A stretch of DNA of 43,460 nucleotides from Chitinophagaceae bacterium (GTDB lineage Bacteria > Bacteroidota > Bacteroidia > Chitinophagales > Chitinophagaceae), in assembly GCA_947450165.1 (NCBI GenBank), contig CANFUJ010000005.1, positions 1-43,460 on the forward strand. The letters are read 5' to 3'. The position numbers and the translations under genes are program-made. Under the pieces are notes generated by a model. That model saw only the letters and a program-made list of their open reading frames with translations. It made no database searches and was not told the origin of the DNA. Within the stretch, counting starts at the first letter, position 1; each line of letters opens with the position of its first letter. Of this stretch, positions 1 through 43,460 are shown one piece after another.

Positions 1-2
1 AC

Positions 3-95
3 GCCGAGTTTTATATTGCCATTATATTAGGCAACCTGATGGTGATTTACAAACGTGGATTGCAAATAGATCAGGAACAAAAATTAACCATATAA
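3..95 (+). CDS. DUF2975-type membrane protein, C-terminal end (partial)
   Basis: The frame is open from the window edge and ends at the TAA at 93-95, giving about 30 residues that contain NLMVIYKRGLQIDQEQKLTI. A hydrophobic helix followed by a tail of the form Y-K-x-G-L-x-x-x-x-E-Q-x-L-T-I is typical of the end of DUF2975 membrane proteins. These are regularly encoded directly before a small YozG-like XRE regulator, which is exactly what follows 3 bases later. The two genes are almost certainly one transcript. The function of the family is unknown. The 5' part lies outside the window. Confidence 0.7.
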   Translation, partial: AEFYIAIILGNLMVIYKRGLQIDQEQKLTI

Positions 96-98
96 CGT

Positions 99-332
99 AT
101 GCCAATAGTAGTAAATTTAGATGTGATGCTTGCCAGAAGAAAAATGTCGTTGACGGAACTAAGTGAACGTTTAGGCATTACCATTTCCAATGTAAGTATT
201 TTGAAAAGTGGAAAAGCCAAAGCAATTCGTTTTTCTACTTTGGAAGCGATTTGTGAAGTTTTGAATTGTCAGCCGGGAGATATTCTGGAGTATATGTCTA
301 TTGAGGATTATAATAAATTGACAAGGAGTTGA
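99..332 (+). CDS. YozG-like XRE-family transcriptional regulator
   Basis: A 77-residue helix-turn-helix protein filling almost the entire frame. Residues 6-65 form a compact Cro/CI-type HTH: LARRKMSLTELSERLGIT, then a recognition helix around NVSILKSGKAKAIRF, then the closing LEAICEVLNCQPGDILEY typical of the YozG group. The ATG lies 3 bases after the stop of the upstream DUF2975 gene, so the pair is translationally coupled or at least co-transcribed. Proteins of this pair are thought to be a membrane protein with a cognate DNA-binding regulator. No operator was identified because the promoter lies outside the window. Confidence 0.85.
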   Translation: MPIVVNLDVMLARRKMSLTELSERLGITISNVSILKSGKAKAIRFSTLEAICEVLNCQPGDILEYMSIEDYNKLTRS

Positions 333-596
333 TATTGGGGAAATCTAATAATCCGTGAGGTGTTAATGCGTTTAGTCAATTCAGTGTGCTATTACTAATT
401 AGTTGAAATTTATTTAAAAAAGCTAAATTTATATATATAACAAATGTTAAACTGCTCACAAAAGAATGAAATCGAAACAATTTTCAAAGTTTTCAATATT
501 CTTTATAATAATTTCGAATATCATTATTTCAATCCCTGCAATAAACTAAATATCTTCAAGAAAATCTGATACTAACTTTAAATTCAAATCTTGCAA

Positions 597-1115
597 ATGA
601 AAATTTTACAGACAAAAATTAAAACTGGTTTACATTTAAGAAGTCAGTTAATCATATTCTTTCTTATGTTTTCTGCAACAAGTTTTAGTCAGGTCATGGA
701 TGTCCCAAGGCAGCCATTCAAGGTTAGCCACAGAATCAATCATCAACAAAAGCTCGATGGCCCCCTTTGCTTCACCAATGATAATATTCTATTGAACATC
801 GCAAAAATAGAAAAGCTTGATTCGCTAAAAAAAATCAAAACACTTAATGTAATACAACGCAATGAAGGACAAAATATTTATGGTGAATTGGCGAAAAACG
901 GATTGATAATTGTAGAGTTGCAAGACACCATTATAAAGGCTGAAAGCATCATCGATATTTTAAAAAGAACAAATCCCGAGAAATCCATTTCTGTCTCCAA
1001 TATTTTAATCAACGGACTTCAAACAACAGATGAAAAAATAAAATTTCCAAAATGGAACAAACTGATGTTGGACTTTGACGGCAATACGAATAGGTATAAC
1101 ATTAAGGCAGATTAA
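597..1115 (+). CDS. secreted protein of unknown function
   Basis: About 172 residues beginning MKILQTKIKT. I prefer the ATG at 597 over the upstream TTG at 591. A hydrophobic stretch (SQLIIFFLMFSATSFSQ) at residues 18-34 ends in SFSQ, a typical Bacteroidota signal-peptidase I site, so the mature protein should be periplasmic or exported. The rest is a soluble domain with charged alternating segments (LDSLKKIKTLNVIQRNEGQ) and no family I recognise. It has its own intergenic space on both sides and converges with the lipocalin-like gene at 1154. The coding call rests on a signal peptide and a full-length open frame. Confidence 0.55.
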   Translation: MKILQTKIKTGLHLRSQLIIFFLMFSATSFSQVMDVPRQPFKVSHRINHQQKLDGPLCFTNDNILLNIAKIEKLDSLKKIKTLNVIQRNEGQNIYGELAKNGLIIVELQDTIIKAESIIDILKRTNPEKSISVSNILINGLQTTDEKIKFPKWNKLMLDFDGNTNRYNIKAD

Positions 1116-1153
1116 ATTGCGCTTAATATCTTCTTTAAATTATTTCATTCAGC

Positions 1154-1555
1154 TTAATTTCTCACCAGAAAAATTTTAGCAGCACCATTATTGGCTTCTG
1201 GAAGTAATAACACACACTCTTTATCTGTAAGACGCTCAATTTTCATTTTCATATCAGGATTGTCGCCTTTACCGTCATTTAAGATTAACACTTGCTTTTT
1301 GTAATCAAAATACCATCGTCCTGTTTCATGCCCATTATCTGAAATATTGGTATAGGTTGAATCTTTAGCAAAAATTGAATATGCGTTTTTTTGCTTGGCA
1401 TTTAATGGAGTGGCTTTGTTGTTTACCTCTACTGATTTCAAAGTCCACTTATTTATAAATTTGTTTTCTATATCAAGTTGAGTATATGTCTGACAATAAA
1501 TAATACTTGTAAAACCCATCAAAAGAATTAATGTAAATACTGTTTTTTTTATCAT
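1154..1555 (-). CDS. lipocalin-like secreted protein
   Basis: A 133-residue protein with an N-terminal signal peptide (MIKKTVFTLILLMGFTSIIYCQ). The mature part has the layout of small Bacteroidota lipocalin-like domains: a first strand with KWTLKSVEVN, a middle part with a YSIFAKDSTY-type strand, the GRWYFDYKKQVLILND turn, and a closing strand with CVLLLP. These domains form a beta barrel outside the inner membrane; their ligand is usually unknown. The cysteine of YCQ could act as a lipobox, but the -3 residue (I) fits poorly. It lies 53 bases after the 1609-2553 gene on the same strand, possibly in the same transcript. Confidence 0.6.
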   Translation of the reverse strand: MIKKTVFTLILLMGFTSIIYCQTYTQLDIENKFINKWTLKSVEVNNKATPLNAKQKNAYSIFAKDSTYTNISDNGHETGRWYFDYKKQVLILNDGKGDNPDMKMKIERLTDKECVLLLPEANNGAAKIFLVRN

Positions 1556-1608
1556 TTTATTTTTTTAAAATTGAAAATTTGATTTACGGCAATTTCATCT
1601 AATGGTAA

Positions 1609-2553
1609 TCAATCCTCACAATATTTAATAAACGCCTCGTATTTTATAGTACCGTTCAAGCCTTTCTGACTACTGGTACTTTTCACAAAAATCCATTTGT
1701 TTTTTAGTGGATAGAACGCAACTAGTTCAAGATTCTTTGTGAATAAACCCTCTATTCTTCCTCCATATCCAGTGTAAATACGATTTGCACTGTCTGAAAA
1801 GTGGAACGTTTCTTTCCATTCATATTCTTCATTCATGACGCACTGAAAACTTACATAAATTCCGTTTGGAGGAATTCTTATGTGTAACGAATCAAGATTT
1901 AATATTTGCTTTCCTGTTTTTTGAGGGTAATAAAGTAAAGGATTTTCCGTAATGGAATTTCCCGGTAAAATACTATCATTTACTTCATAAAAGTTTATAA
2001 CAATTGGTGCTTTTATTGCAGTTGCAGGTCCGAGATAAGACTTTTCCAGCCAAAAAGAAAATCTATTCAAAATGGCATTTTCTTTTTCGGGATTCAATTT
2101 GATTGCAAAAGTAGGCACATTAAATTCTTTATACCACACCAAACCTGCATTGTCTGTTCTGACACCATTTTCATTTGTTATGAATTTTACAGCATTTTTA
2201 TTTCTTTGTTTAAATGATTTCATCTTTTTACAGTTCTGTACCAAAACTGGAGGTAGTATTTCGATAGCTTTTATCAATCGAATAGTTTTATTAGAATTTG
2301 AATTAAAAACAAAAGAATTGGATTTGAAACCAACATAAGAAACCGCAATAGAATCTCCGTTTTGTGCATTCAATTCCGCTATTCCGTTTGCATTAGCTGA
2401 TACAATAATTTGATGCGTAAAATTAATTAGTGTTGCAAATGGCAACGCTGCACCATCTTCGGCAGAAATGATTTTAAATTGCTGGGCATTAGTTTCGAAT
2501 GCGAAAAACAAATTAAAGACAAACAGAAAAATTCCAGAAATAATTTTAGACAT
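1609..2553 (-). CDS. secreted protein with CarboxypepD_reg-like domain
   Basis: A 314-residue protein with a signal peptide ending FAFETNAQ near residue 24. Residues 25-95 have the pattern of the carboxypeptidase-regulatory-like beta sandwich common on Bacteroidota surface proteins: FKIISAEDGAALPFATL, then a turn with ANGIAELNAQNGDSIAVSYVG, then a strand ending in TIRL. The remaining 210 residues include WLEKSYLGPATAIKAP and a segment rich in aromatic residues, but I cannot assign a catalytic function. It is not a TonB-dependent receptor because it is far too short and lacks a plug. Probably periplasmic or outer-membrane associated. Confidence 0.65.
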   Translation of the reverse strand: MSKIISGIFLFVFNLFFAFETNAQQFKIISAEDGAALPFATLINFTHQIIVSANANGIAELNAQNGDSIAVSYVGFKSNSFVFNSNSNKTIRLIKAIEILPPVLVQNCKKMKSFKQRNKNAVKFITNENGVRTDNAGLVWYKEFNVPTFAIKLNPEKENAILNRFSFWLEKSYLGPATAIKAPIVINFYEVNDSILPGNSITENPLLYYPQKTGKQILNLDSLHIRIPPNGIYVSFQCVMNEEYEWKETFHFSDSANRIYTGYGGRIEGLFTKNLELVAFYPLKNKWIFVKSTSSQKGLNGTIKYEAFIKYCED

Positions 2554-2738
2554 AACTTAAATGATGTTTTAGAAATCCAGTCAAAAAAAGTATGGCAATG
2601 CTAAACTATTTCTAATATTTATTACACAACGATATGTTAATTGAGAAAGTAAAACATGGTTCTGGTTAAAAATTTGTTTCAAATTGCAACAATTAATAAC
2701 GATTAAAAATCGCTAATCAAAAAGATTGCACAAATGAA

Positions 2739-2978
2739 TCACATGGAGAGATAGCGAACAAAGATTGCAAGAGTGACAAGAATAAAACTTACAATCAGAA
2801 AGATGGTTTTTTTATTGATACTTTCTTTCTTGTAACCAAGAAACATGGAGATGACTGTGACACCTCCAATGGAGATTAACAAGAGCCACTTGGTTGTGTC
2901 TGATATGTTCCGATTGTTTGCAACAAACATGATATAGGCAGCTACTAACAACAGGGGCAGATATTTTATATTTTTCAT
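2739..2978 (-). CDS. small three-helix membrane protein
   Basis: A 79-residue protein with three predicted membrane segments: residues 6-20 (YLPLLLVAAYIMFVA), 30-47 (WLLLISIGGVTVISMFLG) and 57-78 (TIFLIVSFILVTLAIFV). Short charged loops with KKESINKK lie between the second and third. No family is recognised. It stands alone between two non-coding stretches, so it is probably its own transcript. The start is the first ATG of the frame. Confidence 0.5.
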   Translation of the reverse strand: MKNIKYLPLLLVAAYIMFVANNRNISDTTKWLLLISIGGVTVISMFLGYKKESINKKTIFLIVSFILVTLAIFVRYLSM

Positions 2979-3497
2979 GATTAATAAAAATAAAAATTCT
3001 TTTTTAAACTCTTTGATTTTTTCAGAAAAAGTAATTAAAAATCATAAGGACGAAGAATAAGCTCTAATCATTAAATAGTGACTGCGATGAATAGATAAAT
3101 TTCTGTGTATTATCGTAAATTTATCGTGGAAACACGCAAAATATCGTGGTTTTGAGTTGTTTTCTATGTAATGATGAGAATACACGAAATTTCGATAAAA
3201 AATAAATAAATCTATTGATTGAAATAACACTAATTATCTAACCAGATAGTGATAGATTTATTGGATTTTTTTTAGATTATATTTTTCTTGAACAGATTTT
3301 TTATCTATCAAATTTCGAAATTTTGAGAGTCTGTTGTTGTTGGCATGTTCTTCCCATTCATGGTGCTAAGTCTAAATTGATTGAAGCTTTTGTTTCTTTG
3401 TTTCTTATCCCTGTTAAAACCTTACCTATAAGAAACAAATTTTCGCTGAAAAGTTTCTGATTTAGAATAATGATGTTGTAAATAAATGCAAAATCAA
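2979..3497. other. non-coding stretch with inverted repeats
   Basis: About 520 bases with no convincing gene; a short reading frame on the minus strand here has no coding character. Two structures are visible. Imperfect arms around 3099-3116 and 3178-3194 share AAATTTC and GTGTATT. A perfect 12-bp inverted repeat, TTTGTTTCTTAT at 3397-3408 and ATAAGAAACAAA at 3428-3439, lies 70-110 bases before the zeta-toxin module. Confidence 0.5.
3427..3439 (+). repeat. 13-bp direct repeat, left copy
   Basis: TATAAGAAACAAA at 3427-3439 recurs at 4579-4591, so the two copies bracket the zeta-toxin module. The left copy is also one arm of the inverted repeat with 3397-3408. Confidence 0.5.
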
Positions 3498-3505
3498 TAA
3501 ATTTG
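3498..3505 (+). promoter_or_regulatory. -7 promoter element of the zeta-toxin module
   Basis: TAAATTTG matches the Bacteroidota -7 consensus TAnnTTTG and lies only 4 bases before the ATG at 3510, which would give a leaderless or nearly leaderless transcript. Confidence 0.45.
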
Positions 3506-3509
3506 TGTT

Positions 3510-3803
3510 ATGCTAAATCAGGATAAAACATTAGACTCTCTTGTCTCAAGCGGCTTAATTGGCTCAGCCTTAGGCTTGTTATTATCAAAAGACAAAGAAG
3601 AAGGAATGATTATTGGTGGATTATTAGGAGCTGTAATAACTGCTACCATGAAGGCAAATCAAGAAGCACGTAAAACAAATATTCCAGTGTATATAAAAGA
3701 AAACGGGAAAATATTTGCTATTGACGTTTCAGGCAATAAAAAATTTATAAAAAATATTGAAAAATCAACCGAAAATTTTTCTGGGCAATTTAAACTAAAA
3801 TAG
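3510..3803 (+). CDS. small glycine-zipper-like partner of the zeta-type kinase
   Basis: A 97-residue protein. Residues 13-50 are rich in small residues with spaced glycines (SGLIGSALGLLLSK, EGMIIGGLLGAVITATMKA), like a glycine-zipper helical hairpin that could insert into or lie on a membrane. The C-terminal half is soluble (IPVYIKENGKIFAIDVSG). Its TAG stop is followed after a single base by the ATG of the zeta-toxin-like kinase, so the pair is tightly coupled. The order small protein then kinase is that of a toxin-antitoxin or immunity-style pair, but the protein does not resemble epsilon antitoxin. Its role as an antitoxin is an inference from position only. Confidence 0.6.
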   Translation: MLNQDKTLDSLVSSGLIGSALGLLLSKDKEEGMIIGGLLGAVITATMKANQEARKTNIPVYIKENGKIFAIDVSGNKKFIKNIEKSTENFSGQFKLK

Positions 3804-3804
3804 T

Positions 3805-4545
3805 ATGGCAAGTAAGCGTATGCGTGTATTTGCCGGCCCCAATGGTTCGGGAAAAACTACAATTTTTAAAGGAATATTAACGGAGAACAAGGTCAATCTC
3901 GGAGTTTATGTAAACGCTGATGAAATTGAAGCTCAATTAAATTTTAATTCACCTATTGATTTTAATGCTTATCAAATAATCGTCACTCATGATCAGATTC
4001 AAGATTTTTTTAAAAACAGTAGCTTCTCTCCTTTGAAAAGAAATGAGCCAGATTTGTATAAAAAAATATCAATAGAAAATAATTCTTTTACTACCGATGC
4101 TGTTATTGATTCTTATATAGCAGCAGATTTAGCTGAATTTATAAGGCAACAACTTTTAGAAAACGGGATATCTTTTACCTATGAAACGGTAATGAGTCAT
4201 CCCGGAAAAATAGATTTTCTAACCAAGGCCAAACAAAAAGGCTTTAGGGTTTATCTATATTATGTCGCTACAGAAGACCCTGAGATAAACATAAATCGTG
4301 TACAATTAAGAATTGCACAAGATGGTCATGCTGTGGCGGAAGAAACTATAAGAAGCAGATATTATAAAAGCCTTAATAATTTAAAAAATGCTGTAAAACA
4401 AACTGACCGTGCTTACATTTTTGATAATTCAGAAACACAAGCAAACTTAGTAGCCGAAATTAACGATGGTACAGATGTCACTATGAATGATGCTGTTGAG
4501 ATACCAAATTGGGTTGCGGATTATTTGTTTAGGGCTATTAATTAA
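3805..4545 (+). CDS. zeta-toxin-like P-loop kinase
   Basis: A 246-residue protein of the zeta-toxin/UDP-N-acetylglucosamine-kinase-like family. Walker A is AGPNGSGKTT at residues 10-19. The substrate-side motif VNADEIEAQL lies at about 45-54. The segment YETVMSHPGKIDFLTKAKQKG is followed by YYVATEDPEININRVQLR and SRYYKSLNNL, then the closing DRAYIFDNS; all are characteristic of this family. Known zeta toxins phosphorylate cell-wall sugar nucleotides, but many chromosomal members of this branch have no shown toxicity. It is coupled to the glycine-zipper-like gene one base upstream and ends at a hairpin at 4588-4612. Confidence 0.85.
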   Translation: MASKRMRVFAGPNGSGKTTIFKGILTENKVNLGVYVNADEIEAQLNFNSPIDFNAYQIIVTHDQIQDFFKNSSFSPLKRNEPDLYKKISIENNSFTTDAVIDSYIAADLAEFIRQQLLENGISFTYETVMSHPGKIDFLTKAKQKGFRVYLYYVATEDPEININRVQLRIAQDGHAVAEETIRSRYYKSLNNLKNAVKQTDRAYIFDNSETQANLVAEINDGTDVTMNDAVEIPNWVADYLFRAIN

Positions 4546-4578
4546 AATCTAAATTGCGAAAAATCTAATGACAGGTGG

Positions 4579-4591
4579 TATAAGAAACAAA
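4579..4591 (+). repeat. 13-bp direct repeat, right copy
   Basis: TATAAGAAACAAA, identical to 3427-3439. It overlaps the left arm of the terminator-like hairpin that begins at 4588. Confidence 0.5.
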
Positions 4592-4630
4592 GCCACTCAA
4601 TGATTGGCTTTGAAAACTATTTTTTGATAA
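4588..4630 (+). terminator. hairpin terminator after the zeta-type kinase
   Basis: Arms CAAAGCCA (4588-4595) and TGGCTTTG (4605-4612) form an 8-bp stem with a 9-base loop, followed by AAAACTATTTTTTG. The T run begins about 7 bases after the stem, so it is an imperfect Rho-independent terminator. Confidence 0.6.
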
Positions 4631-4800
4631 TATTCTATTTCCGCATTTATTAATTCGTTTCGAAAAAACAATTATGCAAATAAAAAAGTTGGCTTATAAA
4701 AGCACATTTGCTTTGGATTTTTAGTCATTAATGGACTTGGACTTCTTTAGTCATTTTTTGGCTTTGGTTGTTATTAAAAAAAACCTAAAATGGACTTCCA

Positions 4801-5178
4801 ATGAAGAATGCATTTTTTAAACTCTTGGTTTTAATTTCAGCAACTGCATTGACAGCTTGCAACACTGACGACAAAATAGAAGGTTTTAATTCCCACGAAA
4901 TTTTGGTTGTTCAACTTGACCTTGAAGACAATTTACCAATTGAAAAAATTACTTTGCGTTCAAGTTATAGCCTATTCACAGACAGTATTTCACGACAAGA
5001 AATTGGCATCAAAAAGTCCATTAAACTTAAATGCCCTCAAATAGGTGAAGGGACTTTTTCAATTTGTGTTTTTACAAACAAAGACACTATTTGCTCGAAA
5101 GAAGATTACATTGAAGGTGGGTATAGACCAAGGCTAAAACTAAAAAACAATAAAATTGAAACCATAGAATGGAATTGA
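4801..5178 (+). CDS. small lipoprotein of unknown function
   Basis: A 125-residue protein with a clear lipoprotein signal peptide: MKNAFFKLLVLISATALTAC, lipobox LTAC, with the acylated cysteine at residue 20. The mature part begins NTDDKIEG. It contains one short beta-rich domain with strands such as HEILVVQLDL and SIKLKCP, plus three further cysteines. No family is recognised. It should be anchored in the inner or outer membrane. It is followed 25 bases later by the first attC-like repeat. Confidence 0.65.
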   Translation: MKNAFFKLLVLISATALTACNTDDKIEGFNSHEILVVQLDLEDNLPIEKITLRSSYSLFTDSISRQEIGIKKSIKLKCPQIGEGTFSICVFTNKDTICSKEDYIEGGYRPRLKLKNNKIETIEWN

Positions 5179-5202
5179 CAGACAGACGTATGAAAAACAC
5201 TA

Positions 5203-5330
5203 CTGCTAACAGCAGTTTTGCAATATTCTCTGCATTTATCGTCTATTTTTAAAAATGTGTTATGTTTGAGTTGGATTGGCGAAATGTATTTCGCGGATAA
5301 GTTAGTTATGCCCAATGCTATGACTAACGT
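5203..5330 (+). repeat. attC-like imperfect inverted repeat A
   Basis: It begins CTGCTAACAGCAGTTTTGCA (5203-5222), sharing TAACAGC-GTTTTGCAA with repeat C at 8764-8901, and ends in GTTAGTTATG (5301-5310) and GACTAACG. An inner hairpin GCGAAAT-GT-ATTTCGC lies at 5279-5294. The next gene starts 28 bases downstream. The layout recalls integron attC sites, but the R boxes deviate from consensus. Confidence 0.35.
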
Positions 5331-5357
5331 GCTAAACATAAAATGACAAACTAAATT

Positions 5358-5903
5358 ATGGGATTATTTACAGAAGACAGACTTAGAGTAAGAGTTGAAA
5401 ATCAACTTAGAAAGGGCTATTCTGGTTCTATGTATGACAGCTTTGATACTAAAGCTAAGACGATTTTGAATGAATCAATAAATCAGCAAAGGATATTTTC
5501 TGCTACTACAAAAACCTATGACATCTTTCTTTCTCAAAGTTCAAGTGATGCTGGTTTAGTTGCAGGATTAAAATTAGAACTTGAAGATTTAGGATATTCT
5601 GTTTATGTTGATTGGACTGAAGACCCGAAATTAAGCAGAGCAAATGTTACGAAAGAAACAGCGTTGGTTCTACAAGAAAGCATACAGCAGTTCAAAGCAC
5701 TGCTGTATGCTTTCTCTGAAAACGCAACCAACTCAAAGTGGATGCCATGGGAACTTGGTTACTTTGATGGAATAAAAGGAACAGTAGCTGTATTACCAAT
5801 TTCAAGAACAAGTAAAAATAGTTTTCAAGGTTTTGAATATTTAGGCATTTATTATTACATTCAGATTGACAGAGTGAGCTGCACAAACAAAACTGCATTG
5901 TAG
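5358..5903 (+). CDS. TIR-domain protein, first TIR subunit of a Thoeris system
   Basis: A 181-residue protein. After about 50 helical residues a TIR domain runs from residue 53: YDIFLSQSSSDAGLVAGLK (strand A and BB-type loop), LEDLGYSVYVDW, and ATNSKWMPWELGYFDG, where E132 occupies the position of the TIR catalytic glutamate. The closing LGIYYYIQID segment is common to this bacterial TIR branch. In Thoeris systems TIR proteins detect infection and make an NAD-derived cyclic ADP-ribose isomer that activates ThsA. It lies 68 bases before the ThsA start on the same strand, with no terminator between. It differs in type from the ThsB at 7413, so it may respond to other phage triggers. Confidence 0.8.
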   Translation: MGLFTEDRLRVRVENQLRKGYSGSMYDSFDTKAKTILNESINQQRIFSATTKTYDIFLSQSSSDAGLVAGLKLELEDLGYSVYVDWTEDPKLSRANVTKETALVLQESIQQFKALLYAFSENATNSKWMPWELGYFDGIKGTVAVLPISRTSKNSFQGFEYLGIYYYIQIDRVSCTNKTAL

Positions 5904-5971
5904 GTGTATGAGACAGTGACTAAATACATAATATTTAATAGTTGGATAACGGGAACTCAACCATTACAAAG

Positions 5972-7408
5972 ATGAAATCAAACAGAGATATAGAATCATT
6001 CATAAAGGAGTTTGTCAAAGATTTGGCAGAAAACAATGTTGCCGTTTTTGCAGGTGCAGGAATGTCAAAATCAGCAGGGTTTGTTAACTGGGCTGATTTG
6101 TTGCGAGACATTGCGGCTGAATTAGGTTTAAGCGTTGACAAGGAACATGATTTAATTTCACTTGCACAGTATCATGTAAACGAAAACAGAGGCAAGGCAA
6201 GAATCAACAAAAAAATCCTTGAAGAGTTTGCACAAGAAGCAGAGGCAACAGAGAATCACAAAATATTAGCACGATTACCAGTGACAACTTTTTGGACAAC
6301 GAACTATGATACTCTTATTGAGAATTCTTCGAAAGCTGCAAACAAAGTAGTTGACATTAAGCATCAAGTAAAACAGTTAGCAAACACAAGACCAAAAAGA
6401 GATGTAGTAATTTATAAAATGCACGGTGATGTTCACCACCCTGCTGATGCTATTATTACAAAGGAGCAATATGAATCTTATTATAAAACTCATGAATCAT
6501 TTGTTACAACTTTAAGCGGAGACCTTATTTCAAAAACTTTTCTTTTCATTGGATTCAGTTTCACTGACCCCAATCTTGATTATGTTTTGAGCAGACTAAA
6601 TATTCAATTTGGAGAGGACAGCCGACAACATTATTGCTTCATCAAGAAACAAAGCAAAGGCAAAGACGATGATGAGATATATAAATACAATTTGAGAAAG
6701 CAAGAGTTAATGATTAACGACTTGATGCGGTACAAAATAAAAGCCATTTTAGTTGACGAGTATTCAGACATCACAGAAATTTTAAAAGAAATAGAAAGAC
6801 GATTCAGAAAGAAAACAGTTTTCATTTCAGGAAGTGCAGAAGAATACGGAGCATGGAATAGAAACGAAGCACAAAGTTTTATTCACTCATTAAGTAGGAA
6901 TATTGTTTCAGCAGGTTTTAGAATTGTAAATGGTTTTGGTTGGGGAGTTGGTAGTGCTGTTATCAATGGTGCATTAGAAGCGGTTTACGAAAGACCCGAA
7001 AGATATTCAGAAGACCAGTTAATCATGAGACCTTTTCCACAATTTGAAACAGGCGAAAAAAAACTACCAGACCTTTGGGAAGAATACAGACAGAGAATGA
7101 TTTTGTTAGCTGGCATTGCAGTATTTATTTTCGGAAACAAGAATGATGGAAAGGGAAATATCATTTCAGCAAACGGAGTAAAAAGAGAATTTGAAATTGC
7201 AATTTCTCAAGGACTGATTCCGATTCCAATTGCTGCAACAGGATATATCACACAAGATATATTTGATGAAATATTGAAAGCACCTGAAAAATATTATGTT
7301 GGATTGGAATGGGCAATTCCAATCATTAAGGAATTAGCTTCTGACAAATTATCTGCAGATGAAATAATTCAAAAAGTAATCACAATTATTCAAACAATAA
7401 ACAAATAA
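5972..7408 (+). CDS. thsA: Thoeris effector ThsA (SIR2-SLOG NADase)
   Basis: I choose the ATG at 5972 (478 residues, MKSNRDIESFIKEF) because this matches the start of Bacillus cereus ThsA; an upstream TTG at 5942 is possible. The N-terminal SIR2 domain carries FAGAGMSKSAG, the catalytic asparagine in WTTNYD (N111) and the histidine in KMHGDV (H151), at nearly the same positions as N112 and H152 of the B. cereus enzyme. The C-terminal SLOG domain starts near residue 282 (KTVFISGSAEEYG) with GFGWGVGSAVINGAL, RPFPQ and the KREFEIA segment that lines the signal pocket. On binding the cyclic ADP-ribose signal, ThsA degrades NAD+ and the infected cell stops growth or dies. It is flanked by two TIR genes in one operon. 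Confidence 0.93.
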   Translation: MKSNRDIESFIKEFVKDLAENNVAVFAGAGMSKSAGFVNWADLLRDIAAELGLSVDKEHDLISLAQYHVNENRGKARINKKILEEFAQEAEATENHKILARLPVTTFWTTNYDTLIENSSKAANKVVDIKHQVKQLANTRPKRDVVIYKMHGDVHHPADAIITKEQYESYYKTHESFVTTLSGDLISKTFLFIGFSFTDPNLDYVLSRLNIQFGEDSRQHYCFIKKQSKGKDDDEIYKYNLRKQELMINDLMRYKIKAILVDEYSDITEILKEIERRFRKKTVFISGSAEEYGAWNRNEAQSFIHSLSRNIVSAGFRIVNGFGWGVGSAVINGALEAVYERPERYSEDQLIMRPFPQFETGEKKLPDLWEEYRQRMILLAGIAVFIFGNKNDGKGNIISANGVKREFEIAISQGLIPIPIAATGYITQDIFDEILKAPEKYYVGLEWAIPIIKELASDKLSADEIIQKVITIIQTINK

Positions 7409-7412
7409 AATT

Positions 7413-7859
7413 ATGGCAAGAACAGTTTTTTTTAGCTTCCATTACCAAAGAGATATATGGAGAGTCAACCAGATTAGGAGCATTCCAAATATTACAGGAA
7501 ATGCTGCTGCTGGTTTTAAAGATGCCTCATTATGGGAAGAATCAAAAAAGAAAAGTGATGATGAAATAAAAAAAATGATTGATAATGCTCTTATAGGTAC
7601 TTCAGTAACTGTTGTATTTATAGGTGCTAAAAGCGCAGGAAGAAAATTTATAAATTACGAAATTCAAAAATCTCTTGAGAGGGGAAATGGTCTTGTTGGA
7701 ATTCAAATACACCACCTTAAAAATAATCAAGGCGAAACCGATGATCCAGGAGAAATTCCAAAAGCTATTGAAGCAGCAGGATTTAAAGTTTACAAATATG
7801 TGGATGTAGAGAAACTTGCAAATAGAATTGAAGAAGCCGCAAAATTAGCAGGTAAATAG
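7413..7859 (+). CDS. thsB: Thoeris TIR sensor ThsB
   Basis: A 148-residue TIR protein of the ThsB/DUF1863 type. It starts ARTVFFSFHYQRDIWRVN, continues AAAGFKDASLWEESKKKSDDEIKKMI, then TSVTVVFIGAKSAGRKFINYEI with E83 at the catalytic position, and GNGLVGIQIHHLKN. All match the canonical Thoeris ThsB. It lies 4 bases after thsA and is surely co-transcribed. It is shorter than B. cereus ThsB, which carries a longer C-terminal extension. Its role is to sense phage and synthesise the signal for ThsA. Confidence 0.93.
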   Translation: MARTVFFSFHYQRDIWRVNQIRSIPNITGNAAAGFKDASLWEESKKKSDDEIKKMIDNALIGTSVTVVFIGAKSAGRKFINYEIQKSLERGNGLVGIQIHHLKNNQGETDDPGEIPKAIEAAGFKVYKYVDVEKLANRIEEAAKLAGK

Positions 7860-7888
7860 AGTAAAATCGATCCACAAAAAGCACTTTG

Positions 7889-8021
7889 CATAACAGGCGT
7901 TTGTCTCAATGTCGGGTGAAGTGGTTAATTGAACATTCTACCTCGCATCAACTTTTGTGGTGTATTGACAGTTTTGTACTCCTAAATCCGCCACTGCGCC
8001 AAGAGCCAAAAAGTTAGTAGC
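7889..8021 (+). repeat. attC-like imperfect inverted repeat B
   Basis: The left end CATAACAGGCGTTTGTC resembles the starts of repeats A and C, and the right end CCAAAAAGTTAGTAGC holds a GTTAG box. The arms pair only partly. The next gene begins 18 bases downstream. The weakest of the three copies. Confidence 0.25.
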
Positions 8022-8038
8022 AATTTTGAAACAAACCT

Positions 8039-8761
8039 ATGCCAAGAAAAAAAATATTTAAATATGAACTCACAGACCTTGTTACTGAATATAACGAGGA
8101 CTTATATAATGAAGTAGCAGAAAGAATTTCTGTTAAACTTATAAAAGACAATCAAACAGGCTGGTCAGCGAAAATAGTAAATGGTGAGGCGGTTATAACT
8201 TATAAAAAAGCAGACGCTCCTGATGCTTGCTTTGCACATGAACTTTTACATATTAAGTATGAGTTAAACGGACTCAAACCTCCAATGATAAAAGACAATG
8301 AAGGTGTGACAGATATTATGCCTCTCTTATTTAACCAAATTTGTCACCATAAGTTTTACAATGAGTTTTACGATATGGGCTTTAACGAAGAAGAATTTTT
8401 AAACGACCATGATGCAATGGAAATTGACATTTTAGCAAAACGAGACCTAAAATTATTAAAAGACATCTTTTCTAAAAGTGGAGAGATAAAAGGGTCGACA
8501 GCCCTATTACTTCCTTATATCATGCTTAAAAGTCCACATGACAAAAGTGAAACTACTAAACAGTTCATTGAACGTATTAAAAAAATAGGAGACAAAAGTT
8601 TTTTTGAGGCAATAGATACTATCTTGACAGATTGGACAAGTCAAGAAACTTTGGACTCAAGCATGACCTTTGCTCGAATCTTCAAATCTTGTAACAGACC
8701 TAAAGTAGGTTTTTGTTTAAGCGGACGTGAAGAAGATGTAATTGTTGCAGGGAATATATAA
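8039..8761 (+). CDS. putative HExxH metalloprotease-like protein
   Basis: A 240-residue soluble protein. Residues 61-75 (PDACFAHELLHIKYE) contain H67-E68-L-L-H71, a zincin-type HExxH motif in a predicted helix. The residue that would supply the third zinc ligand could be E87 or D91 in KDNEGVTDIMPLL, but I cannot decide. The rest is helical, with NEFYDMGFNEEEFLNDHDAMEIDILAKRD and no recognised domain. It has no signal peptide, so it should act in the cytoplasm. It sits 179 bases after the Thoeris operon between two attC-like repeats, so it may be a separate mobile unit. Whether it is a defence protease is unknown. Confidence 0.6.
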   Translation: MPRKKIFKYELTDLVTEYNEDLYNEVAERISVKLIKDNQTGWSAKIVNGEAVITYKKADAPDACFAHELLHIKYELNGLKPPMIKDNEGVTDIMPLLFNQICHHKFYNEFYDMGFNEEEFLNDHDAMEIDILAKRDLKLLKDIFSKSGEIKGSTALLLPYIMLKSPHDKSETTKQFIERIKKIGDKSFFEAIDTILTDWTSQETLDSSMTFARIFKSCNRPKVGFCLSGREEDVIVAGNI

Positions 8762-8763
8762 AA

Positions 8764-8901
8764 CTGCTACTAACAGCCGTTTTGCAAAAGCGGGGGCTTC
8801 GTGCTTCTATGACAGTGAAGTGCTAAATTCAAGCTTTGTGCATCTAATGAAGTTTAGTGCTAAAAATCCCCGCCTTCGCAAAGCAGCAAAACGTTATGTG
8901 C
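8764..8901 (+). repeat. attC-like imperfect inverted repeat C
   Basis: The best of the three copies. Left arm TAAC (8771-8774), GTTTTGC (8779-8785), GCGGGG (8790-8795); right arm CCCCGC (8868-8873), GCAAAAC (8886-8892), CGTTATG (8892-8898). The arms pair with small bulges around a roughly 70-base loop, as integron attC sites do. It starts immediately after the stop of the HExxH gene. Confidence 0.45.
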
Positions 8902-9156
8902 TACTTTAGGACGACTCTAAACAAAGAAAACTTGACGAATGAAAGATTGGCATCAATTGAAATTGGCGATTAAGTGCTCCGCAGACAAATTTGTGGTTAA
9001 TCAACGCCAAGCCCGAAAACGTCATGCTGCATGCTAAGAAGACAATGCAAACATAAACTGACATAGAAATATTGAAAAACAAAATCTGCAAATCGTCAAC
9101 AAACATTTTTCGCCAGTGATAAGAATTCAGAACTTAAAGCAACATTGACTAACATT
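8902..9156. other. non-coding stretch, nothing recognised
   Basis: About 255 bases between repeat C and the next membrane protein. No gene, repeat or clear promoter is seen. It could hold a decayed cassette. Confidence 0.4.
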
Positions 9157-9453
9157 ATGTGGAAAAAAATCAACTTCTTAATTCTAAGCTTACAAGTTTT
9201 GATTTGTTTCTTGGGGACATTTTATAATAAAATTGCTTTCGGTTGGGGATTAGGTGACTTGATATGGTACGGAATAATGTATTTACTTCTATTAATCCAT
9301 TTGATATTGACATTACGTTACAGAAATCAGGATGACAAGCTTAAAAAAATTGCAATAATATTTTTTATTTTCATCATTTCAATTTGCCTAAAAGCAACAA
9401 TTTGGAGAGGCGTTGAATATCCTTGGAATGGAAAAATATTCTTTGAGAATTAA
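9157..9453 (+). CDS. small membrane protein of unknown function
   Basis: A 98-residue protein starting MWKKINFLILSLQ; I prefer the ATG at 9157 over the TTG at 9145. Three membrane segments are visible: LILSLQVLICFLGTF, then LIWYGIMYLLLLIHLILTL, then IAIIFFIFIISICL. A basic loop (RYRNQDDKLKK) lies between the second and third. The C-terminus is short and aromatic (WRGVEYPW). No family is recognised. It is followed 21 bases later by a strong terminator. Confidence 0.55.
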   Translation: MWKKINFLILSLQVLICFLGTFYNKIAFGWGLGDLIWYGIMYLLLLIHLILTLRYRNQDDKLKKIAIIFFIFIISICLKATIWRGVEYPWNGKIFFEN

Positions 9454-9474
9454 AACGTTTGTTAACTCACGTTT

Positions 9475-9515
9475 ACATCCCCGAAACATACATTGTTATC
9501 GGGGATGTTTTTATT
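9475..9515 (+). terminator. strong Rho-independent terminator
   Basis: Perfect 10-bp arms ACATCCCCGA (9475-9484) and TCGGGGATGT (9499-9508) with a 14-base loop, followed by TTTTATTCTT. It closes the accessory-gene array from the left against the convergent integrase module. Confidence 0.85.
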
Positions 9516-9587
9516 CTTCTTGTTCAGCGCAAATAAAATTCCCGCTCTTAATCCAACAACTGATATTATTTCAATATGCCCCCTATC

Positions 9588-9899
9588 CTACACTGATGAC
9601 TTTTCACTACTTTCTGTCTCCTTGATAACTGGCTTAATAATCGTTTGCGCACTTAACTTATTAATTGATTTTCGTTGACTTTCATTTTCTAACCGCAATT
9701 TTAAATTTTGGTTTTTCAAATTGGAAATTACGGCATTCGTATGTTTATTTCTGTTGAAATATATTACACCGCAAATTACAATACCAGATAAAACTCCAGC
9801 TATTAAATATTTGATTTTTGAGCCATTGAGTTGATGCTTCATTTGATAACTCTCGCTTAATGAGTTTAACAGCATAGCATTAGAATAATTCATTTTCAT
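9588..9899 (-). CDS. small protein with one membrane helix and coiled coil
   Basis: A 103-residue protein. A short N-terminal region is followed by a membrane helix at about residues 30-48 (YLIAGVLSGIVICGVIYF) and a coiled coil with heptad leucines (NLKNQNLKLRLENESQRKSINKL). The tail is rich in charged residues. The start overlaps the end of the upstream 145-residue gene by 20 bases, so the two are coupled. It lies at the distal end of the integrase module; such small membrane-coiled-coil proteins are common in Bacteroidota mobile elements, without known function. Confidence 0.5.
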   Translation of the reverse strand: MKMNYSNAMLLNSLSESYQMKHQLNGSKIKYLIAGVLSGIVICGVIYFNRNKHTNAVISNLKNQNLKLRLENESQRKSINKLSAQTIIKPVIKETESSEKSSV

Positions 9900-10317
9900 G
9901 TTTTGAAATTTTTAATTGTTTGTTAATTGAGTTATAGGTTACGAAATAATCAATAAAATAGAAATAGCTGATTTCGTTCTCTTTACGATAAAATAAGGAT
10001 TTGGTCAATTCGATACCGGTGCTCTCAAGAATATCTACAGTTATTGTTGGGAGATTCAAAATAAACAAATGGTCCAAACGCTCGGCCATCATTTTGTGAA
10101 ACAACTCCATTTCCTTATAAATGGTTTTGGCTTCTTTTTTAATCACTGCCCAGTAATCATCTTTACAATTCTTAATTGTACCGTCTGGTAATACCTCTTT
10201 TGGACAATATTCTCTCGTTGCATGTTCCTGGTCGGCAATTGGATACTGACATTTAGAGAACTTACACTTTCTGTTATCAAAAAAAGTGTGAAAATCAAAT
10301 TGGTGTTTTTTTTTCAT
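9880..10317 (-). CDS. small cysteine-containing protein of the integrase module
   Basis: A 145-residue protein. Four cysteines in the N-terminal third (FDNRKCKFSKCQYP, EYCPKE, KNCKDDYW) suggest a zinc-binding fold. The middle is helical (KKEAKTIYKEMELFHKMMAERLDHLF) and the end is aromatic-rich. No family is recognised. It overlaps the next gene downstream by 20 bases. Together with the HTH gene 26 bases upstream it forms a transcript typical of accessory genes next to an integrase. Confidence 0.5.
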   Translation of the reverse strand: MKKKHQFDFHTFFDNRKCKFSKCQYPIADQEHATREYCPKEVLPDGTIKNCKDDYWAVIKKEAKTIYKEMELFHKMMAERLDHLFILNLPTITVDILESTGIELTKSLFYRKENEISYFYFIDYFVTYNSINKQLKISKHENELF

Positions 10318-10343
10318 TTTTTTATATTTAATGGTTAAAGAAT

Positions 10344-10637
10344 TTATTGGGATTTTCGTTTTTTATTTATGGGTAACATTGCTGCTTCGATATCAGATAA
10401 TTTATAGTACACCCTGTTCCCTATCCCGTATGCAATAAGAGTACCCGCTTTTGTCCAGTTGTGTACTGTAGACAAATCGCATTTTAGCATATCGGCTACT
10501 TCTTGCCGAGTAAGATACCCGTCGGTTTTAGGCTTTTCATTCTGCACCTTAAGTGCAGAGATATCCTTTTTCAATTCCTGAAACATAGAGCTGATTTGCT
10601 CCGGCGAGAGATTATGTAGTATTGTAGAATGCACCAT
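10344..10637 (-). CDS. helix-turn-helix (HTH_17/excisionase-like) DNA-binding protein
   Basis: A 97-residue protein from the ATG at 10637; a TTG at 10661 would add 8 residues. A short coiled region (LSPEQISSMFQELKKDISAL) is followed by a winged-helix core: YLTRQEVADMLKCDLSTVHNWTKAGTL, then the wing IAYGIGNRVYYKLSDIEAAM. This is the HTH_17 layout of excisionases and of regulators carried by Bacteroidota integrative elements. In this setting it probably directs excision or regulates the module. Confidence 0.8.
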   Translation of the reverse strand: MVHSTILHNLSPEQISSMFQELKKDISALKVQNEKPKTDGYLTRQEVADMLKCDLSTVHNWTKAGTLIAYGIGNRVYYKLSDIEAAMLPINKKRKSQ

Positions 10638-10742
10638 ATAAACTGAATTAATTAGGTGCAAAATAATAAAGACATTTAATGCTGTAAATTAACAACAGAA
10701 CTAAAAAGGGAGCAAAACAGAACTATTTTGGGAGCGATTTTT

Positions 10743-11594
10743 CTAGTGATAATCTAAGCCGGGAAATTCTAATTTCAAACAATCAACCAAATATGCTGGC
10801 TTCTTTGAAGATATTTTAACGCCTTTAATTTTAACAGAGTACTCGTCCGCAAGAAATTGGATGTACACTTTATGCTTGAAATCTTTCAAAAAGTTATTTT
10901 TCCTGAACACATGATATACAAATGAGTGAGTTGAAACTTGTGCTTTATTATCAACCAACTTTGCAATTATTTCTAACCCTTTTTTATAGTGTTGTTCATC
11001 TTTAAAAATATCATCTCTCCAATTTTTCTTATTTATAATTACTTCTTCTTGATTATTTAAATTCAGTTTTTTTTCTTTTAACCACGTTAAAAATCTAAAA
11101 TAAGCCTCGGCTTCAACTTGTGGGTACACAAAATCCAAATGATATAACTTACAGCTTGTAGCGTGAATAAAAACACTTTTATTCCTTTTAGATAATAAAA
11201 TATAATTACTTACATAATTCTTGATACCCACATAATGATTGTATTCAAATACTGTACTATCCGTTTTTAAAGTGACATAAGGTTTATTATCTTGTAACCC
11301 ATCATAAAGAATCTCATCAAATTTAATTATTAGCCTATTTAACAAAGCCTCTATTGATTTGGTATTCTTAGAATTAGAATCAAATTGTTTGATAAGCTTA
11401 TCAAGTTTTAACTTAACCGAACACTCAAATATTTCTTTTTGCTTCTGCCTAATTTTAACAACATCAGATCTTTTTATCTCTGCCCATCTTGCCTGAATAG
11501 GAATTTTTTCACCCTTCAATAATAAACCGGTTGATGATGATAAAAGACAAATTTCACCATTAATCCAATTGTCAAATGTGTAAGGAGGTGTCAT
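10743..11594 (-). CDS. hypothetical protein downstream of hipA
   Basis: A 283-residue cytoplasmic protein without membrane segments. It contains a basic helical segment (KIRQKQKEIFECSVKLKLDKLIKQF), a beta-rich middle (YVTLKTDSTVFEYNHYVG) and a C-terminal part with YLVDCLKLEF. I recognise no family. It starts 11 bases after the hipA stop on the same strand and so is probably transcribed with hipBA. It could be a third component of the module, but nothing in the sequence shows this. Confidence 0.55.
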   Translation of the reverse strand: MTPPYTFDNWINGEICLLSSSTGLLLKGEKIPIQARWAEIKRSDVVKIRQKQKEIFECSVKLKLDKLIKQFDSNSKNTKSIEALLNRLIIKFDEILYDGLQDNKPYVTLKTDSTVFEYNHYVGIKNYVSNYILLSKRNKSVFIHATSCKLYHLDFVYPQVEAEAYFRFLTWLKEKKLNLNNQEEVIINKKNWRDDIFKDEQHYKKGLEIIAKLVDNKAQVSTHSFVYHVFRKNNFLKDFKHKVYIQFLADEYSVKIKGVKISSKKPAYLVDCLKLEFPGLDYH

Positions 11595-11605
11595 AAATAA
11601 TAACG

Positions 11606-12874
11606 CTATTTTATATTTTTAAACGCATTTTTTGTTAACTCAATTTCGCTATTGCCAATGCCAAAATGTTTGGCAACTTTACTCCAATCTTTCAATGACT
11701 TTTGCATCTCATTTAATATTCGATTTGAATTTTCTTCGCTCAATTTAAAATACTTTGCTACCTCTATTGCTAAAGAAACATCCAAGTCATTGTTACTGTC
11801 ATTGATATTTAATTTTAATCCCGTTCCAAATTCATTAGGATTCATGTCATATGCAGGTGAAAGTTGCCATCCCGATTTGGTCAATAAAAATCCATGGTTA
11901 CGCAAATGGTCATCTGTATTTGAAATCAGGATGTTAAATAAAATTCTTCTCCATAATTGCTCAAGCTCTTTGGTAACATTATTTCCACGCTGTATTATAA
12001 ACTCTGCCATTTCAAGATAACTGACACCTTCATTATTGTCTGCTCCATCGGAATAACCGAGCAAAGTCATTGCAGATGCATAATGTAATCGAAGTCCCAT
12101 TTCGGTTCTATCAAATCGTTTGGATAAATAGGTATGGTGTTTGCCAGAGAAACGAATCAACTTTGCTTCCGGTACATGAATACCACATTCAACCGCCAAA
12201 GTATGAACCACCATTTCCCATGCACCCACATCTTTTGTATCTTGAACACTTGGAAATTTCGCAATCCATAAATTCTGTTTTTCATCAATTACACTAGCTT
12301 TTGGTCTTGCTCCACCCAACGATGAACCCGGATTAACCAGCATTGATAACCACTTCAAATACTGGGGGTCATTTACAGCATCTTCATTTTCTAATTGTAA
12401 ACTTGCGTACTCCAATTCTCTTAGTGAAGTCCAAGGAGGCGAAGCCATTTCTCTGTTGTCGTTCAAAAATGCTCCTGATGGCTCTAATTTGAATCTCAAA
12501 CCTCCCATTCTATGTCCGTCATATACACCTAATAAGTAATCGCTTTCGAAATATATTTTTTCGTTCCTATTTTCTTGTTTGGCAAGAATAGATTCTCTTC
12601 TTCTCATCAATAACCTACCCCATCTGTCGGGAGATGAATCTAAAAAAACACCAAAATTATTTTCTGTTTCCTGCAAGTATTGCTTACCCTGATAAAAATT
12701 TAGATTTGGATCTAAAAACAACGAATGGTCATTTTGAAGCCATTCCTTTTCATATTCAAATGAGAATATTTCCTTTCCTCGTACATGCTGCGCCGTTAGT
12801 ATGCCCAAAAGTTTACATCCTTTCAAATCAGACCAATCTGCATAAACCCATATTTTTTTTTCTTGAATTGCCAT
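11606..12874 (-). CDS. hipA: HipA-family serine/threonine kinase toxin
   Basis: A 422-residue protein. The N-terminal HipA subdomain (residues 8-110) contains GILTAQHVRGKEIFSFEYEKEWL. The kinase core has the P-loop-like GSSLGGARPKASV near residue 190, LSKRFDR near 250, the catalytic loop SNTDDHLRNHGFLL (aspartate in NTDDH) near 330, and the metal-binding LSPAYDMNP near 355. HipA toxins phosphorylate aminoacyl-tRNA synthetases or other targets and cause growth arrest. It starts 3 bases after the stop of hipB. The order antitoxin then toxin is normal. Confidence 0.9.
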   Translation of the reverse strand: MAIQEKKIWVYADWSDLKGCKLLGILTAQHVRGKEIFSFEYEKEWLQNDHSLFLDPNLNFYQGKQYLQETENNFGVFLDSSPDRWGRLLMRRRESILAKQENRNEKIYFESDYLLGVYDGHRMGGLRFKLEPSGAFLNDNREMASPPWTSLRELEYASLQLENEDAVNDPQYLKWLSMLVNPGSSLGGARPKASVIDEKQNLWIAKFPSVQDTKDVGAWEMVVHTLAVECGIHVPEAKLIRFSGKHHTYLSKRFDRTEMGLRLHYASAMTLLGYSDGADNNEGVSYLEMAEFIIQRGNNVTKELEQLWRRILFNILISNTDDHLRNHGFLLTKSGWQLSPAYDMNPNEFGTGLKLNINDSNNDLDVSLAIEVAKYFKLSEENSNRILNEMQKSLKDWSKVAKHFGIGNSEIELTKNAFKNIK

Positions 12875-12877
12875 AAC

Positions 12878-13192
12878 TTATAGCGTTCTTTTTGCGCCTC
12901 TTTTATTAATTACCATTCCAGCATCTTGTAACTTTCTGCCTAAAGTATCATTTGCTGCAACATTTACAATATCATTTTGAAGACCTAATACAAAAAGTAC
13001 TTGGAGATAATTACCCATCGAAACTGATGGAATTCCAAGCTCAATGCTGTACAATGTCTTTCTACCAATTCCTGCCCTTTCTGCTACTTGTTCTGCAGTT
13101 AGTTTTCTTCTCAAGCGAGCTAACTTTATATTTTCACCCAAGGTGGTAAGTAGCTTTAGGTTTTTAGGCATTATTACCTGTTCCGTTTTCAT
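12878..13192 (-). CDS. hipB: HipB-like XRE antitoxin
   Basis: A 104-residue XRE-type HTH protein. The DNA-binding core spans about residues 10-75: LLTTLGENIKLARLRRKLTAEQVAERAGIGRKTLYSIELGI-type helices, then YLQVLFVLGL. The basic C-terminal tail (GAGMVINKRGAKRTL-like end) would reach the toxin. It sits 3 bases before hipA and 75 bases after the integrase stop. It should neutralise HipA and repress the operon. An internal ATG at 13171 (MPKNLKLL) is an alternative start. Confidence 0.85.
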   Translation of the reverse strand: MKTEQVIMPKNLKLLTTLGENIKLARLRRKLTAEQVAERAGIGRKTLYSIELGIPSVSMGNYLQVLFVLGLQNDIVNVAANDTLGRKLQDAGMVINKRGAKRTL

Positions 13193-13267
13193 TTAACGTG
13201 TATTTTATTACCCAAATATATACTTTTATGCGCAATTTATGAAACATTATCATTTAAAATCTCCAAT

Positions 13268-14485
13268 TTACTTGAAATATTCCGCTAATTGAATTGCCTT
13301 TTCTGTTACAGTTTTACCGATATATTCCAAAAACATCGCTTCTGTAGAATGACCGGTTACATTGATTAATAATGATGTTGGTATAAATCCATAATTATTG
13401 GTTGCAAAAGAGCGTCTTCCAATATGAGAAGTAACCAATTCATACTTAGGGAATACGCCAGTTTCTTTTCGTATTTCATCTTTGTCTATCTTACTACCTT
13501 TAGTCATTTTATTGATTCCTGCAATTTTACAAACCTCTTTTATATATTCATTATATCGCTGGTCACTTATAGGTCGTGGGAAATCGCCATTTCTCTTTTC
13601 CAAAATAGTTCTCACCTGCTTACTCAATGGAATTGCCATTATCTTACCTGTTTTAATCTGAGTAAATTCAATAAGTGGCACATCATCCTGAAATCTTATT
13701 TGTTCTTTTTTAAATCGCATAAAGTCCGATATTCTTTGTCCGGTTTCACAACTGATGACCAGCCAATCCCTTGCATTGTCTAAATAATTCTTTTCAAAAT
13801 TGGTGTTGATAAGTAATTCTATCTCGTCTTTAGTTAAAAAAATCTTTTCAACTTTTTCAAATTTAGTCTTGATACTATTGAGTTGGAAATGGGTTTCTAC
13901 ACCATTGTTTCTTGCACTATAGCAAATGGTTTTGATGAATTTAATTGCCCGAGCAATTGTGTTGGGCGAATACTTTTGCGTCTTACAATAATTTTCAAAT
14001 CGGAGTTTAAAATCAGCATTTACATCTTTCACTAAAAACTGACAACCTTCCGCTGTTTGAAAACGTTCAAGCAGGTGCTTAAATACAATTATCTTTTTGT
14101 ATGAAGCTTGTTGTAAGGAGCTTTTTTTATGCTTGAGGTAATAATCAATGTGCTCTATAAATCCATCCGGAATAAAATCCTGATTCTCCTTGGGTGGAGG
14201 CGGATTAAAAAAATCTTTAAACCATTTCGAATTTATGGGCTGAGTGGATGATGTATTATGATAATGGTTTAAGATGTCATTTTTGAGAATCTCTAAATCA
14301 TGATTCAATTTTTTAAAAACAGCATCCTTAAGGTTTTTGGGTTGACCTTTTGTTGTGCTCCAATTTTCAGGGTTAATTGAAAATCTGGTTTTTGCTTTTA
14401 CATCGACGTTTCTACCGTCTTTAAATCTTACATAAATTTTGGTGGGATTATTTTCACCCTGAAGAATAAAATTAATTGTAGCCAT
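13268..14485 (-). CDS. tyrosine recombinase (integrase)
   Basis: A 405-residue Bacteroidota-type site-specific recombinase starting MATINFILQG; an ATG 30 bases upstream is possible. The N-terminal arm-binding domain has the usual YVRFKDGRN and INPENWS segments, followed by a SAM-like core-binding domain (YKKIIVFKHLLERF, YSPNTIARAIKFIKTI). The catalytic domain has the first arginine in SCETGQRISDF, the H-x-x-R in SHIGRRSFAT, the second histidine in TGHSTEAM and the nucleophilic tyrosine in LEYIGK. All catalytic residues are present, so the enzyme should be active. A TATATTTG -7 element lies at 14490-14497 just before the start. Confidence 0.92.
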   Translation of the reverse strand: MATINFILQGENNPTKIYVRFKDGRNVDVKAKTRFSINPENWSTTKGQPKNLKDAVFKKLNHDLEILKNDILNHYHNTSSTQPINSKWFKDFFNPPPPKENQDFIPDGFIEHIDYYLKHKKSSLQQASYKKIIVFKHLLERFQTAEGCQFLVKDVNADFKLRFENYCKTQKYSPNTIARAIKFIKTICYSARNNGVETHFQLNSIKTKFEKVEKIFLTKDEIELLINTNFEKNYLDNARDWLVISCETGQRISDFMRFKKEQIRFQDDVPLIEFTQIKTGKIMAIPLSKQVRTILEKRNGDFPRPISDQRYNEYIKEVCKIAGINKMTKGSKIDKDEIRKETGVFPKYELVTSHIGRRSFATNNYGFIPTSLLINVTGHSTEAMFLEYIGKTVTEKAIQLAEYFK

Positions 14486-14663
14486 ATTACAAATATAGCA
14501 AATTTTAGCCCACATTTAGCCCACAATTAGTCCATTTAGTTCAATCCCATTCCATCTTATTCAATTTTAGATAAAAGCTATAACTATTTGATTTAGTTGA
14601 ATTTAATACTAATTTTATTGATTTTTCAGCACTTTCAAAAAACAGTAAAATTGAGCTAATTGT

Positions 14664-14682
14664 GGTCCCTGCAGCTCCACCC
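14664..14682 (+). other. candidate attachment site: tmRNA 3'-end-like fragment
   Basis: GGTCCCTGCAGCTCCACCC. The part CAGCTCC-A-CC is the conserved 3' acceptor end of tmRNA genes, where CAGCTCC pairs with the 5' GGGGCTG, preceded by bases that could be the 3' half of a T arm. No complete tmRNA gene is in the window. It lies about 180 bases beyond the start of the integrase, where an att site is expected. It could be the right end of an element whose left end lies outside the window. Confidence 0.4.
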
Positions 14683-14759
14683 AGCGAGAATTTTGGTCAA
14701 TCTGAAGAGGTTGACCATTTTTGTTATGGGGTGAAATGTGTTGTGTTGAGTTTGATGTT

Positions 14760-14880
14760 GGAAACACGAAGGCACAAAGACACAAAGTCGCAATTTCTTT
14801 TGTTACAGACAAAAAACATAAGGGAGGAAAGACTGAAAAGATGGAATACGAAGGCACAAAGTCGTGAAGACACAAAGTAA
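14760..14880 (+). repeat. GAAGGCACAAAG-type repeat
   Basis: Two copies of ACGAAGGCACAAAG, near 14764 and 14850, are each followed by a GACACAAAGT phrase. This type of sequence recurs in intergenic regions of many bacterial genomes and produces false reading frames on both strands. The stretch 14486-14985 holds no gene. Confidence 0.5.
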
Positions 14881-14985
14881 TTAAGCAGATTGCTTCATAC
14901 TGCTCAAACCGTTTTAACCTCATTCACTTTGACCAATGGCAATAACATCAAAATTGAAAAAATAACTCCTATAATTAGTGATTTA

Positions 14986-15528
14986 TTATTTGATTTCAAA
15001 AAAAACAATTATTTTATTTGGGTTCGCTAATAGATAAAGGTTCTGCCCATCTGAGCAAAAATTTTCATTGACATTTCCTAAATAATCAAAAGTTATAAAT
15101 GTATTTAAAATAACATTGTAATAACTCATAAATTCAAATTCTTGACCAGATGAATTTCTAACTTCCTCTCCTTCGAATTTTTCATAAGTTAAAATAAATT
15201 TATACTGACCTTGAGGTAAACTAGTTAGATTTATAACATTTGATCCATTTTTTGAATTTTTATAGACGCCGACTTTTAAATTTTCATGTCGAAAATTTTG
15301 AATTTTTATTTCACCTCCAACTGGATTAGAATAGTAGTTAAATTGAAAAGAAATTCTATTAATATTTTTTTCTAGAGTATTATTGAGCTCTTGGCCATTG
15401 CATAATGCTATCGCATAAAAAAAATAAAACTCAAAATAAAATGCTTCATTTGATAAACTATTGATTAAAAATAAAAATTTATTTATTATTTCAAAATGAG
15501 CTAAAATAACAATTTGGCATAATTTCAA
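14986..15528 (-). CDS. hypothetical secreted protein, possibly 5'-degraded
   Basis: The frame encodes up to 180 residues. The N-terminal part is unusual: a hydrophobic stretch (FYFEFYFFYAIALCNGQELNN) resembling a signal peptide ends in CNGQ, but the only ATG lies 30 residues further upstream inside a second hydrophobic stretch. This suggests a lost start codon or a frameshift. The mature part, roughly 140 residues, is beta-rich (ISFQFNYYSNPVGGEIKIQ, LPQGQYKFILTYEKF) and could be a surface domain. No family is recognised. It may be a pseudogene. Confidence 0.35.
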   Translation of the reverse strand: MKLCQIVILAHFEIINKFLFLINSLSNEAFYFEFYFFYAIALCNGQELNNTLEKNINRISFQFNYYSNPVGGEIKIQNFRHENLKVGVYKNSKNGSNVINLTSLPQGQYKFILTYEKFEGEEVRNSSGQEFEFMSYYNVILNTFITFDYLGNVNENFCSDGQNLYLLANPNKIIVFFEIK

Positions 15529-15599
15529 TAATTCAATAATAAATCTTGACTACCCAACTCAAACTTATAAAATATTAGTATGAAGATAATGTAATACAG

Positions 15600-17009
15600 T
15601 TAATACATCCCATTCAACACCCCAAACGAATACTCAACATCCAATCCTGCTTTTTTACTTTTATTGATGATTTCGTTTAATTTAATTTGGGCATTGATGT
15701 AACTCATTTCTCGGCTATTGATCATAAACAAAGAACTTTCTCCAGAATCAAACATACGCTTTTCGGATAGCCATAAACGCTTGTAGTTGAGCACATTTTC
15801 ACTGTATAAATCAATTTGATTTTTAAAGGTGTTGAATTCATTAAACGTAGCTTTTACTTTATTAAAAAGCTCGTTACGTTTGTTGCGCGTTTCATAAGTT
15901 GTGTTTTCAATTTTTATTTTTGTCAGTTGTAAATCAGCACGCTCTTTCCTCAACAATAATGGAAAACCAACCACCAATCCCCATTTGTAGTTGTTTTGAA
16001 AACCCGTCGATAAATTTTTAGCATCAAATAAAGGGTTGTAATTAAAATTCAAACTGGGCTTTAATTTATCTTTCTTAAACTTTTTTTCAATTGCTAATTG
16101 TTGCAATTTAAAATCGTACACTTTAATGCTTGGATGATTATTGATTAAACTATCTAATTTAGTGAGATTAGTCAAAAGCTTGTTTTCATTTTCATAATTT
16201 TCAGCAGCAATTTCAGGGATTGATTTATCCGTCAACTCAATAGGAATATCATTTTCAAGCCACAAAAAATTGGAGAGTAACAATGATTTAGTTCTGTAAT
16301 CCATCAATGCTTGTTGAGATGCAATAATTCTATCTTGAAGTTGTATGATGGCTTCAACGGTATCTATCGCAGGCCTATCCCCTAGTCTCGATGCAACTTT
16401 GATGGCTTCAACCCTTTCCTGGCTAAGCTTTACGGCATTTTGAAAAACTTCTACATTTGTAAACGACAATTGCCAATCCCAATAAGCTTTACCTGCTTTA
16501 TACAACAATTCGTTTATGGTGTTCGTCTTTTCATAAACCGATAATTGTTGAAATAATTGGGCTTGTTTAAGTGTTGATCTTCTTTCATCAATAATTAAAC
16601 CTTGTAATAGGGGAACTGAAATTTGCGTGTAAATCAAACCTTGATTGGGCGTTTTGTTTTCAGGATTTAAATTAACACCTTGATTTCTTTCGAAGCCTGT
16701 TTTAAATTCAACACCATACCATGTTGGAATTTTAAATCCAGCATTGCCCAATTCGTAATAGTTTTTTTTATCGAAAAACTTATTGTTGAATTCATAAAAC
16801 AACTTCGGATCAAAACTTCCACGTGCGAGAAGCGTATTGGCATTGGCTGTCTTAGGAATTAAATTCGCTTGCTTTGCTAAAGGATGATTTTGCTTCACCA
16901 ATTGTAAAAAATTAGCGTAACTCAATTTTAAAGATGATTCAGTTTGTCCAAAACCATTTAATGCAATTAACACCAGCATTAATATAAAACCACATTTACT
17001 TTTTAGCAT
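15600..17009 (-). CDS. TolC-family outer-membrane efflux protein
   Basis: About 469 residues starting MLKSKCGFILMLVLIALNGFGQ (signal peptide); I choose the ATG at 17009 because it gives a proper signal peptide and overlaps the HlyD stop by 14 bases. The protein has the two long helical repeats of TolC trimers: LKLSYANFLQLVKQNHPLAKQA opening the first, RSTLKQAQLFQQLSVYEKTNTINELL and LSQERVEAIKVASRLGDRPAIDTVEA in the coiled coils, and LKPSLNFNYNPLF in the second barrel repeat. It forms the outer-membrane channel of a tripartite exporter with the HlyD and ABC proteins encoded upstream. Confidence 0.9.
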   Translation of the reverse strand: MLKSKCGFILMLVLIALNGFGQTESSLKLSYANFLQLVKQNHPLAKQANLIPKTANANTLLARGSFDPKLFYEFNNKFFDKKNYYELGNAGFKIPTWYGVEFKTGFERNQGVNLNPENKTPNQGLIYTQISVPLLQGLIIDERRSTLKQAQLFQQLSVYEKTNTINELLYKAGKAYWDWQLSFTNVEVFQNAVKLSQERVEAIKVASRLGDRPAIDTVEAIIQLQDRIIASQQALMDYRTKSLLLSNFLWLENDIPIELTDKSIPEIAAENYENENKLLTNLTKLDSLINNHPSIKVYDFKLQQLAIEKKFKKDKLKPSLNFNYNPLFDAKNLSTGFQNNYKWGLVVGFPLLLRKERADLQLTKIKIENTTYETRNKRNELFNKVKATFNEFNTFKNQIDLYSENVLNYKRLWLSEKRMFDSGESSLFMINSREMSYINAQIKLNEIINKSKKAGLDVEYSFGVLNGMY

Positions 17010-18363
17010 CTTTTTTATTTTTATCCTTATTTTGATTTGCATTTTGTTTGTAATAATCTGCTGGGAACCCATTTATTTGACGCCATAATTCATACCAAAT
17101 GGGTACTTCTTTTAAAAGCGTCATGGATTTAGCACCAGCACCAATTCTGATTTCCTTTGGCCAAGCATGCGTTTTTTTATCGTGTGAAACCAGCACCCTG
17201 TATTTCCCATTTTCATTGGTAAAATTATTAATCGCTACAATTGTTCCACCATAAGTACCGTAAGAAATACCTGGCCAACCTGAAAATATTATTGAAGGCC
17301 AACCATCAAATTGAATTTGTACATGCTGACCAATTTCCAATAATGGAATATCCATTGGCTCTACAAACATTTCAATGGCCAATTCATAATCCGCAGGCAT
17401 GATGCTAATTATTTCTTCGCCCTCTTTAACGGTTTCACCAATACCAGATTGTATCGCTTGAGTAATATAACCATCTTGAGGCGCTAAAATATAATACATG
17501 CCTGATCTAATGCTATAATTCACAAATTGATTTTGCAATTTCGTAACGGTAGCTTCTGCATCATACATATTTGAAAGTGTTGCAAATTTATCTGCTTCAG
17601 ATTTTGAAATCTTATCCGAATAATCTGCAATTATACTTTGCAATTCTATTTTCGCATTTAATATTTCATTTTTACTGGTAATGTATTTATTTTCTTTAGC
17701 GATAACCTTAGCCTGAGTTTCTTGCAATTTCAATCTTCTGGTTTCAAGCTCAGTTAGTGATTTCAACCCTTCTTTATACAACTCTTCCATCCGAACCAAT
17801 TGCTCTTTTGCAATTTTGTAATTTACTTGTGCAGCCGAAAGTTCTGTACTATCAATTTTTGCTTTTAAATTAGCTTGTATGAGTTTATTTTCCGCTTGTT
17901 CGTATTTTAATTTACGTGCGTTGGTCATTGCATCAATTTGATTGTCATTTGCCTTTACTTTTTCCATGTAAGATTTTACCGCAAATTCTTTTGATTTTAA
18001 TTGTTGCTCTGTATTGCCCACTAAATCAGGATCCAAATACTCTGATTTGGTTTCGCTTAAAAACAAAATGGTATCTCCTTTCTTTACAAACTGACCTTCT
18101 TCAACATACCATTTTTCTATTCTACCAGCAATTATGGATTGAATGGTTTGTGGTCGTTGATTTGGTTTAAGCGCTGTTACTTTTGAATTCGACCTGATAT
18201 TTTGAGTCCATGGCAAAAAAAGGATAAGTAAAATAATCGTTCCAAGCACATAAAGAAATTTAATTAATTTCCGATTGTTGATTCGCGCTGACAATAATAT
18301 GAAAGAACTTAAATTCTCCAAATAAGCTTTATCTTTTATCGTGTTGTGTGTAATGTTTAGCAT
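16996..18363 (-). CDS. HlyD-family periplasmic adaptor
   Basis: A 455-residue membrane-fusion protein. One N-terminal membrane helix (LIKFLYVLGTIILLILFLPW, residues 34-53) is followed by the first half of the biotinyl-lipoyl domain (IIAGRIEKWYVEEGQFVKKGDTI). A long coiled-coil hairpin (about 130-300) follows, then the second lipoyl half (ILAPQDGYITQAIQSGIGETVKEGEEI), and finally a beta-barrel domain. It links the inner-membrane ABC protein to TolC. It lies 97 bases after the ABC gene and overlaps tolC by 14 bases. The substrate cannot be told from the sequence. Confidence 0.9.
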   Translation of the reverse strand: MLNITHNTIKDKAYLENLSSFILLSARINNRKLIKFLYVLGTIILLILFLPWTQNIRSNSKVTALKPNQRPQTIQSIIAGRIEKWYVEEGQFVKKGDTILFLSETKSEYLDPDLVGNTEQQLKSKEFAVKSYMEKVKANDNQIDAMTNARKLKYEQAENKLIQANLKAKIDSTELSAAQVNYKIAKEQLVRMEELYKEGLKSLTELETRRLKLQETQAKVIAKENKYITSKNEILNAKIELQSIIADYSDKISKSEADKFATLSNMYDAEATVTKLQNQFVNYSIRSGMYYILAPQDGYITQAIQSGIGETVKEGEEIISIMPADYELAIEMFVEPMDIPLLEIGQHVQIQFDGWPSIIFSGWPGISYGTYGGTIVAINNFTNENGKYRVLVSHDKKTHAWPKEIRIGAGAKSMTLLKEVPIWYELWRQINGFPADYYKQNANQNKDKNKKDAKK

Positions 18364-18460
18364 AATTTATTTTATAAAATAAAACTGGCTTGTTTATAAT
18401 AATTTCTTTTCAAAAAGAGTCCAATGATTTAAATACAGTTATCATTAAAAAAAATAGACC

Positions 18461-20116
18461 TTAAGTTTTTAAAATTTCTCCATCTTTCATAACAATTATT
18501 TCATCTGATTTTTGTTGGAGATATTTATTATTCGAAATACTGATTAATGTCCAACCATTTGATTTATTCGTTAAAAAGTCAATGATTTTATTTCTTTCAT
18601 TTTCATTTATGAAATCGATTTGATTTTCTAGCAACAATAATTTGGGCTTATTAACGATGCTTCTTGCAATGATAATTCTTTGCATTATACTTTTAGAAAG
18701 TCTGTCACCAATATCAATTAAAGTATCCAATCCCTTTGGCAATTCTTTTACAAACTCTGTAAGATAAACTTGTTCAACAGCCCATAGTACATCTTCAATT
18801 TTTACAAATTCCCTGCCTAAAGTAATATTTTCCAACAATGTTCCTTCAAATATGGTTTCTTCAGACAAGCCATTTCCTACTACTTTATAAAGTTGGGAAA
18901 TGTTGTAATTGTTAATAGGCAAATCGTTAATACAAACCCTACCTGATTGAGGATGATACAATCCACTAATTAAATGTATAAGTGTTGATTTTCCAGAACC
19001 ATTATTTCCAGTGATGCAATAATTTTGATTTGCTTTGAAATGATAGTTCACATTTTTTATGATGGTTTTAGTTCTTCCAGGATAGGTAAAACTTAAATCT
19101 TTTAGTTCAACTTGAATAGGTAAATTAATATCATGATTCAATGTTGAATTATTGGTTTGATTATCCAATTCTAAATCGGTTACTTGTCCTAATTTTTCTA
19201 AGGATGTAAGGATGTCAAAAATATTTTCAAGATTCAAAATTATTTTTTCAGAAGAATCAATGACCAATAAGATGATAATTTCTGCTGCCACAAATTGACC
19301 AATATTCATTTGTTGATTTATCACCAACAAACCACCAACAATCAACAAACCTAGTGCAACGATGATTTTGAAAAACAAGAGTAATACATATTGTTTTTTA
19401 AGCACCTGAAAATGATTTTCTCTAGAATCTAAATAACCAAAAACCCTTTCGTCTGTCTTTGATTCTGGAAGACTTGAATCACCAGCAAGTTTGAAACTGT
19501 CTTTCACTCTAGCCAATTCTTCCAACCAAGAAACAACTTTGTATTTATATTTCGATTCATTTAAACTCGTTTCCAAGCCTTTTTTACTTGTAAATTTTAT
19601 AATGCTAAATACCAACACTATCAACAAAATACTAAACAAAATAAAGAAAGGATGATACAATGACAATAAGATTAAACCAAATACAATTTGGAGAATTGCT
19701 GTTGAGAAATCTATTATAATTTTTGATAGACTTTTTTGTAAAGTGAGCACATCAAAAAATCGATTCATCAGTTCGGGCGCATAATGCTTGTAAATTTGTT
19801 CGAACGTTATTTTCGGAATTCTGTATGTAAAATCAAAAGCAGCACGCGTAAATATTTTCTGTTGGATGGTTTCAATAATTCTCATCTGCATGAGTTGCAT
19901 GTAACCACCTAATGCAATGCCAAGGGTAACTATAAAAACAAGTACCATCCAAGAAACAGAAACGGCCCCACCTTGAATGAGGTTGATAATGGATTGAATG
20001 CCTATCGGTAAAGAAAGTGCGATAACACCTTTAAAAAAAGCGTAAGTATATACTTGATAAATCTCTTTGCTATCTGGTTTTAATAAAAGCCAAAAACGTT
20101 GATACGGTGTTTTCAT
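18461..20116 (-). CDS. ABC transporter (membrane + ATPase) with degenerate catalytic motifs
   Basis: A 551-residue fused half-transporter without a peptidase domain. The membrane domain has about six helices in residues 25-300. The nucleotide-binding domain has an intact Walker A (TGNNGSGKST, 369-378), but the signature is LSKSI (473-477) instead of LSGGQ. Walker B ends LLLLEN (493-498) instead of LLLDE, so the metal-binding aspartate is glutamate and the catalytic glutamate is asparagine. The H-loop position reads SISNN. ATP could bind but normal hydrolysis is doubtful. Related Bacteroidota exporters appear to share these changes. It starts 2 bases after the TetR stop. Confidence 0.85.
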   Translation of the reverse strand: MKTPYQRFWLLLKPDSKEIYQVYTYAFFKGVIALSLPIGIQSIINLIQGGAVSVSWMVLVFIVTLGIALGGYMQLMQMRIIETIQQKIFTRAAFDFTYRIPKITFEQIYKHYAPELMNRFFDVLTLQKSLSKIIIDFSTAILQIVFGLILLSLYHPFFILFSILLIVLVFSIIKFTSKKGLETSLNESKYKYKVVSWLEELARVKDSFKLAGDSSLPESKTDERVFGYLDSRENHFQVLKKQYVLLLFFKIIVALGLLIVGGLLVINQQMNIGQFVAAEIIILLVIDSSEKIILNLENIFDILTSLEKLGQVTDLELDNQTNNSTLNHDINLPIQVELKDLSFTYPGRTKTIIKNVNYHFKANQNYCITGNNGSGKSTLIHLISGLYHPQSGRVCINDLPINNYNISQLYKVVGNGLSEETIFEGTLLENITLGREFVKIEDVLWAVEQVYLTEFVKELPKGLDTLIDIGDRLSKSIMQRIIIARSIVNKPKLLLLENQIDFINENERNKIIDFLTNKSNGWTLISISNNKYLQQKSDEIIVMKDGEILKT

Positions 20117-20118
20117 AA

Positions 20119-20796
20119 TTAACTGTTTATTGATTGTAAAGCAAGGTTGATGTAAAATTTGGTAATATAGTCTGGTGCATTTTGTTTGTTAGTTAATCGC
20201 GGCAAATGTTCTCCGAAAAAAACTTGTAAATGCGCTCCTTCAAAAATAGTCGTTAAAAGCATTTGGGGAAATTTATAATCTGGATTAATCTCATTGATGA
20301 TTTTTGAAACGCGTTCAACAAACTGTTTGTAATTCAAAAATGCGCCTTCTTTATTTGAATTGTCAACATCTTTATTTAAGTATGTTTTAATGGATTCCGA
20401 AATGGTAATTTGATGCAATTTATACACTTCAACTTCCTCAATCAGGAGATTCTCGTTAGTATTAGACAGAACCAAGGCTATGGATTTTTCTAATCTTACT
20501 ATTGGAGATGATATATTGGCAATTTCTAAAATCAACCTACACTCCATCCAACCCCAGTACCATGAAATTAAATAGCAAAGCAGTTGATTTTTACTTTTAA
20601 AGTATCTGTAGATAGACGCTTCAGGCGATCCAATAGATTCGCCGAGTTTTTTAAACGTAAACTTTTCAAATCCCAGCTCGGTAATCATTTCAACGGAATG
20701 AAAAATAATCGACTTCCCTAATTTACTGGTAAATGGATCGATTTGAAATAACCCATCGCTTACTTTAATCTTTAAATTAGATAACAAATTGTCCAT
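20119..20796 (-). CDS. TetR-family regulator of the exporter operon
   Basis: A 225-residue protein with an N-terminal HTH: SIIFHSVEMITELGFEKFTFKKLGESIGSPEASIYRYFKSKNQLL (about 29-73), where the recognition helix is PEASIYRYF. The C-terminal domain is helical and should bind an inducer or membrane ligand. The first gene of the operon TetR-ABC-HlyD-TolC, 2 bases before the ABC gene. A palindrome and a -7 element directly upstream suggest autoregulation and control of the whole operon. Confidence 0.88.
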   Translation of the reverse strand: MDNLLSNLKIKVSDGLFQIDPFTSKLGKSIIFHSVEMITELGFEKFTFKKLGESIGSPEASIYRYFKSKNQLLCYLISWYWGWMECRLILEIANISSPIVRLEKSIALVLSNTNENLLIEEVEVYKLHQITISESIKTYLNKDVDNSNKEGAFLNYKQFVERVSKIINEINPDYKFPQMLLTTIFEGAHLQVFFGEHLPRLTNKQNAPDYITKFYINLALQSINS

Positions 20797-20812
20797 TTGA
20801 TTGTATTAGATG

Positions 20813-20833
20813 CAAATATAATAGTATTACTAT
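20813..20833 (-). promoter_or_regulatory. TetR promoter with palindromic operator
   Basis: On the minus strand TATATTTG (20820-20813) is a perfect -7 element 16 bases before the TetR ATG. Directly upstream lies ATAGTATTACTAT (20821-20833), a perfect 6-1-6 palindrome, where a TetR dimer would block RNA polymerase. Confidence 0.6.
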
Positions 20834-20837
20834 CATT

Positions 20838-21044
20838 TTGAAAAATAAATTTTCAAAAAAAATTTCAGATGCTAAAATTGAGGAATCTAAAAGAAGAGTT
20901 ATCTCATTTTCTTCAAAAAAACATGTCCATCCCAATAATAGAAATAATAAAGGAAAAATGAGTTTATTAAAAGTTGCACCTTTAGATGTAGTTGATTTTA
21001 AATTATTCGGTGAACAAATAAGGGAAGTGAGAAATATAGGATAG
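20838..21044 (+). CDS. possible small protein
   Basis: A frame of up to 68 residues from a TTG at 20838; the only internal ATG is at residue 41. The first half is very basic (KKISDAKIEESKRRV). The C-terminal half (LLKVAPLDVVDFKLFGEQIREV) looks coding, but there is no promoter, family or good start. It could be a gene remnant. Confidence 0.25.
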   Translation: MKNKFSKKISDAKIEESKRRVISFSSKKHVHPNNRNNKGKMSLLKVAPLDVVDFKLFGEQIREVRNIG

Positions 21045-21082
21045 ATCTACATTTCTCATAAACATATTTAATTAAAATCCCA

Positions 21083-22078
21083 TCACTTATACAAACCCAC
21101 CAATCCCTCTGCCCTAGTCTTCACCCGATCAATCAATTCCTGCGGTGCAAGCACTTTTACTTTTTCAGCATAACTTAAAATTGTGCCTTCAAGTTCAGGT
21201 GTTAAATAACATTCAATTTCGAGATGCAAGAAATCTTCATTATGTCCCAATACTTTTTGTGTGGAATGTAATGGCTTGGTAAGCATATAACCGGATAAAG
21301 AATTATCAAACAACAATTCTACTTTAAATGGTTTAGAATCGCTGTAAACCGTAGCACCAAAGCCGTATTTGAAAAAATCTTTTGCATCAAAATCCGCAGA
21401 GCGATAACCGCCTTTCATGAGCTCCATGTTTACAACTCTATCTAAAGCCAATGTAGTAATGGCTTCCGATTTTTCAGAAAAACCAGTGATGTACCAACGA
21501 TTTCGATATTCCCTAATGATATAGGCGCTAAAAATATGTTGTTTCGTTTCATCACTATTAAACTTCTTGTAATCAACATGAAGTGGTAATTTATTGATGA
21601 TGCTTTCATAAGCCATTTCAATCCAACGTAAACCCGTATCCGAAATGGGCTGTTCAACTTCAATAATTTGTCGGTTTTCATAACCAGGAATTTGAGAAAT
21701 TCTAAATCCACTTATAAGTTTATCGATAACCGATTCAAATTGATTGAAATATCCACTGTATTTAATTTGTTTCAAGATTGAGGATGACATATCCAGCACT
21801 CGAATTTCATCATGTGTAAGCGGAAAACTATTTATTGAAAAACCTTCCTCTGTATAATAATAACCGCCATAAATTTTGTGGTTTTCAATCGGGGCATTAT
21901 AAATATCTTTCATTGCCCTGATGTCTTTATTAATTTGAGAATCAGAAAGAGAATTAAGTCCTGCACCTTCCATGATCATTTCTTTGAGCATTTGAAGGGT
22001 TGGGTATTTGCGCATTGAATTTCTCAAGCAACCATCTATAATTCTATAGCGAAAAGCAGCATTTTTATTTATAGGCAT
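21083..22078 (-). CDS. WYL-domain transcriptional regulator (first copy)
   Basis: A 331-residue protein. The N-terminal winged helix (residues 6-75) has RIIDGCLRN, PTLQMLKEMI, SDSQINKDIRAMKDI and the wing IYGGYYYTEEGF. The WYL domain lies about 145-225, with IIREYRNRWYITGFSEKSE at the position of the W-Y-L motif and LALDRVVNME after it. A C-terminal WCX extension (KPFKVELLFDNSLSGYML to IDRVKTRAEGLVGLYK) completes it. WYL proteins sense nucleic-acid ligands and regulate DNA-damage or phage-defence genes (PafBC, DriD, BrxR, CapW). It is divergent from the small membrane genes at 22261, whose operator lies between. It may form a pair with the WYL protein at 30245. Confidence 0.9.
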   Translation of the reverse strand: MPINKNAAFRYRIIDGCLRNSMRKYPTLQMLKEMIMEGAGLNSLSDSQINKDIRAMKDIYNAPIENHKIYGGYYYTEEGFSINSFPLTHDEIRVLDMSSSILKQIKYSGYFNQFESVIDKLISGFRISQIPGYENRQIIEVEQPISDTGLRWIEMAYESIINKLPLHVDYKKFNSDETKQHIFSAYIIREYRNRWYITGFSEKSEAITTLALDRVVNMELMKGGYRSADFDAKDFFKYGFGATVYSDSKPFKVELLFDNSLSGYMLTKPLHSTQKVLGHNEDFLHLEIECYLTPELEGTILSYAEKVKVLAPQELIDRVKTRAEGLVGLYK

Positions 22079-22182
22079 ATTTTATGATTTAATTTGGATA
22101 AAGCAATATATGAAATAATAATTTTATAAAAAACTGGTAAAAAATTGGATTGGAAAATAAATTAAAAAATATTTTTTTTCAC

Positions 22183-22218
22183 TTTGTAAAAAGGTTACAA
22201 ACCCATTTAATAAATTCA
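22183..22218 (+). promoter_or_regulatory. 19-bp operator 1 with -7 box
   Basis: TTTGTAAAAAGGTTACAAA at 22183-22201; the -7 position at 22211-22218 reads TAAATTCA (weak). It drives the two small membrane proteins at 22261 and 22505. Confidence 0.6.
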
Positions 22219-22260
22219 ATTGTCGAATACTTTTATTTTTCACCTTTAAATTTAAAAGCG

Positions 22261-22482
22261 ATGTATATCAGAAATTTAGTTAAATACAGAAGAATCGTAA
22301 CCATCTTAGTAGGTTTAATTGTCATTAACATCATTACGCGATTTGTTATTGATATTAATTTCAACGACAACTTTTCCTTGATCAGTTATTTATTGGTGAG
22401 TATCATTTGGGTAGATTTCGTTAGGGTTATGACTGATGAAATTGTTCAGTATGTAGACGATCAAATTCGAAATGAATATTAA
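22261..22482 (+). CDS. small two-helix membrane protein, copy A
   Basis: A 73-residue protein from the ATG at 22261, 43 bases after the predicted -7 box; the longer frame from 22150 begins upstream of the promoter and is rejected. Two membrane segments: IVTILVGLIVINIITRFV and FSLISYLLVSIIWVDFV, then a charged tail. It shares RF...DN...LI.Y.L..I.W.DFVRV with the protein encoded at 22505, so the two are tandem paralogues. It is controlled by operator 1. The function is unknown; the small size and co-regulation with DNA-processing genes suggest a stress-induced membrane factor. Confidence 0.6.
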   Translation: MYIRNLVKYRRIVTILVGLIVINIITRFVIDINFNDNFSLISYLLVSIIWVDFVRVMTDEIVQYVDDQIRNEY

Positions 22483-22504
22483 GTTTTTAAAAATCTTATT
22501 TATT

Positions 22505-22708
22505 ATGAAAAAGTTCATACAAAGCAGAATGCTATTTATGTTTGGCGGTATGATTTACCTCAACATATTTTTCAGATTTTTGAAAGCCAATACTCATGAT
22601 GATAACTGGCTGATGATTTATTATATTTTATTGAATATCCTTTGGATAGACTTTGTACGGGTGAGTGCTAAGAAAGTGATTAAGGAAGTTATGGAAGAAA
22701 CCAAATAA
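22505..22708 (+). CDS. small two-helix membrane protein, copy B
   Basis: A 67-residue protein starting MKKFIQSRMLFMFGGMIYL; the ATG at 22505 is chosen because it aligns with copy A and avoids overlap. Membrane segments are LFMFGGMIYLNIFFRFL and WLMIYYILLNILWIDFV, followed by the basic tail AKKVIKEVMEETK. A paralogue of the protein at 22261, 22 bases downstream of it in the same transcript. A hairpin terminator follows directly. Confidence 0.6.
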   Translation: MKKFIQSRMLFMFGGMIYLNIFFRFLKANTHDDNWLMIYYILLNILWIDFVRVSAKKVIKEVMEETK

Positions 22709-22712
22709 AATC

Positions 22713-22755
22713 CCTGGCTTGGAAAATATTGCCAAGCCAGGAAAACTTTTTATTT
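22713..22755. terminator. bidirectional hairpin terminator
   Basis: Perfect 10-bp arms CCTGGCTTGG (22713-22722) and CCAAGCCAGG (22732-22741) with a 9-base loop. T-rich ends occur on both strands (CTTTTTATTT on plus, GGATTTTATTT on minus). It separates the convergent genes at 22505 and 22750. Confidence 0.85.
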
Positions 22756-23136
22756 AGCATTCAACATAACATAAACAAAAGCCTCTTCAAAACGTACAAC
22801 CCTATTGTCTAGTGTATGTTTTTCTAAAATAAGCGAACATCTATTTCTTAATTCCGAATCCAAAGGAAGATATTCAAACCTAGGTTTATCTTCCCCTTTG
22901 TACTTAATTTTATCAAACCAATACCGCATTACAAATTCGGTTCTTCTTTTGGAAGCCTCAATGGCAAACTCCTCATTAATGTCGTAAGACATAATCAAAT
23001 CAATTTTTTTTGGAACTTTTTTCGTTTCCTTTTCTTTTGAATTTACATTTCCAATTTCTTTGTTTTTTACTTTAGTTGCTTTTTTTACTTCAATTGATGT
23101 TGCATTTTCAAATGCATTTGTTTTCATTTTTACCAT
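22750..23136 (-). CDS. hypothetical basic protein
   Basis: A 128-residue protein. The first 45 residues are very rich in lysine and low in complexity (EVKKATKVKNKEIGNVNSKE). The C-terminal part looks folded: IDLIMSYDINEEFAIEASKR, FVMRYWFDKIKY and LRNRCSLILEKHTLDNRVV. No family is recognised. A positively charged tail would suit DNA or RNA binding, but this is inference. It lies 235 bases downstream of the perfect 19-bp palindrome at 23388 in the right orientation, so it may belong to the same regulon through a long leader. Confidence 0.5.
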   Translation of the reverse strand: MVKMKTNAFENATSIEVKKATKVKNKEIGNVNSKEKETKKVPKKIDLIMSYDINEEFAIEASKRRTEFVMRYWFDKIKYKGEDKPRFEYLPLDSELRNRCSLILEKHTLDNRVVRFEEAFVYVMLNAK

Positions 23137-23231
23137 AGTTTAAATTTTTTAATTTTTAAATAATTAATAAATAAATCACCTTAAAAAACAGATGTACAAT
23201 ACCAATAAGTCAAAGAACTAATTGCTATATC

Positions 23232-23251
23232 AATACCTATATATCGGTATT
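23232..23251. repeat. 20-bp near-palindrome
   Basis: AATACCTATATATCGGTATT matches its own reverse complement at 18 of 20 positions. It lies in the 350-base non-coding stretch 23137-23486 and may be an operator of a second regulator. Confidence 0.35.
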
Positions 23252-23318
23252 AATTTCAGAAGCGGCACTTGAAAACATACTTCTCCTGATACAACTTTTT
23301 TAGTTGTTTAAACAATAA

Positions 23319-23408
23319 ATGATTAATGAATGGGAATTAGAAGACGAGGTTGAGATTGAAATTCATGAAACGAATATAGAGATGCTGATTGTAAAGTATT
23401 TACAATGA
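23319..23408 (+). CDS. possible 29-residue peptide or gene remnant
   Basis: ATG at 23319 to TGA at 23406-23408, rich in glutamate (MINEWELEDEVEIEI). The 19-bp palindrome at 23388 overlaps its end. It may be a remnant of a lost gene of the regulon rather than a functional peptide. Confidence 0.2.
   Translation: MINEWELEDEVEIEIHETNIEMLIVKYLQ
23371..23406 (-). promoter_or_regulatory. perfect 19-bp operator 2, orientation uncertain
   Basis: ATTGTAAAGTATTTACAAT (23388-23406), a perfect 8-3-8 palindrome. With the spacing of the other sites, the minus strand has TATATTCG as -7 box (23378-23371). On the plus strand TAAATTTA (23414-23421) is 2 bases too close. Confidence 0.5.
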
Positions 23409-23486
23409 AGAAATAAATTTAGAAATTATGACTTTAGATTCTGATTGAATTTATAAAGATTTAAATACCTTATAATTCTAAAGGCA

Positions 23487-23846
23487 TTATTTGTAATGGC
23501 TTATTAAATCCCTTAGTTCTTTTTCAGAAATATTTTCTATTTCTGACTTGTCAAATATGGTTAATAGGTAAACTATAGTTTCATTTTCTGAAACTTTTTC
23601 TGATTTAATTAAAAGGTTGGATTCCACTAAAGTTATAACCCTAGCACCGCCACTTTTTCCTTTTTGTTTTGAGGAAATTCTAAGTCTTATCTTATAAGCG
23701 TTGTCTCCTAATGCAATACCTATATGTGGATTTTGAAACAACTCCTTTTCCAACCTTAATAGATCACTTTTTAGTGAATTATATTTCTTGATGAGGGGTT
23801 TTGCTGACTTTATAAAATTTGTTGTAACACTAACTGTGACCTTCAT
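23487..23846 (-). CDS. RelE/ParE-family toxin
   Basis: A 119-residue RelE-superfamily toxin: N-terminal strand KVTVSVTTNFIKSAKPLIKKY, the helical pair SLKSDLLRLEKELFQN, then the core strands NAYKIRLRISSKQKGKSGGARVITL and IVYLLTIFDKSE. The closing helix NISEKELRDLI is typical of this Bacteroidota group. The conserved basic positions (R in IRLR, K in SKQKGKSGG, R in ARV) suit an mRNA-cleaving or gyrase-inhibiting toxin. The antitoxin gene upstream overlaps it by 17 bases. Confidence 0.8.
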   Translation of the reverse strand: MKVTVSVTTNFIKSAKPLIKKYNSLKSDLLRLEKELFQNPHIGIALGDNAYKIRLRISSKQKGKSGGARVITLVESNLLIKSEKVSENETIVYLLTIFDKSEIENISEKELRDLISHYK

Positions 23847-24054
23847 TTAAAAAGTCTTTTAAGGTTTGTAGTTTCTTGCCCGTCTTTTTGGCTGTTTTTA
23901 CTTCCTGTAAAGCTTGCTTAATGCCAGTTAGTATTTCAATTTTATTTTGAAGTTTAATATAGTCTTCATTAATTTTTGTCCAAGCTTTGATAGGAATCAA
24001 AACAGATGTTTTTTGCCCCTTGTCATCTATCATATATTTTACAGGAATAGCCAT
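23830..24054 (-). CDS. antitoxin of the RelE-type pair
   Basis: A 74-residue protein: IPVKYMIDDKGQKTSVLIPIKAW at the N-terminus is a Phd-like strand pattern, followed by a helical region (IEILTGIKQALQEVKTAKK) and the lysine-rich tail that would wrap the toxin. Its end overlaps the toxin start by 17 bases. No 19-bp operator is found in front of this pair, so it appears independent of the surrounding regulon. Confidence 0.75.
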   Translation of the reverse strand: MAIPVKYMIDDKGQKTSVLIPIKAWTKINEDYIKLQNKIEILTGIKQALQEVKTAKKTGKKLQTLKDFLNEGHS

Positions 24055-24177
24055 GATGATTTTTTTGTAAAATTATTAATTTTTATTTGAAGATTAATAA
24101 AATCTAAATTTAATTAAAAATCAATTAAGAGAAAATTTCAGTTGAAAAAATAAAATCTCAATTTATACTCATTTTCT

Positions 24178-24579
24178 TCAATTATTAAACAACTCAAACA
24201 TCTCCCTATAAAAAAAATAGTAATTGGGATATGTTGTAAAAAACAATTGATTTGATAATGTACCAAACATTTGACTTGAAATATAATTATAAATCAAAGT
24301 CGCCTTTTCATTGGATAACGGATTATTTTCAATGTCAGTAATATATAAACCATCTTCGTAAAATGCCAAATCAATAAGGGATTTTTCATCGAGAAAAAAA
24401 GCATCCATTAGCTTCTCTGGTGGATCAATAACAAAGTATTCCGTTTTATATTTCATTATCAAAACCAAACTCTTAAAGAAGGCTTTCTTATAAAGACCGA
24501 GCTGCATGATACCATCATTGTCTATCAATAAATTACATAGTGGGGCCACTGCCTCATAATTTTTGAATGTATTTTTCAT
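24178..24579 (-). CDS. hypothetical protein coupled to the ADP-ribosylglycohydrolase
   Basis: A 133-residue cytoplasmic protein with mixed helices and strands (FKSLVLIMKYKTEYFVIDPPE, IDLAFYEDGLYITDIENN) and an aromatic-rich end (TYPNYYFFYREMFELF). No family is recognised. Its start overlaps the end of the ADP-ribosylglycohydrolase gene by 26 bases, so translation is coupled. A partner or accessory of that enzyme is likely by context only. Confidence 0.55.
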   Translation of the reverse strand: MKNTFKNYEAVAPLCNLLIDNDGIMQLGLYKKAFFKSLVLIMKYKTEYFVIDPPEKLMDAFFLDEKSLIDLAFYEDGLYITDIENNPLSNEKATLIYNYISSQMFGTLSNQLFFTTYPNYYFFYREMFELFNN

Positions 24580-25501
24580 TGAGATTGATTTTATTTAAAA
24601 GATTATTAATTAGATGTTGACCAGCAATTTTTTCGCACCAATTACTAGGAATATTATCATACCCATAATACAGTCCAGCCAAACCACCTGTTATTGCTGC
24701 AATTGTATCGGTATCTCCACCTAAATTAACAGCCTTCAACACTGCATCTTTATAATTATCGGTGTTTAAAAAACACCAAATAGAAGCTTCCAAAGTACTC
24801 AATACATATCCTGTAGATTTGATTTCAGATTCGGGTAAAGCAGCGAAATCAGCTTTGAATAAAAGTTTAAACCATTCCCATTCCGCTTCATGGTCATCAT
24901 CACTATCTGTAATACGCCACCCATATTTTAAATAAGCAGCTCCGTCTTTAACCGCTTCAAATTTATCTTTGCCTTCAAGCAAAGCCCGCATCATTTTCAC
25001 ATAAAACATACAGCAGTAAGAACAAATGCTATTGCGGTGTGTAATCCGATTTTCCATTGTCATATTAAAAATCGATTTTTTTATATCGTCTACAAAAGCA
25101 TAAGGCAAAGATCTCATCAGGCTTCCATTACCCGAAGATGATTCATCTGCACCACCTGCTAATGCTGGCTTTACACCAACCATCACTTTTTGTAAAGCAC
25201 GACTGGTTGTTATCCCAATATCAAATAACTCGCCGTGAGGTGTCATGTAATCATCACGATACCATTTTACAAACAACTCGGAAAGCGATTGAATGTCTCC
25301 ATTATTAATGATATTTTCCAAAACACATAAAAGCATGGATGTATCATCACTCCATGTCCCGGGTGGTTGATTATAAGTGCCGTAACCAACCATATCAACT
25401 GCAGGATTTTCTTTCATCATGTTGCGCGTGGAAAATTCATAGGGTACGCCAAGCGCATCACCAACAATAAAACCCCAAAGGGCATCTTTTATGTTTTTCA
25501 T
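24554..25501 (-). CDS. ADP-ribosylglycohydrolase (DraG/ARH family)
   Basis: A 315-residue enzyme with all family motifs: GFIVGDALGVPYEF near residue 11, GTWSDDTSM near 48 (the aspartates bind the two metal ions), SGNGSLMRSLP near 127 and NLGGDTDTIAAITGGLAGLYYG near 260. It removes ADP-ribose from proteins or, in some branches, from other targets. The protein seems intact and full length. It lies 94 bases downstream of the DnaE-fingers-like gene on the same strand and may be part of that operator-controlled transcript. A possible ADP-ribosyltransferase-like gene lies at 35182 under the same operator type. Confidence 0.92.
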   Translation of the reverse strand: MKNIKDALWGFIVGDALGVPYEFSTRNMMKENPAVDMVGYGTYNQPPGTWSDDTSMLLCVLENIINNGDIQSLSELFVKWYRDDYMTPHGELFDIGITTSRALQKVMVGVKPALAGGADESSSGNGSLMRSLPYAFVDDIKKSIFNMTMENRITHRNSICSYCCMFYVKMMRALLEGKDKFEAVKDGAAYLKYGWRITDSDDDHEAEWEWFKLLFKADFAALPESEIKSTGYVLSTLEASIWCFLNTDNYKDAVLKAVNLGGDTDTIAAITGGLAGLYYGYDNIPSNWCEKIAGQHLINNLLNKINLNEKYIQKL

Positions 25502-25549
25502 TATTTTTTTATTTAAAATTCAAAAGTAAAAAGTCAAAAATGTTGAATG

Positions 25550-25611
25550 CTTTTTACTTTTCACTTTTTAATTTTCACTTTTTACTTTTTACTTTTTACT
25601 TTTTACTTTTA
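25550..25611. repeat. 7-bp tandem repeat (TTTTTAC)n
   Basis: About eight imperfect to perfect copies of TTTTTAC in the gap between the genes at 25596 and 25501, running into the stop codon of the former. The unit is not a multiple of three. Copy number could vary by slippage. Confidence 0.7.
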
Positions 25612-26237
25612 TTCAAATACTTCCAAAATAAATTAGCGCCTTTAAAATTGGCATTCCACACAAAATGATTTTCTTCGACCGTTCTTTCTAAAACTAAATC
25701 ATAAAAAGAAAACCCATCAGAGATTTTGATTTGTTTAACATACTCAATTGCTTCTGGCTTTTTCTTATTCCAATCTTTTCTTAGGGTAACAATATCATAA
25801 TCTGAAGAGGATGGCAATTTTGCATAAATCTGTTCAAATTGATGCGCATATAAAATGTAGCCATAAGTTGGTTTCAAGATATCATCCAGTAGAGGTAACG
25901 TTTTAAATGCTTTTGAATTGTTGATTAAATCAATTGGATTACATTTTGAAATGGTGCGATAAAACGTAAGTGCAAATAATATAGAATCGAAATTCAATTC
26001 TGGCAAATGTGATAACAGTTCTTTTAACGGAGGCAATAGCGAAACCCTTGACGATAATGATTCCCCACCCTTTGAATGAAGTAACACAAAGGGCTTAGGC
26101 AAATCGATACTTATCAAAAATTCATAAGAAAAATCAACACTCACTTCATTACTTAACGCATCAGTTTCTGAATTGCTTTTTTCAAGTTTGATTATTTTTT
26201 GAGTTAATGGAAGATCAATAATCTGATTTTTATTCAT
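25596..26237 (-). CDS. stand-alone DnaE fingers-region-like protein
   Basis: A 213-residue protein; I choose the ATG at 26237 because the predicted -7 box overlaps the alternative TTG at 26258. Compared from memory with E. coli DNA polymerase III alpha (DnaE), [21 protein letters not shown] corresponds to [42 protein letters not shown] corresponds to [30 protein letters not shown] corresponds to FEDMIALVALFRP, and the end FYDLV...[10 protein letters not shown] to the IFDLV...YQTLWLKAH segment. The order is preserved along the whole length. The palm with the catalytic aspartates is absent, so it cannot polymerise. It may bind DNA or mimic or poison the polymerase. It is controlled by operator 3. 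Confidence 0.7.
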   Translation of the reverse strand: [213 protein letters not shown]

Positions 26238-26255
26238 TGATTGAATTATTTTCCA

Positions 26256-26291
26256 CAATGTTAAAAACAGACATTGTACTCTATTTACAAA
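26256..26291 (-). promoter_or_regulatory. 19-bp operator 3 with -7 box
   Basis: Minus strand TTTGTAAATAGAGTACAAT (26291-26273), then 9 bases, then TAACATTG (26263-26256) as -7 box. It drives the DnaE-like gene at 26237 and perhaps the ADP-ribosylglycohydrolase. Confidence 0.7.
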
Positions 26292-26317
26292 TACTTTTTT
26301 TTGTTATTTTTTTTCTA

Positions 26318-26353
26318 ATTGTAAAAAGATTACAATCATATTTTCTAGGTTTG
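26318..26353 (+). promoter_or_regulatory. 19-bp operator 4 with -7 box
   Basis: ATTGTAAAAAGATTACAAT (26318-26336), then 9 bases, then TAGGTTTG (26346-26353), a perfect -7 box. It is identical in all 19 bases to operator 10 at 33230. It drives the small protein at 26455. Confidence 0.8.
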
Positions 26354-26454
26354 ATTTCAAATACATTATCCACCTTTAATATTATCAATATGAATTAAAT
26401 CATTGCATTTCAAAACCCAGTTCAATCGATTTTTTAACCATTTAATAAAACAAC

Positions 26455-26640
26455 ATGAATAATATAATATCAAGCAATTTGCTTTCTAAATTTTTGGGAA
26501 TGACAGTAATAAATGAACTCTTCTTTTTATTTATCCGATTCAAAGGAATCGATACAATAGCATTTACAACCTATATTAGTTTGATATTTGCATGGTGTTT
26601 TCTTGTAGAGTATAAATATAGGCAATTGGAAAATTCATGA
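26455..26640 (+). CDS. small membrane protein under operator 4
   Basis: A 61-residue protein with two hydrophobic segments (FLGMTVINELFFLFI and TIAFTTYISLIFAWCFLV) and a short charged tail (EYKYRQLENS). It resembles the two-helix proteins at 22261 and 22505 in size and layout, but not clearly in sequence. It lies about 100 bases after a strong, regulated -7 box and has no neighbour in its transcript. Its coding nature is supported mainly by that promoter. The function is unknown. Confidence 0.5.
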   Translation: MNNIISSNLLSKFLGMTVINELFFLFIRFKGIDTIAFTTYISLIFAWCFLVEYKYRQLENS

Positions 26641-26832
26641 GTAAATTTCTAATTGGGTATTGATTTTTTTCAAGGAGAAATGTAAGAGAAGAAACTTGAA
26701 AAATATTGAGTTTATTGCAAATGAGATTCAATATGCAATTAGAAAAAAACATTTTTACTTATTGGAAATTAATTTATCTGAATTCTAATCACCGATTATT
26801 ATACATTTTTGGTGATTTCGCTAAAAAATAGC

Positions 26833-29772
26833 CTATTTAATAGTAACCATCTCTTTACAATACACACATCCCTCATCTGCACATTTTCTATTAAATTTCA
26901 TCCCCTGAATTTGGTTCCAGATTTTCAATAACCATTCCTCATAAGCTGGGTTGGCTTCATAAGTGAATTCCTTCACTTTATTTTTATCCTCTTTTTCCTC
27001 AACATAATGAAATGAAAAATCAATTTTAAACTGATTGCCATAAACACCATGAATGAGATAATGATACATCATCCCCTGCCTCCAATAGCCACTTCCAGGT
27101 TCGGTGCTGCTTATAAAAACATCATTGTTGGGATAATATTTTCCGGATTTATAATCGATGATTTTTGCAGTATCTCCTAAAAATTCTAATCGATCCAAAA
27201 CACCGCTTAACCTCACACCAGTTTCTAAAGTATGCGATAAATATTTCTCTACTTCTTCAGGCGTTTTTAAAAATGGCTTTTCTTTTAAATAATTAATGAT
27301 TACAGATTTCGCAGCTTGTTTGTAACCAGTTTCATGTAAAGGATGAAATTGGTTTTTATATGATAAGAACACTCGATCTACCAATGATTGAATTCTTACT
27401 AAATCATACTGAATAGAAATATCTTTTGCAATCTCTTCCAGCACTTCATGTACCATACTTCCAAAACTCATCGCTTCATTGCCTTCATCCTGAATCTTAC
27501 AAATGTTGGCGAAGAAAAATTTGTTTTGACATTGAACCCAATTATATGTACTGCTTGTAGAAATGGCAAACTGCGCAATCTTATTTCGCAGAAGCTCCAT
27601 CAATGGTTCTGAAGTTTGTAATGCAACCAGATCATCTTCCAATGAAGGAAGCTCAATCAATGGCATGTCTAATGTTTGCACATTTTTCATTTCAAAAAAA
27701 GGCTTCAACAATTCAGAAGCTACAGAAGGAAATTTCAAGGTTTCATCTTTACAAAAACTGATGTATAATTTAAATTTCGATCTGGTCATTCCTACATAAA
27801 ATACACGTCTCAAATCTTCTAAATCATCTGAATCCTGTTTAATGATTTGATTCAACACCCTTGGCACGTTAATGCTACCTCTTGAGTCTCCAGTATCTTC
27901 CCAGTTTTTATTCTGGCAACCCTTGATAAAAACAACATCATATTCCAATCCTTTGCTTGAATGTATGGTAGATAATATTACACCTGATGAAATTTTGTCG
28001 GTTAATTTGTATTCAATTGGCAAATCGTAAATGTGGTGATAAAAAATCATGTTCGCCAAAGAGATTGGCGTATTCGAATTGGTAGTTGCTGAAAATTCTT
28101 TTACAAATTCATCCCATGAAAGATTCAATTGCACTGCAACATCCAGATTGGTGGTTGCCAACTTATGCAGACTAACTAAATATTCCGTTGTTAAGATTTG
28201 ATTGGCTTTCTGATGCAATGACAACAACTGACGAAATACATCGGACGCATTTTTATTTAATTCATCTTCTTGAACAGATTTTAACCAATCAAAATAATGT
28301 ATACTTTTATCTACATGTTGTTTATGATAAAGGGTTGTGTACAACAATGATTCAGTTAAACCCAACTGCATCATCAATTTGTGGAAATGTACAATGGCAG
28401 AATTGTTGTCTTTTTGATATAACCTTATAAACTGTAAAATACTATACAATCTTTTTCCAAAATCAGTTTGCAACAAATTGCCTTTGTTTTGATTTATTGA
28501 AAAAGGAATATTAAAATGATTGAGCCATTTTTTTATAACCGCCGCTTCTTTGTTCTTTCTGTATAAAACTGTAATGGACTTATCTTGAAGGCCTGCATCC
28601 ATTAATTTTTTAATTTCAGTCACAATATCAAACGCTTCCTGATCTTCATCTTTGAAAGACTTCACGACTGGATGATGGTTATCTTCAAAATCAGAAGCAG
28701 CTTGTAATGCAGCTTTTTTCAATTCATGCCTGTTGTTGTTATGGCTAATAACATGATGCGAACTATCTAAAATTGCTTGCGCGCTTCTATAATTTTTATC
28801 AAGCAGCAAAACTTGCATATCCGGACAAATCTCTCGAATCCAATTAAAATTGGCTGCATTAGCCCCTTGAAATTTATACACGCATTGATCATCATCTCCA
28901 ACGATAAACAAATTGGGTTGTTCTATTTCTCTAATCAAAACCTCCAACAAATCAAGTTGCTTTTTATTGGTATCCTGAAATTCATCAACCAAAATATATT
29001 GGTATTTCTCGCGATAATTTAAAAGCATGTTCTCATCTATCGAAAGAATATCAATAGCCTTATCTAGCAAATCATCATATTCCAATTTGTTTCTTTCTTT
29101 GATGATGTTGAGATACGCTTCATACATAGGTGCAACAGCTTGGGTGAATTCCTGAATTTGAATTTCAATTTTCCGGCCATCCACATTTAATTCTCCATTT
29201 TTCTTTAAATATATTTCAATGTAAGGCAGTAAGTTATTTATGGCATAATGCGAAGCATCTCTCAAATCGGAAACAGCGATTCCTTCTTTTTTAAAAAGTC
29301 CAAATAAAGATGCCATTGAAATCAGTTTTGATTTATTAGCTGGTTTCAAATCAAAATATTTTCCGGCAATAGCGGGATTGGAAAATAATTTCTCTAAAAT
29401 CATGAAACGTTGAGCATCTGTTATCAACTGCGATTTTTCGATGACAGTTTGATTGTTTTCATTGATGATTTTTTGTGCGAAAGAATGATAAGTATGTACT
29501 TCAATCTCCTCTCCTATATTACCTAATAAACTGACCAATCTTTTTTCCATAGACTCTACGCCTGCATTTGAAAAGGTAAGGCATAAAATATTGGAAGCTT
29601 GCATATCCGTTTCGGTTAGAATTTGTCCGATTCTCGTTGCCAACACTTGCGTCTTCCCAGTACCCGGCCCAGCGAGCACCATTACAGGTCCTTCGATGGT
29701 TTCAACAGCTTGCAATTGAGCAAGATTCAATTTGGTTTTGGCATTGTTGAATTGGAATTGGTGATCCGTCAT
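26833..29772 (-). CDS. UvrD/PcrA-type helicase fused to a PD-(D/E)XK nuclease
   Basis: A 979-residue enzyme. Superfamily 1 helicase motifs: AGPGTGKTQVLATRI (residues 34-48), ILVDEFQDTNKKQ, GDDDQCVYKFQGA, LDKNYRSAQAI, TIHSSKGLEYDVVFIKGC and RRVFYVGMTRSKFKLYI. The C-terminal 230 residues are a RecB/AddB-like nuclease: FGSMVHEVLEEIAKD, GVLDRLEF and IIDYKSGKYYPNN. A cysteine in WVQCQNKF before the domain and C-ADEG-C-VY-C at the very end match the four ligands of the iron-sulfur cluster in AddB-type nucleases. It should unwind and cut DNA ends. Operator 5 lies 16 bases upstream of its start region, so it is part of the regulon. Confidence 0.92.
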   Translation of the reverse strand: MTDHQFQFNNAKTKLNLAQLQAVETIEGPVMVLAGPGTGKTQVLATRIGQILTETDMQASNILCLTFSNAGVESMEKRLVSLLGNIGEEIEVHTYHSFAQKIINENNQTVIEKSQLITDAQRFMILEKLFSNPAIAGKYFDLKPANKSKLISMASLFGLFKKEGIAVSDLRDASHYAINNLLPYIEIYLKKNGELNVDGRKIEIQIQEFTQAVAPMYEAYLNIIKERNKLEYDDLLDKAIDILSIDENMLLNYREKYQYILVDEFQDTNKKQLDLLEVLIREIEQPNLFIVGDDDQCVYKFQGANAANFNWIREICPDMQVLLLDKNYRSAQAILDSSHHVISHNNNRHELKKAALQAASDFEDNHHPVVKSFKDEDQEAFDIVTEIKKLMDAGLQDKSITVLYRKNKEAAVIKKWLNHFNIPFSINQNKGNLLQTDFGKRLYSILQFIRLYQKDNNSAIVHFHKLMMQLGLTESLLYTTLYHKQHVDKSIHYFDWLKSVQEDELNKNASDVFRQLLSLHQKANQILTTEYLVSLHKLATTNLDVAVQLNLSWDEFVKEFSATTNSNTPISLANMIFYHHIYDLPIEYKLTDKISSGVILSTIHSSKGLEYDVVFIKGCQNKNWEDTGDSRGSINVPRVLNQIIKQDSDDLEDLRRVFYVGMTRSKFKLYISFCKDETLKFPSVASELLKPFFEMKNVQTLDMPLIELPSLEDDLVALQTSEPLMELLRNKIAQFAISTSSTYNWVQCQNKFFFANICKIQDEGNEAMSFGSMVHEVLEEIAKDISIQYDLVRIQSLVDRVFLSYKNQFHPLHETGYKQAAKSVIINYLKEKPFLKTPEEVEKYLSHTLETGVRLSGVLDRLEFLGDTAKIIDYKSGKYYPNNDVFISSTEPGSGYWRQGMMYHYLIHGVYGNQFKIDFSFHYVEEKEDKNKVKEFTYEANPAYEEWLLKIWNQIQGMKFNRKCADEGCVYCKEMVTIK

Positions 29773-29787
29773 AATTAAAAATTTGTG

Positions 29788-29823
29788 TAAATATGGGGAG
29801 GGAGATTGTAATCTTTGTACAAT
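29788..29823 (-). promoter_or_regulatory. 19-bp operator 5 with weak -7 box
   Basis: Minus strand ATTGTACAAAGATTACAAT (29823-29805), then 9 bases, then CATATTTA (29795-29788), a weak -7 box. It drives the helicase-nuclease gene at 29772. Confidence 0.6.
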
Positions 29824-29849
29824 GGGAGATTTTTTTGAAATTATTTTTA

Positions 29850-29885
29850 TTTGTAAGTAGAATACAATGACTATTTATAATTTAG
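29850..29885 (+). promoter_or_regulatory. 19-bp operator 6 with -7 box
   Basis: TTTGTAAGTAGAATACAAT (29850-29868), then 9 bases, then TAATTTAG (29878-29885), a -7 box with one mismatch. It drives the small membrane protein at 29906. Confidence 0.65.
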
Positions 29886-29905
29886 CTTTCTAAATCATAA
29901 TCAAA

Positions 29906-30142
29906 ATGAAATTATTATTTACCGACCCCTTTTTCTTTAGCCATGGTAGTGCCGGAGATTATTTGATAGTATTTATTTACGCTATTGTTGGGTTATTATT
30001 TGTAATTAGTTATTTTCTTCGAGCCATTCCTCCATTCAAACAAATATGGTGGTTTGTAAAATGGTTGTTGGTTATGATACTTGTAAAATTGAGTATTAAT
30101 TTTTTGAAAAAAGAAGTAAAGGAATGGTGGGAGAAAAAATGA
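29906..30142 (+). CDS. small membrane protein under operator 6
   Basis: A 78-residue protein with two membrane segments (YLIVFIYAIVGLLFVISYFL and WFVKWLLVMILVKLSI) and an amphipathic basic tail (FLKKEVKEWWEKK). The middle, with IPPFKQIWWFVKW and the lysine-rich end, resembles IPFYGKLWQMIS...YIKEKVKKK of the protein at 32413, so the two are probably related. Its ATG is 20 bases after the -7 box. A candidate membrane effector or stress peptide of the regulon. Confidence 0.6.
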   Translation: MKLLFTDPFFFSHGSAGDYLIVFIYAIVGLLFVISYFLRAIPPFKQIWWFVKWLLVMILVKLSINFLKKEVKEWWEKK

Positions 30143-30216
30143 GTTCGTTTGCTTTTTTAATTTAACCAACATCATTAAAACAAGTTTAAAGTATAAAGCA
30201 ATTAGTTGTTATACGT

Positions 30217-30243
30217 TATATTTGATTGTAAAATCATTATAAC
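30217..30243 (+). promoter_or_regulatory. WYL promoter with operator downstream of the -7 box
   Basis: TATATTTG (30217-30224) is a perfect -7 box. A degenerate operator ATTGTAAAATCATTATAAC (30225-30243) follows directly and would cover the transcription start, unlike all other sites, where it precedes the -7 box. This fits autorepression. Confidence 0.55.
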
Positions 30244-30244
30244 A

Positions 30245-31294
30245 ATGGCAACAAAAAAATCAATAAGAGATACGCCAAGAAGGTATAACGAAAGACTTGA
30301 AATTATTGATGATCTACTTTTCAAGTTTGATCATATCAGCAGAGAAAATTTATTAAGAAAGCTGAATAGCCATTTGCAAAGTCCCATTACAAATGACAGT
30401 TTAAGTAATGATATCAAAGACCTTAAGATTGAAATCAAAAACATCAACATAAAGCAAGGAACTGATTATGAGTTGATACATAAAAGACATGTTGGATATT
30501 ATTATTCTGATAAGAAATTCAAAATTTTCAAAAACGCAGTAACTGGTGAAGAACAAAATTTATTGTTGTTAGCAAGCAGTTTGTTTAATATATTTCAAGG
30601 AACTGAATTGCATGAACAATTTGAAAACATTGTAAATAGATTGATTGATGAAAGCATAACCGGTGATAAATTCAACAATAAAAATGACAAGGAATTCATA
30701 CAAATTGAAAACCCCATTAAACCCTCCAGCAGAAAATGGATTCCACAATTGTTAAGGGCAATTCGTGAAGAATGGAGTTTGGAAATCATGTATCAAAACA
30801 ATGAAGGTGTTTTGAAGAAAAAGCAATTATGCCCATATGTAATCAAGCAATACAACAACAAATGGTATATGGTTGCTTACGATCATACATCTTCCCGAGA
30901 ATTAAAGACCAATGTATTTTCATTAGACAACATAAAATCCATCGACCACAGCAACAAGCCTTATTTTAAAGACGCCAATTTTAACGCAGAAGATTATTTT
31001 AAATATTCAATAGGCATCTGGCAAGAGCATGAAGAAAAGCCATTGAAAGTTGTATTGGAATTTAATGACAAAAGACAATTTAGAAGTATAGAAAATAATC
31101 CTTTACATCTTTCTCAGCAAGCAACTTTAAATAAAAAACAAGACAAGCTCATTGTGACGCTTGAGATATTTGACAGTCCGGAATTGCATTCTATGATTTA
31201 TAGATTTGGGGCTTCGGTGAGGGTTTTGAAACCGAAGGCGTTGGTGGAAAAGGTAATGGAGATGGCGGGGAAGGTATTATATTTGTATAAATAA
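30245..31294 (+). CDS. WYL-domain transcriptional regulator, likely regulon controller
   Basis: I choose the ATG at 30245 (350 residues, MATKKSIRDTPRRYNERLEI) because the promoter lies inside the longer frame from 30206. The N-terminal winged helix covers about residues 12-85 (IIDDLLFKFDHISRENLLRKL, ITNDSLSNDIKDLKIEIKNI, VGYYYSDKKFKIF). The WYL domain has IMYQNNEGVLKKKQLCPYVIKQYNNKWYMVAYD and TNVFSLDNIKSI. A C-terminal WCX domain (PLKVVLEFNDKRQF to EKVMEMAGKVLYLYK) follows. WYL proteins such as PafBC and DriD activate DNA-damage genes on binding single-stranded DNA. Its own promoter carries an operator copy in repressing position, which makes it the best candidate to bind the 19-bp sites. Confidence 0.9.
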   Translation: MATKKSIRDTPRRYNERLEIIDDLLFKFDHISRENLLRKLNSHLQSPITNDSLSNDIKDLKIEIKNINIKQGTDYELIHKRHVGYYYSDKKFKIFKNAVTGEEQNLLLLASSLFNIFQGTELHEQFENIVNRLIDESITGDKFNNKNDKEFIQIENPIKPSSRKWIPQLLRAIREEWSLEIMYQNNEGVLKKKQLCPYVIKQYNNKWYMVAYDHTSSRELKTNVFSLDNIKSIDHSNKPYFKDANFNAEDYFKYSIGIWQEHEEKPLKVVLEFNDKRQFRSIENNPLHLSQQATLNKKQDKLIVTLEIFDSPELHSMIYRFGASVRVLKPKALVEKVMEMAGKVLYLYK

Positions 31295-31307
31295 TAAATT
31301 CAAATAT

Positions 31308-31577
31308 ATGCACAACATAAATTCCATTTGGGACAAAATCATTGCAAATCAAGGTGAAACTTTTTACACTAAAAGAAAATTACAATTTACTTATAATGTA
31401 GAAGGCAAATATTTAAAAACTTCAAGAACCGATTATAATTTATCAATAACGGATTTTGAAAAAGCATTAACTTATTATCCTTACAAAAATCCAGGTGCTT
31501 TGAAAGATGTAATCCAAGGACCTAGTTATGTTTGGGGAATTTTACATGATGAAAGAATAATTAATACGAAAGTATAA
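31308..31577 (+). CDS. small hypothetical protein downstream of the WYL gene
   Basis: An 89-residue soluble protein 13 bases after the WYL stop, so co-transcribed. It reads SIWDKIIANQGETFYTKRKLQFTY, SRTDYNLSITDFEKALTYYP and GPSYVWGILHDERI. The composition and the regular layout suggest a real, compact domain; similar small proteins may occur beside other regulators, but I cannot name the family. It may modulate the WYL regulator. Confidence 0.6.
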   Translation: MHNINSIWDKIIANQGETFYTKRKLQFTYNVEGKYLKTSRTDYNLSITDFEKALTYYPYKNPGALKDVIQGPSYVWGILHDERIINTKV

Positions 31578-31603
31578 TTAACCTCAAACCTTTAACCTTT
31601 TAG

Positions 31604-31620
31604 GCCCACTTTTTATGGGC
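31604..31620. terminator. short hairpin between convergent genes
   Basis: GCCCA (31604-31608) and TGGGC (31616-31620) form a 5-bp stem with a T-rich loop between the convergent genes at 31308 and 31613. It overlaps the stop region of the latter. Weak terminator. Confidence 0.35.
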
Positions 31621-32194
31621 AATTATAATTAATTTTACTTCTCCAATCTTTAAGCATATAGTCATACTTTATTACACCTTCTGGCACTCGTGCCACTAAA
31701 CTTGGAGATGCAAGGTTTGTTATATTTCGTACAACATTAATTTTATCAATTTCATTACTCCAATTTTTTAGTTTTGATCCTTTACCCCAAGTAGAAAAAA
31801 CTTGAACAGATGTATTATTATTTAATAACTCAATAATTTGTTGTGTATTGTATTCACGTTGAACTGAATTATTTATTATTTTACTATCACTATATCCATT
31901 TCCAATTATTCCACTTATCAAATTCTCTGGTGCATATACTGCAGAAATAATATCAACACAACCAATTCTATATTTTTTTAATTTTCCAATGAAATTTGTA
32001 AAATTGCTTTGAGTAAATACATCATCACAAAATATTTCAGAAATGAGATTCCAAAATTGATTTCTTGATCTTCCGTAATAATAATTTACTTTTTCTCCAC
32101 CAGATGGATTGAATGTACCTAAAAATAAATAATCAATTTCCCAAGTTGGGAAATAATAAGAACTGCCAATAAGTTGATGATTGATTTTTTTCAT
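31613..32194 (-). CDS. uracil-DNA glycosylase superfamily protein (HDG-like)
   Basis: A 193-residue protein. The first motif is LFLGTFNPSGGEKVNYYYGRSRNQFWNLI (about residues 24-52), close to the F-P-S...YYG-x-x-R-N-x-F-W pattern of family 6 (hypoxanthine-DNA glycosylase) members. The second is LASPSLVARVP (about 161-171), at the place of the second DNA-binding motif. The middle part (YRIGCVDIISAVYAPENLISGII) matches the usual helical region. Such enzymes remove deaminated bases. It has no 19-bp operator, but its place inside the region supports a DNA-repair role. Confidence 0.65.
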   Translation of the reverse strand: MKKINHQLIGSSYYFPTWEIDYLFLGTFNPSGGEKVNYYYGRSRNQFWNLISEIFCDDVFTQSNFTNFIGKLKKYRIGCVDIISAVYAPENLISGIIGNGYSDSKIINNSVQREYNTQQIIELLNNNTSVQVFSTWGKGSKLKNWSNEIDKINVVRNITNLASPSLVARVPEGVIKYDYMLKDWRSKINYNCP

Positions 32195-32354
32195 GTTTGC
32201 TGATTTGATTTTTTAAAATATTTTGAACTCCTTTTTATTAATATACAAAAAATATTTTTCCGATTAATTAATTATTTAATTTTTTCAAAATAAAAACATA
32301 AACAAAAATAAATGCCTTCATTGTAATTAACCTACAACAAACTTCCCCTTCCTC

Positions 32355-32390
32355 ATTGTAAAACATTTACAATTTCACCTTTTAAGTTTG
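32355..32390 (+). promoter_or_regulatory. perfect 19-bp operator 8 with -7 box
   Basis: ATTGTAAAACATTTACAAT (32355-32373) is a perfect 8-3-8 palindrome, then 9 bases, then TAAGTTTG (32383-32390), a perfect -7 box. It drives the membrane protein at 32413. Confidence 0.85.
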
Positions 32391-32412
32391 CACCAATCAA
32401 AACAAATAATTT

Positions 32413-32769
32413 ATGCTCCCCATTATTCTTTTTATTGTTGCATTAATTGGTGTCCTGTTTTTCCCTAATGTGATTTTAATACATGGAGGAATTGGCAGTG
32501 AATCCATAACAGTTAATACGGTTTGTGTTTGGTATTTTTTTATTGCCTTCCTGATTTTTGTATATAGACGAAGAGAAATTCCTTTTTATGGTAAATTATG
32601 GCAAATGATTTCATTGTTTTTTACAATACTGTTTGCCACATTACTCGCAGGCTACATCAAAGAAAAAGTAAAAAAGAAAGATTATAGCGCTGCATTTTTC
32701 GGATTGATGATACCCTTTCTTTGGTTCGTCAACAAAATAGAGAAATCAAAAAAGACTATCGAGAAATAA
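32413..32769 (+). CDS. membrane protein under operator 8
   Basis: A 118-residue protein with four hydrophobic segments: the start MLPIILFIVALIGVLFF, then VCVWYFFIAFLIFVY, ISLFFTILFATLLAG and FFGLMIPFLWFV. A basic stretch (YIKEKVKKKDY) lies between the third and fourth. The centre is similar to the smaller protein at 29906. The ATG is 23 bases after a perfect -7 box, so a short leader. A likely membrane effector of the regulon; nothing more can be said. Confidence 0.65.
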   Translation: MLPIILFIVALIGVLFFPNVILIHGGIGSESITVNTVCVWYFFIAFLIFVYRRREIPFYGKLWQMISLFFTILFATLLAGYIKEKVKKKDYSAAFFGLMIPFLWFVNKIEKSKKTIEK

Positions 32770-32813
32770 AATAAAATCCCCCTTAACAAAACTTTACAAT
32801 CCTCCTCCACCAT

Positions 32814-32849
32814 TTTGTAAAAACATTACAATTTGATTTTGCATTTTTA
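32814..32849 (+). promoter_or_regulatory. 19-bp operator 9, weak -7 box
   Basis: TTTGTAAAAACATTACAAT (32814-32832); the -7 position at 32842-32849 reads CATTTTTA (weak). It drives the small secreted protein at 32917. Confidence 0.6.
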
Positions 32850-32916
32850 TCAAACCCAATAACTAATTAGATATAAACTATTACATCCATTTAATTAACC
32901 ACTTAATAAATTAAAA

Positions 32917-33213
32917 ATGAAAAAATCCATCTTAACCACATTAATCATTTCCACATCAACAATTTCCTTTGGACAAACAAAAAAAGAGTACTTCATTTAT
33001 GATATACCGCATTATGACTCAGTAGGAAATTTATATCAAGCAGCAAAGACATACGATCATTTTCCGACAGCAGCAGATTCAGCAGATTTTTTTTTATCAG
33101 CTAAAAATAAATTGAATGAAATAATGAATAATGAACAAGTAGAAAATGAGAAAAGAAAAAGCCCAATTAAAAAGGCTATTCCAGTAAAAAGAAATCCACA
33201 GAAAAAATTTTAA
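32917..33213 (+). CDS. small secreted protein under operator 9
   Basis: A 98-residue protein with a signal peptide MKKSILTTLIISTSTISFGQ cleaved after SFG-Q. The mature part of about 78 residues is hydrophilic (KKEYFIYDIPHYDSVGNLYQ, ADSADFFLSAKNKLNEIMNN) and ends in a very basic tail (RKSPIKKAIPVKRNPQKKF). It should be periplasmic or exported. No family is recognised. A secreted basic protein among DNA-processing genes is unusual and would fit an envelope function of the response. Confidence 0.55.
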   Translation: MKKSILTTLIISTSTISFGQTKKEYFIYDIPHYDSVGNLYQAAKTYDHFPTAADSADFFLSAKNKLNEIMNNEQVENEKRKSPIKKAIPVKRNPQKKF

Positions 33214-33229
33214 TCACATTTTTTTCTTA

Positions 33230-33265
33230 ATTGTAAAAAGATTACAATCACGGATTTTATGTTTG
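33230..33265 (+). promoter_or_regulatory. 19-bp operator 10 with -7 box
   Basis: ATTGTAAAAAGATTACAAT (33230-33248), identical to operator 4, then 9 bases, then TATGTTTG (33258-33265), a perfect -7 box. It drives the AAA ATPase at 33304. Confidence 0.85.
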
Positions 33266-33303
33266 TCCTCCACCATCATTATCCACTTATAAATCCTTTC
33301 ATT

Positions 33304-34983
33304 ATGTTCAACATTAATCAATCCAACAACAACGTTCTTGATGCTATTGAAGAAATTTATAACATCTCTAAAGACAGTTTGCTAACTTTTGATCTGAGCA
33401 AGGAAACAAAACTATCTACATGGCTGGATACCCTAAAATCGTTTTTTGAATGCGATGAGGAACAAGCTATTTTATTGGCCATAATGATTCAATCCAATTT
33501 AGAAAACAATAATGTTAGCATAAAAGAGATCATCGATCACGCCAATTTAAAAACCTCGGCTTCTATATATATCAATAATGTACTTGCACCGTTGGTGAAA
33601 CTGGAGTGGATTTCGCCTAAAAAAGATGTAAAATATTATCCACTCACCGAATACAACATCAGCAACAAACTGATACGTTCAGTTTTAACTGGAAAATTAG
33701 AAATGAACAATGAAGTTAAAATTGAAAACTCTTTTCAATTACTTGCTCATTTTCAAATGAGGTTGGGCGAAAAAAATCATAAACGCATTTCTTATGCTGA
33801 ATTCATTAAATGGACAAATGAATTATTGAATACACATGCATCAATCGAATTGTCTGATTTTATTTTAAAAATGAACATGCCTGAAGATGATGCCACTCAT
33901 TTTATGTATGCTTGTTCAAGATTTTATACCGGTCAGGAAGAATCGGATTACGATGACATCATTAGAGATTTAACCCCTCCTAAAGATGTTCAATACAAAC
34001 TGAGGAATTCTTTCAAATCGGGTTCCAATTTTTTAATCAAATCGGAGTTGATTAAAGAAACCGTTAGTGATGACATGTTCAAAAGCACATCTTATTCACT
34101 AACCGAAAAAGCCGTTCGTGCATTTGACAAAACAGCTGTTGTGAAAAACAAGTTGTCTGAAGGAATGATGAAACATTTGGAACCCAATGCCATTACTGAA
34201 AAGAAGTTAATTTTCGATAGTAACGAACAAAAGCTTGTAAACAAATTACATAACATGTTGAGTGTTGATAATTTTTCGCAACTAACCGAAAGATTAGAAA
34301 GTCAGGGTATGAAAAAAGGCATTAGCGTTTTATTGTATGGTTATCCTGGCACTGGTAAAACTGAAACCGTATTGCAATTGGGGAAAAATAGCAACCGATA
34401 TATCATGATGGCGGATGCTAGTAAAATTAGAAGCAAATGGGTGGGCGAAACCGAAAAAAACATGAAAGCATTGTTTGATGAATATAGAAAAGCGATGGTA
34501 GATTTTAAAGAAACCCCTATTTTATTATTTAATGAAGCTGACGCGATTTTAGGAAAAAGACATACGGTAACCGATCGTGGCGATCAGATGGAAAATGCCA
34601 TGCAGAATATTCTGTTGCAAGAGCTTGAAAACTTCGAAGGTATTTTTATTGCAACAACAAACTTGGTTGACAATTTAGATAAAGCATTTGACAGAAGATT
34701 TTTGTATAAAATTAGATTTGAAAAACCAGGTGCGCAAACGTTGATTCAAATTTGGAAATCGAAATTCCCAAAGATTAAAACGGGGATATTGAAAAACATC
34801 TGTGCTAAAATAAATTTAACGGGTGGGCAAATTGAAAACATCCGTAAAAAGATTGCCGTAGATTCTTTGCTGGATGATAAGTTGAAAATAAATGAAAACT
34901 ATTTGATGCAATTGGCTCAGCAAGAACTAATGTTGGATAAAAAGAATGAGAGAAATGCTATTGGATTTAATCAGGGAGTATAA
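33304..34983 (+). CDS. AAA+ ATPase with long N-terminal region
   Basis: 559 residues from the ATG at 33304; the frame opens further upstream but over the promoter. The first 300 residues are helical without a recognised domain (winged-helix-like segments such as SIYINNVLAPLVKLEWISPK may be present). The C-terminal AAA module has Walker A YGYPGTGKTET near residue 346 and KIRSKWVGETEKNMKALF. Walker B reads ILLFNEADAIL near 405, with asparagine for the usual aspartate, and sensor and arginine-finger segments are ATTNLVDNLDKAFDRRF. Such proteins remodel protein or nucleoprotein complexes. Under strong operator 10. Confidence 0.88.
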   Translation: MFNINQSNNNVLDAIEEIYNISKDSLLTFDLSKETKLSTWLDTLKSFFECDEEQAILLAIMIQSNLENNNVSIKEIIDHANLKTSASIYINNVLAPLVKLEWISPKKDVKYYPLTEYNISNKLIRSVLTGKLEMNNEVKIENSFQLLAHFQMRLGEKNHKRISYAEFIKWTNELLNTHASIELSDFILKMNMPEDDATHFMYACSRFYTGQEESDYDDIIRDLTPPKDVQYKLRNSFKSGSNFLIKSELIKETVSDDMFKSTSYSLTEKAVRAFDKTAVVKNKLSEGMMKHLEPNAITEKKLIFDSNEQKLVNKLHNMLSVDNFSQLTERLESQGMKKGISVLLYGYPGTGKTETVLQLGKNSNRYIMMADASKIRSKWVGETEKNMKALFDEYRKAMVDFKETPILLFNEADAILGKRHTVTDRGDQMENAMQNILLQELENFEGIFIATTNLVDNLDKAFDRRFLYKIRFEKPGAQTLIQIWKSKFPKIKTGILKNICAKINLTGGQIENIRKKIAVDSLLDDKLKINENYLMQLAQQELMLDKKNERNAIGFNQGV

Positions 34984-34999
34984 ATAAAATAAATACACT

Positions 35000-35023
35000 C
35001 GCCCATCGTTTAAACGGTGGGCG
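35000..35023 (+). terminator. 24-bp hairpin after the AAA ATPase gene
   Basis: CGCCCATCG-TTTAAA-CGGTGGGCG, a nearly perfect palindrome 17 bases after the stop. There is no T run, so it may be an mRNA-stabilising hairpin or a weak terminator. Confidence 0.5.
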
Positions 35024-35071
35024 ATATTAAAAATTGAAATAATTCCGAATATTTTTCATTACAATTTTTCA

Positions 35072-35107
35072 TTTGTAAATACAATACAATTACAAGTCAG
35101 ACATTTG
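35072..35107 (+). promoter_or_regulatory. 19-bp operator 11 with -7 box
   Basis: TTTGTAAATACAATACAAT (35072-35090), then 9 bases, then GACATTTG (35100-35107), a -7 box with one mismatch. It drives the genes at 35182 and 35799. Confidence 0.7.
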
Positions 35108-35181
35108 ATGTATAAAGACAAACCATGATAAAATAAACATACTCCAACTCGATTTCATTGTAAACTTCAAATGTACACATT

Positions 35182-35754
35182 ATGAAATCGATCCCTTATT
35201 GCCCCATTGCACGAAAAAAAAGACACACCATTAGTACACCAAAATCTGAATGGAAAAAATTCCGTCCAAATAGATACTTATATCATTTAAGTTATGGTGG
35301 CACCTTAAATGTTAATGAAGAAAATGTATTATTAAAGCGTTTAAGTATCGCTACCGAAGGGATTTGTGGTAAAGAAAAAGGCTTGGGTGGTGTTTGGGCA
35401 AACAACCAAATGAAAAGGGTAAATCATTTGTGGCCAATTTGTTTTGATAGCTGGGATTGTGGATCAAATGAAAACTATTTAAAGATGTTGTATAGATTTG
35501 ATGTTTGGCAAATTGATACAAAGCTGATTAACAATATCTGGTATTTAGATCCGAATTTGATGGATGGAAATGAAGGAAGTGGCGATGCTACGGATTATTT
35601 GTATTGCGAAAATACCATACATCCGCGTGCTTTAAAATTATTTACATTTACCATTAATGATTATAAGTTTTTGTTTGAAGATAAATTCAAAATCGAATTC
35701 AATTTAGACCCTGTAGAGAAAATAAATAATTTCATTAAAACAAAATGGTGGTAA
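35182..35754 (+). CDS. unknown protein, possibly ADP-ribosyltransferase-like
   Basis: A 190-residue cytoplasmic protein. RYLYHLSYGGTLNVNEENVLLKRL is reminiscent of the first strand and helix of ADP-ribosyltransferase-fold enzymes (histidine in Y-H-L-S). VWANNQMKRVNHLWP, FDVWQIDTKLINNIWYLDP and DYLYCENTIHPRALKLF follow the strand order of that fold, the last resembling the E-x-x-...-I-x-P segment. A clear catalytic glutamate cannot be named, so this is a weak assignment. It shares a transcript with the FtsK-like gene 44 bases downstream. A transferase here would match the ADP-ribosylglycohydrolase at 24554. Confidence 0.45.
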   Translation: MKSIPYCPIARKKRHTISTPKSEWKKFRPNRYLYHLSYGGTLNVNEENVLLKRLSIATEGICGKEKGLGGVWANNQMKRVNHLWPICFDSWDCGSNENYLKMLYRFDVWQIDTKLINNIWYLDPNLMDGNEGSGDATDYLYCENTIHPRALKLFTFTINDYKFLFEDKFKIEFNLDPVEKINNFIKTKWW

Positions 35755-35798
35755 TTTATATTTTAAAGAAATCAATTGGGATTATTTAATTTAGTAAA

Positions 35799-36509
35799 AT
35801 GCTCATTCCACTCATTATAGGAAAAAACAGTAGCGGCGAAAACCAGATGATTGATTTAGCACAATCTACTTTGTTGATGATTTCATATTGCGAAGAGGTG
35901 CAGTTAAAGAGTATTGTTACTCAACTAACCAATTTAGATTACCCTTTTAAACAATCTGATTATTATATTGCTTCAAGCAGAAAATGTGAATACTGGAATA
36001 TTGATTTACAACAAGCCATACATTATTATAAAGACGATCCAAACAAAGGAAATATCAACAAAAAATCGAAATTGCTAAAGCTTATAAATGATGAAATTTC
36101 CAGAAGAGAAAAAATTTTAAAAAAGAATAAAGGAATAGATTTCAAAAGATATTTTTCTTTAAACACTTGGAAAGAAGAAAAACTATCTTACCAATTTTTT
36201 GTCATTGATGACATTTGGGATATCGTAATTTCCAAACCTAAAACAATTGGATTAAGTTTGATGCGTATCATATTATATGGAAGCGATGTGGGCATTCATA
36301 CCATATTTACCAGCAAATTGTCTTATATAAATTTACTAGAACAGTTAATCAATATCAATCCTTCCATTACTAAAGAGTTACAAAAAAAATATGGAGTGCC
36401 TGAACCCAAAAGAATCAATAGTATAGGCAACGAACTTTTATTTACTGCTGATAATGTTGTATTTCATAAAAAGGCAGGTTCAATGGAGATGGTTAGGATG
36501 TATTTTTAA
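35799..36509 (+). CDS. FtsK-motor-like protein without a P-loop
   Basis: A 236-residue protein. Compared from memory with E. coli FtsK, IPLIIGKNSSGENQMIDLAQ corresponds to LPLTLGKDIAGEPVVADLAK. The next segment LLMISYCEEVQLKS corresponds to LLVAGTTGSGKS, so the Walker A is lost. LINDEISRREKILKKNKGID corresponds to CVNEMERRYKLMSALGVRN. YQFFVIDDIWDIV corresponds to YIVVLVDEFADLM, a Walker B with D for E, and SDVGIHTIFTSK to AAGIHLVLATQR. The whole motor is present in order but much shorter and unable to bind ATP normally. It may act on the host FtsK hexamer or on DNA. Confidence 0.7.
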   Translation: MLIPLIIGKNSSGENQMIDLAQSTLLMISYCEEVQLKSIVTQLTNLDYPFKQSDYYIASSRKCEYWNIDLQQAIHYYKDDPNKGNINKKSKLLKLINDEISRREKILKKNKGIDFKRYFSLNTWKEEKLSYQFFVIDDIWDIVISKPKTIGLSLMRIILYGSDVGIHTIFTSKLSYINLLEQLININPSITKELQKKYGVPEPKRINSIGNELLFTADNVVFHKKAGSMEMVRMYF

Positions 36510-36546
36510 TAAATTACTTTTCATGAGAAAGATATTGTTTAAATAA

Positions 36547-37170
36547 TTAACGCACCCTTTCCAAATCTGCAAAAACCCCTTCTTTAGATAAAAATGTATC
36601 AATTTCTTTGAGATCCTTTTTAAGAATAATCAACTGTCCTACATATTTTACATCATTTAATTTTTCAGTAAATATTTTTTTATTTTCAGCGATATAAATT
36701 GCAAAAGCAGGAACGGTTAAAGTATTGACATCGACCTCAAATTCTGAATTATCCACATAAAAAGACTTGTAATGACTATCTAATAATGCTTCATTAATTA
36801 AATCAACATTTATTCTAGAAACATCTTTTGGCGAAACTGCAGTAAAGCCTGGATAAAATAAATTAAATTCTGGAGAAATCACAAAACCAATATTTACACG
36901 CTCCGTAATATTTTCAAGTTCATTTTTTTTCATTAGGATATAAAAATAGTCTGCGCTAACTTCATGATATTCTTTAAACAAAAGAACAACTTTATTATTT
37001 TGATAAACTTCTGGAAAACCAAACTCAAATAATGGGTTATAAATAACCCTCCAATCGATAATGTCCAAATCATCTTTTGGTGGATTATGCAAAAATGCTT
37101 CATATTGCTCATTGGCATCAGTGCATAATTGCAAACAATTTTCAATGGTGGGTTTTACTTCTTCTAACAT
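36547..37170 (-). CDS. hypothetical protein
   Basis: 207 residues from the ATG at 37170 (MLEEVKPTIENC), chosen because a TACATTTG -7 box lies 8 bases upstream, inside the longer frame. Mixed alpha/beta protein (VVLLFKEYHEVSADYFYIL, VNIGFVISPEFNLFYPGF, LTVPAFAIYIAENKKIF) with no recognised family, signal or membrane segment. It lacks the 19-bp operator and is transcribed against its neighbours. It may be independent of the regulon. Confidence 0.5.
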   Translation of the reverse strand: MLEEVKPTIENCLQLCTDANEQYEAFLHNPPKDDLDIIDWRVIYNPLFEFGFPEVYQNNKVVLLFKEYHEVSADYFYILMKKNELENITERVNIGFVISPEFNLFYPGFTAVSPKDVSRINVDLINEALLDSHYKSFYVDNSEFEVDVNTLTVPAFAIYIAENKKIFTEKLNDVKYVGQLIILKKDLKEIDTFLSKEGVFADLERVR

Positions 37171-37238
37171 AATTATGCAAATGTAAATGCCTTGTTTGTT
37201 ATAGAAGAATAATTGATTTTTTTTCAATAAAATCTGAA

Positions 37239-37274
37239 ATTGTAAATAGGTTCCAATCAGGACTTCTAAGTTTG
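37239..37274 (+). promoter_or_regulatory. 19-bp operator 12 with -7 box
   Basis: ATTGTAAATAGGTTCCAAT (37239-37257), then 9 bases, then TAAGTTTG (37267-37274), a perfect -7 box. It drives the RmuC-like gene at 37311. Confidence 0.75.
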
Positions 37275-37310
37275 TAAAAAAAATGCTTGTTGCATTAAAA
37301 AATCAATCAT

Positions 37311-38654
37311 ATGAACATCAATATCGACAATTTAAAAAAACTCATTGAATCTATTAGAAACATCAATTTCATTCAACGATTATTTAGCTGGGGGAAAATC
37401 AGGCAGCAATTAATAGATGGTGTTACCGATCTTCAAAAAATGGAATCTTTGATTGAACACTTAAACAATCAAAACGATTCATTGATTTTGGAATTAAATA
37501 CTTCAAATGCAAATTTGAAAGCAGCAAACGATATTGTTTCTAGATATGATGGTGAAAGAGATAGACTGAATTATATCATTCAAGAAAAAGAAAACAAATT
37601 AACACAAATTGAAAAAGACCTTTCCTCCGTTATTACAGAAAACGAAAACAACAAAAACAATCTTGCCAAATCTGAAAGTCAATTGGCCGTATTAACTCAA
37701 AAACATCAATCTATTGAAGACGAGTTATTAAAAACTCGACAAGAAAATACCCAATTAAATACAGAAGAAAAAAGTAGACGAGAAAAATATGAGCAAGATG
37801 TTGTTGGACTAAATGCCATAAGAACACAAATTCAAGATGATCGAAACCGAGAATTAAATGATAGAGCCATTGCAGAAGCTGAACGAAGAGATAAACTTAA
37901 AGAAACCTGGAGCAAACATCAGATTAATGTAAAAGGATTGATCAAAAACATTTGTCAAAAACATACCATTGAATATGTTGACGCCGTTCCATTCAAAGGC
38001 GAACCTGATAACACGATTAAAATTTGTGATGAGTTTGTAATCTTTGATGCAAAAAGTCCAGCTACAGATGATTTGAGCAATTTCCCAACTTATATTAAAA
38101 CACAAGCAGAAAGTGCTAAGAAATATGCAAAGCATGAAAATGTAAAATCAGACATCTTTTTTGTGATACCAACCAACACATTAGAACGGTTATCTCAATT
38201 TGTATTCAACTTGGCTGATTATAATGTGTTCATTATTTCGGTTGATGCACTTGAACAAATCATGCTTAGTTTAAAGAAGATTGAAGAATACGAATTTGCC
38301 GAGCAATTGAGTCCGGAAGAGCGCGACAATATCTGCAGGATACTTGGAAAGTTTGCGCATCTTACTAAAAGACGCATTCAAATAGACAGCTTTTTTGCCA
38401 AACAATTTATAGAACTTGCTTATAAATCGGAAACAGATTTACCCAAAGACATCTTTGACAAAGTAGTAGAATTTGAACGATCAGAAAAACTAAATCCTCC
38501 AATCGAAAAAAGAGCAAAAGCCATCAGCAACAAAGAATTGGAAAAAGATTTAAACAAAATAAATAACGAAGCTTTTTCGAAAGGCATTGTTATTGATGAC
38601 ACTAAAATTTCAAATGGTATAAACGATTGGGATTTATACAAACCAGAAGAATAG
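37311..38654 (+). CDS. RmuC-like coiled-coil nuclease-fold protein
   Basis: A 447-residue protein. A long coiled coil spans roughly residues 40-195 (LQKMESLIEHLNNQNDSLIL, ERDRLNYIIQEKENKLTQIE). A PD-(D/E)XK-type core then follows: GEPDNTIKICDEFVIFDAKSP around residues 228-249, with the P-D and D-A-K positions of the active site, and SDIFFVIPTNTLERLSQFVF. This is the layout of RmuC-family proteins, which limit inversions and rearrangements of DNA, though RmuC itself is annotated by similarity only. It is the last gene of the regulon, with operator 12 and a perfect -7 box. Confidence 0.7.
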   Translation: MNINIDNLKKLIESIRNINFIQRLFSWGKIRQQLIDGVTDLQKMESLIEHLNNQNDSLILELNTSNANLKAANDIVSRYDGERDRLNYIIQEKENKLTQIEKDLSSVITENENNKNNLAKSESQLAVLTQKHQSIEDELLKTRQENTQLNTEEKSRREKYEQDVVGLNAIRTQIQDDRNRELNDRAIAEAERRDKLKETWSKHQINVKGLIKNICQKHTIEYVDAVPFKGEPDNTIKICDEFVIFDAKSPATDDLSNFPTYIKTQAESAKKYAKHENVKSDIFFVIPTNTLERLSQFVFNLADYNVFIISVDALEQIMLSLKKIEEYEFAEQLSPEERDNICRILGKFAHLTKRRIQIDSFFAKQFIELAYKSETDLPKDIFDKVVEFERSEKLNPPIEKRAKAISNKELEKDLNKINNEAFSKGIVIDDTKISNGINDWDLYKPEE

Positions 38655-38800
38655 AAATGGCGAGAAATTAAATGTCATTAAAAAATAGTTATTGAAGTTA
38701 TTTAAATAAAAAATATTTTTTTAACATTCAATACTATTTGAAAAACAATTATATTTATGTTATTACATCTTTCAAATAAAATCAATTTTAAAAACACAAA

Positions 38801-39532
38801 ATGAAACAACATTTAAATACCATATTAATTTGTTTAGCCGTAGTAATTGGAATCACAATACTTGGGAACGCTTATAAATACAAATTCACTTCTTCTGAAA
38901 CAGTTTCAGTAACAGGATTATCAGAAAAAGATTTTACGAGTGATTTAATTGTTTGGGGTGGCTCATTTAGCAGAAATGCCATGGAATTGAAAGATGCATA
39001 CGCTGCTTTAAAACTAGATGAAGCTGCTATAAAAACTTATTTAAATTCGAAAGGAATTGTAGATAGTTGTATTGTGTTTTCAGCAGTAAGTATGGCAAAA
39101 GAATTCCAACGCCAATATGATGATAGAGGAAATGAAATAAGCTCAAGTTTTGCAGGTTATACCTTAACAGGAAATGTACGTGTAGAATCTCATGCAATAG
39201 AAACCGTTGAAAAACTATCGAGAGAAATAACTGAATTATTGGAAAAAGGAATTGAGTTAAATTCAAATACACCAGAGTATTATTACACTAAATTAAATGA
39301 ATTAAAAATTGACCTTTTGGCCAAAGCTAGTGAAGATGCAAAAACCAGGGCAGAAACTATTGCTAAAAATAGTGGCACATCATTAGGCGGCATCAAAAAA
39401 GCCAATATGGGTGTGTTTCAAATTACAGGTAAAAATGTAAACGAAACATTTAGTTACGGCGGTTCATTTAATACCAGCAGTAAATTAAAAACAGCTTCTA
39501 TTACGTTGAAAGTAGATTATCAACTGAAGTAA
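38801..39532 (+). CDS. SIMPL-domain (DUF541) protein
   Basis: A 243-residue protein with an N-terminal membrane helix or uncleaved signal (LICLAVVIGITILGNA). The SIMPL domain is recognised by VSVTGLSEKDFTSDLIVWGG, YTLTGNVRVES, then KIDLLAKASEDAKTRAETIAKNSG and the closing ASITLKVDYQLK. The family is periplasmic or exported, of uncertain function, linked to envelope or oxidative stress in some bacteria. It has no 19-bp operator and appears to lie outside the regulon. Confidence 0.85.
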   Translation: MKQHLNTILICLAVVIGITILGNAYKYKFTSSETVSVTGLSEKDFTSDLIVWGGSFSRNAMELKDAYAALKLDEAAIKTYLNSKGIVDSCIVFSAVSMAKEFQRQYDDRGNEISSSFAGYTLTGNVRVESHAIETVEKLSREITELLEKGIELNSNTPEYYYTKLNELKIDLLAKASEDAKTRAETIAKNSGTSLGGIKKANMGVFQITGKNVNETFSYGGSFNTSSKLKTASITLKVDYQLK

Positions 39533-39609
39533 TTATCCCATTACTTTGAATACATAACCAATTTTTTAAATTGGACAATTTAGACAAGATTTCTGATAAG
39601 AATATCATT

Positions 39610-39617
39610 TATCTTTG
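39610..39617 (+). promoter_or_regulatory. -7 promoter element of prfC
   Basis: TATCTTTG, a perfect TAnnTTTG match, 8 bases before the prfC ATG. No 19-bp palindrome lies upstream of it. Confidence 0.55.
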
Positions 39618-39625
39618 CCCACTTT

Positions 39626-41212
39626 ATGAAATATATCAACGAAATCAATAAGCGGAAAACATTTGCCATCATATCTCACCCGGATGCCGGAAAAACAACG
39701 TTAACTGAAAAGTTCTTGTTGTTTGGTGGTGCTATTCAAACTGCGGGCGCTGTAAAAAGCAATAAAATTAAAAAACATGCGACGAGTGATTTCATGGAAA
39801 TCGAGCGTCAAAGAGGAATCAGTGTGGCCACGAGTGTAATGACTTTTGAATACAAAGACTTTTTAATAAATCTATTAGATACGCCTGGGCATAAGGACTT
39901 TGCGGAAGATACTTACAGAACACTAACTGCGGTAGATAGTGTGGTTTTGGTGATAGATAGCGTAAATGGTGTGGAAGCACAAACGCGTAGATTGATGGAA
40001 GTTATTGCGATGCGAAAAACACCCGTTATTGTATTTATCAATAAAATGGATCGTGATGGAAAAAATAGATTCGACCTTTTGGAAGAAATTGAAAACGAAT
40101 TAAAGATTCAACTTCATCCAATGACCGTGCCTATAAACAGTGGTAAGGATTTTAAAGGGGTATATAATCTGCATGAAAAAAACTTAGTTTTATTTACGGC
40201 AGGAACAAAAGCAAACGATGAAGATGTATTGGAAATAAGTGATTTAAATGATGCGAAATTGGATGCAATCATTGGCGATAAAAATGCAGAAATTTTAAGA
40301 GAAGACGTAGAACTAATTGATGGCGTTTATGGCGAATTAAATGAAGCAGATTATTTATCAGGGAATACGGCTCCTGTATTTTTTGGAAGTGCCGTAAATA
40401 ATTTCGGGGTTAGAGAGATGCTTAATACTTTTGTAAGAATAGCTCCTACCCCTCGTCCACGCGGCACTACAACGCGCGATGTAAATCCACAAGAAGATAA
40501 GTTCAGTGGTTTTATTTTTAAAATACATGCCAATTTAGATCCGAAGCATAGAGATAGAATTGCCTTTTTAAGGGTTTGCTCTGGAAAGTTTTCGAGAAAC
40601 ACATTTTACAACCACGTTCGGTTGGAAAAAGATGTTCGTTTTAATAATCCATATAGCTTTTTAGCACGTCAAAAAGATGTCATTGAAGAAGCTTATCCAG
40701 GCGATGTTGTGGGTTTATTTGATACTGGGAATTTTAAAATTGGGGATACACTAACTGAAGGCGAAAATTTTTATTTCACCGGAATTCCTAGCTTTTCTCC
40801 AGAAATATTTAAAGAGGTTTCTAACAAAGACCCAATGAAAACCAAACAGCTCGAAAAGGGCTTGATGCAATTAACGGATGAGGGTGTGGCTCAGTTGTTT
40901 ACTCAATTTGGTGGCAACAAAAAAATCATTGGTTGTGTTGGTGAGCTTCAATTTGAAGTAATACAATATCGACTGTTACAAGAGTATGGCGCTTCTGTAC
41001 AAATGAATAATTTGCCATTTTATAAAGCATGTTGGCTAACAAGTAAAGATTCAAAAAAGCTGGATGATTTTACAAAATACAAACAAGCCAATATCGCGGA
41101 AGATAAAGATGGCAATGTTGTTTATCTCGCACAAAGCGAATGGTTTTTAAATACAGAAATAACCAATAACCCAGATATAGAATTTCATTTCACTTCGGAG
41201 ATACATAAATAA
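39626..41212 (+). CDS. prfC: peptide chain release factor 3
   Basis: A 528-residue translational GTPase, the normal length for RF3. The G domain has [15 protein letters not shown] (G1, residues 18-32), [10 protein letters not shown] (G2), [16 protein letters not shown] (G3), NKMDRDG (G4). The RF3-specific [24 protein letters not shown] and [16 protein letters not shown] follow in domain III. RF3 recycles class I release factors from the ribosome. The gene looks complete and ordinary. Confidence 0.96.
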
Positions 41213-41285
41213 AAGTGAAAAAATTAAAATTCAAAATAAATACCCTTACATTGAATTTATCATAATTGTTTAAATATCATTAATT

Positions 41286-41483
41286 ATGAACCGGAGTAAA
41301 ACCGACAAAATCTTAGGCGGTGTATTAGCTGGGATTGCTTCAGCGTTGGGTGTTTCAGCTGGGTTAATTAGGGTGATATTTCTTGTAGGATTTTTTGCTA
41401 TTGGAGGTATTACATTTGGCATATCATCCAGTGCAATGCTGATGATTTATATTTTGCTTTGGATATTTTTGCCTGCTGCATAA
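41286..41483 (+). CDS. PspC-domain protein
   Basis: A 65-residue protein that is essentially one PspC domain: KILGGVLAGIASALGVSAGLIRVIFLVGFFAIGG followed by a second hydrophobic stretch (MLMIYILLWIFLPAA). PspC proteins are small inner-membrane proteins linked to envelope stress. Alone, without PspA or PspB neighbours, it is a common arrangement in Bacteroidota. The ATG is the only good start. Confidence 0.85.
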   Translation: MNRSKTDKILGGVLAGIASALGVSAGLIRVIFLVGFFAIGGITFGISSSAMLMIYILLWIFLPAA

Positions 41484-41524
41484 AGAATGAACTGTTGGTT
41501 ATCTGAATTTTAGCTCGTGGCATC

Positions 41525-43460
41525 TTACCTGATCAAAAGTACATTCCCTTTAAGCACTTTCTCTTTACCATACTTATCGATTCCTTTTACGATATACACG
41601 AAATTCCCAGCGTTCTGTTTCATACTCTTATATAATCCATCCCATGCCTTGCCCATATTATTTGTTTCAAAAACCAAAACACCATATCTATCAAAAACCC
41701 TAAAATAATCAAGGCGTTGAATTCCAACATAAGTAGGTTTAAAGCTATCATTTAACCCATCTCCATTTGGTGTAAACGCATTCGGAATATAAAATGATGG
41801 GCCTTGCAATACCCTTATAAACACGGTGTCTTTATCTGTGCAACCATAATCATCAGATATTGTAAGTACAAACTGTGTATCATCCGTTAAAACAGCAATT
41901 GGGTTTGCTGTTGTTGGGTTATTCAATACAGAAACAGGAGACCACAAATAATGATTAAAACCGGCTCCATGAAGTTGGTATGGCTCGTTATAAATTGCAA
42001 TATCATCTGGCCCAGCATTTGCTGTTAATTGTGGCTGAACAATCAAATTAACAATTGCAGTATCATTACATCCAAATGAATTTGTCAGCACCAATTGATA
42101 ATTACCAGTATTATTTATACTAGTTGGATTTGCTACCACTGTGTTGTTTAAAGTCCAAACGATGTTTTGATTTCCAGTATTGTAAACAGAATTAAGGTTG
42201 AAATAGGTGCCATAACAAATATGTTGTTCAACGTCATTTCCTAATACAGGTTTTCTTACAATTCGAATTGTAATTTCACTTCTTGGACTTTCGCAATTGC
42301 CATTAATTTGACTTACATAAAAATGATACATTCCAGGTACATTGGTAGTAGGAACTGGAGGAATTGAACTACCTACTCCACCAATTGGAGATGTGTACCA
42401 TATTAGTGGATAAGATCCTGTTGCAGTTAATGGTTGAGAAATAGCATTCTGGCAAATTGTTTGATTTGATATTACCTGTGGTTTTGGTGGCGTTTGATTT
42501 ACCGTTAGTTGTAAAGTTGCAATGGAATCACAACCATTATGATTTATAAGTGTAACTGTATGTGTTCCTCCTAATGTAATCGATTGACCATTCCACAAAT
42601 ATGGCAATTCATTGCTACAAATGCTTATGTTGGTTGTACTATTCGTTGGAAATATAATTGTAAGGTGCAAGGTATCGGCAGATGAACAACCATTGGTATT
42701 TGCGTATTGATGAACATAAACACCAGAATTATTGTAAGCATTTCCATTCCAAACAAAAGAATTACAAGAAGTTTGATTTAATACATTATGCGATCCATTA
42801 TTGATGGTCAAATGCAAGGTATCTGTAGATGGACAACCAGAAGCATTTACGTAATTGTGTAAATAATTTCCACTAACAAAATAGGTAATACCATTCCAAA
42901 CAAATGATTCACATGCCGTTTGAGTAATTGCATTATGCGTTCCATTGTTGATGGTTAAATGCAAAGTGTCAGTTGATGCACAACCAGAAGTGTTCACGTA
43001 ATTGTGTAGATAATTTCCACTAACAAAATAGGTAATACCATTCCAAACAAATGATTCACATGCCGTTTGAGTAATTGCATTATGCGTTCCATTATTGATG
43101 GTTAAATGCAAAGTGTCAGTTGATGCACAACCAGAAGCATTTACATAATTGTGTAGATAATTTCCACTTACAAAATAGGTAATGCCATTCCAAACGAATG
43201 ATTCGCAAGATGTTTGTGAGGTTGCATTATGCGATCCATTATTGATGGTCAAATGCAATGTATCTGTAGATGCACAACCAGAAGCATTTACGTAATTGTG
43301 TAGATAATTTCCACTAACAAAATAGGTAATACCATTCCATACAAATGATTCACAAGCTGTTTGTATGGTTGCATTATGCGTTCCATTATTGATGGTTAAA
43401 TGCAAAGTATCTGTCGATGGACAGTTCGAAGCATTGGTATAGCTGAACAAATAATTACCA
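41525..43460 (-). CDS. T9SS-secreted repeat surface protein, 5' partial
   Basis: The frame is open to the window edge, so the N-terminus is missing. From the visible start there are at least four tandem 49-residue repeats (TINNGxHNA, QTxCESFVWNGITYF, SGNYLHNYVNASGC, ASTDTLHL). More divergent copies and Ig-like domains follow (PQVISNQTICQNA, NVPGMYHFYVSQING). The last 85 residues (IPNAFTPNGDGLNDSFKP, FRVFDRYGVLVFE, AGNFVYIVKGIDKYG) are the gliding-motility-associated type B sorting domain, which sends the protein to the cell surface through the type IX secretion system. Probably an adhesin. Confidence 0.93.
   Translation of the reverse strand, partial: GNYLFSYTNASNCPSTDTLHLTINNGTHNATIQTACESFVWNGITYFVSGNYLHNYVNASGCASTDTLHLTINNGSHNATSQTSCESFVWNGITYFVSGNYLHNYVNASGCASTDTLHLTINNGTHNAITQTACESFVWNGITYFVSGNYLHNYVNTSGCASTDTLHLTINNGTHNAITQTACESFVWNGITYFVSGNYLHNYVNASGCPSTDTLHLTINNGSHNVLNQTSCNSFVWNGNAYNNSGVYVHQYANTNGCSSADTLHLTIIFPTNSTTNISICSNELPYLWNGQSITLGGTHTVTLINHNGCDSIATLQLTVNQTPPKPQVISNQTICQNAISQPLTATGSYPLIWYTSPIGGVGSSIPPVPTTNVPGMYHFYVSQINGNCESPRSEITIRIVRKPVLGNDVEQHICYGTYFNLNSVYNTGNQNIVWTLNNTVVANPTSINNTGNYQLVLTNSFGCNDTAIVNLIVQPQLTANAGPDDIAIYNEPYQLHGAGFNHYLWSPVSVLNNPTTANPIAVLTDDTQFVLTISDDYGCTDKDTVFIRVLQGPSFYIPNAFTPNGDGLNDSFKPTYVGIQRLDYFRVFDRYGVLVFETNNMGKAWDGLYKSMKQNAGNFVYIVKGIDKYGKEKVLKGNVLLIR
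42797..43460. repeat. 147-bp tandem repeats in the surface protein gene
   Basis: The phrase TTGATGGT recurs near 42801, 42948, 43095, 43242 and 43389, spaced 147 bases apart. The copies are close to identical at DNA level, so they can recombine and may confuse assembly. Confidence 0.85.

Follow-up and report, generated by a model that had tools for sequence, protein, structure and literature searches.

The window analyzed here, a stretch of 43,460 nt from a Chitinophagaceae bacterium (GCA_947450165.1, contig CANFUJ010000005.1), contains an island of genes interspersed with palindromic sites. The gene at 21083–22078 (minus strand) encodes a 331-aa protein, here called WYL2, which is a candidate activator and is divergent from the palindrome at 22184. 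A second protein of this type, WYL1 (349 aa; 30245–31294, plus strand), is a candidate regulator as well and possibly also a target. In both, a WYL domain is followed by a WCX domain, and all matches are above the Pfam cut-offs (WYL2: 5.9e-08 and 5.6e-09; WYL1: 3.8e-08 and 1.9e-09). Directly left of the island, an ORF at 20119–20796 appears TetR-like by eye.

The original prediction, made from the letters of this DNA, named a helicase-nuclease and an AAA ATPase, and both were confirmed by Pfam. The former is a UvrD-type helicase fused to a PD-(D/E)XK nuclease (26833–29772, minus strand; UvrD 1.3e-56, PDDEXK_1 4.8e-18). The latter (33307–34983, plus strand; 2.2e-25) is closest to anti-phage IetA models (PADLOC, 2.6e-29), and is identical to its counterparts in the related loci L065 and L215 at 418 of 549 and 330 of 552 positions, respectively. 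An ADP-ribosylglycohydrolase-family protein (24554–25501, minus strand; Pfam 7.4e-73), with 45% identity to its counterpart in the island of genome G010, is encoded upstream of a 133-aa protein for which no family was found (24178–24579, minus strand). Other predicted labels held less well. The DnaE-like protein (~213 aa; 25596–26237, minus strand), which has relatives in L065 and L215, shows weak similarity to the finger region of DNA polymerase III alpha, below the Pfam cut-off (2.7e-04; 20.7 bits versus 22), and the FtsK-like protein (236 aa; 35799–36509, plus strand), which was our query for finding related islands, gave a single weak match of the EssC/FtsK type (NCBIfam, 7.3e-05). The RmuC-like label was not borne out for the 447-aa protein listed below, as the profile searches returned no RmuC match and a comparison with a true RmuC gave none either. 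A protein encoded at 31613–32194 (minus strand) weakly resembles hypoxanthine/uracil DNA glycosylases (TIGR04274, 1.1e-07; 32 bits versus a cut-off of 80).

Several small proteins, hydrophobic by eye, are encoded on the plus strand: a pair at 22261–22708 (22261–22482 and 22472–22708), a 78-aa protein (29906–30142), and a 118-aa protein (32413–32769). Relatives of the pair follow the same site in L070 (both members, 55/72 and 59/67 identical) and in L065 and L073 (one protein each), the 78-aa protein is 47/77 identical to island proteins of L065 and L073, and the 118-aa protein resembles proteins that follow sites in L063 (57/117 identical) and L065 (73/118 identical). A 98-aa protein (32917–33213, plus strand), in which a signal peptide seems to be present by eye, has a relative in L065 (37/81). 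Among the remaining genes are those for a 128-aa protein of no known family (22750–23136, minus strand), 235 nt away from the site-23389 box and with relatives behind sites in L070 (99/128) and L065 (42/87); a 61-aa protein behind site 26319 (26455–26640, plus strand), 52/61 identical to the protein behind the same site in L064; a 190-aa protein for which profile searches found no family (35182–35754, plus strand); and a 447-aa protein with coiled-coil-like matches only (37311–38654, plus strand), 418/446 identical to its L064 counterpart. When 10 island proteins were scanned with PADLOC at the level of single proteins, matches of that kind were obtained (IetA-like AAA, GajB/RTasHel-like UvrD, WYL, and a weak JetC/LmuB-type coiled-coil).

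Palindromes and -7 boxes share a single register

A scan of the window detected 13 palindromes between 22184 and 37256, among them all 12 sites named previously. Coordinates given here are those of the inner 17-mer, one base after the start of the 19-mer used in the original prediction. The housekeeping promoter consensus of Bacteroidota is described as TAnnTTTG at -7 and TTTG near -33 (PMC7366714). At 12 of the 13 palindromes, a TAnnTTTG-like box was found with exactly 10 nt between it and the 17-bp core, in line with the fixed distance that had been claimed. Perfect boxes are present at the plus-strand sites 26319–26353 (TAGGTTTG), 32356–32390 (TAAGTTTG), 33231–33265 (TATGTTTG), and 37240–37274 (again TAAGTTTG, with one mismatch in the operator), as had been stated, and at a fifth, overlooked site on the minus strand (32303–32337, operator 32321–32337, TATTTTTG). 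One mismatch is found at 26256–26290 (minus strand, operator 26274–26290, TAACATTG), 29851–29885 (plus strand, TAATTTAG), and 35073–35107 (plus strand, GACATTTG), which makes three rather than four such boxes among the ten promoters first listed, and at a copy formerly described as isolated (23371–23405, minus strand, operator 23389–23405, TATATTCG). Three of the ten promoters first listed have boxes with two mismatches: 22184–22218 (plus strand, TAAATTCA, also a match to the weight matrix described below), 29788–29822 (minus strand, operator 29806–29822, CATATTTA), and 32815–32849 (plus strand, CATTTTTA). The thirteenth palindrome (30226–30242, plus strand) is degenerate, has no -7 box, and ends 2 bp short of the start codon of WYL1. 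Paired divergent sites are mostly 45 bp apart, as are 26274 and 26319, and 29806 and 29851. A near-palindrome with one mismatch and no box lies inside the AAA gene (34235), and an exact TTGTA-N7-TACAA lies within an ORF beyond the island limits (14476).

With at most one mismatch to TTGTAAANNNNTTACAA, the window yielded 18 rows at 12 places, counting both strands, versus 0.75 rows expected; none of 100 shuffles reached 18, the maximum being 5. A position weight matrix built from 39 sites, 10 of which come from the window itself, gave 13 oriented matches above 22 bits, corresponding to the 12 palindromes with one matched in both orientations, and no further match in the window above 9 bits. Each of 20 Markov sequences contained 0 or 1 match above 9.

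Where a -33 element would be expected, these promoters carry the palindrome. None of the 39 promoters has a TTG at a spacer of 17 to 23, an absence that is partly forced, as the fixed letters of the palindrome permit TTG only at spacers 17, 18, and 19. The asymmetric center of the palindrome is oriented toward the -7 box in 38 of 43 cases, equal in 3, and worse in 2. Given the fixed register and the lack of a visible separate -33 box, an activator, as initially proposed, is the best reading.

The motif is local and recurs in related islands

Genome-wide, the exact pattern TTGTA-N7-TACAA occurs 30 times, versus 7 for the reversed pattern, and 11 of these copies are located from 22184 to 35089. 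When palindrome and box are combined, 10 of 11 rows fall inside the island. In this genome, no housekeeping gene was seen behind the motif at the 10 of 19 outside palindromes that were read. The analysis supports the earlier proposal that the palindrome-marked promoters form a local regulon, of which literature searches found no previous description.

The 41 exact palindromes of 12 loci were accompanied by 15 perfect boxes, all of them at offset 10 and none at 30 other offsets; with one mismatch allowed, 32 boxes were found at offset 10 versus at most 4 at any other, and 23 versus at most 3 when the window was left out. Loci L063–L065, L067, and L068 had been found by protein, and these counts carry an offset-10 bias for some others, because L069, L070, L073, L074, and G010 were found by the palindrome and box pattern itself (L044's genome excepted). 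In relatives, motif rows are concentrated as well (9 of 9 on one contig in G488, 8 of 10 in G487, and 3 of 4 in G490). A perfect box combined with the exact TTGTA form is rare, being present in only 5 of 294 genomes of the family, including that of the window; looser oriented operator and box sites numbered 139, of which about a third are expected, given 48 rows in the reversed control. In various genomes, related sites precede genes for RtcB, Ro60, RmuC, RecBCD, type I RM, Druantia III, Bil, and reverse transcriptases.

The spacing could also reflect descent only, if one promoter had been copied repeatedly within the island. Sites 26319 and 33231 are indeed identical across all 19 bases, as the original prediction had noted, and orthologous promoters recur between islands. 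However, neither the 10-nt spacers nor the gene starts are the same from site to site, and in other genera the GCGCAA-type operators, whose -7 boxes peak at offsets 9–11, keep this register before unrelated genes, making descent alone highly improbable.

A second alternative is that the palindrome is the operator of a BrxR/CapW-type WYL repressor, which would silence the island until a signal removes the protein. WYL regulators of defense systems, such as BrxR and CapW, are often repressors, the palindrome overlaps the -33 region, where it could easily block the polymerase, and the degenerate site at 30226 extends over the WYL1 ribosome-binding region. A repressor would, however, need neither one exact register at some 30 promoters nor an oriented center, and the WYL profile matches BrxR/CapW-named entries (8.7e-05 to 1.1e-03) more weakly than PafBC (6sj9, 2.5e-16) and DriD (9pfq, 1.8e-14). 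We therefore consider repression unlikely and favor activation.

Two WYL-WCX proteins are candidate regulators

A WYL-WCX protein is the most likely regulator; a WYL protein had been suggested originally. No Pfam helix-turn-helix match was found at the N-terminus of either window protein; this stretch can be aligned (alignment A2), and the profile match to PafB begins at position 46. Other readers of the palindrome can be envisaged, such as a CRP/FNR-type regulator, a TetR-like protein (e.g., that of the neighboring ORF 20119–20796), or an alternative sigma factor. The TTG...CAA half-sites of the CRP/FNR type look similar, and TTGTAA/TTACAA is a common kind of half-site. Against this, only the two WYL proteins were recognized as regulators among 20 scanned proteins, and the operators of WYL-linked relatives share an N5 core, in some cases with an AAWAGATT center, while half-site and presumed recognition helix appear to co-vary by eye. 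A reader of another family is thus very unlikely.

The choice between the two WYL proteins is less settled than the original prediction, which named WYL1, implied. If WYL1 were the sole regulator, WYL2 would control something else. The WYL1 gene lies inside the island, and its orthologs (48–57%) occur in G488, G490, G159, and, in pieces, G082; a palindrome lies directly upstream of the WYL1 start in G488 and G490, as does a site with one mismatch in G159. G159 and G082 have the WYL1 type without a close WYL2 (best match only 30%). However, G487 keeps 10 motif rows without a WYL1 ortholog, and the sites of G489, G179, and G281 lie beside a WYL2-type protein. Orthologs of WYL2 with 75–97% identity and an upstream palindrome are found in G487, G488, and G490, and orthologs adjoin the motif in G487, G489 (43%), and G179 (40%). 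More widely, a related palindrome is present upstream of at least 32 of 115 WYL2 homologs; in scans of 82 homologs, 14 had a clear one and most had none. Of 75 copied GCGCAA-type palindromes and the 139 oriented sites, 24 and 18, respectively, lie directly upstream of WYL2-family genes, and all 18 of the latter point away from the WYL gene. The motif is also present in G010 and G486, where neither ortholog was found and the sites are near contig ends. Control by WYL1 alone is accordingly quite improbable; WYL2 is at least as good a candidate and is our preferred acting protein, although both may act together.

A model for island activation

With a probability of roughly 70%, we propose that the palindromes are bound by a WYL-WCX activator that is encoded in the island and acts in the manner of DriD. 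A WYL dimer would bind an inverted repeat of 17–23 bp covering the -33 region and retain the housekeeping RNA polymerase at promoters with a -7 box (TAnnTTTG) and no separate -33 element. The direction in which a promoter fires would follow from the 10-nt register and the oriented, asymmetric center, pairs of sites, in most cases separated by 45 bp, would act as two-way promoters, and the regulator gene would lie divergently beside one site. By analogy, the inducing ligand may be single-stranded DNA or damaged nucleic acid from phage attack or DNA breakage, although its identity is a guess. Induction would turn on the entire set together: the helicase-nuclease, AAA ATPase, ADP-ribosylglycohydrolase, glycosylase-like protein, and small hydrophobic proteins.

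As the design recurs in some relatives beside WYL regulators and genes for RNA repair, DNA repair, or anti-phage defense, it points to an undescribed defense switch. Tentatively, one WYL activator family and one promoter code (GYAAAWAGATTRC palindrome, ~10 nt, AnnTTTG) could serve throughout the Chitinophagaceae, and perhaps more widely in Bacteroidota, as a shared emergency switch for unrelated repair and anti-phage operons. If so, RtcB/Ro60, RecBCD, RmuC, SbcCD-like, type I RM, Druantia III, Bil, and reverse-transcriptase operons would share this switch with the island of the window, islands would enter the network by gaining an operator, and operator and regulator would drift jointly into dialects (TTGTAA, TTGCAA, and GCGCAA). 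For few systems is it understood how bacteria induce their stored defense and repair genes. The sequence code described here predicts which promoters are controlled, which way they point, and the adjoining regulator, in a phylum whose -33/-7 promoters are unusual. The trigger signal of such islands is now directly testable in culturable Chitinophagaceae, and searching behind the operator offers a route to unknown defense or repair genes.

Comparison with known WYL regulators

Like BrxR and CapW, which are WYL regulators located beside phage-defense genes and acting on palindromic operators, the island proteins adjoin defense-type genes and palindromic sites, but their profile match to BrxR/CapW is far weaker than that to PafBC/DriD. 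To our knowledge, no fixed register to a -7 box exists for BrxR/CapW.

DriD of Caulobacter crescentus, a WYL activator of an SOS-independent DNA-damage response, belongs to the same profile group as the island proteins. Its sites are described as ATACGAC-N7-GTCGTAT palindromes that overlap a poor -35 at one distance from the -10; it binds asymmetrically, and driD is divergent from an operon it activates (PMC12340889). Similarly, the island palindrome keeps a constant distance to the promoter element downstream of it, and WYL2 and its orthologs are divergent from the adjoining site. The island differs in its operator sequence, its Bacteroidota -33/-7 promoters, the packing of many promoters into one accessory island, and its two WYL paralogs.

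Mycobacterial PafBC likewise consists of two paralogous WYL-WCX proteins. It is reported to activate by sigma adaptation, replacing -35 recognition (PMC11804915), and to bind a non-palindromic site as a heterodimer (PMC6789036); in contrast, the site in the island is a palindrome, and the motif persists in genomes that have just one of the paralogs. SiwR of Mycobacterium smegmatis is a WYL activator that binds an imperfect palindrome of 19 bp, located between -35 and -10 and adjoining its own gene; a single adjacent operon is described for it, as opposed to the multi-promoter island presented here (PMC10693628). Finally, RtcB and Ro-type genes of the WYL-linked relatives recall the Rtc RNA-repair operons. 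RtcR is described as a sigma-54-dependent regulator with a CARF domain (PMC4012209; PMC7790460), whereas in the relatives a WYL gene adjoins several of these genes.

A palindrome in fixed register with the -7 box marks one island

The window (31.6% G+C) is contig C5 of a draft genome of 2.63 Mb and contains 13 palindromes of the TTGTAAA-N3-WTTACAA kind within 22184-37256, a region with predicted defence and repair genes that we refer to as the island. Using the -33/-7 promoter consensus as given in PMC7366714, we found a TAnnTTTG-like -7 box exactly 10 nt past the 17-bp core at 12 of these 13 palindromes (5 perfect, 4 with one mismatch, and 3 with two). A search with TTGTAAANNNNTTACAA, allowing one mismatch, returned 18 rows at 12 places in the window, versus 0.75 rows expected. 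Across the whole genome, palindrome and box together (at most one mismatch) gave 11 rows, against a single row for the reversed-pattern control, and 10 of the 11 lay in the island (9 palindromes, one in both orientations).

Exact palindromes numbered 30 in the genome, 11 of them inside the 13 kb at 22184-35089. Ten of the 19 outside this stretch were read in context, namely 9 on other contigs and one at 14476 in the window. Nine of these lie inside ORFs of at least 100 aa, including ORF 13268-14515, which holds the palindrome at 14476, and one ORF cut by a contig end; the tenth, on contig C167, lies in an ORF of only 65 aa. A general genome-wide regulon of the host is not supported by these 10, among which the C167 case is the weaker one. 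The original prediction had proposed a regulon marked by this motif, and among these 10 the motif was not seen in front of unrelated housekeeping genes.

The register was examined across 41 exact palindromes, or 82 orientations, from 12 loci, without selection by box within a locus. Offset 10 accounted for all 15 perfect boxes, and the remaining offsets from 0 to 30 for none. When boxes with a single mismatch were counted too, this offset had 32 and no other had more than 4 (23 versus at most 3 with the window excluded); some of these loci had been reached through the palindrome-box pattern itself, the unbiased part being the protein-reached loci L063-L065, L067, and L068. Of 43 sites, 38 had the asymmetric centre AAWAGAT facing the box, while 3 fitted both directions equally and 2 faced the other way. 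Divergent site pairs were 45 bp apart in six cases and 44, 42, and 35 bp apart once each, and one site in L065 had an additional convergent neighbour at 32 bp.

At the usual -33/-7 spacing, scanned as spacers of 17-23 nt, no TTG preceded the -7 box in any of 39 promoters. The absence of a separate -33 element is partly forced, since the letters of the palindrome leave TTG possible only at spacers of 17-19 nt. The palindrome's own TTG lies 24 nt from the -7 box.

Several other features of the window were noted. A RelE/RelB-like toxin-antitoxin pair (23487-24054, minus strand), both members below the Pfam cut-offs, lies inside the island with no obvious operator of its own. Just left of the island is an ORF that by eye resembles a TetR-type regulator (20119-20796, minus strand), and a large, repetitive ORF resembling a surface protein by eye occupies the right end of the contig (41525-43450, minus strand). 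The RmuC-like label originally given to the gene at 37311 was not borne out when tested, and was dropped.

The operator recurs in related islands with different genes

A three-member alignment of a 236-aa protein encoded in the island (35799-36509, plus strand; weak EssC/FtsK similarity) was used as a search query and found six loci in other genomes (L063, L064, L065, L066, L067, and L068). All six come from metagenome-derived genomes; the label is Chitinophagaceae for five of them and Sphingobacteriia for the sixth. Each carries the palindrome, exactly in L064, L065, L066, and L068 and with one mismatch in L063 and L067. L066 is a contig of G010, a genome of the window's own family that the motif search had reached as well.

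Whole-genome scans of ten genomes gave 48 motif rows, in nine of the ten, versus 5 control rows. Island contigs held 9 of 9 rows in G488, 8 of 10 in G487 (the other two on one second contig), 3 of 4 in G490, where the fourth adjoins the gene for WYL1, a WYL-WCX protein, and 3 of 6 in G010. G135, with four motif rows on four contigs, was rejected as an island carrier. In G216, a relative of the 236-aa protein was present, with no motif and no match to WYL2, the second WYL-WCX protein, found.

A further version of the island with the same operator was found in G082 and G159, which belong to another genus. Its genes encode an ADP-ribosylglycohydrolase, a polymerase-finger-like protein, an AAA ATPase (60% identical), a DUF2779-type protein, and WYL1. 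Among related islands the operator is constant and gene content differs, and small proteins related to each other are found repeatedly behind their sites. The second motif-bearing locus of G487 (L069, contig C8) encodes a 1145-aa protein (1265-4702, minus strand) with PLD, type III restriction helicase, DUF3427, and S24-like peptidase matches. On contig C9 of the same genome (L070), the gene for a NADAR-domain protein (13511-14166) follows a weak site. Its island also encodes an ADP-ribosylglycohydrolase, so that two ADP-ribose enzymes share one type of operator.

Searches for a mobile origin gave no confirmed close relatives of WYL1 in genome or viral contig collections, no confirmed match of the 236-aa protein or the WYL profile in viral contigs, and no match of the 236-aa protein in plasmids. 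The IetA-like AAA protein (33307-34983, plus strand) returned 50 phage records, and in all of them coverage of the query fell short of 80%. By these searches with WYL1, the WYL profile, the 236-aa protein, and the AAA protein, there is no sign of the island being a phage or plasmid.

WYL proteins are candidate regulators

Two WYL-WCX proteins, 27% identical, are encoded in or beside the island: WYL1 (30245-31294, plus strand) and WYL2 (21083-22078, minus strand), the latter divergent from the site at 22184. Orthologues of WYL2 with a palindrome upstream occur in G487 (97%), G488 (78%), G490 (75%, with one internal stop), and G489 (43%). WYL1 has orthologues in G488, G490, G159, and G082, and none was found in G487. 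Neither orthologue was found in G010 and G486, where the motif sites are near contig ends. G281 carries a WYL gene with 35% identity to WYL2; the palindrome, here with weak boxes, lies upstream of this gene and separates it from a true RmuC gene. Together, this favours the WYL family as the source of the regulator. The original choice of the protein at 30245 stands as to family, with either WYL1 or WYL2 a candidate.

Homologues of WYL2 were detected at 1e-30 in 97 of 284 family genomes. Some upstream palindromes share an N5 core, among them TTTGTAA-CCGAT-TTACAAA, GTTTGTAA-CCTAT-TTGCAAAC, and ACTGCGCAA-TCTAT-TTGCGCAGT. Under a stricter criterion of at least 8 of 9 paired arms, 14 of the 82 upstream regions qualified, versus 49 of 2000 control windows, with 4 of the 14 coming from loci fetched by motif; most WYL2 homologues had no upstream palindrome by this count. 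A scan of 244 genomes for a GCGCAA form gave at least 75 sites, and 24 of the 75 listed precede a WYL2 homologue by 29-230 bp. Boxes with at most one mismatch occurred at offsets 9, 10, and 11 in 8, 9, and 7 cases among 42 GCGCAA sites, and at most 3 times elsewhere. The oriented operator with AnnTTTG gave 139 sites in 284 genomes versus 48 control rows (hand count). Eighteen of the 139, all pointing away from the WYL gene, precede one of the 115 listed WYL2 homologues by 45-394 bp. Joining both scans, at least 32 of the 115 listed WYL genes have an upstream site (hand count). Just 5 of the 294 family genomes combined a perfect box with an exact TTGTA palindrome.

One locus (L213, G041 contig C93) has three tandem operator-box units, 73-74 bp apart (2077-2256), that precede a single short gene and are divergent from a WYL gene. 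A short ORF on the same contig (78-383) contains a repeated NQPHPRKQGL stretch, by eye perhaps a CRISPR-like or minisatellite array.

Genes behind related sites

About 30 of the 139 sites were read in context. The contexts given here were picked from many sites as strong or clustered examples, with gene identities confirmed by Pfam or PADLOC. Genes found behind sites encode RtcB, TROVE/Ro60, RmuC, reverse transcriptase, BilD-like, and DruH3 proteins. RlaP and Band_7 genes accompany RtcB and TROVE/Ro60 within their stretches, and type I restriction-modification genes occur in the same gene strings. A metallophosphatase and SMC-like pair lies behind a site in G487, and a RecD-like helicase, RecC, and a RecB-type subunit in G281. 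In G489, RecB and RecC adjoin the WYL2-motif-FtsK-like locus and are not behind the site; recD was found only in G281 and G489 among 12 genomes examined.

Bil-like and Druantia III-like genes were each observed divergent from a WYL gene. A Bil-like operon (L227, G083 contig C7, 2524-5638; Metal_CEHH, JAB, and E2_C-ThiF, BilD model 1.1e-21) has operator CTCCGCAAATAGGTTGCGGTG and box TAAGTTTG. A Druantia III DruH3-like gene (L225, G084 contig C11, 2603-5980) immediately follows the long palindrome ACGTGCAAATAGATTGCACGT. The sites in L228 and L229, inside unrelated ORFs, and those in L217 and L219, with no telling neighbour, look like background. Many of the other sites among the 139 are probably background as well.

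Comparison with known WYL regulators

In literature mainly outside subscription journals, we found no description of the operator or the island, and none of RtcB/Ro genes under WYL control in Bacteroidota. According to a preprint (PMC12340889), DriD binds as a homodimer to ATACGAC-N7-GTCGTAT, centred on -35. Its aligned targets show a constant distance to -10, poor -35 elements, and asymmetric binding, and its gene is divergent from an operon it activates (PMC12340889). For PafBC, sigma adaptation takes the place of -35 recognition (PMC11804915). PafBC and DriD structures were much stronger matches to the WYL profile than the entries under the names BrxR and CapW. Because of this better match and the likeness in design, we read the palindrome as a putative activator site over the -33 region, which a WYL activator would occupy; repression by a WYL protein through the same palindrome is a less likely alternative. 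For such an activator, ligand and stimulus may, by analogy, resemble the ssDNA of DriD and PafBC. DriD offers the nearest known design to the palindrome promoters of the island. The kind of protein and the principle are already known, while the operator code, the multi-promoter island, and the phylum appear, as far as we are aware, to be new.
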